Below are positions 1 to 64,000 of a DNA stretch of 64,000 nucleotides, piece after piece (position 1 is the first letter of the stretch; every line of letters begins with the position of its first letter). The translations under genes and the position numbers were made by a program. Origin of the DNA: Dongia sedimenti (GTDB lineage Bacteria > Pseudomonadota > Alphaproteobacteria > Dongiales > Dongiaceae); the NCBI GenBank assembly GCA_030715195.1, contig JAUYVI010000003.1:276960-340959 (forward strand), read 5' to 3'. Below the pieces are notes generated by a model. It was not told the origin of the DNA and ran no database searches. It was given only the letters and a program-made list of their open reading frames with translations.

Positions 1-172
1 GTCGCGGCATCTAGGAAAAACGTTCAATAAGAGCAGCCTAGCTCCAGGTGCTCACGGGCGAGTCGTCACATTCGCGCCATCCCTCATGGCGCAATGAGAT
101 GTGGATCGTGGCTCTTGATTTCAATGCCGAGGCCTTGCACTGTCCCGCCAAAGTCTTAACGGGTTCATCGAC

Positions 173-1345
173 ATGCGATATTCAAGTTTCACCCAGCGCA
201 TCGGCGGCGAGGGTGCCCGCGCCTGGGAAATCCATCACCGCGCCGTGCAAGCGAAGCGCCGCGGAGAGGATGTGATCATCCTCTCGATCGGCGATCCGGA
301 TTTCGACACGCCGGCTTCGATCAAGCAGGCCGCCGTCGCGGCGCTCGATGCCGGAGACACGCATTACACCGACATCCTCGGTTTCCCCGCTTTGCGCGAG
401 GCGATCGCCGCCTATCATCGCCGCATGTCGGGCCAGGACGTGACCGCGGAGAATGTCGCCGCCGTCTCGGGCGCGCAGGGTGGCCTCTTCGTCTCGTCGA
501 TGCTGGTGCTCGATCGGGGCGATGACGTGGTCGTGCCCGAGCCGATGTATCTGACCTACGAAGCGACGTTCCGCGCGGCGGGTGCGAACCTGATCCGCGT
601 ACCGATGCGGCCGGAGAACGAGTTTCATCTGCTCCCGGCGGATCTCGAGCAGGCGCTCACGCCGAACACCAAGGCCATCGTCTTCGCGACTCCGGGCAAT
701 CCGACCGGTGCGATGTTCGCGCGTGACGTCCTGGAAGCCATGGCGAAGCTCGCGATCGAACGCGATCTCTGGGTGATCGCCGACGAGGTCTATGCGGCTT
801 TGAGCTTCGGCAAGCCGCATGTGAGCATCGGCGGCCTGCCGGGCATGGGCGAGCGCACGGTCACGATCAACAGCTTGTCGAAGTCGCATGCCATGACCGG
901 CTGGCGGATCGGCTGGATCGTGGCGCCCAAGGAGTTGATCGAATTTGCCCATGACCTGGGCTTGAGCACGCAATACGGCCTGCCGGGCTTCATCCAGCGC
1001 GCCGCCATCCGCGCACTGGCCGAGCCGGTGCCGGAAGTCGATCAGATGCGGGACGCCTATCGCCGCCGGCGCGACGCGGCGGTCACCACCCTGAACCAGG
1101 TGCCCGGCCTCAAGGTGCACGTGCCCGAGGCCGGCATGTTCATGATGCTGGATGTGCGCGGCACCGGCTTGAGCGCCTTCGATTACGCGCTTCGCCTGTT
1201 CGAGCAGACGGGAGTCGCCATTCTCGACGCGACCCCCTTCGGCCGGAGCGCCGAAGGGCATTGCCGGGTGTCGTTCGTGGTCGATGAGAAGAGCCTGACG
1301 GAAGCCTGCCGCCGGATCGCGTCGTTCACCAACAGCCTGAGCTGA
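173..1345 (+). CDS. PLP-dependent class I/II aminotransferase
   Basis: Fold-type I aminotransferase of 390 residues, a full length for the AspC/AAT-like family. It should exchange an amino group between an amino acid and a 2-oxo acid in the cytoplasm; the substrate cannot be read from the sequence. Visible hallmarks are a GNPTG cofactor-site motif near residue 176, an IADEVY motif with the pyridine-nitrogen Asp at 204, the Schiff-base Lys at 237 within SLSKSHAMTGWR, and the carboxylate-side Arg a few residues later. The neighbourhood (polyamine importer and amidinohydrolase a few kb downstream) would fit an amino-acid or polyamine-derived substrate, but that is inference. The ATG at 173 is used because the protein begins just ahead of the expected N-terminal helix. 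Confidence 0.9.
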   Translation: MRYSSFTQRIGGEGARAWEIHHRAVQAKRRGEDVIILSIGDPDFDTPASIKQAAVAALDAGDTHYTDILGFPALREAIAAYHRRMSGQDVTAENVAAVSGAQGGLFVSSMLVLDRGDDVVVPEPMYLTYEATFRAAGANLIRVPMRPENEFHLLPADLEQALTPNTKAIVFATPGNPTGAMFARDVLEAMAKLAIERDLWVIADEVYAALSFGKPHVSIGGLPGMGERTVTINSLSKSHAMTGWRIGWIVAPKELIEFAHDLGLSTQYGLPGFIQRAAIRALAEPVPEVDQMRDAYRRRRDAAVTTLNQVPGLKVHVPEAGMFMMLDVRGTGLSAFDYALRLFEQTGVAILDATPFGRSAEGHCRVSFVVDEKSLTEACRRIASFTNSLS

Positions 1346-1359
1346 CCAGAGAGACTCAG

Positions 1360-1758
1360 CTACTCCGACTTGCTCATATCCAGCGGGGCGACGCCGCCGA
1401 ACAGCCGCGCCTTCTGGCTGCCATCCTTGTTCGACCAGGTCACCTTGTGACCGACCACCTCGACCCGGTAGCAGCCGTCCTCCGAGGCGACGGCGCCGGG
1501 CCATTTCAGGCAAACGTCGCCGCTCTTGTCGAGCGACCAGGTGCCGGACACCGGCTCGGCGGTCCCCTCCTGGATGGTGGCCTGGCCGCCGGGCAGGAAG
1601 TAGAGCTTGTAGGGCGTGCCGTTGCCCATCTTGCCGGTGAGCGTATTGCCCTGCATGGCGGTGATGAAGGCATCGCCGCGCAGCGACTTGGCCTCCGCGG
1701 GCACGCTCGCCAGCAGCGCCACCGCACCGAGTGCGGCCAAAGCGAATTTGTTAAACAT
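1360..1758 (-). CDS. Small secreted protein, function unknown
   Basis: A 132-residue protein with a clear Sec signal peptide (MFNKFALAALGAVALLAS, cleavage expected after PAEA), so it is exported. The mature part is short and probably beta-rich, with a GNTL motif, a Gly-Gly turn, a GTWSLDKSGDVC segment and two spaced cysteines that could form a disulfide. The same order of motifs (D-A, GNTL-G, GD/E-x-C, later Cys) recurs in the secreted protein at 15596-15976, so the two look like distant paralogues. It resembles DUF995-type exported proteins, but I cannot confirm the family. It lies convergent to the aminotransferase with 14 nt between the stops. Confidence 0.75.
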   Translation of the reverse strand: MFNKFALAALGAVALLASVPAEAKSLRGDAFITAMQGNTLTGKMGNGTPYKLYFLPGGQATIQEGTAEPVSGTWSLDKSGDVCLKWPGAVASEDGCYRVEVVGHKVTWSNKDGSQKARLFGGVAPLDMSKSE

Positions 1759-1894
1759 CTCTCTCGTCCTCGTTTTTGTCCCCGGCAGTTAAATGCACAT
1801 GGGGCCATGCCGGTTCACCTGGGAGAGGCAGGGCCGTTTCGCAAGCCATACGTGCGTATAATGCCGTGCTCGATACCGACCGTTACAAAGGTCG

Positions 1895-2629
1895 TTACCG
1901 ATCGAATGCGTCTAAAAAGCCGCGAATGAGCGCCCGCATCCGATCCCGGCCGAAACTCGGATAGTGCCCGCCATGGACCACGCGCACCGGCAGGTCCAGG
2001 AGGCGCTTCATGCTGGCCACGTATTGCCGCATCTCGGCGGCATTGCCTTCATCGTAGGCGAGGGGACCGTCATAGACGACATCGCCGGCGAACAGGATGC
2101 CGCTGGCTTTCTCATAGAGCGCGATCGAGCCGGGCGAGTGACCCGGCAAATGAAACACCTCGAAGCTGCGATCACCGGTATCGACCACGCTGCCTTCGGC
2201 GAGCAAGGTGGTGGCCGGTGCCGGCGCCACGTCATAGTCGAGCGGCTGCCAGTCGCCGGGCGGCAGTTGCGTGAAGATGTCGTTGTCCGCGACGTAATGA
2301 CCGGCACCCGTGTTCGCCCGTGATGGGTGTGCGAGAATATCGGCTTCATCCGGATGCACCGCACGCTCGGCGAACTCGTGATGCGTGCCGATATGATCGA
2401 AATGAGTGTGCGATGCCACCGCCAGGACCGGGCGACCGCTCAGCAGCGGCATCTGTTCACGCAGGCTCACCACGCCCATGCCGGAATCGACCAGCAGGTC
2501 GCGCTCGCGGCCGCGCACGTGCCAGATGTTGCAGCGATAGTATTCCTTGATATGCGGCTCGAAGATCCAGGTGACGCCGTCGTTCAGAGTGCGGCTCTCG
2601 TACCAGGTCTCCGGCGTTGCGATCTGCAT
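1895..2629 (-). CDS. MBL-fold metallo-hydrolase
   Basis: A 244-residue metallo-beta-lactamase-fold hydrolase. The metal-binding HxHxDH signature is HTHFDH at residues 74-79, followed by HLPGHSPGS, FAGDVVYDG and a C-terminal HGGHYPS, which together supply a complete dinuclear zinc site. The substrate is unknown; members include lactonases, glyoxalase II-type thioesterases and arylsulfatases. Its start abuts the stop of the tetR gene directly (2629/2630), so the two are almost certainly one transcript, and the hydrolase probably acts on, or is induced with, the ligand sensed by the regulator. No signal peptide is visible, so a cytoplasmic location is expected. Confidence 0.88.
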   Translation of the reverse strand: MQIATPETWYESRTLNDGVTWIFEPHIKEYYRCNIWHVRGRERDLLVDSGMGVVSLREQMPLLSGRPVLAVASHTHFDHIGTHHEFAERAVHPDEADILAHPSRANTGAGHYVADNDIFTQLPPGDWQPLDYDVAPAPATTLLAEGSVVDTGDRSFEVFHLPGHSPGSIALYEKASGILFAGDVVYDGPLAYDEGNAAEMRQYVASMKRLLDLPVRVVHGGHYPSFGRDRMRALIRGFLDAFDR

Positions 2630-3253
2630 CTAGCCCTCGGAATTGCCGAGGCCAGAGAACACCAGGCGCACCTGCCGCGCCAGCGCCTTCTTCAGCAGCG
2701 CGATCGGCATTTCTTCCCGCGCAACGAAGACCTGGAACAGGCTGTTCACCACCTCGAACAGCACGTCGCCGGCGGTCTTCGAATCGACGCCGCCGTCGAT
2801 CTGGCCGCGCGCCTGCAGGCAGGCGACCAGCTCGCCGACCTGGTCCGCCAGCTTGCGGTCGAGCGCGGCATAGGCGAGGCCGAACTCCGAGCTCGGCTGC
2901 GACAGCGCGTTGGCCATGGCGTTGCGCCAAAGCTCTTTCGAGAGATGGATCAGCGAGTGGTCGATATAGAAGGTGAGGAGCCTGTGCACCGCCGTGACCG
3001 CGTCCTTCGGCGGATTGGCGATGATGCTCTTGCCGGCGGCGCGGACTTCCTCGCCGTCGAGCGCCACCAGCGAGATCAGCAGATCGCCCTTGGATTGGAA
3101 GTAATTGTAGACGGTGCCGGCGGCGACCTCGGCCTCGGCGGCGATCGCCTCGATGCTGGTGTCAGCGAAGCCGTCGCGGCGGAACAGCTTGGCCGCCGCC
3201 GCGAGAATGTCGCGCCGCCGTCCCGCCTTCTGCCGTTCGCGCAAGCCCGCCAT
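2630..3253 (-). CDS. TetR/AcrR family transcriptional regulator
   Basis: A TetR-type repressor of 207 residues. The N-terminal helix-turn-helix is typical (RRRDILAAAAKLF, then TSIEAIAAEAEVAAGTVYNYF), followed by an all-helical ligand-binding domain. The ATG at 3253 is preferred over one at 3295 because the protein then begins MAGLRERQ just ahead of helix 1, and because the longer version would run through the palindromic operator at 3268-3300. It is transcribed divergently from the polyamine-type ABC operon and together with the MBL hydrolase, so it probably represses both its own operon and the transporter. The inducing ligand is unknown. Confidence 0.9.
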   Translation of the reverse strand: MAGLRERQKAGRRRDILAAAAKLFRRDGFADTSIEAIAAEAEVAAGTVYNYFQSKGDLLISLVALDGEEVRAAGKSIIANPPKDAVTAVHRLLTFYIDHSLIHLSKELWRNAMANALSQPSSEFGLAYAALDRKLADQVGELVACLQARGQIDGGVDSKTAGDVLFEVVNSLFQVFVAREEMPIALLKKALARQVRLVFSGLGNSEG

Positions 3254-3267
3254 TCGCCCATCCGTAA

Positions 3268-3300
3268 AATGAATTGACTTAAGTTTGTAGTTCATTCATT
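3268..3300. promoter_or_regulatory. Probable TetR operator between divergent operons
   Basis: An imperfect inverted repeat with 12-bp arms, AATGAATTGACT (3268-3279) and AGTTCATTCATT (3289-3300), matches at 10 of 12 positions with a 9-bp spacer. It lies between the tetR start (3253) and the ABC operon start (3391). TTGACT at 3274-3279 could serve as a -35 box for the rightward genes; a matching -10 (CATTTT, 17 nt on) is weak. Size and position fit a TetR-family autoregulatory site. Confidence 0.6.
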
Positions 3301-3390
3301 TTTTTCCGACAAGCAAATTCAAGCCCGCAAAGGGCGCCGTGGAAGGGCGAGAGGGGCAACCCTTCCTCCACAACAGACAGGAGCGGGCAG

Positions 3391-4440
3391 ATGAACATTT
3401 CGAAGAGTCTTTGGGTCGGCGCGGCGCTGCTGGCGCTGACGCCGGCGGCGCAGGCGGCCGACACCTTGAACGTGCTGACCTGGTGCGACCACGAGGATCC
3501 GGCGCTGCTGGAGCCGTTCGAGCAGGCCAACGGCGTCAAGATCAACTTCAAGGACATCGACAGCACGGCGGCGATCCTCGCCGTGCTCGGCCAGTCGAAG
3601 CCGGGCGACTGGGACGTGCTTGTGCTGGACCAGACCGACACCGGGCGTCTCGCCGGCATGAAGCTGCTGGAGCCGCTCGACGCCAAGGACTATCCGTTCA
3701 GCGACATTCCGGCGGAGATCGCCGATCCGAAGCTGAGTTCGGTCGGCGGCACGCTCTACACCATCCCGGAAAAGTTCGGCTACAACACCGTCGCCTACAA
3801 CAAGGCCGCGGTCGATCCGCAGGCGATGACGGACATCAAGGCGATCTGGGATCCCAAGTTCAAGGGCCGGGTCGCGATGTATGACTACTACGTGCCGATG
3901 ATCGAATATGTGGCGATCGCGCTCGGCAAGAAGCCCGCCGAGCTCTCGGAAGCCGACCTGCCGGCGATCAAGGACAAGCTGATCGCGCTCAAGGCCAATT
4001 CCTCGATGATCGGCGACGTCACGACGGTGCAGCAGGCGCTGGCTTCGGGCGCGGCCGATATCCTGGTCGGCGGTGGCGAGTGGGTGACGGCCGGCATCGC
4101 CAAGGACAACCCGAACCTCGACTACGTGATCCCGACCCAGGGCGGCGTGCGCTGGCAGCAGGCCCTCGCGATCTTCGCGGAATCGAAGCAGAAGGACCTG
4201 GCCAAGAAGTTCGTGCAATACATCGTCAGCCCCGAGGCCCAAGGCAAGCTCGCGACCTCGTCCTGCTACTGGGGCATGCCGGCCAACAGCAAGGCGGTGC
4301 TCAGCGACGAGCAGAAGGCGATCCTGCGCTGGAGCGACCAGCCCGGCTACATCAAGGTCTCGCATCCCTACCTGCAGATGACGCCGGAGTTCGACAAGGC
4401 GCTGCAGGCGATGTGGGCCGAGGTGCTGCAGGCGAAGTGA
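3391..4440 (+). CDS. ABC transporter substrate-binding protein, PotD-like
   Basis: A 349-residue periplasmic binding protein with a Sec signal peptide (MNISKSLWVGAALLALTP, cleavage after AQA). The mature chain begins DTLNVLTWCDHEDPALLEPF, the usual first strand and helix of the spermidine/putrescine family, and keeps WDVLVLDQTD and the central hinge strands typical of PotD/PotF. It should deliver a polyamine or related cationic compound to the permeases encoded directly downstream. The downstream amidinohydrolase suggests an arginine-derived or guanidino ligand is also possible. It is the first gene of a tightly packed operon (ATGA overlap with the next gene) under probable TetR control. Confidence 0.88.
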   Translation: MNISKSLWVGAALLALTPAAQAADTLNVLTWCDHEDPALLEPFEQANGVKINFKDIDSTAAILAVLGQSKPGDWDVLVLDQTDTGRLAGMKLLEPLDAKDYPFSDIPAEIADPKLSSVGGTLYTIPEKFGYNTVAYNKAAVDPQAMTDIKAIWDPKFKGRVAMYDYYVPMIEYVAIALGKKPAELSEADLPAIKDKLIALKANSSMIGDVTTVQQALASGAADILVGGGEWVTAGIAKDNPNLDYVIPTQGGVRWQQALAIFAESKQKDLAKKFVQYIVSPEAQGKLATSSCYWGMPANSKAVLSDEQKAILRWSDQPGYIKVSHPYLQMTPEFDKALQAMWAEVLQAK

Positions 4441-5312
4441 TGGTGTCGTCGAACGAGGCGCGCGCGGCTTCCCAAGCGCGCCTCGCCGGCCTCGGATTCA
4501 CGCTGCCGGCGGTCGCCTGGATCGTCCTGTTCTTCGGCGCACCGCTGGCCGTGATGGCGGTCATGAGCCTGCTGCCGCTGACCGCCGACGGCACGCCGCC
4601 GCAGCTCAGCCTCAAGGCCTATCGGGACTTCTTCAGCCAGCCCGCCTATGTGCAGGCGATCTGGAACTCGGTGGTGACCACCGCGCTCGTGGTCGCGATC
4701 AGCCTGCTGCTCGCCTATCCCTTCGCCTATGTGCTGGCCACCAGGGTGCCGAAGCGTTGGCAGCGTTTCGCGCTGGCCTGCGCCATCCTGCCGTTCTGGA
4801 CCTCCTATGTGGTGCGCTCTTACGCGTGGCTGCTGGTCCTAGCGCCGACCGGGATCGTCAACTGGGTACTGATCAACCTGCACCTGATCGAGCGGCCGAT
4901 CACGCTCGCCTATAACCCGAGCGCGACCGTGTTCGGCTTCGTGCACTTCTTCATCATGCTGAACGCCCTCACCATCTATGCCAACCTGGTGCAGATCAAC
5001 CCGCGCTATGTGCTGGCGGCGCAGGATCTCGGCGCCTCGGCCTGGCGCAGCTTCATCGCGGTGACCCTGCCGCTCAGCGTGCCGGGGATGGCGGTCGGCG
5101 CCTTTCTGACGGTTGTGCTCTGCATCGGCGATTTCATCACGCCGCAGATCCTTGGCGGCAACAAGGAGCTGCTGCTGCCGCAGGTGATCATGATGCAGAT
5201 CCAGCGCCAGCTCGACCTGCCGATGGCCTCGGTCATGTCGCTGGTCCTGACCGTGATCGTCGCGGCCGTCTACTTGCTGGTGCAGAAGCCGATGCGGAGC
5301 GCGCGGCTGTGA
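4440..5312 (+). CDS. ABC transporter permease, PotB-like
   Basis: A 290-residue inner-membrane permease with about six hydrophobic helices and the EAA-type loop (AAQDLGASAWRSFIAVTLPLS) that contacts the ATPase. The ATG at 4440 overlaps the stop of the binding-protein gene (TGA at 4438-4440), the normal translational coupling in this operon; the open frame extends further upstream, but that part only overlaps the previous gene out of frame. With the next gene it forms the heterodimeric channel of a PotABCD-type importer. Confidence 0.9.
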   Translation: MVSSNEARAASQARLAGLGFTLPAVAWIVLFFGAPLAVMAVMSLLPLTADGTPPQLSLKAYRDFFSQPAYVQAIWNSVVTTALVVAISLLLAYPFAYVLATRVPKRWQRFALACAILPFWTSYVVRSYAWLLVLAPTGIVNWVLINLHLIERPITLAYNPSATVFGFVHFFIMLNALTIYANLVQINPRYVLAAQDLGASAWRSFIAVTLPLSVPGMAVGAFLTVVLCIGDFITPQILGGNKELLLPQVIMMQIQRQLDLPMASVMSLVLTVIVAAVYLLVQKPMRSARL

Positions 5313-6094
5313 TGCGGCAGTTGGGAAATGTGCTGTCGGGCTTCTACCTGACCGCCTGCTACATCTTCATCCTGCTGCCGGTCGCGGTGCTGATCCTGTT
5401 CTCGTTCCAGGACGGGCGCCTGGCCGTGCCGCCGTTCAAGGGGCCGGTGCTCGACTGGTACGTGACCGCCTTCAACAATCCGCGGATGATGGACGGGCTG
5501 GTCAATTCCCTGATGGTCGGGATCGTCTCCTCGGCGATCTCGGTCATCCTCGGCTTCCTCGCCGCCTATGGCATTTCCCGCCACGAGTTCCCGGCGCGGC
5601 GCCTGTTGCAGGGCGTGATCATCTTGCCGCTGGCCGTCTCGTACCTGTTGGTCGGCATGGGATTGCTGGTGACCCTGTCCTCGCTCGGGCTCGGGCCCTC
5701 GCTCTGGATGGTGATCGTCGGGCATGTGGTGATCAACATGCCGCTGGCCTTTGCGATCTGCCTGGCCCAGCTCGGCGAGCATCAGCGCAAGATCGAATGG
5801 GCCGCCAGGGATCTCGGCGCCTCGACCCTGCGCGTGCTGACCCAGGTCACCATGCCGATGATCGCAGCCGCGCTGGTCGCGGCCTTCTGCCTCTGCTTCA
5901 CGCTGTCCTGGGACGAGTTCATCATCGCCTTCCTGGTGACGCGCTTCGACGTGACCTTGCCGATCGTGATCTGGACCATGCTGCGCGGCGGCTTGAACCC
6001 GCAGACCAATGCGGTCGGCTCGTTCATCTTCCTCTGCTCGATCCTGATGCTGGTCGCGGTCGAGCTTCTGCTGTTCCGGAAACGCCGCGCATGA
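5312..6094 (+). CDS. ABC transporter permease, PotC-like
   Basis: A second permease of 260 residues with six predicted transmembrane segments and an EAA loop (AARDLGASTLRVLTQVTMPM). Its ATG at 5312 overlaps the stop of the previous gene; a GTG three bases earlier is an equally possible start. Pairs with the PotB-like protein to form the translocation pore. The stop overlaps the start of the ATPase gene. Confidence 0.9.
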   Translation: MRQLGNVLSGFYLTACYIFILLPVAVLILFSFQDGRLAVPPFKGPVLDWYVTAFNNPRMMDGLVNSLMVGIVSSAISVILGFLAAYGISRHEFPARRLLQGVIILPLAVSYLLVGMGLLVTLSSLGLGPSLWMVIVGHVVINMPLAFAICLAQLGEHQRKIEWAARDLGASTLRVLTQVTMPMIAAALVAAFCLCFTLSWDEFIIAFLVTRFDVTLPIVIWTMLRGGLNPQTNAVGSFIFLCSILMLVAVELLLFRKRRA

Positions 6095-7131
6095 CCGCCC
6101 ATCTCGAAGTCGACTCCATCTCCAAGGTCTATGGCGTGGTCACCGCGCTCGACCAGGTGTCGCTGGCGGTGGAGCAGGGCGCCTATGTCGTGCTGCTCGG
6201 ACCTTCGGGCAGCGGCAAGACCACCTTGCTCTCGGTGATCGGCGGATTCACCGTGCCGAGCGCCGGCCGCATCGCGATCGCCGGCCGTGACGTGACGGCC
6301 ATGAGCCCGGCACAGCGGCCGACCACGACCTTGTTCCAGGATTATGCGCTGTTTCCGCATATGTCGGTCGCCGGCAATGTCGGCTTCGGTCTGAAGGTGC
6401 GGCGCGTGCCGGGGCCGGAGCGCGAGAAGCGCATCGCCGCGGCCTTGGAACTGGTCGGCCTGGCCGGCTATGGCGGGCGCGGCATCCATGAGATGTCCGG
6501 CGGTCAAAGGCAGCGCGTGGCCCTGGCCCGGGCCTTGGTGGTGGAGCCCGAGATCCTGCTGCTGGACGAACCGTTGGGCGCGCTTGATCTCAACCTGCGG
6601 CGCCAGATGCAGGACGAGCTCTTGGCCCTGCAGCGGCGGACCGGGCGCAGCTTCGTGCATGTCACCCATGACCAGGAGGAAGCGATGGCCTTGGCCTCGC
6701 TGGTCGTGGTGATGAACAAGGGCCGGATCGAGGATCATGGATCGCCGAAGCGCATCTACGAGCGCCCGGCGACCCTGTTCACCGCGACCTTCATGGGCGA
6801 GAGCACGCAGATCTCGGGGCGCGTCTCCGGTGCCAATGCGGTCGAGACCGTGATCGGATCGCTGCATGCCGACATGACGCATCCAGCCGGCGCCGAGGTC
6901 GTGCTGATCGTGCGGCCGGAGAACATCCGCACCGACGGCGCGGCGATCGATCTCGGCACCGCCCGAATCCGCGAGGCCACGTTTCAGGGCGCGCATTATC
7001 GCGTGCTGGCAAAGGCCGAGCGTGGCGACCAGGATTTCGTCCTCCGCCTGCCGCCCGACCAAGTTGTGGAACAAGGCGCGGCGCTGCGCCTCAGCTGCCG
7101 GGCGGAGAGTCTGGTGGTGCTGGGACGGTAG
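6091..7131 (+). CDS. ABC transporter ATP-binding protein, PotA-like
   Basis: A 346-residue ATPase with Walker A GPSGSGKTT, signature MSGGQRQRVALARAL, Walker B ILLLDEPLGALD and an H-loop (HVTHDQEEA). The C-terminal 100 residues resemble the TOBE regulatory domain of PotA/MalK-type ATPases (VRPENIRTDG). It energises the two permeases upstream. The ATG at 6091 overlaps the previous stop, so all four transporter genes are translationally coupled. Confidence 0.92.
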   Translation: MTAHLEVDSISKVYGVVTALDQVSLAVEQGAYVVLLGPSGSGKTTLLSVIGGFTVPSAGRIAIAGRDVTAMSPAQRPTTTLFQDYALFPHMSVAGNVGFGLKVRRVPGPEREKRIAAALELVGLAGYGGRGIHEMSGGQRQRVALARALVVEPEILLLDEPLGALDLNLRRQMQDELLALQRRTGRSFVHVTHDQEEAMALASLVVVMNKGRIEDHGSPKRIYERPATLFTATFMGESTQISGRVSGANAVETVIGSLHADMTHPAGAEVVLIVRPENIRTDGAAIDLGTARIREATFQGAHYRVLAKAERGDQDFVLRLPPDQVVEQGAALRLSCRAESLVVLGR

Positions 7132-7187
7132 TTGCGGGGCGTCCGCTGTTCGTCTAATCCTCCCACCCAGAAGCCAGGGGAGTACCC

Positions 7188-8072
7188 ATGTCCGTGGGCA
7201 TGAACGAGCTGAAGCTCAATGAAGTCGGCCGCTTGAAGCGGGTGGCGCTGCGGCGGCCGGAGCAGGCGATGCTCAGCCAGGCCAAGATCGATGCCGAGTG
7301 GAAGCCGCTCAACTACCACACGCGGCCGGATTTCGAGGTCGCGATCGCCGAGCACAAGCGCCTGGTCGAGATCATCCAGGGTGTTGGTGCCGAGGTCATT
7401 TATCTGCCGGCGCAGGAATCGCTCACCATGGACAGCCTCTATGTGCGCGATGCGGCGACGCTTTGCGCCAAGGGCGTTATCCTCTGCAACATGGGCAAGC
7501 CGGCGCGTGCGGCGGAGCCCGGTGTCCATGGCGAGCATTTCCGCAAGGCCGGCATCCCGGTCGCCGGCGCCATCACCGGCGAAGGCAAGGTCGAGGGCGG
7601 CGACATCATCTGGCTGGACCAGCGCCATGTCGGGATCGCGCGCGGCTATCGCACCAACGCCGAGGGCATCCGGCAGTTCAAGGAGATCGTCGGGCCGGAC
7701 GTTCATGTCGAGGTCGCGGTACTGCCGCATTACAAGGGCCCGTTCGACGTCTTTCATCTGATGTCGATCATCAGCCCGCTGGACGAGAAGCTGCAGCTGG
7801 TCTACTCGCCGCTGATGCCGGTCACCTTCCGCGAATGGCTGCTCGACCACGGGCACCAGCTCGTCGAGGTGCCGGAGGAGGAGTTCGCCAGCATGGGCTG
7901 CAACGTGCTCGCCATCGCGCCGCGCGAGGTCGTTATGGTGAAGGGCAACCCGGAAACCCAGCGCCGCATGGAAGCGGCCGGCTGCAAGGTCCATGTGATC
8001 GACGCCGACGCGATCTCGGTCCCGGGCGAGGGCGGGCCGACCTGCCTCACCCGGCCGCTGATCCGGGCCTAG
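7188..8072 (+). CDS. Amidinohydrolase, dimethylargininase/arginine deiminase family
   Basis: A 294-residue pentein-fold enzyme. The catalytic pattern of the DDAH/arginine deiminase superfamily is present: an Asp in YVRDAAT, the EGGD motif, a His in FHLMSIIS and the nucleophilic Cys in GGPTCLTRPL near the C-terminus. Members hydrolyse the guanidino group of arginine or N-methylated arginines, giving citrulline plus ammonia, methylamine or dimethylamine. The length fits dimethylargininase-like proteins better than the roughly 410-residue classical arginine deiminase. It lies 56 nt after the ABC ATPase with a good ribosome site (AGGGGAG), so it probably belongs to the same operon and acts on the imported compound. 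Exact substrate not determined. Confidence 0.8.
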   Translation: MSVGMNELKLNEVGRLKRVALRRPEQAMLSQAKIDAEWKPLNYHTRPDFEVAIAEHKRLVEIIQGVGAEVIYLPAQESLTMDSLYVRDAATLCAKGVILCNMGKPARAAEPGVHGEHFRKAGIPVAGAITGEGKVEGGDIIWLDQRHVGIARGYRTNAEGIRQFKEIVGPDVHVEVAVLPHYKGPFDVFHLMSIISPLDEKLQLVYSPLMPVTFREWLLDHGHQLVEVPEEEFASMGCNVLAIAPREVVMVKGNPETQRRMEAAGCKVHVIDADAISVPGEGGPTCLTRPLIRA

Positions 8073-8138
8073 CAAGAATCGGAACGTTTTGCCGGCCGGC
8101 CAAGGGCATCATCCGACCATCCATTATGGAGGTCTGTC

Positions 8139-8609
8139 ATGTCGTTCCGCATTTCCAGCCTGCCGGTCGAGCCCTTCATGCCGCTGTTCGGCCTCAGCGA
8201 TGAAGCGCTGCTGCGGCACGGCGCCCGCCGCGCCATCGCCGACGAGAAGCCGGGCTTTCCCTGCCGCGTCACCCTGGCCGATGCCGAGCCGGGCGAATCG
8301 CTGCTGCTGCTGAATTACCAGCACCTCGCGGAAGAGACCTCGCCCTATCGCGCCCAGGGACCGATCTTCGTGTGGGAAGCCGCGCGGGAGGGGCGGGTGG
8401 TGGTCGATGCCGTGCCGGACTACCTCGCCAAGCGATTGCTCTCGATCCGGGCCTATGACCGGGACGGCATGATGCTGGAGGCCGATGTGATCGATGGCGG
8501 CGAACTTTCGCCGATGATCGACCGGATGTTCGCGATCGGCGGCGTCGATTATCTGCACGCCCATTTCGCCCGCCGCGGCTGTTACGCCGCGCGGATTGAT
8601 CGGGCCTAG
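8139..8609 (+). CDS. DUF1203 domain-containing protein
   Basis: A 156-residue soluble protein whose whole length matches the DUF1203 pattern: an N-terminal FRISSLPVEPF, the central FPCRVTLADAEPGE and LLLNYQHL segments, and a conserved end with YLHAHFARRGCYAARI. The family has no established biochemical function that I know of. It follows the amidinohydrolase by 66 nt in the same direction and could be the last gene of the transporter operon. Confidence 0.82.
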   Translation: MSFRISSLPVEPFMPLFGLSDEALLRHGARRAIADEKPGFPCRVTLADAEPGESLLLLNYQHLAEETSPYRAQGPIFVWEAAREGRVVVDAVPDYLAKRLLSIRAYDRDGMMLEADVIDGGELSPMIDRMFAIGGVDYLHAHFARRGCYAARIDRA

Positions 8610-8658
8610 ACGCCCGAGATAGGCGGAGGTTCCTCTCCGCCTATGGCCTCGTCGCCGC

Positions 8659-8682
8659 TTGCGAATAATTCGCATTTGCGAT
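8659..8682. promoter_or_regulatory. Fur-box-like palindrome before the iron-type ABC operon
   Basis: The stretch starting TTGCGAATAATTCGC and continuing ATTTGCGAT contains a perfect GCGAAT/ATTCGC inverted repeat and the overlapping-hexamer look of alphaproteobacterial Fur boxes. It lies 36-59 nt before the start of the substrate-binding gene, where repressor binding would block transcription. Assignment to Fur rather than another regulator is by resemblance only. Confidence 0.5.
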
Positions 8683-8717
8683 AGCGTCCCCGGCCTCATC
8701 GACAGGAGGCAGGGACT

Positions 8718-9779
8718 ATGCGGCATACGGGGATGTTGATCGGCGCGGCGGCACTGCTGCTCGCGGCCATGGGCGCGGCACAGGGGGACATGACGTTTCT
8801 CGACCACCGCGGCAAGACCATCACTTTGAAGGAGCCGCCGAAACGCATCGTCTCGATGTTCGCCTCGGGCCCGCTGGTGCATGCCGCGGTCGAGGGCACG
8901 ACCGAGCACTTCGTCGGCGTCAACGTGAAGGGCAAGAAGACCTATTCGAACAGCATCTATGCGGAGTTGATGCCGGAGCTGCTCAAGCTCAACTTCGACG
9001 TGGCCGGCGAAGGCTTTGCGCCGAATGTCGAGGCGATCCTGGCGCTGAAGCCCGACGCGGTCCTGCAATGGACCTTCGATCCGAAGATCATCGAGCCCCT
9101 CGAGCGGGTGAACCTGACGGTGATCGGCTGGGATTGCTGCACCAAGGAGCAGCGCCGCGACTACCTGCGGCTGGCCGGCTACACCGCGAACCGGATCGAC
9201 CGCGCCCAGACCATTCTCGCCTTGCAGGACAAGTCGGAGAACGCTTTGCGCGATCTCTTCGCCAAGGCCAAGCTCGACAAGCCGGCCACCATGCTGGTCA
9301 TCGACCAGGTGAAAGAAGGCGTCCAGGTCATCGCTAACAGCTCGCAGGATTACAGCTTGAGCGGCACCAACAATCTGGCCGCCGACAACACCGGCGAATG
9401 GTGGCGGACCATCGACGCCGAGCAGCTGCTGGTCTGGAATCCGCAGATCATCGTCATTCCCGCCTATGCGACCGATTTGAAGCCGGCGGATATCTACGGC
9501 AATGCCATGTTCGCCAGCATCGATGCGGTCAAGAACAAGCGGGTCTACAAGTTCCCGCAATTCAACCGTTCGCCGGATTCGGCCGAGATCTATCTCTCCG
9601 ACGATTGGCTGGCACGGGTGGCCCATCCGGATCTGTTCAAGGGTGACAAGTTCGCCGGCACGGTCAAGGACAGCTACAAGCTGATCTACCTGAAGGACGT
9701 CACCGACGACCAGCTGAAGTCGATCCTGGAGATCGAGCAGAACAAGGACTCGGCGGGTTACAGCGACATCTTCGGCTGA
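8718..9779 (+). CDS. ABC transporter substrate-binding protein, FecB/BtuF-type
   Basis: A 353-residue exported binding protein of the helical-backbone (cluster A) class used for siderophores, haem and cobalamin. The signal peptide is MRHTGMLIGAAALLLAAMGA. The mature part starts with a conserved RGKTITLKEPPKRIVSM strand and contains NVEAILALKPDAVLQW, the usual lead-in to the interdomain helix. It is the first gene of a permease-ATPase operon and sits behind a Fur-like site, which points to an iron complex rather than vitamin B12. Preceded by an AGGAGG ribosome site. Confidence 0.86.
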   Translation: MRHTGMLIGAAALLLAAMGAAQGDMTFLDHRGKTITLKEPPKRIVSMFASGPLVHAAVEGTTEHFVGVNVKGKKTYSNSIYAELMPELLKLNFDVAGEGFAPNVEAILALKPDAVLQWTFDPKIIEPLERVNLTVIGWDCCTKEQRRDYLRLAGYTANRIDRAQTILALQDKSENALRDLFAKAKLDKPATMLVIDQVKEGVQVIANSSQDYSLSGTNNLAADNTGEWWRTIDAEQLLVWNPQIIVIPAYATDLKPADIYGNAMFASIDAVKNKRVYKFPQFNRSPDSAEIYLSDDWLARVAHPDLFKGDKFAGTVKDSYKLIYLKDVTDDQLKSILEIEQNKDSAGYSDIFG

Positions 9780-9785
9780 CCGACG

Positions 9786-10859
9786 GTGCGCTCCGCGACG
9801 GCGACTTGGCGCGTGAGTTTCGCCGCACTCGACGTGCGGCGGCGTGGCTGGCTGGTCGTCGCGGCGCTGGCCCTGCTGCTGGTCTTCAGCGTGGTCTACT
9901 CGATCACGCTGGGGCGCTATGGCGTCAGCATGACCAATGCCTGGCTGATCCTCTGGGACCACATCGTGCCGGTCGCCAACCCGACTTGGAGCGACGTGGA
10001 TGCCAATGTGGTGACCGCGGTGCGCCTGCCGCGCATCCTCGGCGCGCTGCTGGTCGGGGCGGGACTGGCGATCTCGGGCGCGGCTTTGCAGGGCCTGTTC
10101 CGCAACCCGCTGGTCGATCCCGGCATCATCGGCGTGACCGCCGGCGCCGGTTTCGGCGGCACCTTGGCGATCCTCATGGTCGGCGGCGGGACGGTCGTGC
10201 TCGGCGCCGCCTTCGGCTGCGGCATTGCGAGTCTGCTGGTGGTGCGGTTCCTCGCCACCGTCAAAGGCCGCACTTCGACGCTGACCTTCGTGCTGGCGGG
10301 GGTGGTCGTCACGGCCTTCTTCGAGGCCGCGATCTCGATCATCAAGCTGCTGGCCGATCCGCACCAGAAGCTGCCGGCGATCACCTATTGGCTGATGGGC
10401 AGCATCGCCGCGACCGGCTATAGCGATCTGGCACTCATGGCCGCGGCGATCGTGCCGCCGTCCATCCTGATCTTCATGCTGCGCTACCAGATCAACATTC
10501 TCTCCCTGGGCGAGGAGAAGGCGCGGGCTCTGGGTTCGCCGATCGAGCGGGTGCAGTGGATCGTCTATGCCGCGGTCGCCTGCATCTCGGCGGGGGTGGT
10601 CGCGACCTCGGGCATCGTCGGCTGGGTCGGCCTGGTGATCCCGCATCTGGCCCGTGGCCTGGTCGGGCCGGATCACGGGCGGCTGCTGCCGGTCTCGGCG
10701 CTGCTGGGTGCCATCTATCTGCTGCTGGTGGACGACATCGCGCGGACCGCGACGGTGGCGGAGCTGCCGATCGGCATCATCACCGCGCTGGTCGGCGTGC
10801 CGGTCTTTGCGCTGATCCTGCGGCGGCTCCAATCCAAGAGCGGATGGGCGCATGATTGA
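9786..10859 (+). CDS. FecCD-family ABC permease
   Basis: A 357-residue permease of the FecCD/BtuC family, with about nine or ten transmembrane segments and conserved blocks VRLPRILGALLVGAGLA, GLFRNPLVDPGIIG and a late VGWVGLVIPHLAR. It normally works as a homodimer with the ATPase that follows. The start used is GTG at 9786, 6 nt after the previous stop. The gene overlaps the ATPase gene by 8 nt. Confidence 0.9.
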   Translation: MRSATATWRVSFAALDVRRRGWLVVAALALLLVFSVVYSITLGRYGVSMTNAWLILWDHIVPVANPTWSDVDANVVTAVRLPRILGALLVGAGLAISGAALQGLFRNPLVDPGIIGVTAGAGFGGTLAILMVGGGTVVLGAAFGCGIASLLVVRFLATVKGRTSTLTFVLAGVVVTAFFEAAISIIKLLADPHQKLPAITYWLMGSIAATGYSDLALMAAAIVPPSILIFMLRYQINILSLGEEKARALGSPIERVQWIVYAAVACISAGVVATSGIVGWVGLVIPHLARGLVGPDHGRLLPVSALLGAIYLLLVDDIARTATVAELPIGIITALVGVPVFALILRRLQSKSGWAHD

Positions 10860-11604
10860 AGCTCCGATCCTTGCAGTCCGCGATGTCGGCGTGTCGCTCG
10901 GCGGCCGGACCATCCTCGAGGGCTACAGCCTCGACGTCGGCAAGGGCGAGGTGCTGGCGATGCTCGGCGCCAATGGCGTCGGCAAGACCACCTTGCTGAA
11001 CTGCATGGTCGGGCTGCGGCACCCCGAACGCGGCTCGGTCACCAGGATGGGGCGGATCGGCTATGTGCCGCAGCTGTTCCAATCGACCTTCGCCTTCTCG
11101 GTGCTGGACATCGTGCTGATGGGCCGCGCCCGGCATCTCGGCCTCTTCACGGCGCCCCGCAAGGCCGATTACGAAGTCGCGGAGCGCTATCTCGAGCTGA
11201 TGCAGGTGGCGCATCTGCGCGACCGGCCGTTCAATGCCTTGAGCGGCGGCCAGCGGCAGCTGGTGATGATCGCCCAGGCCCTGGCCTCCGAATGCGAGAT
11301 CATGATCCTGGACGAGCCCTGCTCGGCGCTGGACTACAAGAACCAGGCGATCGTGATCGCGACCCTGCGCCGGCTCAACCGCGAGATGGGCCTCACCATC
11401 GTCTTCTCCACCCATGCGCCGCAGCACGGGCTGGAGGTCGCCAGCCACGTGCTGCTGATGAACGACCGGCAGCGCTATCGGCATGGGTCCGTGGCCGAGG
11501 TGCTGACCGCCGACAATCTCACCAACCTCTATGACGTCGCCATCGGCCGAGCCGAGTTCGGCATGGGTGGACGCTTCACTTTCGCTCCCACCTACGTCCA
11601 GTAA
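10852..11604 (+). CDS. ABC transporter ATP-binding protein, FecE/BtuD-type
   Basis: A 250-residue ATPase with Walker A GANGVGKTT, signature LSGGQRQLVMIAQAL and Walker B IMILDEPCSALD. It pairs with the FecCD-type permease and completes an iron-complex or cobalamin importer. Overlap with the permease gene shows co-translation. The next gene starts 13 nt after its stop. Confidence 0.9.
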   Translation: MIEAPILAVRDVGVSLGGRTILEGYSLDVGKGEVLAMLGANGVGKTTLLNCMVGLRHPERGSVTRMGRIGYVPQLFQSTFAFSVLDIVLMGRARHLGLFTAPRKADYEVAERYLELMQVAHLRDRPFNALSGGQRQLVMIAQALASECEIMILDEPCSALDYKNQAIVIATLRRLNREMGLTIVFSTHAPQHGLEVASHVLLMNDRQRYRHGSVAEVLTADNLTNLYDVAIGRAEFGMGGRFTFAPTYVQ

Positions 11605-11617
11605 GGGCCTATGCCGC

Positions 11618-12940
11618 ATGAACGCCGTGACCCTTTCGACCGCGACGCGCACCCGCAAGATCGCCTATCTGACCTGGGGCTGTGCCAGCCAGCTCACCAG
11701 CTTCCAGGATTTCTCCGGCTGGCTGGACGACATGCTGTATCTGCGCGAGCTGGAGACCTGCGACCTCAATCAGTACGCCGCCGTGGTGATCCCGGACAGC
11801 ATGGACAGCGCCACCATCCGGCGCTACGCGGCGCAGCTGAACGCCTATGTGCGCAACGGCGGGTTCCTGATCGCCTTCTCCTGCAAGGGCATCCACGAAT
11901 GGATCGACGTGGTCGAACTGAAGATGCGGCCGATCGATGCCAAGGATTGGCTGTGGTGGACCCGGCCGCAGCCCTATCTGGAGATCCGGCAGCCGGAGCC
12001 CAGGCACCCGGTCTGCGACGTGATCCCGCTGAAGGACATGAGCTGGCACTGGTTCGGCGTGTTCGACCATCACCCGCAAGCGATCAGCGCGCTCAACCTC
12101 GACGATGACAGCGGCAGCCTGTTCCTGGATTTCCCGAAGCTGGAAGGCGGCGGACGGCTGATCGTCTCGACCCTGGACCCGCATGTGCATAACGGCGAGC
12201 GTTTCATGCCGGCCTGCGCACGGTTCCTGAAGGCCTTCTATCCCTGGCTCAACCGCGAGCTCGGCATCGAGCGGGAGCCGGGCGATTTCACCGTCACCTA
12301 TCTGCAATGCTACGAGAACTCGCCGGAATGGACCGCGCCCGGTTTTGCCGAAAGCTTTGAGGGCACGAAGGGGCGGGCGCGGCTGCACCCGCAATACCGG
12401 CTCGACGAGAAGATGCTGGCCAAGACCGACATCCTCTATGTGCCGCATATCCACGATCAGCTGTTCCTGCGCGAGCAGCAGCCGTTGCTGCTGGACTATC
12501 TCGCCCATGGCGGACACCTGATCCTCTGCGCCGAGCCGGCGATCCCGTTCCTGCCGTTCCTGAGCGCGTTCCAGGCGGTGCCGCCGCGGCCGTTCAGCAA
12601 CATCAAGGTCCGGGTCCGCAACGATCCGCTCGGTTTCTTCCGCAACATGGATCCGGATTTCGACGGCTGGCAGGGCATCTTCGGGCAGTATGCGCGCGGC
12701 TGGTCGCGGATGCCCGAAGGGGCGATCTGGCTGACCGAAGTCGGCAGCGCCGAGGATCCGAAGCCGGCCGACTGGCTCTGGCAGTGTCCGACCGACCATG
12801 GCCGCGGCGGCCTGGTCTTCATGCATAACGGCGACAACATGATCCGCTATCCGGATCATGGAGCGCACCAGCAAGGCCTGGTGCGCGACATCTGCCTCGG
12901 GCTGATGTCGCATCGGGCCGGACCGCTCAACCGGTTCTGA
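11618..12940 (+). CDS. Unrecognised protein with two GATase1-like halves
   Basis: A 440-residue soluble protein that I cannot assign to a named family. Two segments look alike: an early one with AAVVIPDSMD, then LNAYVRNGGFLIAF, and a later one with ILYVPHIHDQ, then LLDYLAHGGHLILC. Each resembles the strand-helix-strand of the GATase1/ThuA-like fold. A Cys at 89 in AFSCKGIHEW sits where such folds put a nucleophile, but no catalytic triad is obvious. No signal peptide. The ATG at 11618 is chosen because an earlier in-frame ATG at 11531 lies inside the ATPase gene. It follows the iron-type ABC importer by 13 nt and is probably its last cistron, suggesting a role in handling the imported complex (inference). 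Confidence 0.8.
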   Translation: MNAVTLSTATRTRKIAYLTWGCASQLTSFQDFSGWLDDMLYLRELETCDLNQYAAVVIPDSMDSATIRRYAAQLNAYVRNGGFLIAFSCKGIHEWIDVVELKMRPIDAKDWLWWTRPQPYLEIRQPEPRHPVCDVIPLKDMSWHWFGVFDHHPQAISALNLDDDSGSLFLDFPKLEGGGRLIVSTLDPHVHNGERFMPACARFLKAFYPWLNRELGIEREPGDFTVTYLQCYENSPEWTAPGFAESFEGTKGRARLHPQYRLDEKMLAKTDILYVPHIHDQLFLREQQPLLLDYLAHGGHLILCAEPAIPFLPFLSAFQAVPPRPFSNIKVRVRNDPLGFFRNMDPDFDGWQGIFGQYARGWSRMPEGAIWLTEVGSAEDPKPADWLWQCPTDHGRGGLVFMHNGDNMIRYPDHGAHQQGLVRDICLGLMSHRAGPLNRF

Positions 12941-13002
12941 CAGACGCGTCATCGGCGGTGGGCGCTTTCTGCTTGGCCGAGCATTCTCAAGCAAACTCGT
13001 GG

Positions 13003-13025
13003 ATCCCAAGGCCAAGCCTTGGGAT
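13003..13025. repeat. Palindromic intergenic repeat (CCCAAGGC family)
   Basis: A perfect 10-bp stem (ATCCCAAGGC and its complement) with a CAA loop, embedded in ACTCGTGG...TGACGA. The same unit occurs twice more at 41754-41840. It resembles the short dispersed palindromes common between genes in alphaproteobacteria and may also end transcription of the gene at 11618. Confidence 0.7.
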
Positions 13026-13071
13026 GACGAACGCGTGGTTGGTCGGCAACGGAATCCGCACCTGAGACCGC

Positions 13072-14220
13072 TCAATTGTAGGCCGGCGCCGCTTCGCGCT
13101 TCGGGCGCGCATAACGCTCGTAGAAGCCGCCGCACTCCTTCGCCGCCTGCGCCAGGAAGCGGGCGGCGCGCTCCGTATAGTTGGTTTCCTCCGCGCGATT
13201 GGCAAAGCGATCGAGCATCCGCAGCCGGACCACCTTCTGCGCGATGCCGATCTCGGCGGCGGCGTCCAGGAATTTCGCGCGGGTCGCGGCGTGCAGGTCG
13301 ATCCAGCGCTGCGCCGGCGGCCGCGATCCGGCCGGGTCGTAGGCGTAGACCTGCCGGCGGTCGATCGTAATGCCGAACTCCGCCTGCACGGACGCCGCCA
13401 CGCGCGTCGGAGTCTCGTAGCGCGCCAGGCCGCGCACGATGTGGGCTTTCTGCGCATCGGTCAGGACGGACCTGGTTTTTTGATCCTGTCTGCGTCCGGT
13501 CTGCGTTGCCGCATCTTCGGCCCGCGCGCCGTCGGCGTTTTCCGCGGGGTCGGGTGCAATGCCGAGCCGCGCCTGCGCCAGCGCGGCCAAGGCCTGGAAC
13601 CCCGCCTCTTGCGCCTCGCGGGTGACGCGGGGCTCATCGACCGGGTCGGCGGGAATTTGCAAGGCGGGCGGAATTTGCAGTGTGTCCGTGTCCTGTCCGG
13701 GTCCGGTCTGCGTTGCGGGGGCATCGTCTGCGTCCGCGGCGCCTTGCCGGGATTTCGCATCCTGTCTGCGTCCGGTCTGCGTTGCCGGCGCATCGCCTGC
13801 GTCCGCACCGCCTCGCCGGGATTCCGCATCCTGTCTGCGTCCGGTCTGCGTTGCCGACGCGTCGTCCGCGCCCGCATCACCGGGGGTCGGAGCAGGGGCG
13901 GTTGCGATGGAGAACAGTGTCCGTGCGGGCGTCTCGACCTCAGCGATGCGCGTGAACAGGGGTTCCTTCGGCTCGTCCGCCGGAAACTGCACGGATTCCT
14001 TATCCGGTCTGTGCTCGGTCTGCGTCGGCAGGGTGATTTCGCCTCTCCAGTAGGGGACGACCTGGTCGGCGTCGAGCGCGACGCCGAAATACCCACGCAC
14101 GGCCTTGGCGATCCACGCCGGATCTTCTCTGCGGCGCAGGCGCGTTTCGATGAACGCCTTCAGCCGGTCGTGCGAAAATTGCGGGGCGTCTGCGTGCTGT
14201 CTGCGTGCGGTCTGGGTCAT
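13072..14220 (-). CDS. DUF2280 phage-type protein with duplicated helical domain and repeat linker
   Basis: A 382-residue protein. The C-terminal 120 residues match DUF2280, a family found in phages and prophages (LTDAQKAHIVRGLARYETP ... FGITIDRRQVYAYDP, then FYERYARPKRE). An N-terminal segment (FSHDRLKAFIETRLRRRED ... FGVALDADQVVPYWRG) looks like a second copy of its first helical module. The long linker is low-complexity and carries repeated TQTGRRQD-type units, three of them in an exact 23-residue period. The ATG at 14220 has a strong GAGGAAA ribosome site 3-4 nt upstream, so a start at 14292 is unlikely. No other phage gene surrounds it, so it is a solitary relic or a domesticated DNA-binding protein. 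Confidence 0.75.
   Translation of the reverse strand: MTQTARRQHADAPQFSHDRLKAFIETRLRRREDPAWIAKAVRGYFGVALDADQVVPYWRGEITLPTQTEHRPDKESVQFPADEPKEPLFTRIAEVETPARTLFSIATAPAPTPGDAGADDASATQTGRRQDAESRRGGADAGDAPATQTGRRQDAKSRQGAADADDAPATQTGPGQDTDTLQIPPALQIPADPVDEPRVTREAQEAGFQALAALAQARLGIAPDPAENADGARAEDAATQTGRRQDQKTRSVLTDAQKAHIVRGLARYETPTRVAASVQAEFGITIDRRQVYAYDPAGSRPPAQRWIDLHAATRAKFLDAAAEIGIAQKVVRLRMLDRFANRAEETNYTERAARFLAQAAKECGGFYERYARPKREAAPAYN
13692..13898. repeat. Three tandem 69-bp repeats inside the DUF2280 gene
   Basis: Units begin at about 13692, 13761 and 13830, each opening with CCTGTCTGCGTCCGGTCTGC or a close variant. The period of 69 bp equals 23 codons, so expansion keeps the frame. Diverged single copies of the core lie at 13485, 14004 and 14196, the last overlapping the start codon of the gene. 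Confidence 0.8.
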
Positions 14221-14685
14221 GGTTTCCTCACGGGCTCGGCGACGCGGGGGAAAACCGTCGCCTTCGGTTTTTGCCAAGCGGGAACGCGGCACGAGCGGTG
14301 CCGGAAAAGCGGATGGGCCCGCAGGGCGGGGGCGCAGGGGACCGGGTCGCGGTCAGACTGCGGAAAGCAGTATAGCTGGAAAGAGATACTTACACAATAG
14401 TGTGTTGAACTTAGAATGCCCCTGGGAGAAATGGAGGCCGATCCACCGCTACCGTCGAGAATCTGTAGAAAGGTCAATATCTTGCGGTGCGCTGCGTGCT
14501 GGGGACTTGGCCGCAACGCGTGTGCTTGCCACCACCAAACTATGCGATCTCCCAGAGCTGCTGCGCTGCACGAAGTGCGATCAGCGATCCTCGGCAACCA
14601 GGGGTAACGGTGCTGCGAAGGTAACTGGAACTCCGCCAAGACGCCGTTTAACTTGCAGCTGAGGAAGCTTAGCGGGGGGCTCGCA
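14221..14685. other. Intergenic region, no gene seen
   Basis: This 465-bp stretch separates the divergent DUF2280 and membrane-protein genes. It is visibly less GC-rich than the flanks from about 14360 on. Open frames here are short, lack ribosome sites and have no recognisable protein pattern. It presumably holds both promoters; no convincing -35/-10 pair, RNA gene or attachment site was found. Confidence 0.5.
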
Positions 14686-15273
14686 ATGAAGGTGCTGAAA
14701 TGGCTGGTGGCGACCTGCGGGGTTCTATTGGTTGGAGCAATCAGCTCGGGATTGTGGGAGGTGATGCTGAAGCCAATCCTGGCAATTGTAACGCCGATCG
14801 CTATTCACATAACAACCCTCGGGATGACCTCGCTGGATAACAATATCTACAAGGATATCGCGCAGGGAACGCATAGTCGGGCCGACTCACTCCTGCTAGG
14901 TCTGTTTCTTGGACTGATAGTGGGAGTCGTGGGCGGGATAGTGATCACCATATCCAAGCGAAAGGATCCCGACGCCGAGGCGAAAAACCGCCGAACACGA
15001 CGACAGGTCTTAGCAGGAACTATGGTGCTGCTATTTTCGGTTACGCTACTAACCTTGATCTCGTTCCGAACGGTTTATGTGCAGCAGGCAGCCGTTTATC
15101 TTGCTCAGCTCAACAGGATCGTAGCTCCCTATATCGCTCCGCAAGAAGCCTTGGCATTTCAGTCGCGCGCTGCGTTAGTCGAGACACGAGCGAGCTACGT
15201 CGCGTTGGAGGCCGAGTTGAAAGCAATTGCAGAAAAGAATGGTGTGGCCGCCCCGGAGTTCTTCGTTTACTGA
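14686..15273 (+). CDS. Membrane protein with three predicted helices, unknown function
   Basis: A 195-residue protein with a hydrophobic N-terminal segment (WLVATCGVLLVGAISSGLW), a second helix around residues 68-88 (GLFLGLIVGVVGGIVITI) and a third near 105-125, followed by a basic loop between them and a C-terminal soluble tail rich in Ala, Glu and Gln that may be helical. The ATG at 14686 follows a GGGGGG ribosome site and is preferred over 14653. Codon use is less GC-biased than the neighbours, which suggests horizontal acquisition. No family was recognised. Confidence 0.6.
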   Translation: MKVLKWLVATCGVLLVGAISSGLWEVMLKPILAIVTPIAIHITTLGMTSLDNNIYKDIAQGTHSRADSLLLGLFLGLIVGVVGGIVITISKRKDPDAEAKNRRTRRQVLAGTMVLLFSVTLLTLISFRTVYVQQAAVYLAQLNRIVAPYIAPQEALAFQSRAALVETRASYVALEAELKAIAEKNGVAAPEFFVY

Positions 15274-15424
15274 GTGGAGATTACGGAACCTGCTCCATCC
15301 CGCACTGGCTCGGCTTTTTATCAGGCGTCGGGCGGATGGACCGCGACCCGTGCCGCATCCGAGCCCCGGCGATGTGATCGGCTCAAGCTTCGAGCACCAG
15401 CTTCGGCTTCAGCGGCGGGATTAC

Positions 15425-15547
15425 GGTGACAATTTACTCAATGCACCAAATGATCGACTGCCCGCGCGGATCGAGAAACGCCGCCGAGCCGGGGCCGAAG
15501 CCGCAGCGCTGTGTGCGCGGGCTTCGTGCATATGATAAACTGTCACC
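15425..15547. repeat. Inverted-repeat element, copy 1 (MITE or REP-like)
   Basis: Terminal inverted repeats of 22 bp, GGTGACAATTTACTCAATGC.. at 15425-15446 and its partner at 15526-15547, match at 17 of 22 positions. The interior has a GAAGCC...GGCTTC hairpin. Nearly the same element recurs at 15993-16112. No transposase lies inside, so this is a non-autonomous element or a REP palindrome of the kind mobilised by RAYT transposases. It accounts for most of the 322-bp gap between the flanking genes. Confidence 0.65.
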
Positions 15548-15595
15548 TTAGTACTAAATCATAGCTTGCCAGTTGCTCGGGGAGAGACTCAGAAG

Positions 15596-15976
15596 ATGCG
15601 GATGCTGTTAGGCGCTTTCTGCTTACTGGTAGCGTGTGAAGCTCCGGCCGGTGCGGATGACTTTCTGACTGCCGACGCGATCAAGACTCGCTTTGTCGGC
15701 AACACGCTCAAGGGCACCTACCCTGAGGGCAAGCAATGGGCAGAATACTATAGCCCGGAGGGGGAGATCCGCGGGCATGATGACATCGGAGGCAGCTACA
15801 GCGGGCGCTTCACCTTTAGGGGGGATGAAATCTGTTTCGACTTCGACGATACCGATCAGGATTTCTGCGGACCGGTCTCCGATGGCGCGGAGGGAATCAG
15901 GTTTTATCGCAACGGCAAGATGATTACGGACATTGGACACGTAATCTTGATGCCGGGAAACCCCAACAACCTGTGA
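15596..15976 (+). CDS. Small secreted protein, paralogue of the one at 1360-1758
   Basis: A 126-residue exported protein. The ATG at 15596 gives a normal signal peptide (MRMLLGAFCLLVACEAP, possible lipobox-like LVAC), and a GGGGAGAG ribosome site precedes it. The mature part has TADAIKTRFVGNTLKGTY, a Tyr-rich strand, GDEICFDF and a second Cys, in the same order as in the secreted protein near the left end of the window. Function unknown; resembles DUF995-type proteins. It is bracketed by two copies of an inverted-repeat element. Confidence 0.7.
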   Translation: MRMLLGAFCLLVACEAPAGADDFLTADAIKTRFVGNTLKGTYPEGKQWAEYYSPEGEIRGHDDIGGSYSGRFTFRGDEICFDFDDTDQDFCGPVSDGAEGIRFYRNGKMITDIGHVILMPGNPNNL

Positions 15977-15992
15977 CTGGCCCCGGGATTGC

Positions 15993-16112
15993 GGTGACAG
16001 TTCGACTAGAGCACCGATTGATGGACTGCCCGCGCGGATCGAGAAGCGCCTAACCGGGGCCGAAGCCGCAGCGCTGTGTGCGAGGGTTTCGTGCATTTGG
16101 TAAACCGTCACC
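15993..16112. repeat. Inverted-repeat element, copy 2
   Basis: Second copy of the element at 15425-15547. The interior (from GACTGCCCGCGCGGATCGAG through CAGCGCTGTGTGCG to the TTCGTGCAT end) is close to identical over about 80 bp, whereas the left terminal repeat has diverged (about 14 of 22 matches to the right end). Direct orientation relative to copy 1. Confidence 0.65.
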
Positions 16113-16141
16113 GTAATTCCTAATCTATTGGAGAGACCGAG

Positions 16142-16281
16142 CGACCCCTCACCCCAGCCCTCTCCCGCAAGGGGAGAGGGGGACATTGTCCGCGCTCCGC
16201 GCGTAAGCCGGTAAGTTCGTCTCTACCAACAGCGATGAGAAACTCACTCTCCCTTGCGGGAGAGGGCGGGGTGAGGGGTCG
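16142..16281. repeat. Long palindromic intergenic repeat (CCCCTCACCCC family)
   Basis: Arms of about 30 bp (16142-16172 and 16252-16281), both containing CCCTCTCCCGCAAGG or its complement, pair with a single one-base indel. The loop is about 80 bp. A related but shorter-armed element lies at 26081-26182. Together with inverted-repeat copy 2 it fills the 325-bp gap between the secreted-protein gene and the fadR-type gene, and it could terminate transcription from both sides. Confidence 0.75.
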
Positions 16282-16301
16282 AAGACTCTCGCCGAAGAGA
16301 G

Positions 16302-17051
16302 CTAGACGCTGCCCTCGGCGCCCATCAGCTGCCGCCTGGCGTAATGCAGGTGGCTGGTCACCATCGCGACCGCGCCTTCGACGTCGCGCGAGGCGATCGC
16401 CTCGGCGAGCGCGCGGTGCTGGCGGTTGTAATCGGCGATGCGCTGCGGGGTGAGGATCTTGTCGCGCATGGCGGCCCACTGGTCATGGGCGCGGATCTCG
16501 TTCACCCGGCGGTAGATCCAGAGCATCAGCGGGTTGTGCGAGGCCTCGGCGATGCGGATGTGAAACTGGGTGTCCCATTCGGTGAAGCGGGTGGCATCGT
16601 TGCCGGCGGCCTCGGCCAGGTCGCAGGCCTCGAACAGCTTCTCGAGGTCCTTGGCCGAAGCGTTCAGCACCGCGAGCCGCGTCATATAGGGCTCGATCGC
16701 GAGGCGCGCTTCGATCAGCTCGACCGGCGAGGTGATCTCGGCGATATCGTCGGTCTCGCCGGGCTGGCGGTAGGAGACGAAGGTGCCGCTGCCGATCCGG
16801 CGCGCCACCAGCTTGTCGGTCTCGAGTCGGTCGAGCGCCAGACGCACCGTGGTGCGCGAGGCGTTGAACGCCTCGGCCAATTGGCGCTCGGCCGGCAGCT
16901 TCTGGCCGAATTTGTAGGTGCCTTCGACGATCGCCTGGCGCAATTGGTCGGCAATCCAGGCGGAGCCGCGCGCCGCATCGACCGGGACCATCATGGGACC
17001 GGGTTCCGTCAGCGTCGCAGTGTCCGAGGCTTCTGCACCAATCCGAGCCAA
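16302..17051 (-). CDS. FadR-subfamily GntR regulator
   Basis: A 249-residue regulator with an N-terminal winged helix (IADQLRQAIVEGTYKFGQKL, then AEAFNASRTTVRLALDRLE) and an all-helical FCD effector domain (EARLAIEPYMTRLAV, FHIRIAEASHNPLM, and HRALAEAIASRDVEGA near the end), with the usual metal/ligand His residues. Such regulators sense carboxylates or amino acids. It is divergent from the flavoprotein-glutamine synthetase-mgs genes across 187 bp and is the best candidate for their regulator. The start may lie 20 residues further in, at MMVPVDAARG. Confidence 0.88.
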   Translation of the reverse strand: MARIGAEASDTATLTEPGPMMVPVDAARGSAWIADQLRQAIVEGTYKFGQKLPAERQLAEAFNASRTTVRLALDRLETDKLVARRIGSGTFVSYRQPGETDDIAEITSPVELIEARLAIEPYMTRLAVLNASAKDLEKLFEACDLAEAAGNDATRFTEWDTQFHIRIAEASHNPLMLWIYRRVNEIRAHDQWAAMRDKILTPQRIADYNRQHRALAEAIASRDVEGAVAMVTSHLHYARRQLMGAEGSV

Positions 17052-17238
17052 TTCAATACCTTTGCAAAAAATAGGTTGGCAAATGGGCCTCGCCTATGCT
17101 GAGATTATGGGCGCGCCGAACCTTGCCGGTCAACTCGCACTGCGTGAAAACGGGGCGTGGTGAGCAGGGCACCGGATGGGGAAGCGCGCCTGCTAGAGCT
17201 GTACCAGTCATTCGACCTGCCTCGGAGTTGACTCGGCC

Positions 17239-18579
17239 ATGGCGCTTCCCGCGCACGTAAAATTCGTCGTCATCGGTGCCGGCATTCATGGGCTGAGCTC
17301 GGCCTGGCACCTCGCTGAAAATCTCCGCAAGTCCGGCAAGGGCAGCGGCAAGGACGTGATCGTCATCGACAAGGGCGGGATCGGCGCCGGCGCTTCCGGC
17401 ATCGCCTGCGGGGTGGTGCGCAACAACTACTTCCAGCCGGCCATGCGCCGGCTGATGGCGCACAGCGTTTCGGTCTGGGAGACGGATCCCGAAGCCTTCT
17501 CCTATCACCCGGTCGGCTACATGCAGATCAGCCCCGAGGTGATGCACCAGGACGTGGCCTCGATCTATGCCCAGCAGAAGGAGATCGGCTACACCTCCGA
17601 TTTCATCGAGGGCGAGAAGGACTGCATGAAATACATGCAGGGCCTGTTCAGCGACTGGCAGGCCAAGGGCATCACCTCGGTCCTGCATGAGAAGAAGGGC
17701 GGCTACGCCAACAACACCGCCTCGCTCTATGGCCTCGCCAAGAAGGCGGAGGCGGAGGGCGTGCGGATCGCGACCGGCATCAAGGTCACCGGCTTCAAGC
17801 GCGACGGCAAGGGCGCCATCACCGCGGTCGAGACCGACAAGGGCGCCATCCAGTGCGACCAGGTGATCGTCGGCGTCGGCCCCTGGGTCCGCTCGATCTG
17901 GCATATGCTGGACCTGCCCGATGCGATCTCGATCAAGGGCAAGGACGGCAAGGTCCACGACAACGTGCCGATGTGGGTCTACTGGTCCCTGCAGGAAGGC
18001 ACGCTCGGCGTCGATCCCGACTACCAGAAGACCAATGACGGCAAGATGCCGCCGGTGATCCATGTCGATACCGACGCGCCGCTCTATTCCGACGACGACA
18101 AGTCGCTGATCACCGACAAGCTCTGGGGCATCTACTACAAGCCGGATTTCCATTTCGGCGGCATCCAGGGCGGCGCCATGCCGTTCAAGGTGAAGACGGC
18201 GATCGACAGCGTGGCGGTCGATCCCTATGGCACCGAGAGCCCCGATTTCATCGTCGGCGACGATTTCGCGCATATGTGGGTCTCGGCTTTGGCCTTCTGC
18301 CAGAAGCGCTTCGAGGGCCAGATGCCGAAATACAAGAAGGAGCCCTCGGGCGGCATCGGCTGCTTCACCGCGGATTCCTTTCCCGTGTTCGACCGGTTCT
18401 GCGAGAACGCCTATTTCATCGCCGACTCCAACCACGGCTACAAGATGATCGGCGTCGGCAAGCTGGTCGCGGACGATATCTGCGGCCTGGGCGACGAGAT
18501 CCTGCGGCCGTTCCGCTTCTCGCGCTTCGCCGAAGGCAAGCTGCATCCGACATCCAATTCACCCTTCCCCTGGAGCTGA
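17239..18579 (+). CDS. FAD-dependent oxidoreductase, DAO/sarcosine-oxidase-beta type
   Basis: A 446-residue flavoprotein of the DadA/glycine-oxidase family. The dinucleotide-binding fold is at residues 10-25 (VVIGAGIHGLSSAWHL), followed by GIGAGASGIACGVVRNNY and a C-terminal FAD-contact stretch (FIADSNHGYKMIGVGKLVA). It should oxidise a secondary or primary amine of an amino acid. It is a distant paralogue of the mgdA product encoded 7 kb downstream, and lies 118 nt ahead of the glutamine-synthetase-type gene in the same direction. Whether it oxidises N-methylglutamate, sarcosine or another amine cannot be told. Confidence 0.85.
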   Translation: MALPAHVKFVVIGAGIHGLSSAWHLAENLRKSGKGSGKDVIVIDKGGIGAGASGIACGVVRNNYFQPAMRRLMAHSVSVWETDPEAFSYHPVGYMQISPEVMHQDVASIYAQQKEIGYTSDFIEGEKDCMKYMQGLFSDWQAKGITSVLHEKKGGYANNTASLYGLAKKAEAEGVRIATGIKVTGFKRDGKGAITAVETDKGAIQCDQVIVGVGPWVRSIWHMLDLPDAISIKGKDGKVHDNVPMWVYWSLQEGTLGVDPDYQKTNDGKMPPVIHVDTDAPLYSDDDKSLITDKLWGIYYKPDFHFGGIQGGAMPFKVKTAIDSVAVDPYGTESPDFIVGDDFAHMWVSALAFCQKRFEGQMPKYKKEPSGGIGCFTADSFPVFDRFCENAYFIADSNHGYKMIGVGKLVADDICGLGDEILRPFRFSRFAEGKLHPTSNSPFPWS

Positions 18580-18697
18580 CCGAGACGAAACAGAAGAGAC
18601 CCAGAGGAGGGCGTACACCGAGTTCTGCGGCGGGATTCCGCCGATACAGGGAGGCGGGGCTTCAACGGGCCCGCCGATAAAAAACGGGAGAACTCCG

Positions 18698-20164
18698 ATG
18701 ACTGACCTCGAGGCACATGTATCCGCGAAGGGCCGCAAAGAGCTCGTCAAACAAGTCCGCGCCAAGATCAACGAACTCGACATCAAATACATCTACTACC
18801 AGTTCGTCTCGGTGACCGGCCGCATCGTCGGCAAGGGCATCCCCGCCGATCACTGGGAAGCGATCGCCGAAAAGGGCTTCCAGCTGGTCTACGGCTCGAC
18901 CGCGAACCTGTTCACCGACCGCCACAAGCGCTATATCGGCTACGGTCCGGAGGCCTCCGAGCTGGTCGGCATTCCCGATCCCGAGACCTTCGTGCAGTTG
19001 CCCTGGGACAAGCGCGTCGCGCGGGTGTTCTGCACCTGCTTCCGGAATCGCGAGGAGCGGAAGAACCCCGGCGGCCATCTGACCTCGGATTGCCGTGGCA
19101 ACCTGCGCATCCTGCACAACGAGTTCCAGAAGAAGCACAAGGGCCTGTCGCTGCGCCATGGCTGCGAGCCGGAGATGATGTGGCTGAAGAAGGGCGCCGA
19201 CGGACTGCCCGACGGCGGATTCTCCAAGCCGAACTGCTATCACATCGACCAGTTCGAGAAGCTGCGCCCGGTCTTCATGCGGGTGATCGAATACGCCAAT
19301 GCCATGGGTCTCGACATGATCCAGGGCGATCATGAGGACGCGCCGGGCCAGCTCGAGTTGAACTTCATGTTCGACGATTGCCTGCGCACGGCGGATCGCC
19401 TCACCACCTACCGGCAGATCTGCGCCCAGGTGGCGCGCGAGTTCGACCTGATCGCCTGCTTCATGCCGAAGCCGTTCATGGGCGTCTCGGCCTCCGGCTG
19501 CCACCACAACCTCTCGCTCTGGCGCGGCGGCGAAGACGTGGTCAACGACCTGCACAACAAGCCGCTGCCGGGCATGAAGGACGTCTTCTCCTACCGCAAG
19601 GGCGGCGAGAACACCTTCATGCCGCTCAAAGGCCAGGCGAAGCCCGGCCCGATCGGCCTCCACTGCATCGGCGGGGTGATCAAGCATCTCGGCGCCTTGA
19701 CCGCGCTCGGTTCCTCGACGGTGAACTCCTATCGCCGGCTGTGGGATACGGGCTTCTGGGCGCCGGTCTTCGCCGATTGGGGCTACCAGAACCGCACCTG
19801 CGCGCTGCGCATCTCCGCGCCGGGCCGCTTCGAATACCGTTCGGTCGATGCCGCGGTGAACCCGTATCTCATGGCGGGCGCGCTGCTGAAGGCGTTCGAC
19901 GACGGCATCACCTCGAAGCTCGATCCCGGCGAGCCGGAAGAGCGCAACATCTACGAGGCGATGTCGGCCGGCAAGAAGGTGAAGAAGCTGCCGATGTCGC
20001 TCGGTGAATCGCTCGATCACCTGGCCGCCGATGAGGTGATCAAGGAAGCCTTGCCGGACGAGATGTACCGGGTGTTCAGCCACTACAAGCGCGACGAGTG
20101 GGAGCGCTTCATGGCCACCGTGACGCCCTGGGATCTCGAGACCTATTGGGACTGCCTGCCGTAA
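18698..20164 (+). CDS. gmaS: Glutamine-synthetase-family ligase, candidate gamma-glutamylmethylamide synthetase
   Basis: A 488-residue GS-fold enzyme. Active-site blocks are HGCEPEMMW (154-162; ATP/metal Glu), HEDAPGQLELNF (212-223), GCHHNLSLW (267-275; the His-Asn pair) and APGRFEYRSVDAAVNPYL (374-391). It therefore should ligate an amine to the gamma-carboxyl of glutamate with ATP. It is immediately followed by mgsABC and then mgdABCD; in that setting the enzyme is normally gamma-glutamylmethylamide synthetase, first step of methylamine assimilation. It is longer than the roughly 440-residue type III GlnT/GmaS proteins I know of, so methylamine specificity is inference; ordinary glutamine synthesis or another amine are alternatives. 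Confidence 0.7.
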   Translation: MTDLEAHVSAKGRKELVKQVRAKINELDIKYIYYQFVSVTGRIVGKGIPADHWEAIAEKGFQLVYGSTANLFTDRHKRYIGYGPEASELVGIPDPETFVQLPWDKRVARVFCTCFRNREERKNPGGHLTSDCRGNLRILHNEFQKKHKGLSLRHGCEPEMMWLKKGADGLPDGGFSKPNCYHIDQFEKLRPVFMRVIEYANAMGLDMIQGDHEDAPGQLELNFMFDDCLRTADRLTTYRQICAQVAREFDLIACFMPKPFMGVSASGCHHNLSLWRGGEDVVNDLHNKPLPGMKDVFSYRKGGENTFMPLKGQAKPGPIGLHCIGGVIKHLGALTALGSSTVNSYRRLWDTGFWAPVFADWGYQNRTCALRISAPGRFEYRSVDAAVNPYLMAGALLKAFDDGITSKLDPGEPEERNIYEAMSAGKKVKKLPMSLGESLDHLAADEVIKEALPDEMYRVFSHYKRDEWERFMATVTPWDLETYWDCLP

Positions 20165-20195
20165 GGATGAGTGCGACGATGCAGGCGGTGACTCT

Positions 20196-20273
20196 TACCC
20201 CCACCCTGACCCTCCCCCGATTCGGGGGAGGGCCGCGGACGAATGTCCGCATTCGCGGACGGCGGTGGGGGTA
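20196..20273. repeat. Palindromic intergenic repeat
   Basis: Outer arms TACCCCCA (20196-20203) and TGGGGGTA (20266-20273) enclose an inner hairpin CCCTCCCCCGA/TTCGGGGGAGGG (20210-20231) and a GTCCGC/GCGGAC pair. It separates the glutamine-synthetase-type gene from mgsA and resembles the repeats at 16142 and 26081. Confidence 0.65.
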
Positions 20274-20311
20274 CGAAACCCCGCTCAGCCAACACTGAAA
20301 GGAGCTTCGCC

Positions 20312-21247
20312 ATGTGCGGAATTGCGGGATTGATTCACCGCGGCAAGACCGGCGAGATCGGCAAGGAAATGACGGCGATGCTGCAGAGCCTGAAGCATCG
20401 CGGGCCGGATTCGACCGGCTATGCGCTTTACGGCTCGCCGAAGGGCAACGCGCTGATCATGCGCTTCAAGGCCGCCGAGCAGGAGGAAATGAAGCACGGC
20501 TTCCACATCCATGACCAGGTCAAGGAGCGGAAGGTCGAGGTCGAGAAGCGGCTGAAGGAGCTCGGCGCCACCATCGTCTCCGAGGAAGACGCGACCGAAT
20601 ACGCCTACCGCTACGTCATCGATTTCGGCGGCGACAAACGCAAGCTCGCCAACTATATCGAGGACATCGAGGGCGTGGAGATCCTGTCGCTCGGCTACGG
20701 CCTGGAGCTGATCAAGGACCTCGGCGACGCGGCCACCGTCACCGACCAGTATCACTTGAAGGGCTTCAAGGGCAGCCACGCGATCGGCCATACCCGCATG
20801 GCGACGGAATCCGATGTCGATATCCGCTCGGCGCATCCTTATTGGGCCTATCCGTTCGCCGACGTCTCGGTCGTGCACAACGGCCAGCTCACCAACTATT
20901 GGGGCGGAAGGCGGGCGCTCGAGCGCAAGGGTCATCGCTTCATGTCGAACTGCGATTCCGAGCTGATCGCCGTCTATCTGGCCGACAAGATGCAGCAGGG
21001 CGCGGAGCTGAAGGATGCGATGACCGATTCCATCGACGAACTCGACGGCGTGTTCACCTACGTGGTGGCGACCGCCGACAGCCTCGGCATGGCCAAGGAC
21101 GTGATGGCCGCGAAGCCGATGGTGCTCTACGAGAGCGACGATCTCGTGGCACTCGCGTCCGAGGAAGTCGCGATCCGCAGCATCTTCCCGAAAGAGATCG
21201 ACACCTTCGACCCCTATGAGGGCGAAGTGCGGGTCTGGAAGCGATAA
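20312..21247 (+). CDS. mgsA: N-methylglutamate synthase subunit A (GlxB-like class II glutamine amidotransferase)
   Basis: A 311-residue class II glutamine amidotransferase domain standing alone. The ATG at 20312 places the catalytic Cys at position 2 (MCGIAGLIHRGKTG), as this family requires, and AAAGGAG is a good ribosome site; an earlier ATG at 20243 would bury the nucleophile. Further family blocks are LKHRGPDSTGYA, GHTRMATESDVDI, VVHNGQLTNYW and SNCDSELIAVYLAD. It hydrolyses a gamma-glutamyl amide, here presumably gamma-glutamylmethylamide, and channels the amine to the MgsC subunit. Homologous to GlxB of rhizobia and to the N-terminal domain of glutamate synthase. Confidence 0.85.
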   Translation: MCGIAGLIHRGKTGEIGKEMTAMLQSLKHRGPDSTGYALYGSPKGNALIMRFKAAEQEEMKHGFHIHDQVKERKVEVEKRLKELGATIVSEEDATEYAYRYVIDFGGDKRKLANYIEDIEGVEILSLGYGLELIKDLGDAATVTDQYHLKGFKGSHAIGHTRMATESDVDIRSAHPYWAYPFADVSVVHNGQLTNYWGGRRALERKGHRFMSNCDSELIAVYLADKMQQGAELKDAMTDSIDELDGVFTYVVATADSLGMAKDVMAAKPMVLYESDDLVALASEEVAIRSIFPKEIDTFDPYEGEVRVWKR

Positions 21248-21269
21248 CGAGAGAGAACGGAAACCTGCC

Positions 21270-22106
21270 ATGGCGCTTCGCACCAAATCGCATGACATGG
21301 GGATGCACACCGAGCGTCTCTCGGGCCGCACCCAGCAGCGCTTCTTCGAGCCGGACGAGGAAGAGAATTTCACCTATCCGGGCGCGTTCGAGGTCGATTT
21401 CAACAAGCGCGCCGAGTTCGACGCGGCCAAGCTGACGCCGACCGAGATCAACCACAAGATCCGCGAGCTGCTGTCCAAGGGCAACGGCACGATCGTGATG
21501 AAGAACCCCGGCGCCAAGCACGGCGTCGCGGTCGGCATCCTGAACAAGCTGAACCTGATCATCGAGGGCAGCCTCGGCTATTTCGGTTGTGGGTTGATCG
21601 ATGGGCCGAACATCCGGATCAAGGGCCGGGTGGGCTGGTCCTGCGCCGAGAACATGCTGGCCGGCACCGTGATCATCGAGAAGAACGCGGGCTCGACCTT
21701 CGGCGCCGCGATCCGCGGCGGGGATCTGGTCTGCATGGGCGATGTCGGCGCCCGCATGGGCATCGACATGAAGGGCGGCACGATCATCGTCGGCGGCCGG
21801 GCCGGCGCCTTCTGCGGCTTCATGATGCAGCGCGGCCGGATGGTGATCCTGGGCGATGCCGGCAAGAATCTCGGCGATTCCATGTATGACGGCACGATCT
21901 ATGTCGGCGGCAAGATCGAGGATCTCGGGGTCGATGCGGTGCCGGGCGAAATGACGGAACTCGACTGTCAGTGGCTGGAGCGGAAGTTGAAACTCTACGG
22001 CCTGAAGGCGCCGAACGGGGTCAAGAACATGACCAAGATCGTCGCCGGGCGGCAGCTCTGGAACTACGACAATCTCGAGCCCGCCGAGAAGAAGCTCATT
22101 CTGTGA
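21270..22106 (+). CDS. mgsB: N-methylglutamate synthase subunit B (GlxC-like, GltB C-terminal domain)
   Basis: A 278-residue protein made of the right-handed beta-helix (GXGXG) domain found at the C-terminus of glutamate synthase and in formylmethanofuran dehydrogenase subunit C. Regular glycine-rich turns run from about residue 75 to 215 (GYFGCGLIDGPNIRIKGRVG, FGAAIRGGDLVCMGDVGARM, GKNLGDSMYDGTIYVGG). The domain is structural and links the amidotransferase and FMN subunits. The ATG at 21270 lies 22 nt after mgsA. Confidence 0.85.
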   Translation: MALRTKSHDMGMHTERLSGRTQQRFFEPDEEENFTYPGAFEVDFNKRAEFDAAKLTPTEINHKIRELLSKGNGTIVMKNPGAKHGVAVGILNKLNLIIEGSLGYFGCGLIDGPNIRIKGRVGWSCAENMLAGTVIIEKNAGSTFGAAIRGGDLVCMGDVGARMGIDMKGGTIIVGGRAGAFCGFMMQRGRMVILGDAGKNLGDSMYDGTIYVGGKIEDLGVDAVPGEMTELDCQWLERKLKLYGLKAPNGVKNMTKIVAGRQLWNYDNLEPAEKKLIL

Positions 22107-22129
22107 CCGGGGATCGAAAGGAAAGCATC

Positions 22130-23590
22130 ATGGCAAAATCGAAGAAGTCCCCGGCAAAGAAGAGCAGCAAGCTCGCCAAATCCAAGGCCGCGGTGAAGCT
22201 GATCAAGACCGCGCCGAAGCCCGCCGGAAAACCGGCGCCGCAGAAGAACAAGAAGCCGCTGAGCCGCGACACCCATCGCCTGGGCAACAGCTTCATGTTC
22301 CCGCCTTCGGTGATCGACGACATCCACATCAAGTCGGAGCTCGGCCGCTACCGGATGCGCGGCTTCTCGCTGTTCAAGAAGATCCCGAGCTGGGACGACC
22401 TCACCTTCCTGCCGGGCACCTTGACCCGCTTCGTGATCGAGGGTTATCGCGAAAAATGCCTGACCAAGACGGTGATCGGCCCGAAGTCGAAGCGTCCGCT
22501 GGTGCTCGACATCCCGGTCTACATCACCGGCATGAGCTTCGGCGCGCTCTCCTTCGAGGCCAAGATCGCGCTCGCCCGCGGCGCCACCATGGCCGGCACG
22601 GCGACCTGCTCCGGCGAAGGCGGCATGATTCCCGATGAGCGCCGCTATAGCTCCAAGTGGTTCTACCAGTGCATCCAGTCGCGCTATGGCTTCAACCCGC
22701 ACCATCTGCAATTGGCCGATGCCTGCGAGTTCTTCATCGGCCAGGGCTGCAAGGTCGGCTTGGGCGGCCATTTGATGGGCCAGAAGGTGACCGACCAGGT
22801 CGCGGAAATGCGCTCGCTCCCCGCCGGCATCGACCAGCGCTCGCCGGCGCGCCATCCGGACTGGCTCGGCCCCGACGATCTCGCCCTCAAGATCAACGAG
22901 GTGCGCGAGGCGACCGACGGGCAGATTCCGATCCAGCTGAAGCTCGGCGCCGCGCGCGTCTATGACGATGTCCGCATGGCCGCCAAGACTGGGCCGGATT
23001 CGATCTATATCGACGGCATGGAAGGCGGCACCGGCGCCGGCCCGCATGTGGCGACCGAAGAGACCGGCGTCCCCGGCATCGCGGCGATCCGCCAGGCCCG
23101 CAAGGCGCTGGATGACGTGGGCAAGACAGGCGAGATCAGCCTGGTCTATGCCGGCGGCATCCGCAACGGCGGCGACGTGGCGAAGGCGCTGGCGCTCGGC
23201 GCCGACGCGGTCGCGATCGGCCACTCGGCCTTGATGGCCTTGAACTGCAACAAGGACATCCCGGAAGCCGATTTCCCCAGCGAGATCGGCTGCGAGGCGG
23301 GTTACTGCTACCACTGCCACACCGGCCGCTGCCCGGTCGGCGTGGCGACCCAGGATCCGAAGCTGCGCGCGCGGCTGGATCCCGACGAGGCGGCCGAGCG
23401 GGTCTACAACTTCCTGCACTGCCTCACCATCGAGGCGCAGATGATGGCCCGCGCCTGCGGCAAGACCAACATCCACTCGCTGGAGCCGGAAGACCTGGCC
23501 GCACTGACCATGGAAGCCTCGGCGCTTGCCCAGGTGCCGCTGGCCGGTTCCCAGCACACCGTCGGCCGGCCCGACATGACCCGGTACTAG
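22130..23590 (+). CDS. mgsC: N-methylglutamate synthase subunit C (GlxD-like FMN glutamate synthase domain)
   Basis: A 486-residue protein with the FMN-binding barrel of glutamate synthase (TGMSFGALSFEAKIALARGA, TCSGEGGM, LKLGAARV, YIDGMEGGTGAGP) and a Cys-rich iron-sulfur segment CYHCHTGRCPVGVATQ. It joins the amine released by MgsA to 2-oxoglutarate to give N-methylglutamate. Unusual is an N-terminal extension of about 45 residues, very rich in Lys, Ala, Pro and Ser (PAKK-type motifs), ahead of the conserved DTHRLGNSFMFPPSV. The ATG at 22130 follows AAAGGAAAG; a later start would remove the basic tail, but no ATG is available there before the conserved region. Confidence 0.86.
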   Translation: MAKSKKSPAKKSSKLAKSKAAVKLIKTAPKPAGKPAPQKNKKPLSRDTHRLGNSFMFPPSVIDDIHIKSELGRYRMRGFSLFKKIPSWDDLTFLPGTLTRFVIEGYREKCLTKTVIGPKSKRPLVLDIPVYITGMSFGALSFEAKIALARGATMAGTATCSGEGGMIPDERRYSSKWFYQCIQSRYGFNPHHLQLADACEFFIGQGCKVGLGGHLMGQKVTDQVAEMRSLPAGIDQRSPARHPDWLGPDDLALKINEVREATDGQIPIQLKLGAARVYDDVRMAAKTGPDSIYIDGMEGGTGAGPHVATEETGVPGIAAIRQARKALDDVGKTGEISLVYAGGIRNGGDVAKALALGADAVAIGHSALMALNCNKDIPEADFPSEIGCEAGYCYHCHTGRCPVGVATQDPKLRARLDPDEAAERVYNFLHCLTIEAQMMARACGKTNIHSLEPEDLAALTMEASALAQVPLAGSQHTVGRPDMTRY

Positions 23591-23601
23591 AGGAGAGCGT
23601 C

Positions 23602-24036
23602 ATGGCTAAACCAATCGGGGCAAAACCGACCGCGCCGAAGGGCGGCAAGCCCAAGGAAGACGTCAACAAGTTCCTGAAGAGCCCCTCCGGGCTCGACAGC
23701 GCCCGCGAGAAGGAGATCGGCCAGCACATCGGCTATCGCTACGATGTGAACCTGGTGCCGGACTACACGCGGCTGACGCCCTTCCTGAAGAAGTACCTGG
23801 AGATCATGGGCTGGGACGACCTCAACTGGCTGGAGGACGTCCATATGGGTTACGAGGAAGGCCGGGCCGCGGTGTTCGACCGCAACATCAACGGCTGGGT
23901 GACGGTGCCGAAGAACATCAAGCTGCCGGACAACCAGCAGGACCGCGACATGATCGCCCGCGAACTGCTGATCAAGTTCCAGATGTCGAAGCGCCACCCG
24001 ATGGTGGATCTGAACAAGGCGTATCGGAAGTTCTGA
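23602..24036 (+). CDS. Uncharacterised companion of the mgs operon
   Basis: A 144-residue soluble protein that I do not recognise. It starts with a Lys/Pro/Gly-rich tail (MAKPIGAKPTAPKGGKPKED), like the basic tail on MgsC immediately upstream, then a compact acidic-aromatic domain (YTRLTPFLKKYLEIMGWDDL, GYEEGRAAVFDRNINGWVTV) and a helical end. It begins 11 nt after mgsC and is followed by a rho-independent terminator, so it is the last gene of the mgs transcript and probably an accessory subunit or assembly factor of the synthase. Confidence 0.8.
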   Translation: MAKPIGAKPTAPKGGKPKEDVNKFLKSPSGLDSAREKEIGQHIGYRYDVNLVPDYTRLTPFLKKYLEIMGWDDLNWLEDVHMGYEEGRAAVFDRNINGWVTVPKNIKLPDNQQDRDMIARELLIKFQMSKRHPMVDLNKAYRKF

Positions 24037-24049
24037 TTGGCTCGAGGTG

Positions 24050-24087
24050 GCCCTCGCTCTGCGACGCAGCGGAGCGAGGGCTCTTTT
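24050..24087 (+). terminator. Rho-independent terminator of the mgs operon
   Basis: A 10-bp GC-rich stem GCCCTCGCTC (24050-24059) and GAGCGAGGGC (24072-24081), followed by CTTTTTC. It sits 14 nt after the stop of the small mgs companion gene. The convergent gene ends at 24088. Confidence 0.85.
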
Positions 24088-24675
24088 TCAGGCGGCCTCG
24101 ACCTGCGCGCGGCGCCAGTCGGGCTCGAAGCAGAGGACGCGGACGCCGGCCGGCATGTTCGGATTGAACAGGCGGTTGTGCCAATAGGTGGATTGATAGA
24201 GCGGATGATGCTCCGGCAATTCCAGCACCGAGACCGGCAATTGGAAACGCTGGCCGTATTCGGCGAAATTGAGCTGGACGCGGCCGTGGTTCAGCATGGC
24301 GTCGCTGATCGGCGCGGCCGGACCGAACAGGGCGGTCAGCCGCTCGTCGAACTCGGCGGATTTCTGGAAATAGCCGGCGGCCATGTGCTCGATGGCCTTC
24401 TCCCAGCGTTCGACCGGATCCTGGGTCTTCAGCACCTGGTGCCGGAACAGCGAGGTTGTGTGCTCGGGCTCGCTCTTGTGAATGACGATCATGATGCCGG
24501 GATGCAGCTCGGCCCCGTCCTCGGTGTGGACCGCCGGCCGCATGCCGGGCGAAGGCCGACCGGCGCCGTCGCGCATCGCCATCTGCCGGATGCGGCATTG
24601 CCAATGCAGGAAATCATCCCGCACCTTCTCGGCGGCGGGACCCATGCGGACGATGTTGCTGGCGCGGCATGCCAT
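24088..24675 (-). CDS. Uncharacterised protein between the mgs and mgd genes
   Basis: A 195-residue soluble protein, family not recognised. It has no signal peptide or membrane helix, several Trp and His residues (FLHWQCRIRQMAMRDG, MIVIHKSEPEHTTSLFRHQV, YWHNRLFNPNMPAGVRVLCF) and an even domain-like composition. The ATG at 24675 (MACRASN) is preferred because the longer open frame up to 24804 would overlap the divergent mgdA start. It is transcribed against its neighbours, between the two halves of the methylamine pathway, with 128 nt to mgdA. Conservation in other mgs/mgd clusters would show whether it belongs to the pathway. Confidence 0.7.
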   Translation of the reverse strand: MACRASNIVRMGPAAEKVRDDFLHWQCRIRQMAMRDGAGRPSPGMRPAVHTEDGAELHPGIMIVIHKSEPEHTTSLFRHQVLKTQDPVERWEKAIEHMAAGYFQKSAEFDERLTALFGPAAPISDAMLNHGRVQLNFAEYGQRFQLPVSVLELPEHHPLYQSTYWHNRLFNPNMPAGVRVLCFEPDWRRAQVEAA

Positions 24676-24803
24676 GGCGGGAAGGGTGCAGCGAAGCCGG
24701 CGCTTTGGCAAGGCTGCGGTTGGTGAATGATGGGAAAGTTTGTTGAACCGAGGGAAAACGGCGGTTATCGTCCGGCAACCTCCGAATCCGGGATCTGAAG
24801 CCA

Positions 24804-26060
24804 ATGTTGCCGGCCTTTTTACCGACTGGGTTGCTGAAATACGGTCTCCGCAAGAAGTATCCGGCGTTCCGCTACATCCCCGGCCCGAGCGAACTCAAGT
24901 CCCACTATGACGTGGTCATCATCGGCGGCGGCGGCCATGCCCTGGCCTGCGCCTACTACCTCGCCCGGAATCACGGCATCACCAATGTCTGCGTGCTGGA
25001 GCGCGGCTATCTCGCCGGCGGCAACACCGCGCGCAACACCGCGATCATCCGCTCGAACTACCTGACGCCCGAAGGCGTGAAGTTCTACGAGGAGTCCTTG
25101 CGGCTGTACCGCGACCTCTCCCAGGACCTCGATTTCAACATCCTCTATTCCGAGCGCGGGCATTTCACCCTGGCCCATACCGATGCCGCGATGCGCACCA
25201 GCCGCTGGCGCGCCGAGGTGAACAAGCATCTCGGCGTCGATTCCGAGCTCATCTATCCGGACGACATCGCAAAACTCTGCCCGTCGCTCAACATGAGCGA
25301 GGACGTGCGCTACCCGATCCTGGGTGCGCTCTATCATCCGCCGGGATCGATCGCCCGGCACGACGCCGTGGCCTGGGGCTATGCGGCGCGGGCCAGCCAG
25401 ATGGGGGTCGAGATCCACCAACAGACCGGCGTCACCGGCCTGGTCATCGAAGGCGGCAAGGTCAAGGGCGTCGAGACGACCCGCGGCCGGATCGGGGCGG
25501 GGCAGGTGATGCAGGCGGTCGCCGGCATGACCTCGGTCGTTGCGGACATGGCCGGCTTCAAGCTGCCGATCCGGACCATCCCCCTGCAGGCCTGCGTCTC
25601 GGTGCCGCTGAAGCCGTTCCTCGACCAGATCATCGTCTCCGGCAGCCTGCACGTCTATGTCTCGCAATCCTCGCGCGGCGAACTGGTGATGGGCGGCTCG
25701 ACCGATCCCTACGGCCTCTATTCGACGCGCTCGACCCTCGACTTCAAGGAAGGCCTGCTCGGCCACATGCTGGAGCTGCTGCCGATGCTGGGCGAGGTCA
25801 AGATCCTGCGGCAATGGGCCGGCATGGCCGACATGACGCCGGACTTCTCGCCGGTGATGGGGCTCACGCCGGTCGAGAATTACTACATCGACAGCGGCTG
25901 GGGGACCTGGGGCTTCAAGGCGACGCCGGTCTGCGGCAAGACCATGGCCTACACGATCGCCAACAACAAACCGCACGCGCTGATCAAGCCGTTCTCCTAT
26001 GAGCGCTTCCTCACCTACAGCCAGGTGGGTGAAAAAGGCGCGGCTTCGGTGGGACATTAG
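24804..26060 (+). CDS. mgdA: N-methylglutamate dehydrogenase subunit A (SoxB-like)
   Basis: A 418-residue flavoprotein of the heterotetrameric sarcosine oxidase beta family. After about 35 residues it shows VVIIGGGGHALACAYYLARN, then LAGGNTARNTAIIRSNYLTP, both highly characteristic of SoxB, and a C-terminal DMTPDFSPVMGLTPV and WGTWGFKATPVCG. It binds FAD and carries the amine-oxidation site. In the company of mgsABC the substrate should be N-methylglutamate rather than sarcosine. The ribosome site is weak. The next gene is separated by a palindromic repeat. Confidence 0.86.
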   Translation: MLPAFLPTGLLKYGLRKKYPAFRYIPGPSELKSHYDVVIIGGGGHALACAYYLARNHGITNVCVLERGYLAGGNTARNTAIIRSNYLTPEGVKFYEESLRLYRDLSQDLDFNILYSERGHFTLAHTDAAMRTSRWRAEVNKHLGVDSELIYPDDIAKLCPSLNMSEDVRYPILGALYHPPGSIARHDAVAWGYAARASQMGVEIHQQTGVTGLVIEGGKVKGVETTRGRIGAGQVMQAVAGMTSVVADMAGFKLPIRTIPLQACVSVPLKPFLDQIIVSGSLHVYVSQSSRGELVMGGSTDPYGLYSTRSTLDFKEGLLGHMLELLPMLGEVKILRQWAGMADMTPDFSPVMGLTPVENYYIDSGWGTWGFKATPVCGKTMAYTIANNKPHALIKPFSYERFLTYSQVGEKGAASVGH

Positions 26061-26080
26061 ATGGCATCGAGTTTGTGTCC

Positions 26081-26182
26081 CCCCTCACCCCAACCCCCCT
26101 CCCACGAGGGGAGAGGGGCTTTGGACCGAGCGTCAGCAACAGCGTCCCCTCTCCCCTTGTGGGAGAGGGACAGGGTGAGGGG
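26081..26182. repeat. Palindromic intergenic repeat between mgdA and mgdB
   Basis: CCCCTCACCC (26081-26090) and GGGTGAGGGG (26173-26182) bracket inner CCCCTCTCCCC/GGGGAGAGGGG pairs. It is related to the 16142-16281 element. It is inserted within an otherwise compact operon and may set the mgdA to mgdBCD transcript ratio. Confidence 0.7.
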
Positions 26183-26224
26183 TGGCCCCGCAATGACTCT
26201 CTCCAAGCGAAACGCGGTGCGTCC

Positions 26225-26527
26225 ATGAAGGTAATGAACTGTCCCCTGAATGGTCCGCGCAACATCAGCGAGTTCGTCTGGGGCGGCGAGGTGAAGCCGA
26301 TGCCCGACGAAACCAAGCTCAGCGATCGCGAATGGGCAGAATACGTGTTCCTCGAGAACAACACGGCCGGTGTCGTGCGCGAATGGTGGTGCCACGTGCC
26401 CACCTCGTTCTGGTTCATTGCCGAGCGCAACACCGTGACCGATGAGATCGTGAAGACCTATCCGGCGTCCGAAGTGTTCAAGGCGCGCGTCGATTTCGCT
26501 CCCAAGTCCGAGAGAGCCAAGCCATGA
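26225..26527 (+). CDS. mgdB: N-methylglutamate dehydrogenase subunit B (SoxD-like)
   Basis: A 100-residue protein of the sarcosine oxidase delta family (CPLNGPRNISEFVWGGEV, REWAEYVF, REWWCHVPTSFWFIAERNT). In the well-studied SoxD proteins four residues bind zinc (two Cys near the N-terminus, then a His and a Cys). Here Cys6 and His57 remain, but the second N-terminal Cys is Asn9 and the last Cys is replaced in the PTSF segment, so the classical site is incomplete. The ATG at 26225 is the natural start; upstream in-frame codons lie in the repeat. It overlaps mgdC by 4 nt. Confidence 0.85.
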   Translation: MKVMNCPLNGPRNISEFVWGGEVKPMPDETKLSDREWAEYVFLENNTAGVVREWWCHVPTSFWFIAERNTVTDEIVKTYPASEVFKARVDFAPKSERAKP

Positions 26528-29451
26528 ACGCGCCGGTGTCCTACGGCGGCATGAACCGCTTGCCCAACCGCGGCCAGTTCATCGACCGCTCGAAGCCGGT
26601 GACCTTCAGCTTCGAAGGCGCCTTCGTCGAGGGCTATGAAGGCGACACCATCGCCAGTGCACTCGCCGCGAACGGCCAGTGGATCGTCTCGCGCAGCTTC
26701 AAGTATCACCGGCCCCGCGGCGTCCTCACCATGGTCGGCCAGGACGCGAACACCCTGGTCCAGGTGGCCGAGGAACCGAACTGCCTCGCCGACAAGCGCA
26801 AGATCGCGCCCGGTCTGGTGGTCGAGGGGCAGAATTACTTCGGTTCCTTCGAATCCGATTCCGGCCGCTTCGTCGAATGGGTCTCGAAATTCCTGCCCGT
26901 GGGCTTCTATTACAAGACCTTCCATGAAAAGCGCGCGTCCTGGAAGTTCTGGGAACCGATTGTCCGCAAGATGGCGGGCCTCGGCAAGATCGACCCGCAT
27001 GCCCATCACGGCTACTACGACAAGCAGTATCTCTTCGCCGATGTCGCGGTGATCGGCGGCGGTCCGGCCGGCATGGCGGCAGCGATCGAAGCGGCCAAGG
27101 CCGGCGGCGAAGTCATCCTGATCGATGAGAACCCGAAGCTCGGCGGCTGCCTCAACTACGCGCGCTTCGACGAGAGCGGCGAAGCGGCCTGCAAGGCGGA
27201 AGGCGACCTGCTGAACGCGGTCCAAGCGGCAAGCAACATCCGGGTGATGACCGATGCAGTGGTCAGCGGCTTGTTCGCCGACAACTGGATTCCGGTCATT
27301 CGCGGCAACCGCTTCTACAAGCTGCGCGCGAAAGCGGTTGTGGTGGCGACCGGCTCGATCGAGCAGCCGGCGGTGTTCCGCAACAATGACCTTCCCGGCA
27401 TCATGCTGGGCTCGGCGGCGCAGCGTCTGATCCATTTCTATGGGGTGCGGCCCGGCAAGAAGGCGGTGATCCTGACCGCCAATGACGACGGCTATGCCCA
27501 GGCGATCGACCTGCTGAAGATCGGCGCTGAAGTCGCCGCGGTGGTCGATTTGCGCGAGGTACCGCCGGTGACGCCGCTCTCATTTGCGGTGCGCAAGGCG
27601 AGCATCCCGGTTCTGGCCGGCCATGCCATCCAGGAGGCCTATCACCACAATAAGGAACATGTGGTCGGCGTGGCCGTGGCACCGATCGTGGCGGAAGGCC
27701 AACTCGGCGATCCCACGGCAAGCTACGACTGCGATTTGGTCTGCATGTCGGTCGGTTACAGCCCGGCGGCGCATCTGTTGCTGCAGGCCGGGGCCAAGTT
27801 CGCTTACAGCACCGAAACCGCGATGTTCCATCCCGCTCAGATCCCCGCGGGTCTCTACGCCGCAGGTTCGGTCGGTGGCGTGTTCGACCTCGACCGGGTG
27901 CGGGCCGATGGCGCGCGGGCCGGCTGGGCGGCGGCGAAGCAGGCCGGCCTCTCGGTCGGCGCGGAGCCTGTGACCCCCGGCGACACCCAGGACCGGAACC
28001 AGACGCATCCCTGGCCGATCTTCCCGCATGCCAAGGGCGGCGAGTTCGTCGATTTCGATGAGGACCTGAAATATGCGGACCTGATCAACGGAATTGCCGA
28101 CGGCTTCGACAATGTCGAGCTGCTGAAGCGTTATTCGACGGTCGGGATGGGCCCGTCCCAGGGCAAGCATTCCGCCGTCGCCGCTGTGCGCATCGTCGCG
28201 CGCGAGACCGGCCGCGACCTCGCGACACTGACGGTGACGACGCAGCGTCCACCGTACACGCCGGAGAAGTTCGGCCATCTCGCCGGACGCATCTTCGATC
28301 CCGAGCGGCGCACGGCGATGCATCACCGTCATCTGGAGCTCGGCGCGCAGATGATGCCGGCGGGCATCTGGTGGCGTCCGGCCTATTATGGGCCGAAGGC
28401 GGAGCGGGAGAAGGCGATCCGCGAGGAGGTGCTGGCGGTTCGCAACAATGTCGGGCTGATCGATGTCTCCACCCTCGGCGGGCTCGACGTGCGCGGGCCG
28501 GACGCGGCCGAGTTCCTGAACCGCATGTACACCTTCACCTACGCGAAGCTCGCCATCGGCAAGTCGCGCTATGTGCTGATGACCGACCAGGCCGGTGTCA
28601 TCACCGATGACGGCGTCGCCTGCCGCTTCTCGGAAGAGCATTTCTACGTCACCGCGACCACCAGTGGCGTCGATGCGGTCTATCGCTCGATGCTGCAATG
28701 GAACGCGCAATGGCGGCTCGATGTCGATGTCGCGAATGTGACGGCCGCCTATGCCGGCGTGAACATCGCCGGGCCGAAATCCCGGGCCGTGCTGCAGAAG
28801 GTCTGCACCGATATCGACCTCTCGTCGGAGGCTTTCCCCTATCTCGGGGTGCGGATGGGCACGGTCGCCGGTATTCCGGCGCGGCTGCTGCGGGTCGGCT
28901 TCGTGGGCGAGCTCGGCTACGAGATTCATGTGCCCTACGGCTTTGGCGAGGCCTTGTGGGATGCATTGATGGAGGCGGGGGCTGGCGACAACATCCGCCC
29001 GTTTGGGGTGGAAGCGCAGCGCGTGCTGCGTCTGGAAAAGGGCCATATCATCGTCAGCCAGGACACCGACGGTCTCACCAATGTCTGGGAGGCCGACATG
29101 CCCTGGGCGCTGGCCAAGACCAAACCGTTCTTCGTCGGCGGCCGCTCGACCCAGATCATGGCCAAGATGCCCCTCATTCGGAAACTGGTCGGCTTCACCC
29201 TGGACGATCCGTCGCTGCCTTGTCCGGAAGAATGCCATCTGGTGATCCGGCAGGGCGAGATCGTCGGCCGCGTGACCTCGGCGGTGCGATCGCCCAACCT
29301 CGGCAAGGTCGTCGGTCTCGCCTACGTGCATCCGGATGACGCCGAGCCGGATGCCAAGATCGCGATCAAGGTCGATGGCGGGCGGATGATCGAAGCGAGG
29401 GTCGTGGCCTTGCCGTTCTATGATTCCGCCGCCAAGCGGCAGGAGATGTGA
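26524..29451 (+). CDS. mgdC: N-methylglutamate dehydrogenase subunit C (SoxA-like)
   Basis: A 975-residue protein of the sarcosine oxidase alpha family. It has an N-terminal ferredoxin-like domain (SFEGAFVEGYEGDTIASALA, FKYHRPRG), a nucleotide-binding domain with GGGPAGMAAA at 178-187 and a second VVVATGSIEQPAVFR site, and a C-terminal GcvT-like folate-binding domain from about residue 600 (NNVGLIDVSTLGGLDVRGPD, GELGYEIHVP, RLEKGHIIVSQDTDG). It transfers electrons and passes the oxidised methyl carbon to tetrahydrofolate as methylene-THF. Length is normal for the family. Confidence 0.9.
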   Translation: MNAPVSYGGMNRLPNRGQFIDRSKPVTFSFEGAFVEGYEGDTIASALAANGQWIVSRSFKYHRPRGVLTMVGQDANTLVQVAEEPNCLADKRKIAPGLVVEGQNYFGSFESDSGRFVEWVSKFLPVGFYYKTFHEKRASWKFWEPIVRKMAGLGKIDPHAHHGYYDKQYLFADVAVIGGGPAGMAAAIEAAKAGGEVILIDENPKLGGCLNYARFDESGEAACKAEGDLLNAVQAASNIRVMTDAVVSGLFADNWIPVIRGNRFYKLRAKAVVVATGSIEQPAVFRNNDLPGIMLGSAAQRLIHFYGVRPGKKAVILTANDDGYAQAIDLLKIGAEVAAVVDLREVPPVTPLSFAVRKASIPVLAGHAIQEAYHHNKEHVVGVAVAPIVAEGQLGDPTASYDCDLVCMSVGYSPAAHLLLQAGAKFAYSTETAMFHPAQIPAGLYAAGSVGGVFDLDRVRADGARAGWAAAKQAGLSVGAEPVTPGDTQDRNQTHPWPIFPHAKGGEFVDFDEDLKYADLINGIADGFDNVELLKRYSTVGMGPSQGKHSAVAAVRIVARETGRDLATLTVTTQRPPYTPEKFGHLAGRIFDPERRTAMHHRHLELGAQMMPAGIWWRPAYYGPKAEREKAIREEVLAVRNNVGLIDVSTLGGLDVRGPDAAEFLNRMYTFTYAKLAIGKSRYVLMTDQAGVITDDGVACRFSEEHFYVTATTSGVDAVYRSMLQWNAQWRLDVDVANVTAAYAGVNIAGPKSRAVLQKVCTDIDLSSEAFPYLGVRMGTVAGIPARLLRVGFVGELGYEIHVPYGFGEALWDALMEAGAGDNIRPFGVEAQRVLRLEKGHIIVSQDTDGLTNVWEADMPWALAKTKPFFVGGRSTQIMAKMPLIRKLVGFTLDDPSLPCPEECHLVIRQGEIVGRVTSAVRSPNLGKVVGLAYVHPDDAEPDAKIAIKVDGGRMIEARVVALPFYDSAAKRQEM

Positions 29452-29462
29452 AGGAATAAACC

Positions 29463-30197
29463 ATGGGGGCCCTACCGAAAGTCTTCGCCCAGAACCAGCT
29501 GCGCCGCTCGCCGATCTATCGCCTGACCCAGGCCGCCGGCGCCTTCTGCGAGGTGATCAACAGCGGCGCCGTGCCGATGCATTACGGCAACTCGGATTCC
29601 GAGCTCGACCGGGCGCGGCGCATGGCGATCGCGGATCTCTCGGGTTTGCCGCGCACCGGGTTCAAGGGCACCGGCACGGTCGATTGGCTGGCCGGGCAGG
29701 GGCTCACGATCGGTCCCGACAGCAACATGGCCTATCGCCAGGACGGCGGTGCCTTGGCCGCCCGCCTGGCGCCGACCGAGATCTTCCTGATCGACGGGCT
29801 GGAGGCGACGGGGGCGCTGATCGACCGGCTGAACGGCGCCTGGAACTGGGGCACCGAGAAGCCGCGCAAGCTGATCGGCTATCCGATGCCGCGCCAGGAC
29901 AGCCATGCCTGGTTCATGATCACCGGCGATGCCGCCCCGGACATGTTCGCCAAGATCTGCGGCGTCGATCTGCGGCCGCACAAGTTCGCCCCCGGCCGGA
30001 TCGCCCAGACTTCGCTGGCCAAGATGAGCGGCATCGTCATTAGGGATGATCGGGGGGCGATTCCGGCTTTCCACCTCTTGGCGGACGTCGCTTCGGCGGA
30101 GTATCTCTGGGGCGCCGTCCTCGACGCCATGTCGGAGTTCGGCGGCGCGCCGGTGGGCCTGCAGGCCCTGCGCCGGTTGGGTGAGGTCCCCTCATAG
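29463..30197 (+). CDS. mgdD: N-methylglutamate dehydrogenase subunit D (SoxG-like)
   Basis: A 244-residue protein of the sarcosine oxidase gamma family, distantly related to the GcvT fold (FKGTGTVDWLAGQGLTIG, AWFMITGDAAPDMFAKICGVDL, AQTSLAKMSGIVIRDD). It completes the four-subunit enzyme. It starts 11 nt after mgdC with an AAGGAAT ribosome site. Confidence 0.86.
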   Translation: MGALPKVFAQNQLRRSPIYRLTQAAGAFCEVINSGAVPMHYGNSDSELDRARRMAIADLSGLPRTGFKGTGTVDWLAGQGLTIGPDSNMAYRQDGGALAARLAPTEIFLIDGLEATGALIDRLNGAWNWGTEKPRKLIGYPMPRQDSHAWFMITGDAAPDMFAKICGVDLRPHKFAPGRIAQTSLAKMSGIVIRDDRGAIPAFHLLADVASAEYLWGAVLDAMSEFGGAPVGLQALRRLGEVPS

Positions 30198-30353
30198 GCG
30201 GATGCCATGATGGAATGGGCCATGGTGGAAAAGCGACGGGAAACAGTCGCGGCCAGGCAAAAAAGGGTCATTAAACCCCACTAATCTCTCGGCAATTCAA
30301 TCGGCCGACCCGCCCCCAAATCGGCCCATCAGGGAAGTCAGGAGCGCATTCCA

Positions 30354-32033
30354 ATGAGCAAGAAAGTCGGCAGCGATATCGAGATCGCACGCCAGGCCAA
30401 GATGAAGCCGATCCGCGAAGTCGCGGGCAAGCTCAACATCGCCGAAGAACATCTGATCCCCTACGGCCATACCAAGGCCAAGGTGTCGATGGAGTTCGTG
30501 AAGTCGCTGAAGGGCAAGCCGGACGGCAAGCTGATCCTGGTGACCGCGATCAACCCGACCCCGGCCGGCGAAGGCAAGACGACGACCACCGTGGGCCTCG
30601 GCGACGGCCTCAACCGGATCGGCAAGAAGACCATCATCTGCCTGCGCGAGCCCTCGCTCGGGCCCTGTTTCGGCGTCAAGGGCGGCGCGGCCGGCGGCGG
30701 CTATGCCCAGGTCGTGCCGATGGAAGACATCAACCTTCACTTCACCGGCGACTTTCATGCGATTGGTACCGCGCATAACCTGCTCTCGGCGCTGATCGAC
30801 AACCACATTTACTGGGGCAACGAGCTCGGCTTCGACGCCCGCCGCATCCAGTGGCGCCGGGTCATGGACATGAACGACCGGGCCTTGCGCGCGATCACCA
30901 ACAGCCTCGGCGGCGTCGCCAACGGCTTTCCGCGCGAGGACGGCTTCGACATCACCGTCGCCTCGGAAGTCATGGCGATCTTCTGCCTCGCCACCGACAT
31001 TGCCGACCTCACCAAGCGGCTTGGCAACATCATCATCGGCTACACCCGCGAGAAGAAGCCGATTTATGCCCGCGACCTGAAGGCGGACGGTCCGATGACC
31101 GTGCTGCTGAAGGACGCGATCGCGCCGAACCTGGTGCAGACGCTGGAGAACAACCCGGCCTTCATCCACGGCGGCCCGTTCGCCAACATCGCGCATGGCT
31201 GCAACTCGGTGATCGCGACCACCACGGCGCTGAAGCTCGCCGACTACGTGGTGACCGAAGCCGGATTCGGCGCCGATCTCGGCGCCGAGAAGTTCTTCGA
31301 CATCAAATGCCGCAAGGCGGGGCTGAAGCCCGCCGCCGTGGTCATCGTCGGTACGATCCGCGCCCTGAAGATGCATGGCGGGGTCGCCAAGGAAGAGCTC
31401 GGCAAGGAGAATGTCGAGGCGGTGAAGAAGGGTGCCGCAAACCTCGCCCGCCATATCCAGAACGTGAAGAAGTTCGGCGTGCAGATCGTGGTCGCACTGA
31501 ACCGCTTCAGCGCGGACACCGACGCCGAGATCAAGGCGATCCGCGAACTGTGCAGCGGCCTCGGCGTCGATGCCTTCGAGTGCAACCATTGGGCTGAGGG
31601 CGGCGCCGGCACCGAGGACCTCGCCAAGGCCGTGGTGGCTCTCTGCGACAAGCCGAACAACTTCGCGCCGCTCTATCCGGACGAGATGCCGCTCTGGGAG
31701 AAAGTAAAGACCATCGCCACCAGCCTTTACGGCGCCCAGGACGTCATCGGCGACAAGGTGGTGCGCGATCGTTTCCACGAGTTCGAGAAGATGGGCTTCG
31801 GCAAGTACCCGGTCTGCATGGCGAAGACCCAGTACAGCTTCTCGACCGATCCGAACCTCAAGGGCGCACCCTCGAACCACGTGGTGCCGATCCGCGAGAT
31901 CCGCCTCTCGGCCGGGGCCGAGTTCATCGTCGTCATCTGCGGCGAAGTGATGACCATGCCCGGCCTGCCGCGCGTTCCCTCCGCGAATCACATCAAGCTG
32001 AACGAAAAGGGCGAAGTCGAGGGGTTGTTCTAG
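30354..32033 (+). CDS. fhs: Formate--tetrahydrofolate ligase
   Basis: A 559-residue FTHFS with the P-loop [15 protein letters not shown] near residues 64-78, [19 protein letters not shown] and an intact length for the family. It interconverts formate plus THF with 10-formyl-THF using ATP. Placed directly after mgdABCD, it handles the one-carbon units released by N-methylglutamate oxidation, either recovering ATP and formate or feeding formyl-THF to biosynthesis. Formate from the HutF-HutG route encoded downstream could also enter here. Ribosome site AGGAGC. No FolD or PurU gene is in the window. Confidence 0.95.
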
Positions 32034-32046
32034 GCTTTGTTTGGAT

Positions 32047-32080
32047 GTCGTCATGCCCGGGTCGGCCCGGGCATGACGAC
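32047..32080. terminator. Strong hairpin between fhs and the convergent gene
   Basis: A perfect 15-bp stem GTCGTCATGCCCGGG (32047-32061) with a TCGG loop and CCCGGGCATGACGAC (32066-32080). It lies between two convergent genes. There is no T-run, so it is either a bidirectional, weakly U-tailed terminator or one of the dispersed palindromes of this genome. Confidence 0.6.
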
Positions 32081-32454
32081 TAAACCCGACCTGCGGCGGC
32101 GAAGTAGGCCAGCGCGCACAGCTCTGCCTGAGTCCGCGCGATCTGCCAGCCCTGCACCGCCACGACCGTCCCGCTGTGGAAGTCTTCAGCGATGGCATTT
32201 GCCAGATTGTGGCGCAGGGTGTCGGTGTCGGCATCCGCCGACCAGCGCAGGCGCCGCTGCAGGCTTTCCAGGATTTCTCTCGGCTCCGTGTGTTCTTGCG
32301 CGACCCATTGCGCCCCGAGCCTGGCCGCGCCGGCCCGGTCCGGGAGCAAGTCCAGCATGGCTTCCGACTGTGTCGGCGGGGCAGCGCGGACCGAGCCCGG
32401 CCACAGCATGAGCATGGCGGCGCCGGCCAGGAGACGACGGCGATTCAGCGTCAT
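32080..32454 (-). CDS. Small Tat-exported protein, partner of the GMC oxidoreductase
   Basis: A 124-residue protein starting MTLNRRRLLAGAAMLML, a twin-arginine-type export signal. The mature part is short and helical (LESLQRRLRWSADADTDTLRHNLAN) and has no recognised domain. Its start overlaps the stop of the GMC oxidoreductase by 4 nt, an arrangement typical of gluconate/sorbitol dehydrogenase-type small subunits that help export or anchor the large flavoprotein. Confidence 0.75.
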   Translation of the reverse strand: MTLNRRRLLAGAAMLMLWPGSVRAAPPTQSEAMLDLLPDRAGAARLGAQWVAQEHTEPREILESLQRRLRWSADADTDTLRHNLANAIAEDFHSGTVVAVQGWQIARTQAELCALAYFAAAGRV

Positions 32455-33959
32455 CCGAGCGATCCTCCCTTGATGTGATCCGCCATGCGGATGGCGAGGG
32501 CAACGATGGTGAAGGTCGGATTGACCGGGCCGCAGGACGGGAAGACGGAACTCCCTGCGATCAGCAGATTGCCGATGCCGTGCACCCGGCCATTCGCATC
32601 GACCACGCCCTGTCTGGGATCGGTCCCCATGCGGGTCGTGCCCATGTGGTGATTGCCCCAGCCGATCTCGTCATCCGCCCAGTCGGAGCCGTCCGTCAGC
32701 AGGATCTTCACGGCACCGCCCCAGGCGCCGAAGGCGCGCGCCATGGCGCCTAGGTTGTCGGCCAGGGCCTTGCGCTCGGTGCGGGTCGGGCGCCAGGTGA
32801 GGCGTGACTTCGGCAGGCCGAGCGCGTCGCGCTCTTCGGTCAGCGTGACACGGTTCTCCGCCGACGGCACTGGCTCCAAGGCACAAGCGACGCCGTAGAT
32901 CATGCCGGTCTGCTCTGCATCGCCACCAAGACTGCGCAACAATGCGATGACGGCTGGCTCGAGCTGCTGGGCATCGGTCTTCGGTTCGGCGCCCGGCTTG
33001 CGCGCCTCGTAAATCGACAGGCTGGTGCCGAGGCCGTTGCTGCGCGCCAGGTACGCGTCCGACGGCATCAGGACCGCCCGCATGCTGGCGTGATCCACAT
33101 CCGGCGTATGGACGTAGTAGTAGGGGACACGCGTCTGGTCCGGCAGGGCGATCGCGGCGACGTCGCCGGGCGCCGTGACATGCTCCATGAAGTAGCGCCC
33201 GACCAAATCGCTGCCATTGCCGAGACCGGCAGTCTGCACGCTGTGCGACGCCAGGAGGAGCCGGGCGTTCTCGATGCCGCCGGTCGCCAGGATGCAGAGC
33301 TTCGGCCGGATCTCGAACCGGTTGCCGCCGAGTGTCGCGAGCTGCAATCGCTCGATCCGGCTGGCCTCGGCATTGGGAAGGATCTCGACCACATTGCTGT
33401 TGAGATAGGTCCGGACGTTCGCGGCGCTGACGATGTCATCGCGATAGACTTCGCCGAACCGGGTCGGCGGGCTGTAGATGAAGAACCGGGTCGTCAATTC
33501 GTCGCCGGGCAGCTGCATCGGCACCAAGTTCATCCGCGCCTGCCAGGGCGCCGGATCGTCGAAGTCGAAGGCGCCGAGCTGGCAGATCGATTGCGCGCGC
33601 CGGTAGTAGGGTTCGAGATCGGTCCTGGTCAGCGGCCAAGCTGGAATCTCCAGAGCCGGGCGCCCCGCGAAATCGATCGGCAGCAGCGGCCGGCACCAGC
33701 CGCCCCAATGGTTGGTCGTGCCGCCGAAATAGCGCAGCCGGGATTCCGCGAGCGGATACTCGACCGCGCCGCTCTGGCCCTCGTAGAGCGCCTGGGTGTC
33801 GGCATCGAGGTCCAGGCCGCCGCTTTCGATCAGCGTGACGTCACGTCCGCCGTTCCGCAACTCGCGCGCCAGCGTGATGCCGGCGGCTCCCGCGCCGATG
33901 ATGGCGATATCGGTCTCGATCACCGTGCCCTGCGGCAAGGTCCGTCCGTCGATGAACAT
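32451..33959 (-). CDS. GMC-family oxidoreductase
   Basis: A 502-residue flavoprotein with an FAD-binding fold near residue 20 (IAIIGAGAAGITLARELRN), the GGTTNHWGGWC segment, and the C-terminal HHMGTTRMG and NPTFTIVALAIRMADH blocks that carry the catalytic His and the Asn/His partner of GMC-like sugar and alcohol dehydrogenases. It probably oxidises a sugar or alcohol and passes electrons to a cytochrome or quinone. It has no export signal of its own; the overlapping small Tat protein may carry it across the membrane. Confidence 0.86.
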   Translation of the reverse strand: MFIDGRTLPQGTVIETDIAIIGAGAAGITLARELRNGGRDVTLIESGGLDLDADTQALYEGQSGAVEYPLAESRLRYFGGTTNHWGGWCRPLLPIDFAGRPALEIPAWPLTRTDLEPYYRRAQSICQLGAFDFDDPAPWQARMNLVPMQLPGDELTTRFFIYSPPTRFGEVYRDDIVSAANVRTYLNSNVVEILPNAEASRIERLQLATLGGNRFEIRPKLCILATGGIENARLLLASHSVQTAGLGNGSDLVGRYFMEHVTAPGDVAAIALPDQTRVPYYYVHTPDVDHASMRAVLMPSDAYLARSNGLGTSLSIYEARKPGAEPKTDAQQLEPAVIALLRSLGGDAEQTGMIYGVACALEPVPSAENRVTLTEERDALGLPKSRLTWRPTRTERKALADNLGAMARAFGAWGGAVKILLTDGSDWADDEIGWGNHHMGTTRMGTDPRQGVVDANGRVHGIGNLLIAGSSVFPSCGPVNPTFTIVALAIRMADHIKGGSLG

Positions 33960-34084
33960 GGATCACGGAATCCGCTCCTGATGAGACCCAAATGCTAGGT
34001 CGATTCCATGACAGATGCGTTGCAACGGCGCGTCGCTGCGCTTGGGGCAGCCATGCCCGGACGGCATGGAACAACTGCGTGAGG

Positions 34085-35950
34085 CTATTCCGCGGCGTCC
34101 AAGGTGGCGCGGAGCCGCTCGGCCAGTTCGGCCTTGCGATAGGGTTTGCTGAGCAGATTCTTGAGATAGGCCGCCGTGGCGCCCTCCTGAATGGAGGCGC
34201 GCGCGAAGCCCGAGGTGAGCAGAATCTTCAACCCCGGCCGAATTTGTGACGCTGCCTCGGCGAGCTGGGTCCCGTCCATGCCGCCCGGCATCACCACATC
34301 GCTGAACAGGAGATCCACCCGTTCGGCGCTCTTGAGCACGGCGATGGCTTCCTTGCCGCTGGAAGCCTCGATCGTTTCGTAGCCGAGATCGCGAAGCTGC
34401 CGCATCACGGTCTGGCGTACGTCGGCATTGTCCTCGACCACGAGAATGCGCTCGTTGGAGCGCGCCGACTGCAGCGCATCCGGCTTTCTCGCGGCGCCTG
34501 CCCCGGCCGGGGCGTCGGCACGCGGCAAGTAGAGTCGGATGCTGGTGCCGCGGCCGGGCTCGCTGTAGATCTTCACATGACCCTTCGACTGGCGCGCGAA
34601 GCCGTAGACCATGCTGAGGCCGAGGCCGGAGCCCTTGGCCGCCTTGGTGGTGAAGAACGGCTCGAAGGCGCGCGCCAGCACCTCGGGTGTCATACCGCTG
34701 CCGGTATCGGAGACACAGAGCATGACATAGTCGCCGACCGCCACATCGAGATTGCCGCGGGCGTAATCTTCATCGAGATGCATGTTTGCGGTCTCGATCG
34801 TCAGACGGCCGCTCTGCTCCATGGCGTCGCGGGCGTTGATGGCGAGGTTCACCAGGGCGGATTCGAACTGACTGGGATCCGCCATGGCGGACCAGAGTTC
34901 GGGCTCGAGCACCAGCTTGATCTCCACGTGCTCGCCGAGGCTGCGCTGCAGCAGGTCGACCGTCGCGCTGACCCGATCGTTCATGCTGAACGCCTTGGGC
35001 ACCAGCGCCTGACGCCGGGCGAAGGCGACCAGCTGCCGGGTGAGGTCGGCGCCGCGCAAAGCGGCACTGAGCGCGAGATCGATCGACTGGATGGCTGCGG
35101 GCGGGATCTTCGGCAGTTCCTTCAACAGATCGAGATTGCAGACAATCACGGTCAGCAGGTTGTTGAAGTCATGAGCGATGCCCCCGGTCAGCTGCCCGAC
35201 TGCCTCCAGCTTCTGCGCCTGATGGAGCTGCTCCTCGAGCTGCGTGCGCTCGGTGACGTCGCGTCCAACCGCGACGATTGAGGGCCGGCCCTCGTATTCG
35301 ATCGGCGAGGCCTTGACCTCGAGCAACACCGGCTTGCCGTCGGCGCGCATGAACTTCATCACGGTCAGCGGCGCGCGCCGCCCGGTGCCGCGCATCATGG
35401 CCCGGCGCTCCCGCGCCCGCGCGCGCTCGTCGGGATGGATGATCTCCTCAACCTTGCGCCCGAGCAGTTGGCTGGGATCGGCGACGCCGAAGACCTTTGT
35501 CGCCTCGGGGTTCAGGTAGACCAGGATGTCGTCGGTGTGGATCCAGATCGCATCGAGGCTGAACTCGACGAGCTGCCGATAGCGCGCTTCGCTCGCCTGC
35601 AGGGCGGCCGAGCGGCGGCGGATCGCGCTGAGGGCGTAGCCGAGCAGAGTGATCGCGAGGCCGTCGATCAGATACCGCGCCACGCTCCAGATCTGCTGCT
35701 CGCTGAGCAGGAACTGCCCGCGCGGCTCCAGAATGAAGAACCAGGTGCCCAGCGCGCCGAAGATCATGGCCAGGATCGCCGGGCCGAAGCCGCCATACCA
35801 GGCGACGAAGGCGAGGGCGATGTACTGGAAGGCAAAGGGGAGGCGGGCCTCGACCCAGGGATCGAGCGATTGCCGCGCGAGGATCGCGACGATCACCGCG
35901 GCGATGGCCGATCCGTAGCGGAGGGCGGGCGACGGGGTACGCAGATTCAT
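34085..35950 (-). CDS. Hybrid sensor histidine kinase
   Basis: A 621-residue membrane sensor. An N-terminal block with about four helices (residues 10-112, DUF4118-like) is followed by a PAS domain (about 118-240), a HisKA domain with the phospho-acceptor His260 in GGIAHDFNNLL, an HATPase domain with DTGSGM and GSGLGLSMVYG boxes, and a C-terminal receiver domain (501-621) with the acceptor Asp551 in LLFSDVVMPGG. It lacks an output domain, so a separate response regulator or phosphotransfer protein is needed; none is adjacent. Signal unknown. Confidence 0.9.
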   Translation of the reverse strand: MNLRTPSPALRYGSAIAAVIVAILARQSLDPWVEARLPFAFQYIALAFVAWYGGFGPAILAMIFGALGTWFFILEPRGQFLLSEQQIWSVARYLIDGLAITLLGYALSAIRRRSAALQASEARYRQLVEFSLDAIWIHTDDILVYLNPEATKVFGVADPSQLLGRKVEEIIHPDERARARERRAMMRGTGRRAPLTVMKFMRADGKPVLLEVKASPIEYEGRPSIVAVGRDVTERTQLEEQLHQAQKLEAVGQLTGGIAHDFNNLLTVIVCNLDLLKELPKIPPAAIQSIDLALSAALRGADLTRQLVAFARRQALVPKAFSMNDRVSATVDLLQRSLGEHVEIKLVLEPELWSAMADPSQFESALVNLAINARDAMEQSGRLTIETANMHLDEDYARGNLDVAVGDYVMLCVSDTGSGMTPEVLARAFEPFFTTKAAKGSGLGLSMVYGFARQSKGHVKIYSEPGRGTSIRLYLPRADAPAGAGAARKPDALQSARSNERILVVEDNADVRQTVMRQLRDLGYETIEASSGKEAIAVLKSAERVDLLFSDVVMPGGMDGTQLAEAASQIRPGLKILLTSGFARASIQEGATAAYLKNLLSKPYRKAELAERLRATLDAAE

Positions 35951-36048
35951 TCGGCTCGCGCAGTCCTAAGCCCGCGCAGGGCAGGGAGCCGGATTATATT
36001 CTCTGCGGCCGGTCTGTGTATCGCCCTTTGTGATTGTGTCCGAGGTGC

Positions 36049-36672
36049 CTATTGCAGTGCGATATCGGGACCGGTCGGCGCCTTCGGCGACAGTCGGAAG
36101 CCCTTGCTGGTCTCCAGCGCCCGGGTGAAATCGGGGTCGGAGAACAAGGCCCGCAAGTTGGCGGCGGTGAGGCTGCCCTTGATCTCATTCAACTCGACAT
36201 CGCCGGTGCCGAACGTCACCCCTTTGGCGCCATGGCGCATCAGGGCATCGCGCAGCGTCCCATCCCGGCTGCCGGATCGGAAGTCGACGCTGCGGAACAC
36301 CCAGCCGCCGTCGGAGGCACGGGTGACGATGGCGTAGACGGCGGGCTTGGTCGGATCCGGATCGGTCCCGATGCCGAGCAGAGTCCCGTCATTCAGTCTC
36401 AGCAGCCGGACCAGGATCGGCGCATCCTTGTGCTCGCCTTCCGAGAAGGTGAGGCGGAAGGTGCGGGCGCCGATCGCCTCCATGGTCCCGTCGATCGCCG
36501 CCGTGGTTGATTTCTCCTCCGGGAAGTCGGTCGCGTAATAGGCGCCGGCGAAACCGGCCGGCTCGGCCAGGTCTTCGGTGGCAAGATCGGGCGCATCGCT
36601 GGAGAGACAGGCGGTGAGGCCGAAGGCCAGGGCCAGGCTCAGCAAGCCGGCCCGCAAAACCGATGATTTCAC
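36049..36672 (-). CDS. Putative lipoprotein, function unknown
   Basis: A 207-residue protein with a lipoprotein signal peptide and lipobox LTAC (acylated Cys at 22). The mature part is predicted to be mostly beta-strand (FAGAYYATDFPEEKSTTAA, TFRLTFSEGEHKDA, LGIGTDPDPTKPAVYAIVT) with a short helical end. No family recognised. It stands alone between the kinase and hutC, on the same strand as both. Confidence 0.78.
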   Translation of the reverse strand: MKSSVLRAGLLSLALAFGLTACLSSDAPDLATEDLAEPAGFAGAYYATDFPEEKSTTAAIDGTMEAIGARTFRLTFSEGEHKDAPILVRLLRLNDGTLLGIGTDPDPTKPAVYAIVTRASDGGWVFRSVDFRSGSRDGTLRDALMRHGAKGVTFGTGDVELNEIKGSLTAANLRALFSDPDFTRALETSKGFRLSPKAPTGPDIALQ

Positions 36673-36841
36673 AGCAAACTCCCTCGATGGACCCGTGTCA
36701 CGGATGGTCGCGCAAGATCGTCGCAGGGTTCAAGAACCCATCGCATATTCAAGGTCCGTTAAGGAAGCGCGCGCAGAGTCCAGGGAGGCGCCCGCTGCCA
36801 AGAAGTTAAGGAAAATGCCGCAAAGTCTGTGCCCGAGGCAG

Positions 36842-37561
36842 CTAGGCTCTGAACCGGCCGCTCAGCCGATAACGGCTGCCCGGATAGGTGAGATCGACGC
36901 AGCTCACCAGCTTGCCGTCGCTCCAGGTGCGGCGATGCAGTCGAATGCAGGGCTCCTTGGCGGCAATCTTCAGCAGGCGGCGGTCTTCCGCCTGGGGCAG
37001 CACGGCCTCGATGACGTGCTCGGCTTCCGAGATCGGCGCGACCTCGGTCAGGTAGACGAAGGGCGTGATCCGGGTGAAGTCCTGCTGCAGATAGTCCTTG
37101 GCCATGCGTGGCACGACCAGGCGATCCTCGATCTGGACGGGAATGTCGTTCTCGAGATGCAGCAGGAGCGAATGGTAGACCTCGTCGCCGGAATTGATCT
37201 CGAGCAGGCGCGCGGTCGGATCGCCGGCGGCCTCGCGCCGGAGGAGAATAACCTTCGCTTGGTGGCGGCCGCCGCGGGCGCGGATTTCATCGGCGATGTT
37301 CTTGACTTCGAACAAGGCCGATTGGGCCTTGTTCTCGGCGACGAAGGTGCCGACGCCCTGGACCCGGATCAGCTGGCCTTCGAGGGTGAGTTCGCGCAAG
37401 GCCCGGTTGATGGTCATGCGGCTGACCCCGATGTCGCGCACCAGCTCGGCCTCGGAAGCGATGCGGTCGCCCGGGCGCCAGTCGCCGGACTGGATCCGCG
37501 CCGAGATCATCCGCTTGATCTGGCTGTAGCGTGGGATCGGGGATTGCGGGTCGGTATTCAC
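36842..37561 (-). CDS. hutC: Histidine utilisation repressor
   Basis: A 239-residue GntR/HutC-subfamily regulator: an N-terminal winged helix (IPRYSQIKRMISARIQSGDW, then GVSRMTINRALREL) and a C-terminal UTRA effector domain (GTFVAENKAQSALFEVKNIA, SLLLHLENDIPVQIEDRLV). It represses the hut genes until urocanate is present. It is divergent from hutF, and HutC-like half-sites lie between them; a perfect site precedes hutU. Confidence 0.93.
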   Translation of the reverse strand: MNTDPQSPIPRYSQIKRMISARIQSGDWRPGDRIASEAELVRDIGVSRMTINRALRELTLEGQLIRVQGVGTFVAENKAQSALFEVKNIADEIRARGGRHQAKVILLRREAAGDPTARLLEINSGDEVYHSLLLHLENDIPVQIEDRLVVPRMAKDYLQQDFTRITPFVYLTEVAPISEAEHVIEAVLPQAEDRRLLKIAAKEPCIRLHRRTWSDGKLVSCVDLTYPGSRYRLSGRFRA

Positions 37562-37584
37562 GAAACCTCATTCACAAACGGAAA

Positions 37585-37626
37585 ATGTGAATATAGACAA
37601 GCTCCAGGACTTCTATACATGTACAG
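37585..37626. promoter_or_regulatory. Possible HutC binding region between hutC and hutF
   Basis: The 86-bp divergent intergenic region holds CTATACATGTACAG (37613-37626), palindromic at 12 of 14 positions, and a half-site reading CTTGTCTATA on the minus strand around 37590-37600. Both resemble degenerate versions of the CTTGTATATACAAG palindrome before hutU. Confidence 0.4.
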
Positions 37627-37647
37627 ACAAATGAACGGAAGCTTCTG

Positions 37648-39015
37648 ATGGTTGCAACGCTCTTCGCCGAACAGGCGCTCCTACCGGATGGCTGGGCCCG
37701 CAACGTTGCGATCGGGATCAACTCCGACGGCACCATCGCTTCGATCGAGGCGGGTGCGTCCGCCGAAGGACTGCAGCGGGTCAACGGCCCGGTGCTGCCG
37801 GGCATGGTCAACCTGCACTCCCATGCCTTCCAGCGCGCGATGGCCGGGCTGACCGAGGTCGCGCTCAAACCCGATGACAGTTTCTGGTCCTGGCGCGAGT
37901 TGATGTATCGGCTGGTCGGCCGCCTGCAGCCGGACCAGGTCGGCGCGATCGCGGCATTCCTCTATATCGAGATGCTGAAGGGCGGCTATACCTCGGTCGC
38001 CGAGTTCCACTACCTGCATCACGACGTGGACGGCCGGCCTTACGCGGATCCCGCGGAAATGTCGCGCTGCATCCTCAACGCGGCGGAAGCGACCGGTATC
38101 CGCCTGACCCTGCTGCCCGTGATGTATGCCCATGGCGGCTTCGGTGGAAAGGATCCGAGCGCGGCACAGCGCCGGTTCATCCATGATCCGGAAGCCTATC
38201 TCGGCCTACTGGAGACTCTCGAAGGCGACTGCGCCAATGGCCGCGCGGCGCTGGGCGCCAGTTTCCATTCGCTGCGGGCGGTCACTCCCGAGGAGATGAC
38301 GGCGGTCCAGCAGGGCATGCGGCCCGGCCTGCCGATCCACATCCATATCGCCGAGCAGCAGAAGGAAGTCGAAGACTGTCTGGCCTGGAGCGGCAAGCGG
38401 CCGATCCAGTACCTGTATGACGGCTGGAACGTCGATCAGCGCTGGTGCCTGGTGCACGCGACCCATGCCGACGAGGCTGAAGTGACACGGATGGCGAAGA
38501 GCGGCGCCGTGGTCGGTCTCTGCCCGACCACAGAGGCCAATCTCGGCGACGGGCTCTTCCCGGCGGTCTCCTACACCGAGCAGGGCGGGCGCTTCGGCAT
38601 CGGCTCCGACAGCCATGTCTCCACGACCGCGTTCGAAGAGTTGCGCTGGCTGGAATATGGACAGCGCTTGAAGCATGAGCGCCGCAATCGCCTCCATGGC
38701 GGCGGACAGAACAATGTCGGCACCTTTCTCTATGAGGCCGCGCTTCAGGGCGGCGCGCTGGCCATGGGCCAGAAGGTCGGTCGCATCGAGGCGGGCGCCA
38801 AAGCCGACCTCCTGGTGCTCGACAGCCGGCATCCGCTGCTGGCAAACGTCAGAGCCGACGACATTCTCGGGCGCTGGATCTTCGCCGGCGCCAGCCGCAT
38901 GATCCGCGACGTCATGGTCGCCGGGGACTGGGTCATTCAAGACGGCCGCCACCCCGACGAAATCGAAGCGGGTCGCACCTTCGCCGCGGCGATGCGGCCG
39001 CTGTTCGAGGATTAG
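37648..39015 (+). CDS. hutF: Formimidoylglutamate deiminase
   Basis: A 455-residue amidohydrolase-superfamily enzyme. Metal-binding blocks are VNLHSHAFQRAMAG near residue 56, HIHIAEQQKEVEDC, LVHATHADEAE and GSDSHVSTTAFEELRWLEYG. It deiminates N-formimino-glutamate to N-formylglutamate and ammonia, which marks the five-step (HutF-HutG) histidine pathway rather than direct formimidoylglutamase cleavage. Divergent from hutC. Confidence 0.93.
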   Translation: MVATLFAEQALLPDGWARNVAIGINSDGTIASIEAGASAEGLQRVNGPVLPGMVNLHSHAFQRAMAGLTEVALKPDDSFWSWRELMYRLVGRLQPDQVGAIAAFLYIEMLKGGYTSVAEFHYLHHDVDGRPYADPAEMSRCILNAAEATGIRLTLLPVMYAHGGFGGKDPSAAQRRFIHDPEAYLGLLETLEGDCANGRAALGASFHSLRAVTPEEMTAVQQGMRPGLPIHIHIAEQQKEVEDCLAWSGKRPIQYLYDGWNVDQRWCLVHATHADEAEVTRMAKSGAVVGLCPTTEANLGDGLFPAVSYTEQGGRFGIGSDSHVSTTAFEELRWLEYGQRLKHERRNRLHGGGQNNVGTFLYEAALQGGALAMGQKVGRIEAGAKADLLVLDSRHPLLANVRADDILGRWIFAGASRMIRDVMVAGDWVIQDGRHPDEIEAGRTFAAAMRPLFED

Positions 39016-39128
39016 CCGCTCCTATTGCGGCGCGCCTGCTCACGCAGACAATTTCCGCCCTTAGCACCATCGGCGCGGCGGGTCTGCGCAGCATCGGTGA
39101 ATTCGGGAGTATGTGGTGAGCCTCGAGT

Positions 39129-39938
39129 TCAAGAACCGGCGCCGGGTCGCCATTCGATCAGAGTTTCCACGAACTTCCGCAGCACCGGGCGCACCCTCTC
39201 GGCCTCGGTCTCGATGTAGTCGAAGGGCAGGGCTTCGCGCATATAGGTGCGCTGGGCGAGTTCCAGCTGGACCGCATGAATTCCGTTTACCGGATTGCCG
39301 TAGTGGCGCGTGATGTAGCCGCCTTTGAAGCGCCCGTTCACCACATGCCGATAGCCCGGGGCCGAGCAGACTTGCGCAAGACGCTCGGTGAGATCGGCCG
39401 CTGCGCTTTTGCCCTCGTTGGTGCCGATGTTGAAGTCGGGAAGGTCGCCTTCGAACAGCCGCGGAATATGGCCGCGGATCGAATGCGCATCGAACAGGAC
39501 CGCGTAGCCGAAGCGCTGCTTGATGCGCTTCAGCTCGCCTGCGATCTTCTCGTGATAGGGCCGCCAGATCTCGGAGAGGTAGAAGGCCCGCCGTTCCGCG
39601 CCGGGCGCGGCGCCCGGCTTGAAGGCCGGCGTGCCGTCGAACAGGATGTCGGGATAGAGTCCGGTCGTGGCGGTCGCGTAGAGCGGCTTGTCGTCCGGCG
39701 GGCGGTTGAGATCGATGGTGAAGCGGGAATAGCGCGCGCCGAGCACGCTCGCCCCCATGCCGCCGGCGAAATCGTAGAGCCGTGTCAGGTGCCAGTCGGT
39801 GTCGGGCAAGGGGCGCGCTGCATCGCTCAGGCCGGCCTCGACCTCCGGCGGGAGGTCGGTGCTGACATGGGGAATGCTGATGAGCAGCGGACTGTGACCT
39901 TCGAAGAAATGATAGGGCCGGGTAAGGCTCACGGTCAT
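39129..39938 (-). CDS. hutG: N-formylglutamate deformylase
   Basis: A 269-residue N-formylglutamate amidohydrolase (LLISIPHVSTDLPP, DTDWHLTRLYDF, FTIDLNRPPDD, FDAHSIRGHIPRLF, NGRFKGGYITRHYGNP), with the zinc-binding His and Glu residues of the family. It releases formate and glutamate, the last step of the HutF branch. The ATG at 39938 begins the conserved MTVSLTRPY; the frame continues upstream only over hutD. It follows hutD by 2 nt. Confidence 0.93.
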   Translation of the reverse strand: MTVSLTRPYHFFEGHSPLLISIPHVSTDLPPEVEAGLSDAARPLPDTDWHLTRLYDFAGGMGASVLGARYSRFTIDLNRPPDDKPLYATATTGLYPDILFDGTPAFKPGAAPGAERRAFYLSEIWRPYHEKIAGELKRIKQRFGYAVLFDAHSIRGHIPRLFEGDLPDFNIGTNEGKSAAADLTERLAQVCSAPGYRHVVNGRFKGGYITRHYGNPVNGIHAVQLELAQRTYMREALPFDYIETEAERVRPVLRKFVETLIEWRPGAGS

Positions 39939-39940
39939 GG

Positions 39941-40504
39941 TCAACCGCCGATCCGAATCACGGCCAGGATCGAGGGCCGGGTTGCCGTGATCCTGGGCCG
40001 GCCCACGGCGCCGTCGATCCGCAAGGTGTCTCCGGCGGCGAGATCGCGCCCGCATGCGGCGATTTGGCCGCGGAACAGGTGCAGCACCGTGATCGGGGCC
40101 GCAGCCACCGACTCCTCGCCGGGCACCAGGCGCAGGACGTCGAGGATCGCCGTCAGGCCGCGGCGGGCGATCAGGTTGAAGTCGCGCACCGGACCGTCGA
40201 TCAGCGTGCAGTCGCACGGACTTTCGCCGCTGAAGCGGAACGGCTCGAAGGTGCGGCTGAAGTGCTGCGCCGGCTGCTGGGGAAATGCCAGAGTGAAGCC
40301 GGCACCCTCCACCAGCATGGTGGTCCGGTCGTATCCCGTGAAATCGGAGAATGGGCCGGATTGCGCGACCTCGGCGATGCTGAGGCGCCAGTCATAGCCG
40401 AGGGCGGCATCTGACGGCTCAATCATCAGCTCGGTCGTGGTGCCGCCGCCGTTCTTCCAGGGCATGCGCCTGTAATCGGCGGCGGTGAGGTGCGTCAGTT
40501 GCAT
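39941..40504 (-). CDS. hutD: HutD family protein
   Basis: A 187-residue cupin-like protein of the HutD family ([63 protein letters not shown]). HutD proteins are found in most hut clusters and are thought to modulate flux or bind a pathway metabolite; no enzymatic role is firmly established. Its start overlaps the end of hutI by 10 nt. Confidence 0.9.
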
Positions 40505-41718
40505 AGTGGCTTGCTCCAACGCCCCGCCCGCAGCACGGCTGCGGTCGGATTGCCGCCGATCCAATAGGCGAGTTCCGCCGGTCGGCCGATGTCGAAAACG
40601 GCGAGATCGGCCGCCTTGCCGGCCTCGATCGTGCCATGGCTCGCCTGCAGGCCCAAAGCCTTTGCCGCGTTGACGGTGATGCCGCGCAAGGCTTCTTCCG
40701 GCGTGAAGCGGAAGAAGGTGCAGGCCATGCTGAGCATCAGCAGCAAGGAGAGGGCTGGCGAGCTGCCGGGATTGCTGTCAGTCGCCAGCGCCATGGCGAC
40801 GCCATGCTTGCGGAAGCTCTCGATCGGCGGAAGCCTGGTCTCGCGCAGGGCATAGAAGGCACCCGGCAACAGCACCGCGACGGTGCCGGATCTGCCCATC
40901 GCGGCGATGCCGGCATCGTTCGCCCATTCCAGATGCTCGGCCGAGAGCGCACCGTATTCCGCCGCCAGCGCCGCGCCGTTGAGATCGCTCAGCTGCTCGG
41001 CGTGAAGCTTGACCGGGATGCCGAGCTGCTTCGCGACGTCGAAGACGCGCCGGGTCTGCTCGGGCGAGAAGGCGATCTTCTCGCAGAACACATCGACCGC
41101 ATCGACCAGACCTTCCTTGGCGAGGGCTGGCGTGATCTCATTGCAGACCAGATCGATATAGGCGTCCGCGCGGTCCTTGTATTCCGGCGGCAAGGCGTGC
41201 GCCGCCAGGCAGGTCGTGCGGACGGTCACCGGGAGTTTCCGGCCGATCGCCCGCGCCGCCTTCAGCATGCGTCGCTCGGTGTCGAGGTCCAGGCCGTAGC
41301 CGGATTTGATCTCGAGGACGGTGACGCCTTCGTTGAGCAACGGTTTTACGCGCTTCGCGGCGCTGGCGACGAGCTCGTCCTCGCTGGCGGCGCGGGTGGC
41401 CTTGACGGTCGAGACGATGCCGCCGCCGGCCTTGGCGATCTCTTCATAGGTTGCGCCCTTGAGGCGCAGCTCGAATTCGTTGGCGCGGTCGCCGCCATAG
41501 ACGATGTGGGTGTGGCAGTCGATCAGGCCGGGCGCCACCCAGCGCCGCTTGAGGTCGATGCGTTCCTTGGCGGTACCGGCTTCTTTGCGCGGGCCGACGA
41601 AGGTGATCCGGCTGCCGCTGATGCCGATCGCCGCGTCCTCGATGGCGCCATACGGCGCGTCGCCGGTCATCGTGGCGACGTTGCAGTTCTCGAGGAGGAG
41701 GTCGTAGGGCACCGTCAT
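40495..41718 (-). CDS. hutI: Imidazolonepropionase
   Basis: A 407-residue amidohydrolase with the HutI metal site ([20 protein letters not shown]), the [13 protein letters not shown] block, HAEQLSD and [11 protein letters not shown]. It opens imidazolone-5-propionate to formiminoglutamate. The ATG at 41718 ([12 protein letters not shown]) is preferred to 41748 because it begins the conserved N-terminal strand. Confidence 0.94.
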
Positions 41719-41753
41719 TGCAGGCCACACTCGCTTATCACCCCACACTCATT

Positions 41754-41840
41754 CGTCATCCCAAGGCTTGGCCTTGGGATCCACGAGTTTCTTTCCGGTC
41801 TCTCCAAACTCGTGGATGCCAAGGCCAAGCCTTGGCATGA
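41754..41840. repeat. Two copies of the CCCAAGGC palindrome
   Basis: Stems ATCCCAAGGC/GCCTTGGGAT (41758-41780) and ATGCCAAGGC/GCCTTGGCAT (41816-41838) are themselves arranged as a larger inverted repeat around CCACGAGTTT and AAACTCGTGG. Same family as 13003-13025. They separate hutI from hutU and could partly terminate the hutU transcript. Confidence 0.75.
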
Positions 41841-41884
41841 CGACCGAGTTAGAGAAAACCAGCCGAGTGCAATCGGCAACGCCA

Positions 41885-43555
41885 TCACTTCTTCAGCATC
41901 GGCAGATTGAGGCCCTTCTCCCGCGCAAAGTCTTGAGCAATCTCGTAGCCGGCATCGGCATGGCGCATCACGCCGGTGGCGGGGTCGTTGGTCAGCACGC
42001 GCTCGAGGCGGGCCGCCGCTTCCTTGGAGCCGTCGCAGACGATGACCATGCCGGCATGCTGGGAGAAACCCATGCCGACGCCGCCGCCGTGATGCAGGCT
42101 GACCCAGGTCGCACCCGAGGCGCAGTTCAACAGGGCGTTCAGCAGCGGCCAGTCCGAGACCGCATCGGAGCCGTCCTTCATGCCCTCGGTCTCGCGGTTC
42201 GGCGAGGCGACCGATCCGGAATCCAGATGGTCGCGGCCGATCACGATCGGCGCCTTCAACTCGCCCTTGGCCACCATCTCATTGAAGGCGAGGCCCAGTC
42301 GCGCGCGATCGCCCAGGCCGACCCAGCAGATGCGGGCGGGGAGGCCCTGGAACTTGATGCGCGCCTTCGCCATGTCGAGCCAATTGTGCAGATGCCTGTC
42401 GTGGGGCATCAGCTCCTTCACCTTGGCATCGGTCTTCCAGATGTCCTCGGCCTCACCGCTGAGCGCCGCCCAGCGGAACGGGCCGACGCCCTTGCAGAAC
42501 AGCGGGCGGATATAGGCGGGGACGAAACCGGGGAAGTCGAAGGCGTTGTCGACGCCGGCTTCCATGGCCATCTGGCGGATGTTGTTGCCGTAATCGAAGG
42601 TGGGAATCCCGAGCTTCTGGAAGCCGAGCATGGCGCGCACCTGCACGGCCATCGATTCCTTCGCGGCCTTCACCGTGCCGGCCGGATCCTTCACCCGCAT
42701 CTCGGCCGCCTTGGCGAGCGACCAGCCGGCGGGGAGATAGCCGTTCAGCGGATCATGGGCGCTGGTCTGGTCGGTGACCATGTCGGGCCGGATGCCGCGC
42801 TTCAGGATCTCCGGGAACACTTCGGCCGCGTTGCCGAGCAAGCCGACCGAGATCGCCTTGCCGTCCTGCTTGGCCCTGTCGAGGATCGCCAGCGCCTCGT
42901 CGAGGCTCGCGGCCTTGGTGTCGAGATACTTGGTTTCCAGGCGCTTCTCGATGCGCGAGGGCTCGCATTCGACGGCCAGCATGGAGGCGCCGGCCATGGT
43001 GGCGGCCAGCGGCTGCGCGCCACCCATGCCGCCGAGACCCCCGGTCAGGATCCATTTGCCTTTGAGGTCGCCGCCGTAGTGCTGGTTGCCGGCTTCGGCG
43101 AAGGTCTCGTAGGTGCCCTGCACGATCCCCTGGCTGCCGATATAGATCCAGGAGCCGGCCGTCATCTGGCCGTACATCATCAGCCCCTTGGCATCGAGCT
43201 CGCGGAAATGCTCCCAGGTCGCCCAGTGGGGGACCAGGTTGGAGTTCGCCAGCAGAACCCGTGGTGCGTCCTTGTGGGTCCGGAACACGCCGACCGGCTT
43301 GCCGGACTGGATCAGGAGGGTCTCGTCCTCGTTGAGCTCTTTCAGGGTCGCGACGATGCGGTCGAAGCATTCCCAGTTCCGGGCGGCACGGCCGATGCCG
43401 CCATAGACCACCAACTCTGCTGGATTTTCAGCCACTTCCGGGTCGAGGTTGTTCATGAGCATGCGGAGCGGCGCCTCGGTCATCCAGGATTTGGCGTTGA
43501 GCTTGGAGCCGCGCGGGGCGCGGATCACCCGCTGATTCTGGACGGGAGCGTTCAT
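41885..43555 (-). CDS. hutU: Urocanate hydratase
   Basis: A 556-residue urocanase with the NAD-binding [20 protein letters not shown] region, the SSGKPVGVF-type segment (here [16 protein letters not shown]), and [20 protein letters not shown] near the C-terminus. It hydrates urocanate to imidazolone-propionate. The ATG at 43555 is used; a TTG at 43585 would start inside the HutC palindrome and is unlikely. First gene of a leftward hutU-I-D-G series. Confidence 0.95.
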
Positions 43556-43572
43556 AGGAGGTCGTCCCTCAA

Positions 43573-43586
43573 CTTGTATATACAAG
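43573..43586. promoter_or_regulatory. HutC operator before hutU
   Basis: A perfect 14-bp palindrome, CTTGTATATACAAG, 18 nt before the hutU start. It matches the known HutC recognition sequence (TGTATATACA core) and lies where repressor binding would block transcription of the hut enzymes. Confidence 0.85.
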
Positions 43587-43704
43587 CTGAATTGCTATCA
43601 CTCCCGGAAAACGGCCGCAAGCCGCCATGAATTGAACACAGGGCTCTGCAACAATTAGGGTCCCGGCTGGTTGATGGCCGGATGAACAAGCAGCGAGGAC
43701 CGCG

Positions 43705-44007
43705 ATGACTTCGAGAAAATTCGTGCTGGCCGCCGTGATTGCCGTGGCCACAGCCCTGGCGTTGCCGGCCTTGGCCCAGGACGCGACGGTCTCCCCGCAG
43801 CCGAGCAACAACTGCGCCCCGACCGACAAGATCGACGGCTCGACCGCGGCGCAGGCCCAGCAGAAGCTGGAAGCCGCCGGCTACACCGATATCACCGGGC
43901 TCAATAAGGGCTGCGACAATGTCTGGCACGCCCAGGCGCGGGCCAACGGCAACCCGGTCAATGTGATGGTGGCGCCCGATGGCTCGGTGAATCAGGAGAC
44001 GAACTGA
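43705..44007 (+). CDS. Small periplasmic protein, PepSY-like
   Basis: A 100-residue protein with a Sec signal peptide (MTSRKFVLAAVIAVATALAL, cleavage after LAQ). The mature domain, with AAQAQQKLEAAGYTDITGL and WHAQARANGNPVNVMVAPDG, has the helix-strand-strand pattern of PepSY-type periplasmic domains. Function unknown. Divergent from hutU across 149 bp. Confidence 0.75.
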   Translation: MTSRKFVLAAVIAVATALALPALAQDATVSPQPSNNCAPTDKIDGSTAAQAQQKLEAAGYTDITGLNKGCDNVWHAQARANGNPVNVMVAPDGSVNQETN

Positions 44008-44014
44008 GCGGCCT

Positions 44015-44194
44015 TCAACCCGCCAGCGACAGGGCGAAGCCGATCACCACAATACCCGCCAGACCGCCCGCGAAAACGGCGCGCATCCACGGTTTCCGCA
44101 GCACGATCCGGCCCTGGCGCGCCTTGCCGGCGGGATAGGCGGATGATTCGCCGTGCAGCGGATAGGTGAACCGGTCGGGGCGGGGCGTTTGCAT
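44015..44194 (-). CDS. Small membrane protein
   Basis: A 59-residue protein: a short polar N-terminus (MQTPRPDRFTYPLHGESSAY) and a single C-terminal transmembrane helix (MRAVFAGGLAGIVVIGFALS). The ATG at 44194 is preferred to the longer frame upstream, which has no plausible domain. Convergent with the PepSY-like gene, 7 nt between stops. Confidence 0.55.
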   Translation of the reverse strand: MQTPRPDRFTYPLHGESSAYPAGKARQGRIVLRKPWMRAVFAGGLAGIVVIGFALSLAG

Positions 44195-44484
44195 GGGCAG
44201 GATCCGAATCTGGTGCACATCCGAATGCGGTGTCTCAACGAAATGTGCGCAGGCACTTTGCGTTCCCAGTGAATTGCATTCAGACGTCCGTCGAATTCCC
44301 ACACGCGCTATGGTGGTTTCGGTTTGATGACGCCGATTTCCCCCCAAGGGATGAACCCGCCGAAGCATGACGACCGTCACTCTTGCTGCAGTGCACTTTG
44401 CCAAGCGCACCGCAAGTCGTATGATGGTCGCAGCCGATGGGCGATTCCAGACGCCCTCCCAGAATCGGCGAAGGAGGCTTCGTC

Positions 44485-44619
44485 ATGCTGAACGTCTCGA
44501 CCTGCAACGCGGCTTTGGCCGTGCTCATTGTCCTCGCCGCGCTCGGCCCGGCGATTGTCGACGTCGCCCGCTTGGCGAAATGCGCCTTCGTGCCCTGCCG
44601 AAACAAAGGGCAGGCCTGA
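44485..44619 (+). CDS. Very small membrane protein
   Basis: A 44-residue open frame with an excellent ribosome site (AAGGAGG, 8 nt before the ATG) and one hydrophobic helix (ALAVLIVLAALGPAIVDVA) followed by two Cys in a basic tail (KCAFVPCRNKG). Too short for family assignment; the strong initiation signal argues that it is translated. Confidence 0.45.
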   Translation: MLNVSTCNAALAVLIVLAALGPAIVDVARLAKCAFVPCRNKGQA

Positions 44620-44629
44620 GCCTGCCCGC

Positions 44630-47600
44630 TTAGGAGACGGCTTCGATTTCCTTCCGCCGCTTCTCGCGCTTAACCTCGCGGTGGTCGGTCGCGAGCAGGG
44701 TGTAGAAGGTCGGCAGCACGAACAGCGTGAACAGCGTGCCGATCGACATGCCGCTGACGATTACGATGCCGATCGAGAAGCGGCTGGCAGCACCCGCGCC
44801 TGAGGCGATCAGCAGCGGCACCAGGCCCACCACCATCGCCGCCGTGGTCATCAGGATCGGGCGGAGGCGCACCGCGGCGGCTTCGACGATGGCGCTGCGC
44901 TTGTCGAGATTGCGGTGGCGCTGCAGCTCGTTGGCGAACTCGGTCATCAGAATTCCGTGCTTGCTGATCAGCCCGACCAGCGTCACCAGCCCGACCTGGG
45001 TGTAGATGTTGAGCGTCTGCACCCCGAAATAGAGCGGGATCAGCGCGCCGCAGATCGCAAGGGGCACCGAGACCAGGATCACGATCGGATCGCGCAGGCT
45101 CTCGAACTGCGCTGCCAGCACCAGGTAGATCACCACGATGGCGAAGACCAGGGTGATCATCAGCTGATTGCCCTCGGTCACGTATTGCCGGGATTCCGAG
45201 AGGAAGTCGCGGTGATAGGCGGCGGGCAGCACTTCGTCCGCGGTCTTGTTCAGGAAATCGACCGCCTGGCCCATGGTGACGCCCGGCATCGGCACCGCCG
45301 AGAAGGTCGCCGAGTTCAGCTGGTTGTAATGGGTGAGGGCGTTGGGATCGACCGCGCTGGAGACCGAGACCACGGTCGAGAGCGGCACCAGGTTGCCGCT
45401 GGTGGTGCGCACGTAGTATTGCGTCAGGCGCTCCGCGGTCAGGCGATCGTCGCGCGGCACTTGCGGAATCACCTCGTAGGACCGGCCGTTCAGGTTGAAG
45501 CGGTTGATATAGTTGCCGCCGACCATCAGCGCCAAGGTGTCGCCGATCATCGACATGCTGATGCCGAGATCGCTGGCCTTCGAGCGGTCGATGTTCACCC
45601 GGGTCACCGGCGAGTTGTAGTTGAGGTCGCTGTCCACCACGATGAACATGCCGCTTTCGCGCGCCTTGGCCTTGATGGTCTCCATGTTCTTGAAGATCTC
45701 GGGGAATTCGTCGGGCGCCGAGATCACCATGGAGACCGGCAGGCCGCCGGTGCCGCCGGGGAGCGGCGGCAGGTTGAAGGCGAAGACCTGCATGCCGGTG
45801 ATGTTGTTGAGCTTGGCCTGAACGTCCGGCAGCAGTTCTTCGATCGAGCGCGTGCGCTCGTCCCAGTCCTTGGTGATCATGCCGGAGATCGAGGAGTTCA
45901 ATCCCTGGAACCCATTGACGATGAAGCGGCCGGTCGTCTCCGGATAGGAGGCATAGGTCTTGTCGAGCTGCTCGCTGAAGATCTTGGTGTAATCGAGGTT
46001 GGAGTATTGCGGTCCCTTGCCCAAGGCGAAGATGACGCCCTGGTCTTCGTTGGGCGCCAGCTCCGAATTGGTGTGCAGGAACAGGAAGCCGAGCAGGGCC
46101 ATGATGGTGAAGCCGAACACCACGATCGCCGGCCGGTAGTTCAGGGTCGAGCCCAGCATGCGGGCATAGACATTGGTCACGGCGCCGAAGCTGCGGTCGA
46201 TCAGGCGCGGGAACCAGCCGCTGCTCATTTCGTGATTGAGCAGCAGCGAGCACATCATCGGCGAGAGCGTCAATGCCACGATGCCGGAGATGATGACCGT
46301 GCCGGCGAGCGTGAAGGCGAACTCGCGGAACAGGGTGCCGGTCAGGCCGGAGAGGAAGCCGATCGGCGCATAGACCGCGGCCAGCGTGATGGTCATGGCG
46401 ATCACCGGCCCGGCGATCTCGCGGGCGCCCAACAAGGAGGCCTGGATCGGCGAGAGGCCTTCCTCGATATGGCGGTGGATGTTCTCCACGACCACGATCG
46501 CGTCATCGACGACCAGGCCGATCGCCAGCACCATGGCGAGCAGGGTCAGCAGGTTGATGCTGAAGCCGAGCGCGAGCATGATGATGCCGGCGCCGATCAG
46601 CGAGAGCGGGATGGTGACCACCGGGATCAGCACCGAGCGGATCGAGCCCAGGAACAGGAAGATCACCACGATCACGATGCCGATGGCCTCGGCCAAGGTC
46701 ACTTCGACTTCGCGGATCGAGGAGGTGATGAACTTGGTCGAGTCATAGGCGATGCCCATCTTGACCGTCGGCGGCAGGCTGCGCTCCAGGTCGGGCACCA
46801 TCTTGCGGATATCGGCGACGATGTTCAGCGGATTGCCCGCCGGGGTCGGCTGGACCCCGATGAAGACCGCGTGCTGGCCGTTCATCAGCACGTTGGAGTT
46901 ATAGGACTGGGCCGAGAGATCGACCGTGCCGATGTCCTGCAGGCGGATCAGCGTCCCGCCGTTAGCCTTCACCACCATCTGGCGGAACTCGTCCAGCGAC
47001 TTCAGGTCGGTGTTCGCGGTGATGTTGGAGACGGTGAAGAAGCCCTTGGTCTGGCCCGGCGCCGATTGGAAGTTGTTGGTCTGAATCGCGGTCGAGACGT
47101 CGGAGGCGGTGACGCCGAGCGATGTCATGCGCGCGGGATCCAGCCATAGCCGCATCGCGAAGGTCTGACCGCCGAGGATCTCCGCCGAGGCGACGCCGTC
47201 GACGGTGGAGAGCAGCGGCTGCACCACGCGCGAGAGATGGTCGGTGATCGCCGCCTCGTTCAGCTGGTCCGAGGCGAAGCCGATATACATGATGGCGGTC
47301 GTCTCGCCGGTCTGCTTGGTGATGACCGGGTCGTTCGATTCCTGCGGGATCAGGTATTTGACCTGCTGCACCTTGGCCATGACGTCGGTCATGGCCTTGT
47401 TCGGATCGAAGTTGAGCTTGATATAGGCCTGGATCTGGCTGGTCCCCTGGGTCGAGGACGAGGTCATGTAGTCGATGCCCTCTGCGCTCGCCACCGCCTG
47501 CTCGATCGGCTGGGAGATGAAGCCCTGCATCAGGTCCGGCGAGGCGCCGGGATAGGAGGTCGCGACCGTGATGACCGTGTTCTGCAGCTCCGGATACTGG

Positions 47601-47704
47601 CGGATCGGCAGATCGAAGAAGGCGCGCCCGCCGATCAGCAGGATCAGCAGGCTGACCACGGTGGCGAGCACCGGCCGGCGGATGAAGAGGTCGGTGAACC
47701 GCAT
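44630..47704 (-). CDS. RND efflux transporter, HAE1 permease
   Basis: A 1024-residue inner-membrane pump of the hydrophobe/amphiphile efflux family (AcrB/MexB/OqxB-like). It has the N-terminal helix after FTDLFIRRPVLATVVSL, the large periplasmic loops, and a conserved block with GLVVDDAIVVVENIHRHIEEG that contains the two proton-relay Asp residues of transmembrane helix 4. It uses the proton gradient to expel drugs or lipophilic compounds together with the adaptor encoded 4 nt upstream and an outer-membrane channel that is not in the window. Confidence 0.93.
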   Translation of the reverse strand: MRFTDLFIRRPVLATVVSLLILLIGGRAFFDLPIRQYPELQNTVITVATSYPGASPDLMQGFISQPIEQAVASAEGIDYMTSSSTQGTSQIQAYIKLNFDPNKAMTDVMAKVQQVKYLIPQESNDPVITKQTGETTAIMYIGFASDQLNEAAITDHLSRVVQPLLSTVDGVASAEILGGQTFAMRLWLDPARMTSLGVTASDVSTAIQTNNFQSAPGQTKGFFTVSNITANTDLKSLDEFRQMVVKANGGTLIRLQDIGTVDLSAQSYNSNVLMNGQHAVFIGVQPTPAGNPLNIVADIRKMVPDLERSLPPTVKMGIAYDSTKFITSSIREVEVTLAEAIGIVIVVIFLFLGSIRSVLIPVVTIPLSLIGAGIIMLALGFSINLLTLLAMVLAIGLVVDDAIVVVENIHRHIEEGLSPIQASLLGAREIAGPVIAMTITLAAVYAPIGFLSGLTGTLFREFAFTLAGTVIISGIVALTLSPMMCSLLLNHEMSSGWFPRLIDRSFGAVTNVYARMLGSTLNYRPAIVVFGFTIMALLGFLFLHTNSELAPNEDQGVIFALGKGPQYSNLDYTKIFSEQLDKTYASYPETTGRFIVNGFQGLNSSISGMITKDWDERTRSIEELLPDVQAKLNNITGMQVFAFNLPPLPGGTGGLPVSMVISAPDEFPEIFKNMETIKAKARESGMFIVVDSDLNYNSPVTRVNIDRSKASDLGISMSMIGDTLALMVGGNYINRFNLNGRSYEVIPQVPRDDRLTAERLTQYYVRTTSGNLVPLSTVVSVSSAVDPNALTHYNQLNSATFSAVPMPGVTMGQAVDFLNKTADEVLPAAYHRDFLSESRQYVTEGNQLMITLVFAIVVIYLVLAAQFESLRDPIVILVSVPLAICGALIPLYFGVQTLNIYTQVGLVTLVGLISKHGILMTEFANELQRHRNLDKRSAIVEAAAVRLRPILMTTAAMVVGLVPLLIASGAGAASRFSIGIVIVSGMSIGTLFTLFVLPTFYTLLATDHREVKREKRRKEIEAVS

Positions 47705-47708
47705 GGCT

Positions 47709-48965
47709 CTATTCCACCGGCATCGTTTCGGGATTCTCCAGGCTGCGATCCTGCGAGATCGTGACCGCCGCGCCGTTGTGCAGCTTCAACTGGCCGCCGA
47801 CCACCACGACATCGCCCGGCGCGACGCCCTTCACGATCCCGACCTTGCCGTTGTTGTGCGCGCCGGGCGTCACGAAGACCTGCTCGACCGTGTATTGCGG
47901 CTTGCCGTCCTTGTCCTTCTCTTTCCCTTCTCGCAGGATGAAGACGGAATCGCCATAGACCGTGTAATCGATGGCGGTCTCCGGGATGGTCACCACGTCG
48001 GGCACCGGTGGCAGCACCACCGCGACGCGGCCGTACATGCCGGGCTGCAACAGGTGATCCGGATTGGGCAGCGTCGCGCGGAGCATCACCGCCCGCATAT
48101 TGGGATCGACCTGGGGATCGATGGTGGCGAGCGTGGCCTTGAAGACGCGATCCGGATAGGCATCGAGCCGCACCTCGACCTCTTGGCCGAGGGTGAGTTC
48201 GGCGCGATTCTGCTCCGGCAGGCTGAAGTCGATGTAGAGGTTGTCGAGATCGGTCAGCGTCACCACGGCCGTGCCGGCGCTCAGGTATTGGCCGAGATTG
48301 ATCTGGCGGATGCCGAGCTGCCCGTCGAACGGCGCCTTGATCTGCTTGTACTCGATCGTCGCCTGCGAGCGCTGGATGCCGGCATTGGCCTGGTCGAGCT
48401 GGCTCCTCAGGTCGTCGATCGAGGCCTTGGTGCTGAACTGGTTCTGCGCCAACTTCTGCTGCCGCCCGAGATTGGCCGTCGCCAGCCGCGCCTGGGCCTG
48501 ATAGGTGGCGATATCGGCGCGCTCGGTCGCGTCGTCGAGCTGGACCAGGACGTCGCCGGCTTTCACGCTCAGACCGGATTCGAACTTGACCGCCGTGACC
48601 CGGCCCGACACTTCCGGCGCGATCGTCACCTGATGCACCGCGGTCAGCGTGCCGATGCTCTCGAACCGCCGGGGCATGGATTGGGTCGCCGCCTTGTAGA
48701 CTTCGACGGCTGTGGGCGGCTGGGTCGCGGTGGCGAAATACTGCGCGATCATCTTCTGCTTGAACTGCTCGAAGGCCCAGAAGCCACCCAGCAACACCGC
48801 GCAGAGGATCAGGATCACCAGGAACCAGAAAACGCGCCGCCGCCGGCTCGGCGTGCGAAGGGGCGGGCGGATGTGCTCGCTCATGTCGGGCGCGCTCAGA
48901 GGTGCGCCCGGTTTCGAAGCCCCCGGCCTGTCGGAATTGGGGCTGCCCGGTTGAACCGTGTCCAT
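47709..48965 (-). CDS. RND efflux periplasmic adaptor subunit
   Basis: A 418-residue HlyD/AcrA-type membrane-fusion protein: cytoplasmic tail, one transmembrane helix (FWFLVILILCAVLLGGFWAF), lipoyl half-motifs (VSGRVTAVKFESGLSVKAGD and IKAPFDGQLGIRQINLGQYL) flanking a coiled-coil hairpin, then beta-barrel and membrane-proximal domains. It links the RND pump to an outer-membrane channel. The ATG at 48965 has an AGGA ribosome site; another ATG at 48884 is possible. Confidence 0.9.
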   Translation of the reverse strand: MDTVQPGSPNSDRPGASKPGAPLSAPDMSEHIRPPLRTPSRRRRVFWFLVILILCAVLLGGFWAFEQFKQKMIAQYFATATQPPTAVEVYKAATQSMPRRFESIGTLTAVHQVTIAPEVSGRVTAVKFESGLSVKAGDVLVQLDDATERADIATYQAQARLATANLGRQQKLAQNQFSTKASIDDLRSQLDQANAGIQRSQATIEYKQIKAPFDGQLGIRQINLGQYLSAGTAVVTLTDLDNLYIDFSLPEQNRAELTLGQEVEVRLDAYPDRVFKATLATIDPQVDPNMRAVMLRATLPNPDHLLQPGMYGRVAVVLPPVPDVVTIPETAIDYTVYGDSVFILREGKEKDKDGKPQYTVEQVFVTPGAHNNGKVGIVKGVAPGDVVVVGGQLKLHNGAAVTISQDRSLENPETMPVE

Positions 48966-49276
48966 GAGAATTCCTGATCCACCATCTATGCCGGCGTCTG
49001 TCGGCCGGCCTCTCCCAGTACGACGATCGACCCCCCGACGGATCGACAGAAGCCGGTACCAAACAAGCGCCCCGCGCACCGGTTGCAGAGGAACCCGCGG
49101 GCCTAAGCCATTTGCGCCGCAGGCGGCGGTAAACTAGTCGGTTCAATGAGCCTGTAAAGTAGATTGCCGGTGAACGGCATCGCCCGCCTGTGGTCGCCCA
49201 GGCGGGCATTGCGGAAGATCCCGCATATAATAGTGTGAGAGTCCTCCGCCGCCGTGGGAGTCGACAACCGGGCGGG
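48966..49276. other. Intergenic region, no gene seen
   Basis: This 311-bp stretch lies upstream of the efflux operon and after the RraA-like gene, both leftward. It should hold the efflux promoter. I see no adjacent regulator gene, no clear operator palindrome and no RNA gene. Confidence 0.45.
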
Positions 49277-49942
49277 CTAGCCGCGCTGCGCGGGCTGGAT
49301 GCCGAAGGTCTCCACCACGGAACCGCCGGCGGCGAGGCGGTCGATCCAGGCGGCCTCGCGGGCGAGCCGGGACTCGGCATCGCGAATGCGGCCGCGCACG
49401 GTTTCCGGCGAAAGCGCCACCAGGCCGTCATCGTCCCCGATCACCAGATCACCCGGGGTCACGCGACGCCCGCCGACCATGACCGGCGCGTTGATCGTCC
49501 CGTGCTCGGCCGAGCTCGGTCCGCGCGGGGTGATCCATCGGGAGAACACGGCGAAATCCGACCAGCCGCTCAGCGTGACGACGTCGCGCACGGCACCATC
49601 GCAGACCACGCCGGCAGCGCCGCGGTGGCGGAGATGGCCGCTGAGGATATCGCCGATCATGGCGGTCGCGGCGTCGCCGCCGGCGGCGATCACCAGGACC
49701 TGGCCGCGGCCGACATGTTCCAGCGCATGCACCACGGCGCCGAAATCCGGCGGCGTGCAGGAAACCGTGACCGCGCGGCCGAACAGCCGCGGCTGCCTGC
49801 CCGGCGGATTCAGCGGCCGGATGGCGGGATCGATCTGGCTTTCCGGCGAAAGATCGACCGCAACCGCCACCGGGACGGTGCGCCAGGGATCGATGTCGCT
49901 GAAGCCGAGGCCGGGCGCGGCGGGATGAATGGTGACGGTCAT
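49277..49942 (-). CDS. RraA/HMG-aldolase-like family protein
   Basis: A 221-residue protein of the RraA-like superfamily, which includes 4-hydroxy-4-methyl-2-oxoglutarate aldolases and the RNase E inhibitor RraA. Family blocks are GRAVTVSCTPPDFGAVVHAL, a glycine-rich AAGGDAATAMIGDILSGHL, GVVCDGAVRD with the conserved Arg-Asp pair, and DLVIGDDDGLVAL. The DG..RD motif with upstream G-rich loop favours a metal-dependent aldolase or decarboxylase. The ATG at 49942 lies 2 nt after the aminotransferase stop, so the two probably act in one pathway. Confidence 0.85.
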   Translation of the reverse strand: MTVTIHPAAPGLGFSDIDPWRTVPVAVAVDLSPESQIDPAIRPLNPPGRQPRLFGRAVTVSCTPPDFGAVVHALEHVGRGQVLVIAAGGDAATAMIGDILSGHLRHRGAAGVVCDGAVRDVVTLSGWSDFAVFSRWITPRGPSSAEHGTINAPVMVGGRRVTPGDLVIGDDDGLVALSPETVRGRIRDAESRLAREAAWIDRLAAGGSVVETFGIQPAQRG

Positions 49943-49944
49943 GC

Positions 49945-51180
49945 TCAGTTCCTGTTTGCTTGCATCGCCTGCACCGCCGTCGCGAGGCGGCGCACGCCCT
50001 CGCGGAGCTTTTCCGGTTCGTTGCGGGTGAAGTTGATCCGGATCGCCCGGCGGTTCTCTCCGCTCGCGTCGAAGACGCTGCTCGGCGTGACGCAGACGCC
50101 GGCCTCCATGGCACGCTTCAGCAACACGTCGGTGTCGAGTGCGGGATCGCGCGCGACCGCCCAGACGAACATGCCGCCGGTCGGAATCTCCCATTGGAAC
50201 CAGGCCGTCAGGTGTTCCGCCATGGCGGCGCAGAGGGCGTCGCGGCGGGCGCGATAGAGATCGATGACCGCGGGCTGGATCTGTTCGATCAACCCTGCCT
50301 CCAGGGCGCCGAGCGCGATCCGCTGGGTGACGCCGCTGGTGCACATGTCCGAGCCTTGCTTGGCCAGGGTCAGCGCTTCGATCATCGCCGGTGCCGCGAT
50401 GACCCAGCCGATGCGCAGGCCCGGGGCGATCTCCTTCGACAGGGTGCCCATGTAAAGCACCGGACCGTCATAGGGTGAACGGGGATACCTGCGCGCCGAG
50501 AGCTCGATCAGGCGCGGCAGCGGCCCGCCGTCGTAATGGAGCCCGCCATAGGGATCGTCCTCGACCAGCCAGGTGCCGGTGCGATGCGCGGCCTCGACCA
50601 AAGTCTCGCGCATCGGCGTCCCGACCAGGATGCCGGTGGGGTTGGAGAAGTTGGGGACGGTGTAGGCGAATTGCGCGCCGGCGAAGAGAGCGACCGGATC
50701 GAGATCGGGCGCGTCGAGCATCAGTTTGCGAAACCGCGGCAACCGCGGTCGCCAGGCATCCAGCGCGCCGAGATAGGTCGGAAACTGGCCGGCGATGATA
50801 CCGCCTTCCTCCAGCAGTACCTTGCCGACGAGGTCGAGACCCTGCATGCCGCTGGTCGTCACCAGCACGTTGTCGCGGGTGAGCTTGAGATCGGCCGTGC
50901 TGAAGCGTTGCGCCAAGGCATCGCGCAATTCCGGCAGGCCTTCGATCGGCCCGTAGCCGAGGGTGTCGCCGGGATGGTCTTCGATCGCGCGGCGGGCGAT
51001 CTCGGCGATGGCCTGCGCCGGAAAGGTCTCCGGCGCGGGCAGGCCGCCCGCCATGTTGATCAGGCCGGGAATGCGCCCCGCGGCCAGGAAGGTGTGCGTG
51101 ACATTGTTGGTCGTGCCGAGCCAACGGGCGAAGGCGGGACGAAGGCGGGAATCGGGAGACGCGTTTGGCGCCGCTGGAAG
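49945..51180 (-). CDS. PLP-dependent aminotransferase with unresolved start
   Basis: A fold-type I aminotransferase similar to 2-aminoadipate and MocR-type transferases (INMAGGLPAPETFP, TTSGMQGLDLV, PNFSNPTGILV, VEDDPYGGLHY, Schiff-base Lys in MGTLSKEIAPGLRIGW). Homology appears to begin around RPAFARWLGTTNNVTHTF, just after the tRNA-Asn 3' end, but no in-frame ATG, GTG or TTG exists between the tRNA (ends 51183) and an internal ATG at 51054 that would delete about 20 conserved residues. A TTG at 51243 lies within the tRNA. The coordinate 51180 is therefore only the first in-frame codon after the tRNA. It is followed 2 nt later by the RraA-like gene. Confidence 0.75.
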   Translation of the reverse strand, partial: LPAAPNASPDSRLRPAFARWLGTTNNVTHTFLAAGRIPGLINMAGGLPAPETFPAQAIAEIARRAIEDHPGDTLGYGPIEGLPELRDALAQRFSTADLKLTRDNVLVTTSGMQGLDLVGKVLLEEGGIIAGQFPTYLGALDAWRPRLPRFRKLMLDAPDLDPVALFAGAQFAYTVPNFSNPTGILVGTPMRETLVEAAHRTGTWLVEDDPYGGLHYDGGPLPRLIELSARRYPRSPYDGPVLYMGTLSKEIAPGLRIGWVIAAPAMIEALTLAKQGSDMCTSGVTQRIALGALEAGLIEQIQPAVIDLYRARRDALCAAMAEHLTAWFQWEIPTGGMFVWAVARDPALDTDVLLKRAMEAGVCVTPSSVFDASGENRRAIRINFTRNEPEKLREGVRRLATAVQAMQANRN

Positions 51181-51182
51181 AG

Positions 51183-51258
51183 TGGCTCCTCGGGTTGGAC
51201 TCGAACCAACGACCTGCGGATTAACAGTCCGACGCTCTACCAACTGAGCTACCGAGGA
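51183..51258 (-). tRNA. tRNA-Asn (anticodon GTT)
   Basis: A 76-nt cloverleaf on the minus strand: acceptor TCCTCGG/CCGAGGA with discriminator G and encoded CCA, D-arm AGCTCAGTTGGTAGAGC, anticodon loop CTGTTAA giving GTT, and T-arm GTTCGAGTCCAAC. All stems pair. It lies just upstream of the aminotransferase on the same strand. Confidence 0.97.
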
Positions 51259-51371
51259 TCAGCCATGCCGGGGTGGACTCCCCGGCGGCGCTGCTTATAG
51301 CAAAGCAGACCCGCCGCTGCAAACCCCTTAATCGCCGGGGTAGTCGGGGTTAACGTGCTGAATTTACGGAA

Positions 51372-52343
51372 TTATGCCGCGACCTTGGCGCCTCGACCAT
51401 AGAGCAGCAGCATGGCGACGATGACCGCGCCAAAGATCAGCTGGCGGTAGGCCTCCGGGATCTGCTCCACCGACAGGATCGATTGCAGCAGGGTGATCAG
51501 GATCACGCCGGCCACCGTGCCGAGATAGGTGCCGCGCCCGCCGAGGATCGAGGTGCCGCCGAGCACCACCGCGGCGATCGAGGGCAGGAGGTAAGGATCG
51601 CCCATGCCCTGGTAGGCCTTGGTCGAATAGCCGGCCAGCAGCGCGCCGGCAAAGGCGGCCAGGGCGCCGGAGATTCCGAACACCGCCAGCACGACGCGCT
51701 GGGTGCGGATGCCGGAGAGATAGGCGGCGGTCTCGCGGTTGCCGATCGCATAGATGGCACGGCCGAAGACGGTCCGGCGCAACAGGAACACGGTGACGGC
51801 GCCGACGGCGATCCAGACCCAGACCGGGTTGGGAATGCCGAGGATCAACCGCCCGGTCGCAAGGTCGTGCATGCTCTCGGTCGCCATGTCCTGCGGCGCG
51901 AAGCCGCCGGTGCGGAGCACCATGAAGCCTTGCGCAACCGCATTGATGCCGAGGGTGAAGATCATCGAGGGGACCCGGAGATAGGCGACCCCGATCCCGT
52001 TGACCAGCCCGAACACCAACCCGCAGAGGACCCCGATCGGAATGGCAAAGGTGGCGCCCCAGGGTCCCCAGCCGACCGCGGCGGTCGACATCATGCCGCC
52101 GACGGTGATGATCCAGGGCACCGAGAGGTCGATCTGCCCGAGCAGAATGACCAGCATCATCCCGGTCGCGACCATCGCCAGGAACGAACCGACCTGCAAC
52201 TGCAGAAGCAGATAATCCGGCGAAAGGAAGTTCGGATTGCGCATGGCGCCGAACAGCAGCAACAGCACGATACACCCGAAAGCGGTCAGCACCGCGGGAT
52301 CGAGCCGGCGCAACACCGGAAGGGTGGCGAGGGGATTGGTCAT
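51372..52343 (-). CDS. Sugar ABC transporter permease, RbsC-type (second)
   Basis: A 323-residue permease with 8-10 transmembrane helices and the RbsC/BPD_transp_2 signatures (LLGQIDLSVPWIITVGGM, RVPSMIFTLGINAV, GGTSILGGRGTYLGTVAG). With the following permease it should form the channel of a ribose/xylose-class carbohydrate importer. It is the last gene of the leftward operon, 7 nt after its partner. Confidence 0.9.
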   Translation of the reverse strand: MTNPLATLPVLRRLDPAVLTAFGCIVLLLLFGAMRNPNFLSPDYLLLQLQVGSFLAMVATGMMLVILLGQIDLSVPWIITVGGMMSTAAVGWGPWGATFAIPIGVLCGLVFGLVNGIGVAYLRVPSMIFTLGINAVAQGFMVLRTGGFAPQDMATESMHDLATGRLILGIPNPVWVWIAVGAVTVFLLRRTVFGRAIYAIGNRETAAYLSGIRTQRVVLAVFGISGALAAFAGALLAGYSTKAYQGMGDPYLLPSIAAVVLGGTSILGGRGTYLGTVAGVILITLLQSILSVEQIPEAYRQLIFGAVIVAMLLLYGRGAKVAA

Positions 52344-52350
52344 AGCGGCA

Positions 52351-53357
52351 TCATCCGAAAAGATCGAGCCGGTTGCGGATGCGGATCAGGCGGAAGGAAC
52401 CGAGACAGACCGAGATCAGCAGGACGACACCGAGAAACAAAGGCTGCCAGAGCGGATCGAGGTCGAAGACGAAGAGGAGATCGCCGATGGTGCGGAAGAT
52501 CAGCGCGCCGAAAATGGCGCCGATCGCGCTGCCCCTTCCGCCGAACAGCGAGACGCCGCCCAGGACCACCGCGGCAATCGAGTTCAGCGTGTAGGTGTTC
52601 GCGTTGGTCAGCGACGCCTCGCCGGTATAGGTGACGAAGGTGATGAAGAGGCCGCCGATCGAAGCCAACAAGCCCCCCAAGGCATAGGCAATGAACTTGG
52701 CCCGCCGGATATGGAGGCCGGACATATAGGCGGCGGATTCCGAAGAGCCGACCGCATAGACCACGCGCCCCAGCATCGATTTGCGGAACGGAATCCAGAT
52801 CACCAGCACGACCACGAGCAGTGCCACCGCGCTGGCCGGAATGCCGCCGGGAAACTGATTGGTCAGGAAATCGGCGAGCGCCTCGTTGACGTCCCCGCCG
52901 GGTTGCTCGCGCAGGAGCAAGGCAATCCCATAGAAGGCGGCGCCGGTCGCGATCGTGGCGACGATCGGCTGCAGCCTGCCGTAGATCACGATCGCGCCGT
53001 TGAGCGCGCCGCAGGCGAGCCCGGCCGCGAGCACGCCGATAACGCCGAAAGTCGTCTGGATCGCCGAGCCGAGCACGATGTGCGAGGCGAGACAGTTGCA
53101 CAGGATGAAGATGAAGCCGACCGAGAGGTCGATGCCGGCGGTCAGCACGACGAAGGTCTGCGCCATCGCAACCAAGGCCAGCAACACACCCTTGTTGGCG
53201 GCGGTGGTGACGACATCCGCGCTGAAGCCGGCCGGATGGTTTGACGTGTAGATCGCGAACATCGCGATGAACACGGCGAGTGCCAGCAGGGTGCCGCGCT
53301 GCTCGCCGAACCAGTAGCGCCAGTCCCCGCCATGCCGCGCGGTGAGAGCCTGATCGG

Positions 53358-53361
<4 letters not shown>
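52351..53361 (-). CDS. Sugar ABC transporter permease, RbsC-type (first)
   Basis: A 336-residue permease related to the one that follows (TAGIDLSVGFIFILCNCLAS, LQPIVATIATGAAFYGIALL, GGVSLFGGRGSAIGAIFG). Two different RbsC-type permeases are less usual than a homodimer but are common in alphaproteobacterial importers of this class. It overlaps the ATPase gene by 4 nt. Confidence 0.9.
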
Positions 53362-54929
<1,568 letters not shown>

Positions 54930-54960
54930 CGCGTGCTTCTCAAATCATGCCGGTGACAAA

Positions 54961-54995
54961 CCGGCGCCGCCGGGGAGCATCCCCAACGGCGCCGG
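54961..54995 (-). terminator. Intra-operon hairpin after the binding-protein gene
   Basis: CCGGCGCCG and CGGCGCCGG with inner GGGGA/TCCCC pairs form a strong GC hairpin between the binding-protein stop (55024) and the ATPase start (54929). Followed on the minus strand only by TTTGTC, so likely a partial terminator or mRNA stabiliser that raises binding-protein levels over the rest. Confidence 0.55.
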
Positions 54996-55023
54996 GTTTC
55001 GTCAACGTCAAATCAGTCGGTCG

Positions 55024-56163
55024 TTACTGATTGCCTTCCGACTGGCCCATGATTTCCTGGGCGGTGAAGTTGATGCCACAGGTCGGGAAGGAATTGCCGA
55101 CGAAGAAGTTGTCGCCTTCCTTGCTGTAGAAGTTCTCTCCGTCCTTGAAGTTCGGATCCTCGGTGGTCGCCAAGGGGAGCTTCACGGATTGCGGGACCAC
55201 TTCGCCTTCAAGCGCCGCGATCGCGGTCTTGATGGCGACGGCGACCTGCGCCGGGCCGGTGCCGCCCGAAGCGCATTTCAGGCCTTCGCCGGCATGCGCG
55301 GCGCACAGCTTGCGGAAGCCGTTCTCGGTCTCGCCGCCGACGGGCACGAAGGGATGCTTCGCGTCCATGAAGGCGCGCACGGTGCCGGTCGAGCCGCCCT
55401 GCACGGTGATGCCGTCGAAGTGCTTCTGGGTGGCGATCGCATCGGCCGAGGCCTTCTGCGCCGTGCCGTCATCCCACTTGCCGACGACTTCCACCACGTC
55501 CCACTTCTTGCCGGAGGCATCGAGCACTTCGTGGATGCCGTTGTGGCGGTCGGTGTCGACCGAGGTGCCGGCGACGCCGCGCACTTCGAGGACCTTGCCG
55601 CCGTTCGGAATGTTGTCGACCAGCCACTTGCCCCAGTATTCGCCGAGGCCCTTCTGGTCGACGTTGACGTTGATCGCATCCTCGGTGTCGAGAATGTTGT
55701 CGAAGGCGACCAGGATCACGCCCTTCGCCTTGGCGCGCTTGATGACCGGGGTGAAGGCGGTCGGGTTCTGCGCGTTGATGACGATGGCGTCATAGCCGGA
55801 ATCGATGAAGTTCTGCACGGCCGCGATCTGCGCGGCGACATCTTCGCCGGTCGACACCACCTTGAACTCCTTCAGCTTCGCCTTGACCTCAGGCTGCTCG
55901 GCATAGGCCTTGGCAGTCTTGATCATCTGGATGCGCCAGGTATTGCCGATGAAGCCGTTCGCGAGCGCGATGCGATACGGGCCTTCCTTCTTCGGGAACT
56001 TGAAAAACTTGGTGCTGTCGGCCCAAGGCACGTAGCACTTCGGATCGGCGCTGGGTCCGGAAACGACTTCCGGGCCGGCGGCAACGGCAGAGAAAGTGAA
56101 AACGGAAGACAGGAGCACGGCAGCAGCGATGCTCGCCTTCCGGCGCGTGAGCGTCCGGTACAT
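55024..56163 (-). CDS. Sugar ABC transporter substrate-binding protein
   Basis: A 379-residue periplasmic binding protein of the ribose/galactose class (Peripla_BP_4). It has a Sec signal peptide with basic start (MYRTLTRRKASIAAAVLLSS), then GPYRIALANGFIGNTWRIQM, IDSGYDAIVINAQNPTAFTP and GVILVAFDNILDTEDAI. The ATG at 56163 is preferred to 56169 because the GGGAGG ribosome site then has 6-nt spacing rather than none. First gene of the operon, divergent from a lacI-type regulator. Ligand unknown. Confidence 0.9.
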   Translation of the reverse strand: MYRTLTRRKASIAAAVLLSSVFTFSAVAAGPEVVSGPSADPKCYVPWADSTKFFKFPKKEGPYRIALANGFIGNTWRIQMIKTAKAYAEQPEVKAKLKEFKVVSTGEDVAAQIAAVQNFIDSGYDAIVINAQNPTAFTPVIKRAKAKGVILVAFDNILDTEDAINVNVDQKGLGEYWGKWLVDNIPNGGKVLEVRGVAGTSVDTDRHNGIHEVLDASGKKWDVVEVVGKWDDGTAQKASADAIATQKHFDGITVQGGSTGTVRAFMDAKHPFVPVGGETENGFRKLCAAHAGEGLKCASGGTGPAQVAVAIKTAIAALEGEVVPQSVKLPLATTEDPNFKDGENFYSKEGDNFFVGNSFPTCGINFTAQEIMGQSEGNQ

Positions 56164-56315
56164 TGGCATCCTCCCAAGGACGGTTCTTTATGTTTCTTTC
56201 CCGGTCGAACGCAGAAGGGTGCTCTGTTCGTTGTCCCCCGCGACGGTGTCAGACGCCACCACGCAAGCGAGATTCCCACCGACGTTGACCTAGCATCGAT
56301 AGAGGTATTATAGGA

Positions 56316-56329
56316 TGAAAGCGCTGTCA
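56316..56329. promoter_or_regulatory. LacI-type operator in the divergent intergenic region
   Basis: TGAAAGCGCTGTCA is palindromic at 12 of 14 positions with the central AGCGCT and matches the general LacI-family operator pattern (TGAAAGCGCTTTCA). It lies between the importer and the LacI-type gene, 63 nt before the latter. Confidence 0.65.
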
Positions 56330-56391
56330 ATGCCGGCCGTAACAACGCTTCAAATATAAAGCACGGCCGCAGCAGGGGAAGAAATCGGCGT

Positions 56392-57501
56392 ATGCCGCAA
56401 CGCTCTGGTCGCATACCGGGTAAGTCACGCCCCGTAAAATCAGTCGGGCGCGCCAAGCTGTCCGATGTGGCGGCGCGCGCCGGCGTCAGTGCGGTCACGG
56501 TTTCGCGCGCGCTGCGGAAACCGGAGATGGTTTCCGACGATGTGCGGCGGCGCATCGATGCTGCGGTGCGAGAGCTTGGATATGTTCCAAACTACCTGGC
56601 AAGCGCGCTGGCTTCCTCACGGACCCATATCATCGGCGTGGTGGTGCCCTCGCTGACCAACGGCGTCTTCGTGGAGTATCTGAAAGCCTTGCATGACGCA
56701 TTCCTGCCGAAGGGCTTTCAGGTCCTGGTGCTGAACAGCCGGTACTCCCAGGACGAGGAGGAGCGGGCGATCGCGACGCTGATCGGCCATCATGCCGAGG
56801 CGATGATCCTCGCCGGCATCGACCAGACCGATCGGGCCAGAAAACTGTTGGAAGGTTCGGGCGTTCCGGTGGTGCAGACCATGGAGCTCGCCGAGAAGCC
56901 GATCGACATCAACATCGGCATGTCGCAGCGCGGCGCCGGCTATGCGGCGACCCGGTTCCTGCTCGATCTCGGCCACCGTAAGGTTGCTCACATCGCCGCC
57001 CGGGTCGATTTCCGCGCCCGGCGGCGCATGGAGGGCTATCAGAAGGCGATGGCCGATGCCGGGCTCGACAGCGACGGCATGGTGATCGCCAATCTGATGC
57101 AATCCTCGGTGCAGCGCGGTGCCGAGCTCTTCACCGAGATGCTGGCGAAGGCGCCCAATCTCGAAGCCCTCTTCTGCTGCAACGACGATCTGGCTTTGGG
57201 TGCGCTGTTCGAATGCCAGCGTCGCGGTATCCGCGTGCCGGAAGACCTCTCGATCATCGGCTTCAACGATCTCGACTATTGCGCCAGCGCCTATCCCGCG
57301 CTGAGCTCGGTTGCGATCCCGCGCTACGAAATGGCGCGCCGTGCCGCGGAGATCGTGCTCGAGATCATCCGCGGCTCAGGATCCCGGCCGAAGCAGACCC
57401 GGATCGATCTCGGCTTCGAGATCGTCGCACGGGACAGCACGGCGCGGCGGACTCGGGGCTCCGCGCGCGGCCCGCGGACCACCCGCGCCCTCGCGAAGTA
57501 A
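56392..57501 (+). CDS. LacI-family transcriptional regulator
   Basis: A 369-residue repressor: helix-turn-helix and hinge at residues 22-75 (KLSDVAARAGVSAVTVSRAL, then YVPNYLASALASSRTHIIGV) and a periplasmic-binding-like effector domain (VVPSLTNGVFVEYLKALHDA, FCCNDDLALGALFECQRRG, IIGFNDLDYCA). It probably controls the sugar importer transcribed in the opposite direction through the operator at 56316. The basic N-terminal 21 residues precede the normal family start. Confidence 0.92.
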   Translation: MPQRSGRIPGKSRPVKSVGRAKLSDVAARAGVSAVTVSRALRKPEMVSDDVRRRIDAAVRELGYVPNYLASALASSRTHIIGVVVPSLTNGVFVEYLKALHDAFLPKGFQVLVLNSRYSQDEEERAIATLIGHHAEAMILAGIDQTDRARKLLEGSGVPVVQTMELAEKPIDINIGMSQRGAGYAATRFLLDLGHRKVAHIAARVDFRARRRMEGYQKAMADAGLDSDGMVIANLMQSSVQRGAELFTEMLAKAPNLEALFCCNDDLALGALFECQRRGIRVPEDLSIIGFNDLDYCASAYPALSSVAIPRYEMARRAAEIVLEIIRGSGSRPKQTRIDLGFEIVARDSTARRTRGSARGPRTTRALAK

Positions 57502-57623
57502 GCCCCTGATCGGCAAGGCGAAATGTCTCAGGTTCGGCCGGGCCTTCAGGGTTGACAGGTCCCGGCTTCCCCACCATTCTCGCGCCCCGAAGGCCGATTT
57601 CCGGCCAATTTTCCGGAGACTGA

Positions 57624-58352
57624 ATGAGAGCCGTCATCCTGAGCGCGGGCCAGGGCTCGCGCCTTCTGCCGCTGACCGAAGGGCGCCCGAAATGCCTGCT
57701 GCCGCTGGGTCCGAGGACCCTGATCGAATGGCAGATCTGGGCACTGACCCAGAACGGCGTCAATGACATCGCGGTCGTCACCGGCTATCACGCGCCGGAT
57801 GTTGCGGCGCTGCTGAACAAGCTCGCCGGCGCCAAGCTTTCGATCCGCACGGTCTACAATCCCTTCTTCAAGCTGGCCGACAATCTCGCGAGCTGCTGGA
57901 TGGCGCGGGCCGAGATGGATCGCGACTTCATCATCCTCAACGGCGACACCGTGATCGAGCCGGAATGCGTGAAGCGCCTGCTCGCCAGCCCCGACGCGCC
58001 GATCACCGTCACGGTCGACGTGAAAGAGAACGGCTACGACGCCGACGACATGAAGGTGCACCGCAAGGGCACGCGCCTCCTGGAGATCGGCAAGCATCTG
58101 CCGCCCGAGCGCTCCAATGCGGAGTCGATCGGCATGCTGTACTTCCGCGGGCAGGGGCCGAAGCTGTTCACCGATACGCTCGAGGCGATGATGCACACGC
58201 CCGAGGGTCTGAAGTGGTGGTACCTCAAAGTCATCGGCCAGATCGCGGAACGGAATCCGGTCGAGACCTGCTCGATCGAAGGCCTGCGCTGGGGCGAGGT
58301 TGATTTCCCGGCCGACTTTGAACGCGTCGGCGCGCTGGTCGAGACGTTCTGA
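57624..58352 (+). CDS. Sugar/choline-type nucleotidyltransferase
   Basis: A 242-residue nucleotidyltransferase with the signature VILSAGQGSRLLPLTEGRPKC, the metal-binding ILNGDTVIE Asp and a short single-domain length, as in CTP:phosphocholine (LicC) or CTP:inositol-phosphate cytidylyltransferases. It should activate a phosphorylated small molecule as an NDP derivative. The downstream cluster encodes a CDP-alcohol phosphatidyltransferase, so CTP as donor and a CDP-polar-head product is a reasonable inference. Confidence 0.82.
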   Translation: MRAVILSAGQGSRLLPLTEGRPKCLLPLGPRTLIEWQIWALTQNGVNDIAVVTGYHAPDVAALLNKLAGAKLSIRTVYNPFFKLADNLASCWMARAEMDRDFIILNGDTVIEPECVKRLLASPDAPITVTVDVKENGYDADDMKVHRKGTRLLEIGKHLPPERSNAESIGMLYFRGQGPKLFTDTLEAMMHTPEGLKWWYLKVIGQIAERNPVETCSIEGLRWGEVDFPADFERVGALVETF

Positions 58353-58376
58353 CGGTTACCGTCCGATGAAATAGAA

Positions 58377-58402
58377 CAGGCGTTGACTTGCATCAACGCC
58401 TG
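58377..58402. terminator. Hairpin between the nucleotidyltransferase and dehydrogenase genes
   Basis: A perfect 10-bp stem CAGGCGTTGA/TCAACGCCTG with a CTTGCA loop, 25 nt after the nucleotidyltransferase stop. No T-run, so transcription may continue into the next gene in the same direction. Confidence 0.5.
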
Positions 58403-58454
58403 CTTCCAGGCTGCGGCTCAAGGTTCTCCAAGGTTCAAATGCGTGGAGGACGTG

Positions 58455-59528
58455 ATGCCGAAGATGAAAGCCGCCGTGTTCGTCGAGCCTGGCCGGATTG
58501 TCCTGGAAGACAAGCCGATCCCGGATATCGGTCCGAACGATGTGCTGATGCGGGTCAAGACCACCACCATCTGCGGCACCGACATCCATATCCTGAAGGG
58601 TGAATACCCGGTCGCGCGCGGCCTCACGGTTGGCCATGAGCCGGTGGGCGTCATCGAGAAGCTGGGTTCGGCGGTGATCGGCTTCAAGGAAGGCCAGCGC
58701 GTCATTGCCGGCGCGATCACGCCGAGCGGCCACAGCGCGGCCTGCCTCTGCGGCTGCCTCAGCCAAGACGGCGCCGGCACGAAACACGGCTTCAAGGCGA
58801 TCGGCGGCTGGAAATTCGGCAACACGATCGACGGCTGCCAGGCGGAATACCTGCGGGTTCCCGACGCCATGGCCAATCTGGCGCTGGTGCCGGACAACCT
58901 CACGGATGAGCAGGTCCTGATGTGCCCGGACATCATGTCCACGGGCTTCAGCGGGGCCGAAAGCGGCAGTGTCCGCATCGGCGATACCGTGGCGGTCTTT
59001 GCCCAGGGACCGATCGGTCTTTGCGCCACCGCCGGCGCGAAGCTCTCCGGCGCCACCACGATCATCGCCGTCGACAGTGTGCCCAACCGCCTGGAGATGG
59101 CGAAGAAGCTCGGCGCCAGCCACGTGGTGGATTTCCGCGCGGTCAATCCGGTGGAAGAGATCATGCGCCTGACCGACGGGCGCGGCGTCGATGTCGCCAT
59201 CGAGGCACTGGGTACGCAATCCACATTCGAGTCCGCCTTGCGCGTGCTGCGTCCGGGTGGGACCCTGTCCAGCCTCGGGGTCTATTCCACGGATCTCACC
59301 ATTCCGCTCGCCGCCTTCGGCGCGGGCCTGGCCGACTTGAAGATTGTCACCACGCTTTGCCCCGGCGGCAAGGAACGGATGCGGCGCCTGATGGAAGTGA
59401 TCGCCAGCGGTCGCGTCGATCTGACGTCCATGGTCACGCACCGCTTCAAGCTCGACGACATCGAGGCGGCCTACGACCTGTTCGGCCACCAGCGCGACGG
59501 CGTCCTCAAAGTCGCCATCGCGGCATGA
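58455..59528 (+). CDS. Zinc-dependent alcohol dehydrogenase family protein
   Basis: A 357-residue medium-chain dehydrogenase. Catalytic zinc residues are Cys40 (TTICGTDIHILKGEYP), His61-Glu62 (VGHEPVGV) and an Asp in MCPDIMSTGF, the Cys-His-Asp set of bacterial secondary alcohol dehydrogenases; the NAD(P) site follows (VAVFAQGPIGLCATAGAKL). The structural-zinc Cys cluster is only partial. The ATG at 58455 has a GGAGGA ribosome site. It is convergent with the leftward lipid-like genes (1 nt between stops), so membership of that pathway is uncertain. Confidence 0.86.
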   Translation: MPKMKAAVFVEPGRIVLEDKPIPDIGPNDVLMRVKTTTICGTDIHILKGEYPVARGLTVGHEPVGVIEKLGSAVIGFKEGQRVIAGAITPSGHSAACLCGCLSQDGAGTKHGFKAIGGWKFGNTIDGCQAEYLRVPDAMANLALVPDNLTDEQVLMCPDIMSTGFSGAESGSVRIGDTVAVFAQGPIGLCATAGAKLSGATTIIAVDSVPNRLEMAKKLGASHVVDFRAVNPVEEIMRLTDGRGVDVAIEALGTQSTFESALRVLRPGGTLSSLGVYSTDLTIPLAAFGAGLADLKIVTTLCPGGKERMRRLMEVIASGRVDLTSMVTHRFKLDDIEAAYDLFGHQRDGVLKVAIAA

Positions 59529-59529
59529 G

Positions 59530-60306
59530 CTAACCGACGGCGCGGCGGCGCTTGAGGATGGATTCGACCAGGATGTGGTCCGAAGGCTTGTCCACATCGG
59601 TCGCCGCCTCGGCGAAGGGCAGGATTACCGGGCTGATCTTCGCACCGGTCAGCCTCGAGACGTGGTTGAAAGCCTGCTCCAGGCTGAGCAGTCCGAGCGC
59701 GTAGCGGATGAGCGCGCCGAGGCCGATCTCGCGCACCAGGCGCAGCGGATTCTTGCGATGTCCTTCCATCCGCCGCCAATACTCGGCGACGCGGACGGCG
59801 CCGGGCCTGCGAGCGAGGAAGAGGTTGCAGCCGCTATAGCCGCGTCCGGCCAGGCGATAGAAGGTGCGCTTGCCTTCGGGAAAAGCCTTGGTGATGGCCT
59901 CCGCCTCCGCCAGACCGACGCAGAGATCGGCATCCTGCGGCGCTTGGCTGAGAAAATGCGCGATGATCTGCGGGGTCAGCAGCGGGTGATCCGCCGTGGT
60001 GATCAGCAGCGGCCGATCGCCGTCGATCGCCTGCAGCGCCGCGGCGACGCTGGCAGCGGGGCTGTTGGCGGGCGGAATGCGGTTGAAGGCGGTGCCGTTG
60101 GTCACGGCACGGAGATCGGTTTCCGCATCGATGCAGATGAAGATCCGCTCGACCTCGGGAACGCCGCGCACCGCATCGAGCACGAAGGCCAGCATCGCCC
60201 GGCCGGCGATCGGCGTCAGGGCCTTGTGCGGAACCCCGCCGAGCGCCGCCACCGGATCATTCGGACCGCGGCTGCCAGCCAGGATCAGCGCGTCGATCGC
60301 GTTCAA
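59530..60306 (-). CDS. MobA-like NTP transferase
   Basis: A 258-residue nucleotidyltransferase-fold protein. The N-terminal loop DALILAGSRGPNDPVAALGG and HKALTPIAGRAMLAF is a variant of the GGxSxRMG-K motif, and ITTADHPLLTPQIIAHF holds the metal Asp. The C-terminal 80 residues are helical. It overlaps the upstream GNAT gene by 4 nt. A nucleotide-activated head group or sugar is the likely product; a molybdopterin role is unlikely given the context. Confidence 0.78.
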   Translation of the reverse strand: MNAIDALILAGSRGPNDPVAALGGVPHKALTPIAGRAMLAFVLDAVRGVPEVERIFICIDAETDLRAVTNGTAFNRIPPANSPAASVAAALQAIDGDRPLLITTADHPLLTPQIIAHFLSQAPQDADLCVGLAEAEAITKAFPEGKRTFYRLAGRGYSGCNLFLARRPGAVRVAEYWRRMEGHRKNPLRLVREIGLGALIRYALGLLSLEQAFNHVSRLTGAKISPVILPFAEAATDVDKPSDHILVESILKRRRAVG

Positions 60307-61445
60307 GCGAGCGCCTTCTCGTAAATCCGATGGGTCTTGTAGGCCTTGCCGCCGATGCCTTCCAGCACCCGGCGCATGGCGGTGTTGTCCTCGAGGATCC
60401 AGGACATTTCCAGCCGCTCGAGATTGCGCTCCAGAAAGCGGACGCGCAGCTTCTCGAACATCAGCGGCAGCAAGGTGGCGCCGAGAATGGTGCCGTGATG
60501 CTTGCGGCGGATGCCCATCAGCGGGATACGTCCCGACCGGACCTTGTTGGTCTTCAGGCGATACAGCAGTTTCGGCAGGCCGAAGGGCAGGAGCCTGCCG
60601 TCGAGATCGCGGGCCGCCTCGAGGAGATTGGGCAGGCAGACCATCATGCCCGCGGCCTCGCCGTTCTGCTCGGCGATCACCACCATCTTCGGATCGATCA
60701 GCAGCTTCAGGCCCTTGGCGGCGGCGGCCATCTCCTTCTCGGTGAACGGAACCATGCCCCAGTTCTCGGCCCAGGCGTCGTTGAAGATGTCGATCACGGT
60801 CTCGATTTCCGCCTGGAAGCGCTTCATGTCGATGTTGCGCACGATCACGCCGCTCTCGTCGGCGGCACGCTCCAGCATGCGCTTCGAGCCCAGCGGCTTG
60901 TACTCGTCCTTGTGCAGGTGATAGGCGATCACGTCCTTGGTCTTGGCATAGCCTTCCGCCTCGATGTGCCGGGCGGTGTAGGGCAGGTGGAAGGGCATCA
61001 GCAGCATCGGCAGGGCGTCGAAGCCCTCGATCAACGCGCCGATTTCCTCGTTGGTCGAGAAACTGAGCGGACCAACGGCGTGGACCACGCCCTTGCTCTT
61101 CAGCCAGTCCTCGGCCGCCGCGATCAAGGCGGCGAAAACCGCGGGATCGTCCTCGGCGTCGAGGAAGCCGAAATGGCCGGTGCCGTCGCCGTACTTCTGC
61201 TGATGCAGCTTGTCGATCTGCGCCGAGATGCGGCCCACGACCTTGCCGTCGCGGCGCGCCAGGAACAGCCGGACCTCGGCGTGATCGAAGAAGGGGTTGG
61301 TCTTCGGCGACAGCGCTTCGGCGCGCTCCATGTCGAGCGGCGCTACATAGCCCTTCTGGCCGCGATAGAGGCGCTTCGGAAGCTGGATGAACGCCGCCAG
61401 GTCCGACCGGCCGGCGACCGGGGCAACGTCGATGGCCGCGCGCAT
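60303..61445 (-). CDS. GNAT-fold N-acyltransferase, YghO/ceramide-synthase-like
   Basis: A 380-residue protein of the GNAT-like YghO type: an N-terminal half with LPKRLYRGQKGYVAPLDMER, FFDHAEVRLFLARRDGKVVG and FGFLDAEDDPAVFAALIAAA, and a C-terminal acyl-CoA-binding half (MVVIAEQNGEAAGMMVCLPN, LERLEMSWILEDNTAMRRVL). This architecture resembles bacterial ceramide synthase (bCerS of Caulobacter), which N-acylates a long-chain base. Its neighbours (fatty acid hydroxylase, CDP-alcohol phosphatidyltransferase, Lpt-type permease) make a lipid role likely; the exact acceptor is inference. Confidence 0.75.
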   Translation of the reverse strand: MRAAIDVAPVAGRSDLAAFIQLPKRLYRGQKGYVAPLDMERAEALSPKTNPFFDHAEVRLFLARRDGKVVGRISAQIDKLHQQKYGDGTGHFGFLDAEDDPAVFAALIAAAEDWLKSKGVVHAVGPLSFSTNEEIGALIEGFDALPMLLMPFHLPYTARHIEAEGYAKTKDVIAYHLHKDEYKPLGSKRMLERAADESGVIVRNIDMKRFQAEIETVIDIFNDAWAENWGMVPFTEKEMAAAAKGLKLLIDPKMVVIAEQNGEAAGMMVCLPNLLEAARDLDGRLLPFGLPKLLYRLKTNKVRSGRIPLMGIRRKHHGTILGATLLPLMFEKLRVRFLERNLERLEMSWILEDNTAMRRVLEGIGGKAYKTHRIYEKALA

Positions 61446-61451
61446 GAAAGC

Positions 61452-62225
61452 CTAGGCGCTTTCGCCCGGGGCAGGCTCGCTGCGGAAGCGCCGCGGATTG
61501 CCGTCGCCGCGGGTGAAGTTGGAAAGCCGGTTCACCCAGGGATACTTCTGCGCCATCTCTTCGGTGTAGCCGATATTGAAGACCGTGGCACTCTTCGGCA
61601 CCAGCTTGGCCTTGGCGTAAAAGGTGCCGAACAACCGGTCCCAGACATAGTTGGTGATGCCGTAATTGCCCTGCTCATTGTGGAAGTGATGCGCGAGGTG
61701 AAGCTGCTTGATGCGCTTCATGAAGGCGGTCTTCGGGGCGGTGTTCAGGTGCTGCATGCAATGGCAGAACTCGTAGAACAGCGTGATCACGATCCCGGCA
61801 CCGAAGGCCATGGCCGAACCGGCAGGCCCACCGATCAGGTAGCCGATCGGAATGGTGACGATGCCGATGGTCGGCAGCGTGGTGTAGAGCGCGCCGAACA
61901 GGACGACGAGATTGTGCGGATCCTGGTGATGGTCGAAATGGATCCGCTTCCACACCGCGGCGGTCAGCGGCGAACGGTAGAGATACTGGCCGTGCAGCAC
62001 CCAGCGATGCAGGCAGTACCAGACCATCGGATAGACGAGGCCGGTCGCCACCCAGGCAACCGCCAGCGGCAGCGGGGACTCATACCAGCGATAGACGAAA
62101 TAGAAACTCGCCGCCGCGACCGCGATATAGGCGAGCACCGAGGGATAGGTGAAAAAGGCGCGAAACAGGTCCGCCAGGGACATGCGTGCCAGGTTGTGGG
62201 TCCGGTTCTTCCAGAAGCCGCTCAT
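61452..62225 (-). CDS. Sterol desaturase / fatty acid hydroxylase family protein
   Basis: A 257-residue integral membrane di-iron enzyme with four or five transmembrane helices and the three histidine clusters of the family: HRWVLH, HFDHHQDPH and HLAHHFHNE. Members hydroxylate or desaturate fatty acyl chains, sterols or sphingoid bases. It begins the next gene 6 nt after its stop. In this cluster hydroxylation of an acyl chain or long-chain base is the natural reading. Confidence 0.88.
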   Translation of the reverse strand: MSGFWKNRTHNLARMSLADLFRAFFTYPSVLAYIAVAAASFYFVYRWYESPLPLAVAWVATGLVYPMVWYCLHRWVLHGQYLYRSPLTAAVWKRIHFDHHQDPHNLVVLFGALYTTLPTIGIVTIPIGYLIGGPAGSAMAFGAGIVITLFYEFCHCMQHLNTAPKTAFMKRIKQLHLAHHFHNEQGNYGITNYVWDRLFGTFYAKAKLVPKSATVFNIGYTEEMAQKYPWVNRLSNFTRGDGNPRRFRSEPAPGESA

Positions 62226-62327
62226 CGGGTCGCTTTTCTATGCTGAGAATTGGCGAGTAATCTAGGCGAATCAATGGATTGGAGCAAGCGGCAAAGGGTT
62301 ACGGCTGCAACCCGTCAGCGCCCCGGA

Positions 62328-63542
62328 TCAGGAGACGTTCCCCTGCGGCCGGGCCCGCTCCACGAAGAAGATCCAGAACGTCCGCCCGCCGTGATAGAGG
62401 CAGGTCAGGGCCTGCCAGGCCACGATCAGATAGAGGGTCGGAACCCCGAGCCCGAGGTAATAACCGACTGTGAATAAAGGAAGGTTGATGTTGCGCCGGG
62501 AGATGAAGGTGCGCACGAAGGCGTCGATCGGAGCGTGGGTGTGGAGACCCTTGTGGAAACGCCGGGGATAGATCGCGAGGATCAGCCGGTCGAGCACGTA
62601 CAGGCCCAGCATCACCAGCCCGGCCTGCCAGGCCGGCGACGTTGTGTCGCCCCCGGTCAGGCCCCAGGCCCAGGCGAGATACCAGAACGGCGGATGCACC
62701 AGATCCAGTCCATGGTCGAGGATGTTGCCGAGCCAGGAATCGGTGAAGGTCAGCCGCGCCAGCTTGCCGTCGACCGAATCGAGCACGCTCATGCCGTAAG
62801 CGCACAGGAAGCCGAGCAGGAACTGGCCCTCGGCGAAGAGCGGAACGGCGATCAGTGTCAGGAAGATGCTGACCGCCGTCACCAGGTTCGGATGCACGCG
62901 TGCCCGCGCCAGCGGCGGCACCATCAGCCAGACCAACGGCGGGTAGACGTACTTGGTGAAGAAATCGGTCGAGCCCTTGTAGTTCGACCAGAACAGAAAG
63001 CGCTCGAGTTTGCGTGCCTGCTCCGCCGTCTCGACGCGAAAGAGGTAGTAGGGCGTGCTCCGCCGAAGCTTGCGGATGAAGGCCGGGAACTCCGCTTGGG
63101 TCAGCGGCGCCAAGCCCGCGACGGAGTTCGAGAGCCGCGTCGCATTGCGGTCGATCCGGGCGATGTCGCCGGGCTCGATGCGGGCCATGACCGCGTCGCT
63201 GTCCGGAGCGTCGCCGCGCGCGACTTTGCTGCCGGCATTCTGGCCGAGATAGCCGTAGAGGCGCGCATCGGCAAGCGTGGCCGCGTCGGTGGCGAGCACC
63301 GCCTCGTTGGCGGCGGCGGCCGCGAGCCGCTCGCCGCAAGTGCCGGTCGATTGCACGATGCGCACCGGCGCTTTCAGCCGCGGCTCGAGCACGAAGCGGG
63401 TTTCCGTCGCGCTGCCGCAATCGACGATGACTTCGCTGATCTCGATCTTCTGATGCCGTGCCGCCTTCAGGTGGCGTTCGATCAGGGACATGCCGAAGAC
63501 CCGCTGCGATGAGGCCTCCGCAGCGTCGATCCACAATTTCAT
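62328..63542 (-). CDS. CDP-alcohol phosphatidyltransferase with extra N-terminal domain
   Basis: A 404-residue protein. Residues about 205-404 form a membrane CDP-alcohol phosphotransferase domain with a complete active-site motif: Asp255, Asp258-Gly259, Ala262-Arg263, Gly272, Asp276 and Asp280. The first 185 residues are soluble and unusual for this family; they may be a degenerate nucleotidyltransferase-like domain as in bifunctional inositol-phosphate enzymes, but I cannot confirm this. It joins a CDP-activated molecule to an alcohol, probably a lipid. The ATG at 63542 (MKLWIDAAEA) starts the conserved part and lies 4 nt after the permease stop. Confidence 0.82.
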   Translation of the reverse strand: MKLWIDAAEASSQRVFGMSLIERHLKAARHQKIEISEVIVDCGSATETRFVLEPRLKAPVRIVQSTGTCGERLAAAAANEAVLATDAATLADARLYGYLGQNAGSKVARGDAPDSDAVMARIEPGDIARIDRNATRLSNSVAGLAPLTQAEFPAFIRKLRRSTPYYLFRVETAEQARKLERFLFWSNYKGSTDFFTKYVYPPLVWLMVPPLARARVHPNLVTAVSIFLTLIAVPLFAEGQFLLGFLCAYGMSVLDSVDGKLARLTFTDSWLGNILDHGLDLVHPPFWYLAWAWGLTGGDTTSPAWQAGLVMLGLYVLDRLILAIYPRRFHKGLHTHAPIDAFVRTFISRRNINLPLFTVGYYLGLGVPTLYLIVAWQALTCLYHGGRTFWIFFVERARPQGNVS

Positions 63543-63546
63543 GCTT

Positions 63547-64000
63547 TTAGTAACCTTCGAGACGAATGAGCCATGCGCCGCCGACACTGGCGAAGACCAG
63601 GATCGGCATCCAGGCGGCGACGACGGGCGGGACGGCGCCGGTCTCGCCCAGGGACATCACGAGACCGTCGGAGATGAAATAGAGGAAGCCGAGGCCGAAG
63701 CCGATCGCCATGCCGGCGGCGAGACCGCGGTCGCGGCGATAGAGGCTATGCGCAACCGGCGCCGCCAGCAGGATCATCAGGATCGAGCTCATCGGCAGGG
63801 AGAAGCGCTTCTGCAACCAGGCTTCGTAGAAATAGGTCGGTCGCACGCCGACATCGGCGGAGGTCGCGAATGACCAGATCTTCGCCAGGGTCATCGCCTG
63901 CGGCAACTCGATGAGATTGGAGAACTCGGCCGGAGTCAGGGTCGTCTCCCAGGTCATCTCGGCGCGGTGCTCGGCTTGCGAGGGCTGGTCGGGAATGATG
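63547..64000 (-). CDS. LptF/LptG-family permease, C-terminal part (cut by window end)
   Basis: The C-terminal 150 residues of an LptF/LptG-type permease, open to the right edge of the window. It shows WLQKRFSLPMSSILMILLAA, GLAAGMAIGFGLGFLYFISD and a last helix ending WLIRLEGY, as in LptG; the soluble periplasmic domain is partly present and the N-terminus is missing. LptFG-type permeases extract lipid A or related lipids from the inner membrane. It starts the leftward lipid-like cluster, so it may export that lipid, or be the ordinary LptG of LPS transport encoded next to it. Confidence 0.82.
   Translation of the reverse strand, partial: IIPDQPSQAEHRAEMTWETTLTPAEFSNLIELPQAMTLAKIWSFATSADVGVRPTYFYEAWLQKRFSLPMSSILMILLAAPVAHSLYRRDRGLAAGMAIGFGLGFLYFISDGLVMSLGETGAVPPVVAAWMPILVFASVGGAWLIRLEGY

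What the first reader, a model, noticed from the sequence alone, without database searches (positions are those of the whole stretch)
16302..32033. Apparently complete N-methylglutamate pathway for methylamine use in one locus
Seen: a GS-family ligase, GlxB/GlxC/GlxD-type synthase subunits, four SoxBDAG-type subunits and FTHFS in one direction, with a FadR-type regulator diverging from the front. Known: gmaS, mgsABC and mgdABCD constitute the N-methylglutamate route in methylotrophs and non-methylotrophs. Inference: this organism can use methylamine as nitrogen, and perhaps carbon, source. The neighbouring DAO protein and two unknown genes are extra parts not in the textbook pathway.
Basis: partly seen in the sequence, partly recalled or inferred. 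Interest (0 to 1): 0.75.

Follow-up and report, generated by a model that had tools for sequence, protein, structure and literature searches.

The report
Glutamate-linked route for dimethylamine breakdown
This gene cluster looks like the known bacterial methylamine pathway, but its first half is a separate, widely shared set of genes that most likely handles dimethylamine, a step for which many TMAO-degrading bacteria have no known enzyme.

Summary
The SoxBDAG-type set is of the N-methylglutamate dehydrogenase kind (58/59/54% in SoxB/D/A to an annotated Tmm-Dmm-glnT cluster, against at best 50/43/39% to the genome's two sarcosine-oxidase-type sets). But the ligase and GlxBCD-type genes are not textbook gmaS-mgsABC: such a set lies elsewhere in the same genome (ligase 638 bits to RhGmaS). 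The window's ligase belongs to a separate clade (28-30% to GmaS-type ligases), keeps most of RhGmaS's amine-pocket and catalytic residues, and recurs in a unit GS-GlxB-GlxC-GlxD-HypA, often with a DAO oxidase, in alpha- and gammaproteobacteria, SAR324 and Acidobacteria. The ligase tracks TMAO demethylase (Tdm) and is nearly exclusive with PF11927, the family of a dimethylamine monooxygenase subunit: among 55 Tdm-positive genomes, 0 of 27 with the ligase have a strong PF11927 match, against 26 of 28 without it. Best reading: an alternative dimethylamine route via gamma-glutamyl-dimethylamide and N,N-dimethylglutamate to N-methylglutamate. The substrate is inferred from genomes, not assayed. If right, it fills a step that a 2017 study called a bottleneck in marine methylamine breakdown.

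The parts
16302..17051 (-). GntR/FCD (FadR-type) regulator, divergent from the operon
   Evidence: Pfam FCD 4e-27 and GntR 2e-22; homologue upstream in 46 of 55 non-cyanobacterial loci with enough flank
17239..18579 (+). FAD-dependent DAO-family oxidase; proposed N,N-dimethylglutamate demethylase
   Evidence: Pfam DAO 2.5e-34; nearest solved chains by sequence are sarcosine oxidase beta, L-amino acid deaminase and dimethylglycine oxidase/dehydrogenase; upstream of GS in 46 of 65 loci
18698..20164 (+). GS-family ligase (488 aa), a clade apart from GmaS; proposed gamma-glutamyl-dimethylamide synthetase
   Evidence: TIGR03105 311 bits, cut-off 469.6; in a 20-row clade (99/100) that excludes RhGmaS; RhGmaS pocket and catalytic residues largely kept
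20312..21247 (+). GlxB-type class II amidotransferase subunit with N-terminal Cys (MCGIAG)
   Evidence: GATase_6 1.8e-15; 35% to reference MgsA; MCGIAG in 69 of 73 members of a cluster that also holds non-cassette copies
21270..22106 (+). GlxC-type GXGXG subunit
   Evidence: Pfam GXGXG 8e-17; 41% to reference MgsB over 191 aa
22130..23590 (+). GlxD-type FMN glutamate-synthase-like subunit
   Evidence: Glu_synthase 1.1e-89; 51% to reference MgsC; cassette rows (96/90) apart from the three MgsC-type rows (100/100)
23602..24036 (+). HypA: 144-aa protein without Pfam match, recurrent member of the unit
   Evidence: Follows in 46 of 47 loci; 58 invariant columns in 43 sequences; model pLDDT 75, no fold match at E 0.001
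24049..24082 (+). Terminator-like hairpin, 14 pairs, between HypA and HypB
   Evidence: 10 such sites found, 9.4 expected in shuffles; this one has the longest stem of the ten
24088..24675 (-). HypB: protein with a predicted split-barrel flavin/haem-binding fold
   Evidence: No Pfam match; AlphaFold2 pLDDT 93, pTM 0.87; Foldseek top hits PNPOx-like split barrels, best E 4.4e-4, TM 0.42 by query and 0.57 by target; near GS in 22 of 32 loci
24804..26060 (+). SoxB-type subunit, N-methylglutamate dehydrogenase MgdA type
   Evidence: 58% to reference MgdA, 50 and 47% to the genome's sarcosine-type copies; TIGR01373 492 bits, reference 460, cut-off 529
26095..26169 (.). Palindromic repeat (24-nt arms) between soxB and soxD
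26225..26527 (+). SoxD-type subunit, MgdB type
   Evidence: Pfam SoxD 1.5e-28; 59% to reference MgdB, 43 and 37% to the sarcosine-type copies
26524..29451 (+). SoxA-type subunit with folate-binding GcvT domain, MgdC type
   Evidence: 54% to reference MgdC, 39 and 35% to the genome's sarcosine-type alpha subunits; TIGR01372 876 bits, reference 854, cut-off 1164
29463..30197 (+). SoxG-type subunit, MgdD type
   Evidence: TIGR01375 2.8e-6; 34% to reference MgdD
30354..32033 (+). Formate-tetrahydrofolate ligase
   Evidence: NF010030 935.8 bits, cut-off 652; the one PF01268 match in the genome

Best explanation
The locus joins two units. The first (DAO-GS-GlxB-GlxC-GlxD-HypA, with HypB) is a parallel copy of the N-methylglutamate logic that works on dimethylamine, the product of TMAO demethylase. 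The GS-type ligase makes gamma-glutamyl-dimethylamide; GlxB cleaves this and GlxC/GlxD reductively add the released dimethylamine to 2-oxoglutarate, giving N,N-dimethylglutamate; the DAO oxidase removes one methyl group to give N-methylglutamate. The second unit (SoxBDAG-FTHFS) then turns N-methylglutamate into glutamate and methylene-tetrahydrofolate. Supported by comparison here: family identities, distinct clades, recurrent gene order, association with Tdm, near-exclusion with PF11927, presence beside rather than instead of a GmaS-type ligase. Inferred: dimethylamine as substrate, each intermediate, the order of steps, and the roles of HypA and HypB.
For: Tdm over the curated cut-off in 31 of 52 genomes carrying this ligase against 25 of 398 in the phylum sample; with the two shared genomes taken out of the latter, 23 of 396, Fisher 1e-19. 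PF11927 in 2 of those 52. Phylum sample: PF11927 in 25 of 27 Tdm genomes, the two misses being the two with the cassette. Class sample: ligase in 27 of 34 Tdm genomes, strong PF11927 in 5, no genome with both. Tdm and ligase within 20 kb in 14 of those 27 (positions). L138 reads Tmm, Tdm, DAO, GS, GlxBCD, HypA, amt, GmaS. A type-III/GmaS ligase over cut-off in 41 of 52, so the unit is additional to it. Ligase keeps RhGmaS Lys30, Tyr147, Gln175, Asp177, Asn188, Trp300, which an ammonia GS (8s59) has as W, F, A, H, D, E. Own genome: Tmm and Tdm side by side, GmaS-MgsABC-type set, no PF11927.
Against: No biochemistry. G398 (locus L033) has both the cassette and a full dmmDABC set. 21 of 52 ligase-bearing genomes have no Tdm match over the cut-off (many are drafts, some matches partial). 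Near the ligase itself Tdm is seen in only 6 of 32 and Tmm in 4 of 32 non-cyanobacterial loci with wide flank. Cyanobacteria carry the ligase without GlxB (0 of 8), so the clade is not tied to one pathway. Dimethylamine dehydrogenase was not searched for. G747 has Tdm but neither marker. PF11927 is wider than DmmC (L118 only 27%). The genomes are related (5 of the 27 are of the window's genus), so Fisher values overstate independence.
Confidence: 0.62

Rival explanations
1. Ordinary N-methylglutamate pathway: the ligase is GmaS, GlxBCD is MgsABC, and the substrate is methylamine.
For: Same gene logic; pocket and catalytic residues of GmaS largely kept; MgdABCD-type genes beside it; 11 of 52 ligase-bearing genomes show no type-III/GmaS ligase at E 1e-120.
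Against: Genome holds a separate GmaS-MgsABC-type set; such a ligase is in 41 of 52, sometimes in the same cluster (L104; L138, L139, L146, L148); separate clades; near-exclusion with PF11927 is unexplained.
Confidence: 0.15
2. The unit demethylates dimethylamine or gamma-glutamyl-dimethylamide to the monomethyl form (methylamine or gamma-glutamylmethylamide) and hands it to GmaS/MgsABC, with HypB or DAO as the demethylase.
For: GmaS-type ligase present in 41 of 52; HypB model resembles flavin/haem-binding split barrels.
Against: Leaves no role for a dedicated GlxBCD set, which is the most constant part of the unit; 11 of 52 genomes show no GmaS-type ligase.
Confidence: 0.12
3. The unit handles another secondary or small amine, for example from TMAO, choline or betaine breakdown.
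For: Related ligases on plasmids sit beside P450, ferredoxin, aldehyde dehydrogenase or PuuD-like genes, pointing to varied amines; cyanobacterial copies lack GlxBCD.
Against: Association with Tdm and near-exclusion with PF11927 point to dimethylamine.
Confidence: 0.1

Closest known systems
N-methylglutamate pathway (GmaS, MgsABC, MgdABCD)
   Same: Ligase plus GlxBCD-type synthase plus SoxBDAG-type dehydrogenase and folate enzymes; the SoxBDAG part is the same kind
   Different: Ligase and GlxBCD form separate clades; recurrent HypA and DAO; coexists with a GmaS-type ligase in 41 of 52; near-exclusive with PF11927
Dimethylamine monooxygenase DmmDABC (PMC5520151, passages seen)
   Same: Proposed to fill the same step, dimethylamine breakdown after TMAO demethylase
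   Different: No PF11927 haem subunit in the window's genome; ligation and amine transfer instead of monooxygenation (inferred)
Heterotetrameric sarcosine oxidase SoxBDAG
   Same: Same subunit architecture and families
   Different: All four subunits below the family cut-offs, as SoxB, D and A of the reference set are (its SoxG gave no match at 1e-10); SoxA 39 and 35% to the genome's two sets that pass (1513 and 1214 bits)

Membership tests
GmaS (gamma-glutamylmethylamide synthetase) | Passes the type III glutamate-ammonia ligase model TIGR03105, which GmaS-type ligases pass | tested here: not met
   311 bits, cut-off 469.6; the genome's other ligase 666, Acinetobacter reference 679
GmaS (gamma-glutamylmethylamide synthetase) | Groups with RhGmaS in a tree | tested here: not met
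   In a 20-row clade (99/100) with plasmid relatives, apart from RhGmaS and kin; its own 17-row subgroup has 89/89 (which warns of long branches in other rows)
GmaS (gamma-glutamylmethylamide synthetase) | Catalytic residues Asp177, Glu186, Arg312 and lack of the ammonia-site Asp | tested here: met
   All three kept, the Asp50 position is Val (residue roles from PMC7948447)
GmaS (gamma-glutamylmethylamide synthetase) | Methylamine as preferred substrate | not testable with these tools
   Needs enzyme assay
MgsABC (N-methylglutamate synthase) | GlxD subunit groups with known-type MgsC | tested here: not met
   19 cassette rows (96/90) apart from 3 MgsC-type rows (100/100)
MgdABCD (N-methylglutamate dehydrogenase) | SoxBDAG set closer to a set linked with glnT/glxBCD than to sarcosine oxidase | tested here: met
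   58/59/54/34% to L114 set; SoxB/D/A at best 50/43/39% to own sarcosine-type sets
MgdABCD (N-methylglutamate dehydrogenase) | Linked to GmaS-MgsABC-type genes in some genomes | tested here: met
   L114 and L151, same genus, SoxB/D/A 83/76/71%
DmmABC (dimethylamine monooxygenase) | PF11927 haem subunit present | tested here: not met
   No match in the window's genome

The most novel reading that the evidence does not exclude
A previously undescribed ATP-dependent dimethylamine pathway, running through gamma-glutamyl-dimethylamide and N,N-dimethylglutamate, is the main partner of TMAO demethylase outside the Dmm-bearing lineages: in a sample of the window's class its ligase accompanies 27 of 34 Tdm-positive genomes (5 of the 27 from the window's own genus; strong PF11927 in 5 of 34), including small streamlined genomes, and would supply the dimethylamine step thought missing in much of the ocean.
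Probability: 0.5. Interest if true: 0.88.

Novelty: new variant of a known kind. Interest (0 to 1): 0.8.

Why it matters
Dimethylamine is a product of TMAO breakdown and, according to PMC5520151 (passages seen), a component of marine aerosol. That paper found dmmDABC missing from SAR11 and from abundant marine gamma- and deltaproteobacteria and proposed a metabolic bottleneck. A second, unrelated route, recurrent in gene order across alpha- and gammaproteobacteria, SAR324 and Acidobacteria and nearly exclusive with PF11927, would change that reading. It gives a marker (the 488-aa ligase with HypA) and a direct test. Whether SAR11 itself carries it was not settled here.

Tried and rejected
Rejected: SoxBDAG as true sarcosine oxidase. 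Rejected: the ligase as GmaS. HypB as a haem-dependent demethylase subunit: no PF11927 match; its relative in L104 gave one weak Pfam match, YycE-like, E 0.031. Led nowhere: fold search for HypA (195 matches with E up to 10, none at 0.001); the Rhizobium SoxBDAG locus L113, which has a different context. The GlxD motif pattern matched only one of the six rows shown and is not used. In one search the six rows named own_L00x were the longest open frame of each locus; two (own_L002, own_L007) have very long branches and odd composition and may be the wrong frame; no row was dropped. The two PF11927 hits were checked: G398 has dmmDABC, G445 only a 26% relative of DmmC. Weak, partial PF11927 hits (51-59 bits) in G473, G678 and G749 were not counted as strong; counting them gives 2 of 27 against 6 of 7 in the class sample, Fisher 1.4e-4. 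'Strong' means over 150 bits, a line drawn after seeing the scores. TIGR03105 does not tell GmaS from other type III ligases; counts are of the wider kind. G386 has a 54% relative of the ligase without the unit and is counted as lacking it. G507's ligase has one in-frame TGA and G757's is cut by a contig end; both are counted as present. The 52 genomes are 50 of the 80 loci (3 of 10 cyanobacteria among them), chosen by me for longer contigs and spread of taxa, plus G000 and G008; they overlap the class sample (G000, G008, and G400/G752 and G437/G590 with the same Tdm coordinates), so those two comparisons are not independent. The pooled 55 uses only the phylum and class samples. A likeness of G473 to HIMB59 is recalled from genome length and comes from no call.
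Full report
What is there. From left: a GntR/FCD regulator on the minus strand, then DAO oxidase, GS-family ligase, GlxB-, GlxC- and GlxD-type subunits and HypA on the plus strand, with gaps of 118, 147, 22, 23 and 11 bases. A 14-pair terminator-like hairpin follows at 24049-24082, then HypB on the minus strand, then SoxB, SoxD, SoxA, SoxG and FTHFS on the plus strand. The gap of 767 bases between HypA and SoxB, the hairpin and the opposed HypB suggest two transcription units. The genome is 6.13 Mb in 26 contigs.

The reference is an Acinetobacter plasmid cluster with Tmm (816 bits, cut-off 675), a DmmA-family protein, a PF11927 protein, folD, a SoxBDAG set, ammonium transporters, glnT and glxBCD. 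To it the window's SoxB, D, A and G are 58, 59, 54 and 34% identical. To the genome's two other sets SoxB is 50 and 47%, SoxD 43 and 37% and SoxA 39 and 35%. Window and reference score alike, and below the sarcosine oxidase cut-offs (SoxA 876 and 854 bits, cut-off 1164), whereas the genome's other two SoxA pass (1513 and 1214). In a species of the same genus a set 83/76/71% identical in SoxB/D/A lies in the cluster with GmaS-MgsABC-type genes (L151).

The ligase half is something else. The ligase scores 311 bits on TIGR03105 (cut-off 469.6). Among solved chains it scores 199.6 bits to an archaeal glutamine synthetase, 191.7 to a glutamate-methylamine ligase (9qur) and 179.2 to RhGmaS (7cql). 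The genome has a separate ligase that matches RhGmaS at 638 bits, with its own GlxBCD. A tree puts the window's ligase in a 20-row clade (99/100) that also holds plasmid relatives from Rhodococcus and Paracoccus and excludes RhGmaS; the cassette and cyanobacterial ligases within it are 17 rows at 89/89. The GlxD tree separates 19 cassette rows (96/90) from three MgsC-type rows (100/100), with a third group of five rows apart from both. Yet of nine residues that RhGmaS uses in the amine pocket and catalysis (Lys30, Tyr147, Gln175, Asp177, Glu179, Glu186, Asn188, Trp300, Arg312) the window's ligase keeps all, while the compared ammonia GS (8s59) differs at six; Tyr174 is Ile, Ala48 is Val, Gly231 is Ala, His237 is Asn, and a loop of about five residues before Trp300 is missing (residue roles from passages of PMC7948447). 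This fits a ligase for a small amine other than ammonia, with a changed pocket.

The unit is widespread and recurrent. One scan of genome contigs found 516 stretches encoding relatives; the best 80 (76-90% identity) come, by record title, from alpha- and gammaproteobacteria, SAR324, Acidobacteria, Cyanobacteria and others. In the non-cyanobacterial loci with enough flank, GlxB follows in 60 of 63, GlxC in 58 of 59, GlxD in 52 of 52 and HypA in 46 of 47; DAO lies upstream in 46 of 65 and the regulator in 46 of 55; in cyanobacteria none of these is found (GlxB 0 of 8). Of 32 non-cyanobacterial loci with wide flank, HypB is near in 22, SoxA in 9, FTHFS in 9, Tdm in 6, FolD in 6 and Tmm in 4. A sample of 398 genomes of the phylum gave the ligase at E 1e-100 in 3, one of them a 54% relative without the unit.

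Its neighbours point to TMAO. In the Dongia-type locus L037 the unit is followed by a TMAO permease (829 bits, cut-off 690) and Tmm (855, cut-off 675), and L025 has the same order with Tdm beyond. In SAR324 locus L104 a Tdm gene (1218 bits, cut-off 1100) lies between the unit and a type-III/GmaS-type set. In L138 the order is Tmm, Tdm, DAO, GS, GlxBCD, HypA, amt, GmaS. The window's own genome carries Tmm (852 bits) and Tdm (1184) side by side on another contig.

It takes the place of the known dimethylamine enzyme. Tdm makes dimethylamine; the known next enzyme is DmmABC (PMC5520151), and the haem-demethylase-like protein of the reference Dmm cluster belongs to PF11927. Tdm is over the cut-off in 31 of 52 ligase-bearing genomes against 25 of 398 in the phylum sample (23 of 396 without the two shared genomes, Fisher 1e-19). 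PF11927 is in 2 of the 52; one (G398) has full dmmDABC as well as the unit, the other is a 26% relative in a cyanobacterium. In the phylum sample 27 genomes have Tdm at E 1e-150; 25 have PF11927 and the two without it are the two with the unit. A sample of 385 genomes of the class gave 34 with Tdm at E 1e-200: 27 have the ligase at 71% identity or more (one cut by a contig end, one with an in-frame stop; five of the window's genus), 5 have strong PF11927, and none has both; G747 has neither, and three have only weak PF11927, two of them with the ligase (Fisher 7.5e-5). Pooled over 55 distinct genomes of these two samples: strong PF11927 in 0 of 27 with the ligase and 26 of 28 without (Fisher 1e-13). 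Tdm and the ligase lie within 20 kb in 14 of the 27 (positions). A type-III/GmaS ligase is over the cut-off in 41 of 52, so the unit adds to it rather than replacing it. Relatedness among genomes weakens these p-values.

Mechanism. By analogy with the N-methylglutamate route, the ligase would make gamma-glutamyl-dimethylamide, GlxB (N-terminal Cys kept) would release dimethylamine inside the complex, and GlxC/D would reductively add it to 2-oxoglutarate to give N,N-dimethylglutamate. DAO, whose solved relatives by sequence include sarcosine oxidase beta and dimethylglycine oxidase/dehydrogenase, would then yield N-methylglutamate, the substrate of the SoxBDAG set, with FTHFS and FolD-type genes taking the one-carbon unit. 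HypA has no usable fold match. HypB is modelled with high confidence, and its fold matches are split barrels like flavin- and haem-binding proteins, at modest similarity. None of these steps is shown by experiment.

Literature. I saw passages of PMC5520151, PMC7948447, PMC13390433, PMC5017803 and PMC3160333, none as a whole text. PMC5520151 reports dmmDABC missing in SAR11 and notes its absence from abundant marine gamma- and deltaproteobacteria; in the passages seen the 2026 paper still gives Dmm as the dimethylamine step. Seven answered searches on dimethylamine, dimethylglutamate, glutamyl-dimethylamide and related terms listed no paper whose title or abstract start describes such a route; the papers listed were otherwise not read, and the library lacks most subscription journals and holds no bioRxiv preprints.

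Noticed in passing
L156 (G445) and other cyanobacterial loci such as L070, L096: Cyanobacteria carry the window-type ligase alone, beside a PhyH-type dioxygenase, a substrate-binding-protein-like gene and sometimes a GmaS-type ligase, so this ligase clade has a second context without GlxBCD.
   Followed up: partly
L115, L116, L117: More distant relatives of the ligase (40-56%) on Paracoccus, Ruegeria and Rhodococcus plasmids sit beside P450, ferredoxin, aldehyde dehydrogenase or PuuD-like genes, suggesting breakdown of other amines.
   Followed up: no
L054, L065, L066, L073, L093: These loci hold a further GlxBCD-type set whose GlxD-type part forms a third group in the tree, apart from both the cassette and the MgsC-type rows; four of the five are about 650-aa open frames.
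   Followed up: partly
window 26095-26169 and 16153-16271: Palindromic repeat elements with similar arms (CCCTCTCCC type), one between soxB and soxD.
   Followed up: partly
window 8124-10913, minus strand: A 929-aa open frame without an NCBIfam match at 1e-20, beside polyamine-type ABC transporter genes.
   Followed up: no
L138 (G630) and L139-L140 (G473): Small genomes (1.2 and 1.4 Mb, one contig each, local GC 34-37%) carry the unit within about 20 kb of Tdm, Tmm and a GmaS-type ligase; they may be SAR11-like or HIMB59-like, not verified.
   Followed up: partly
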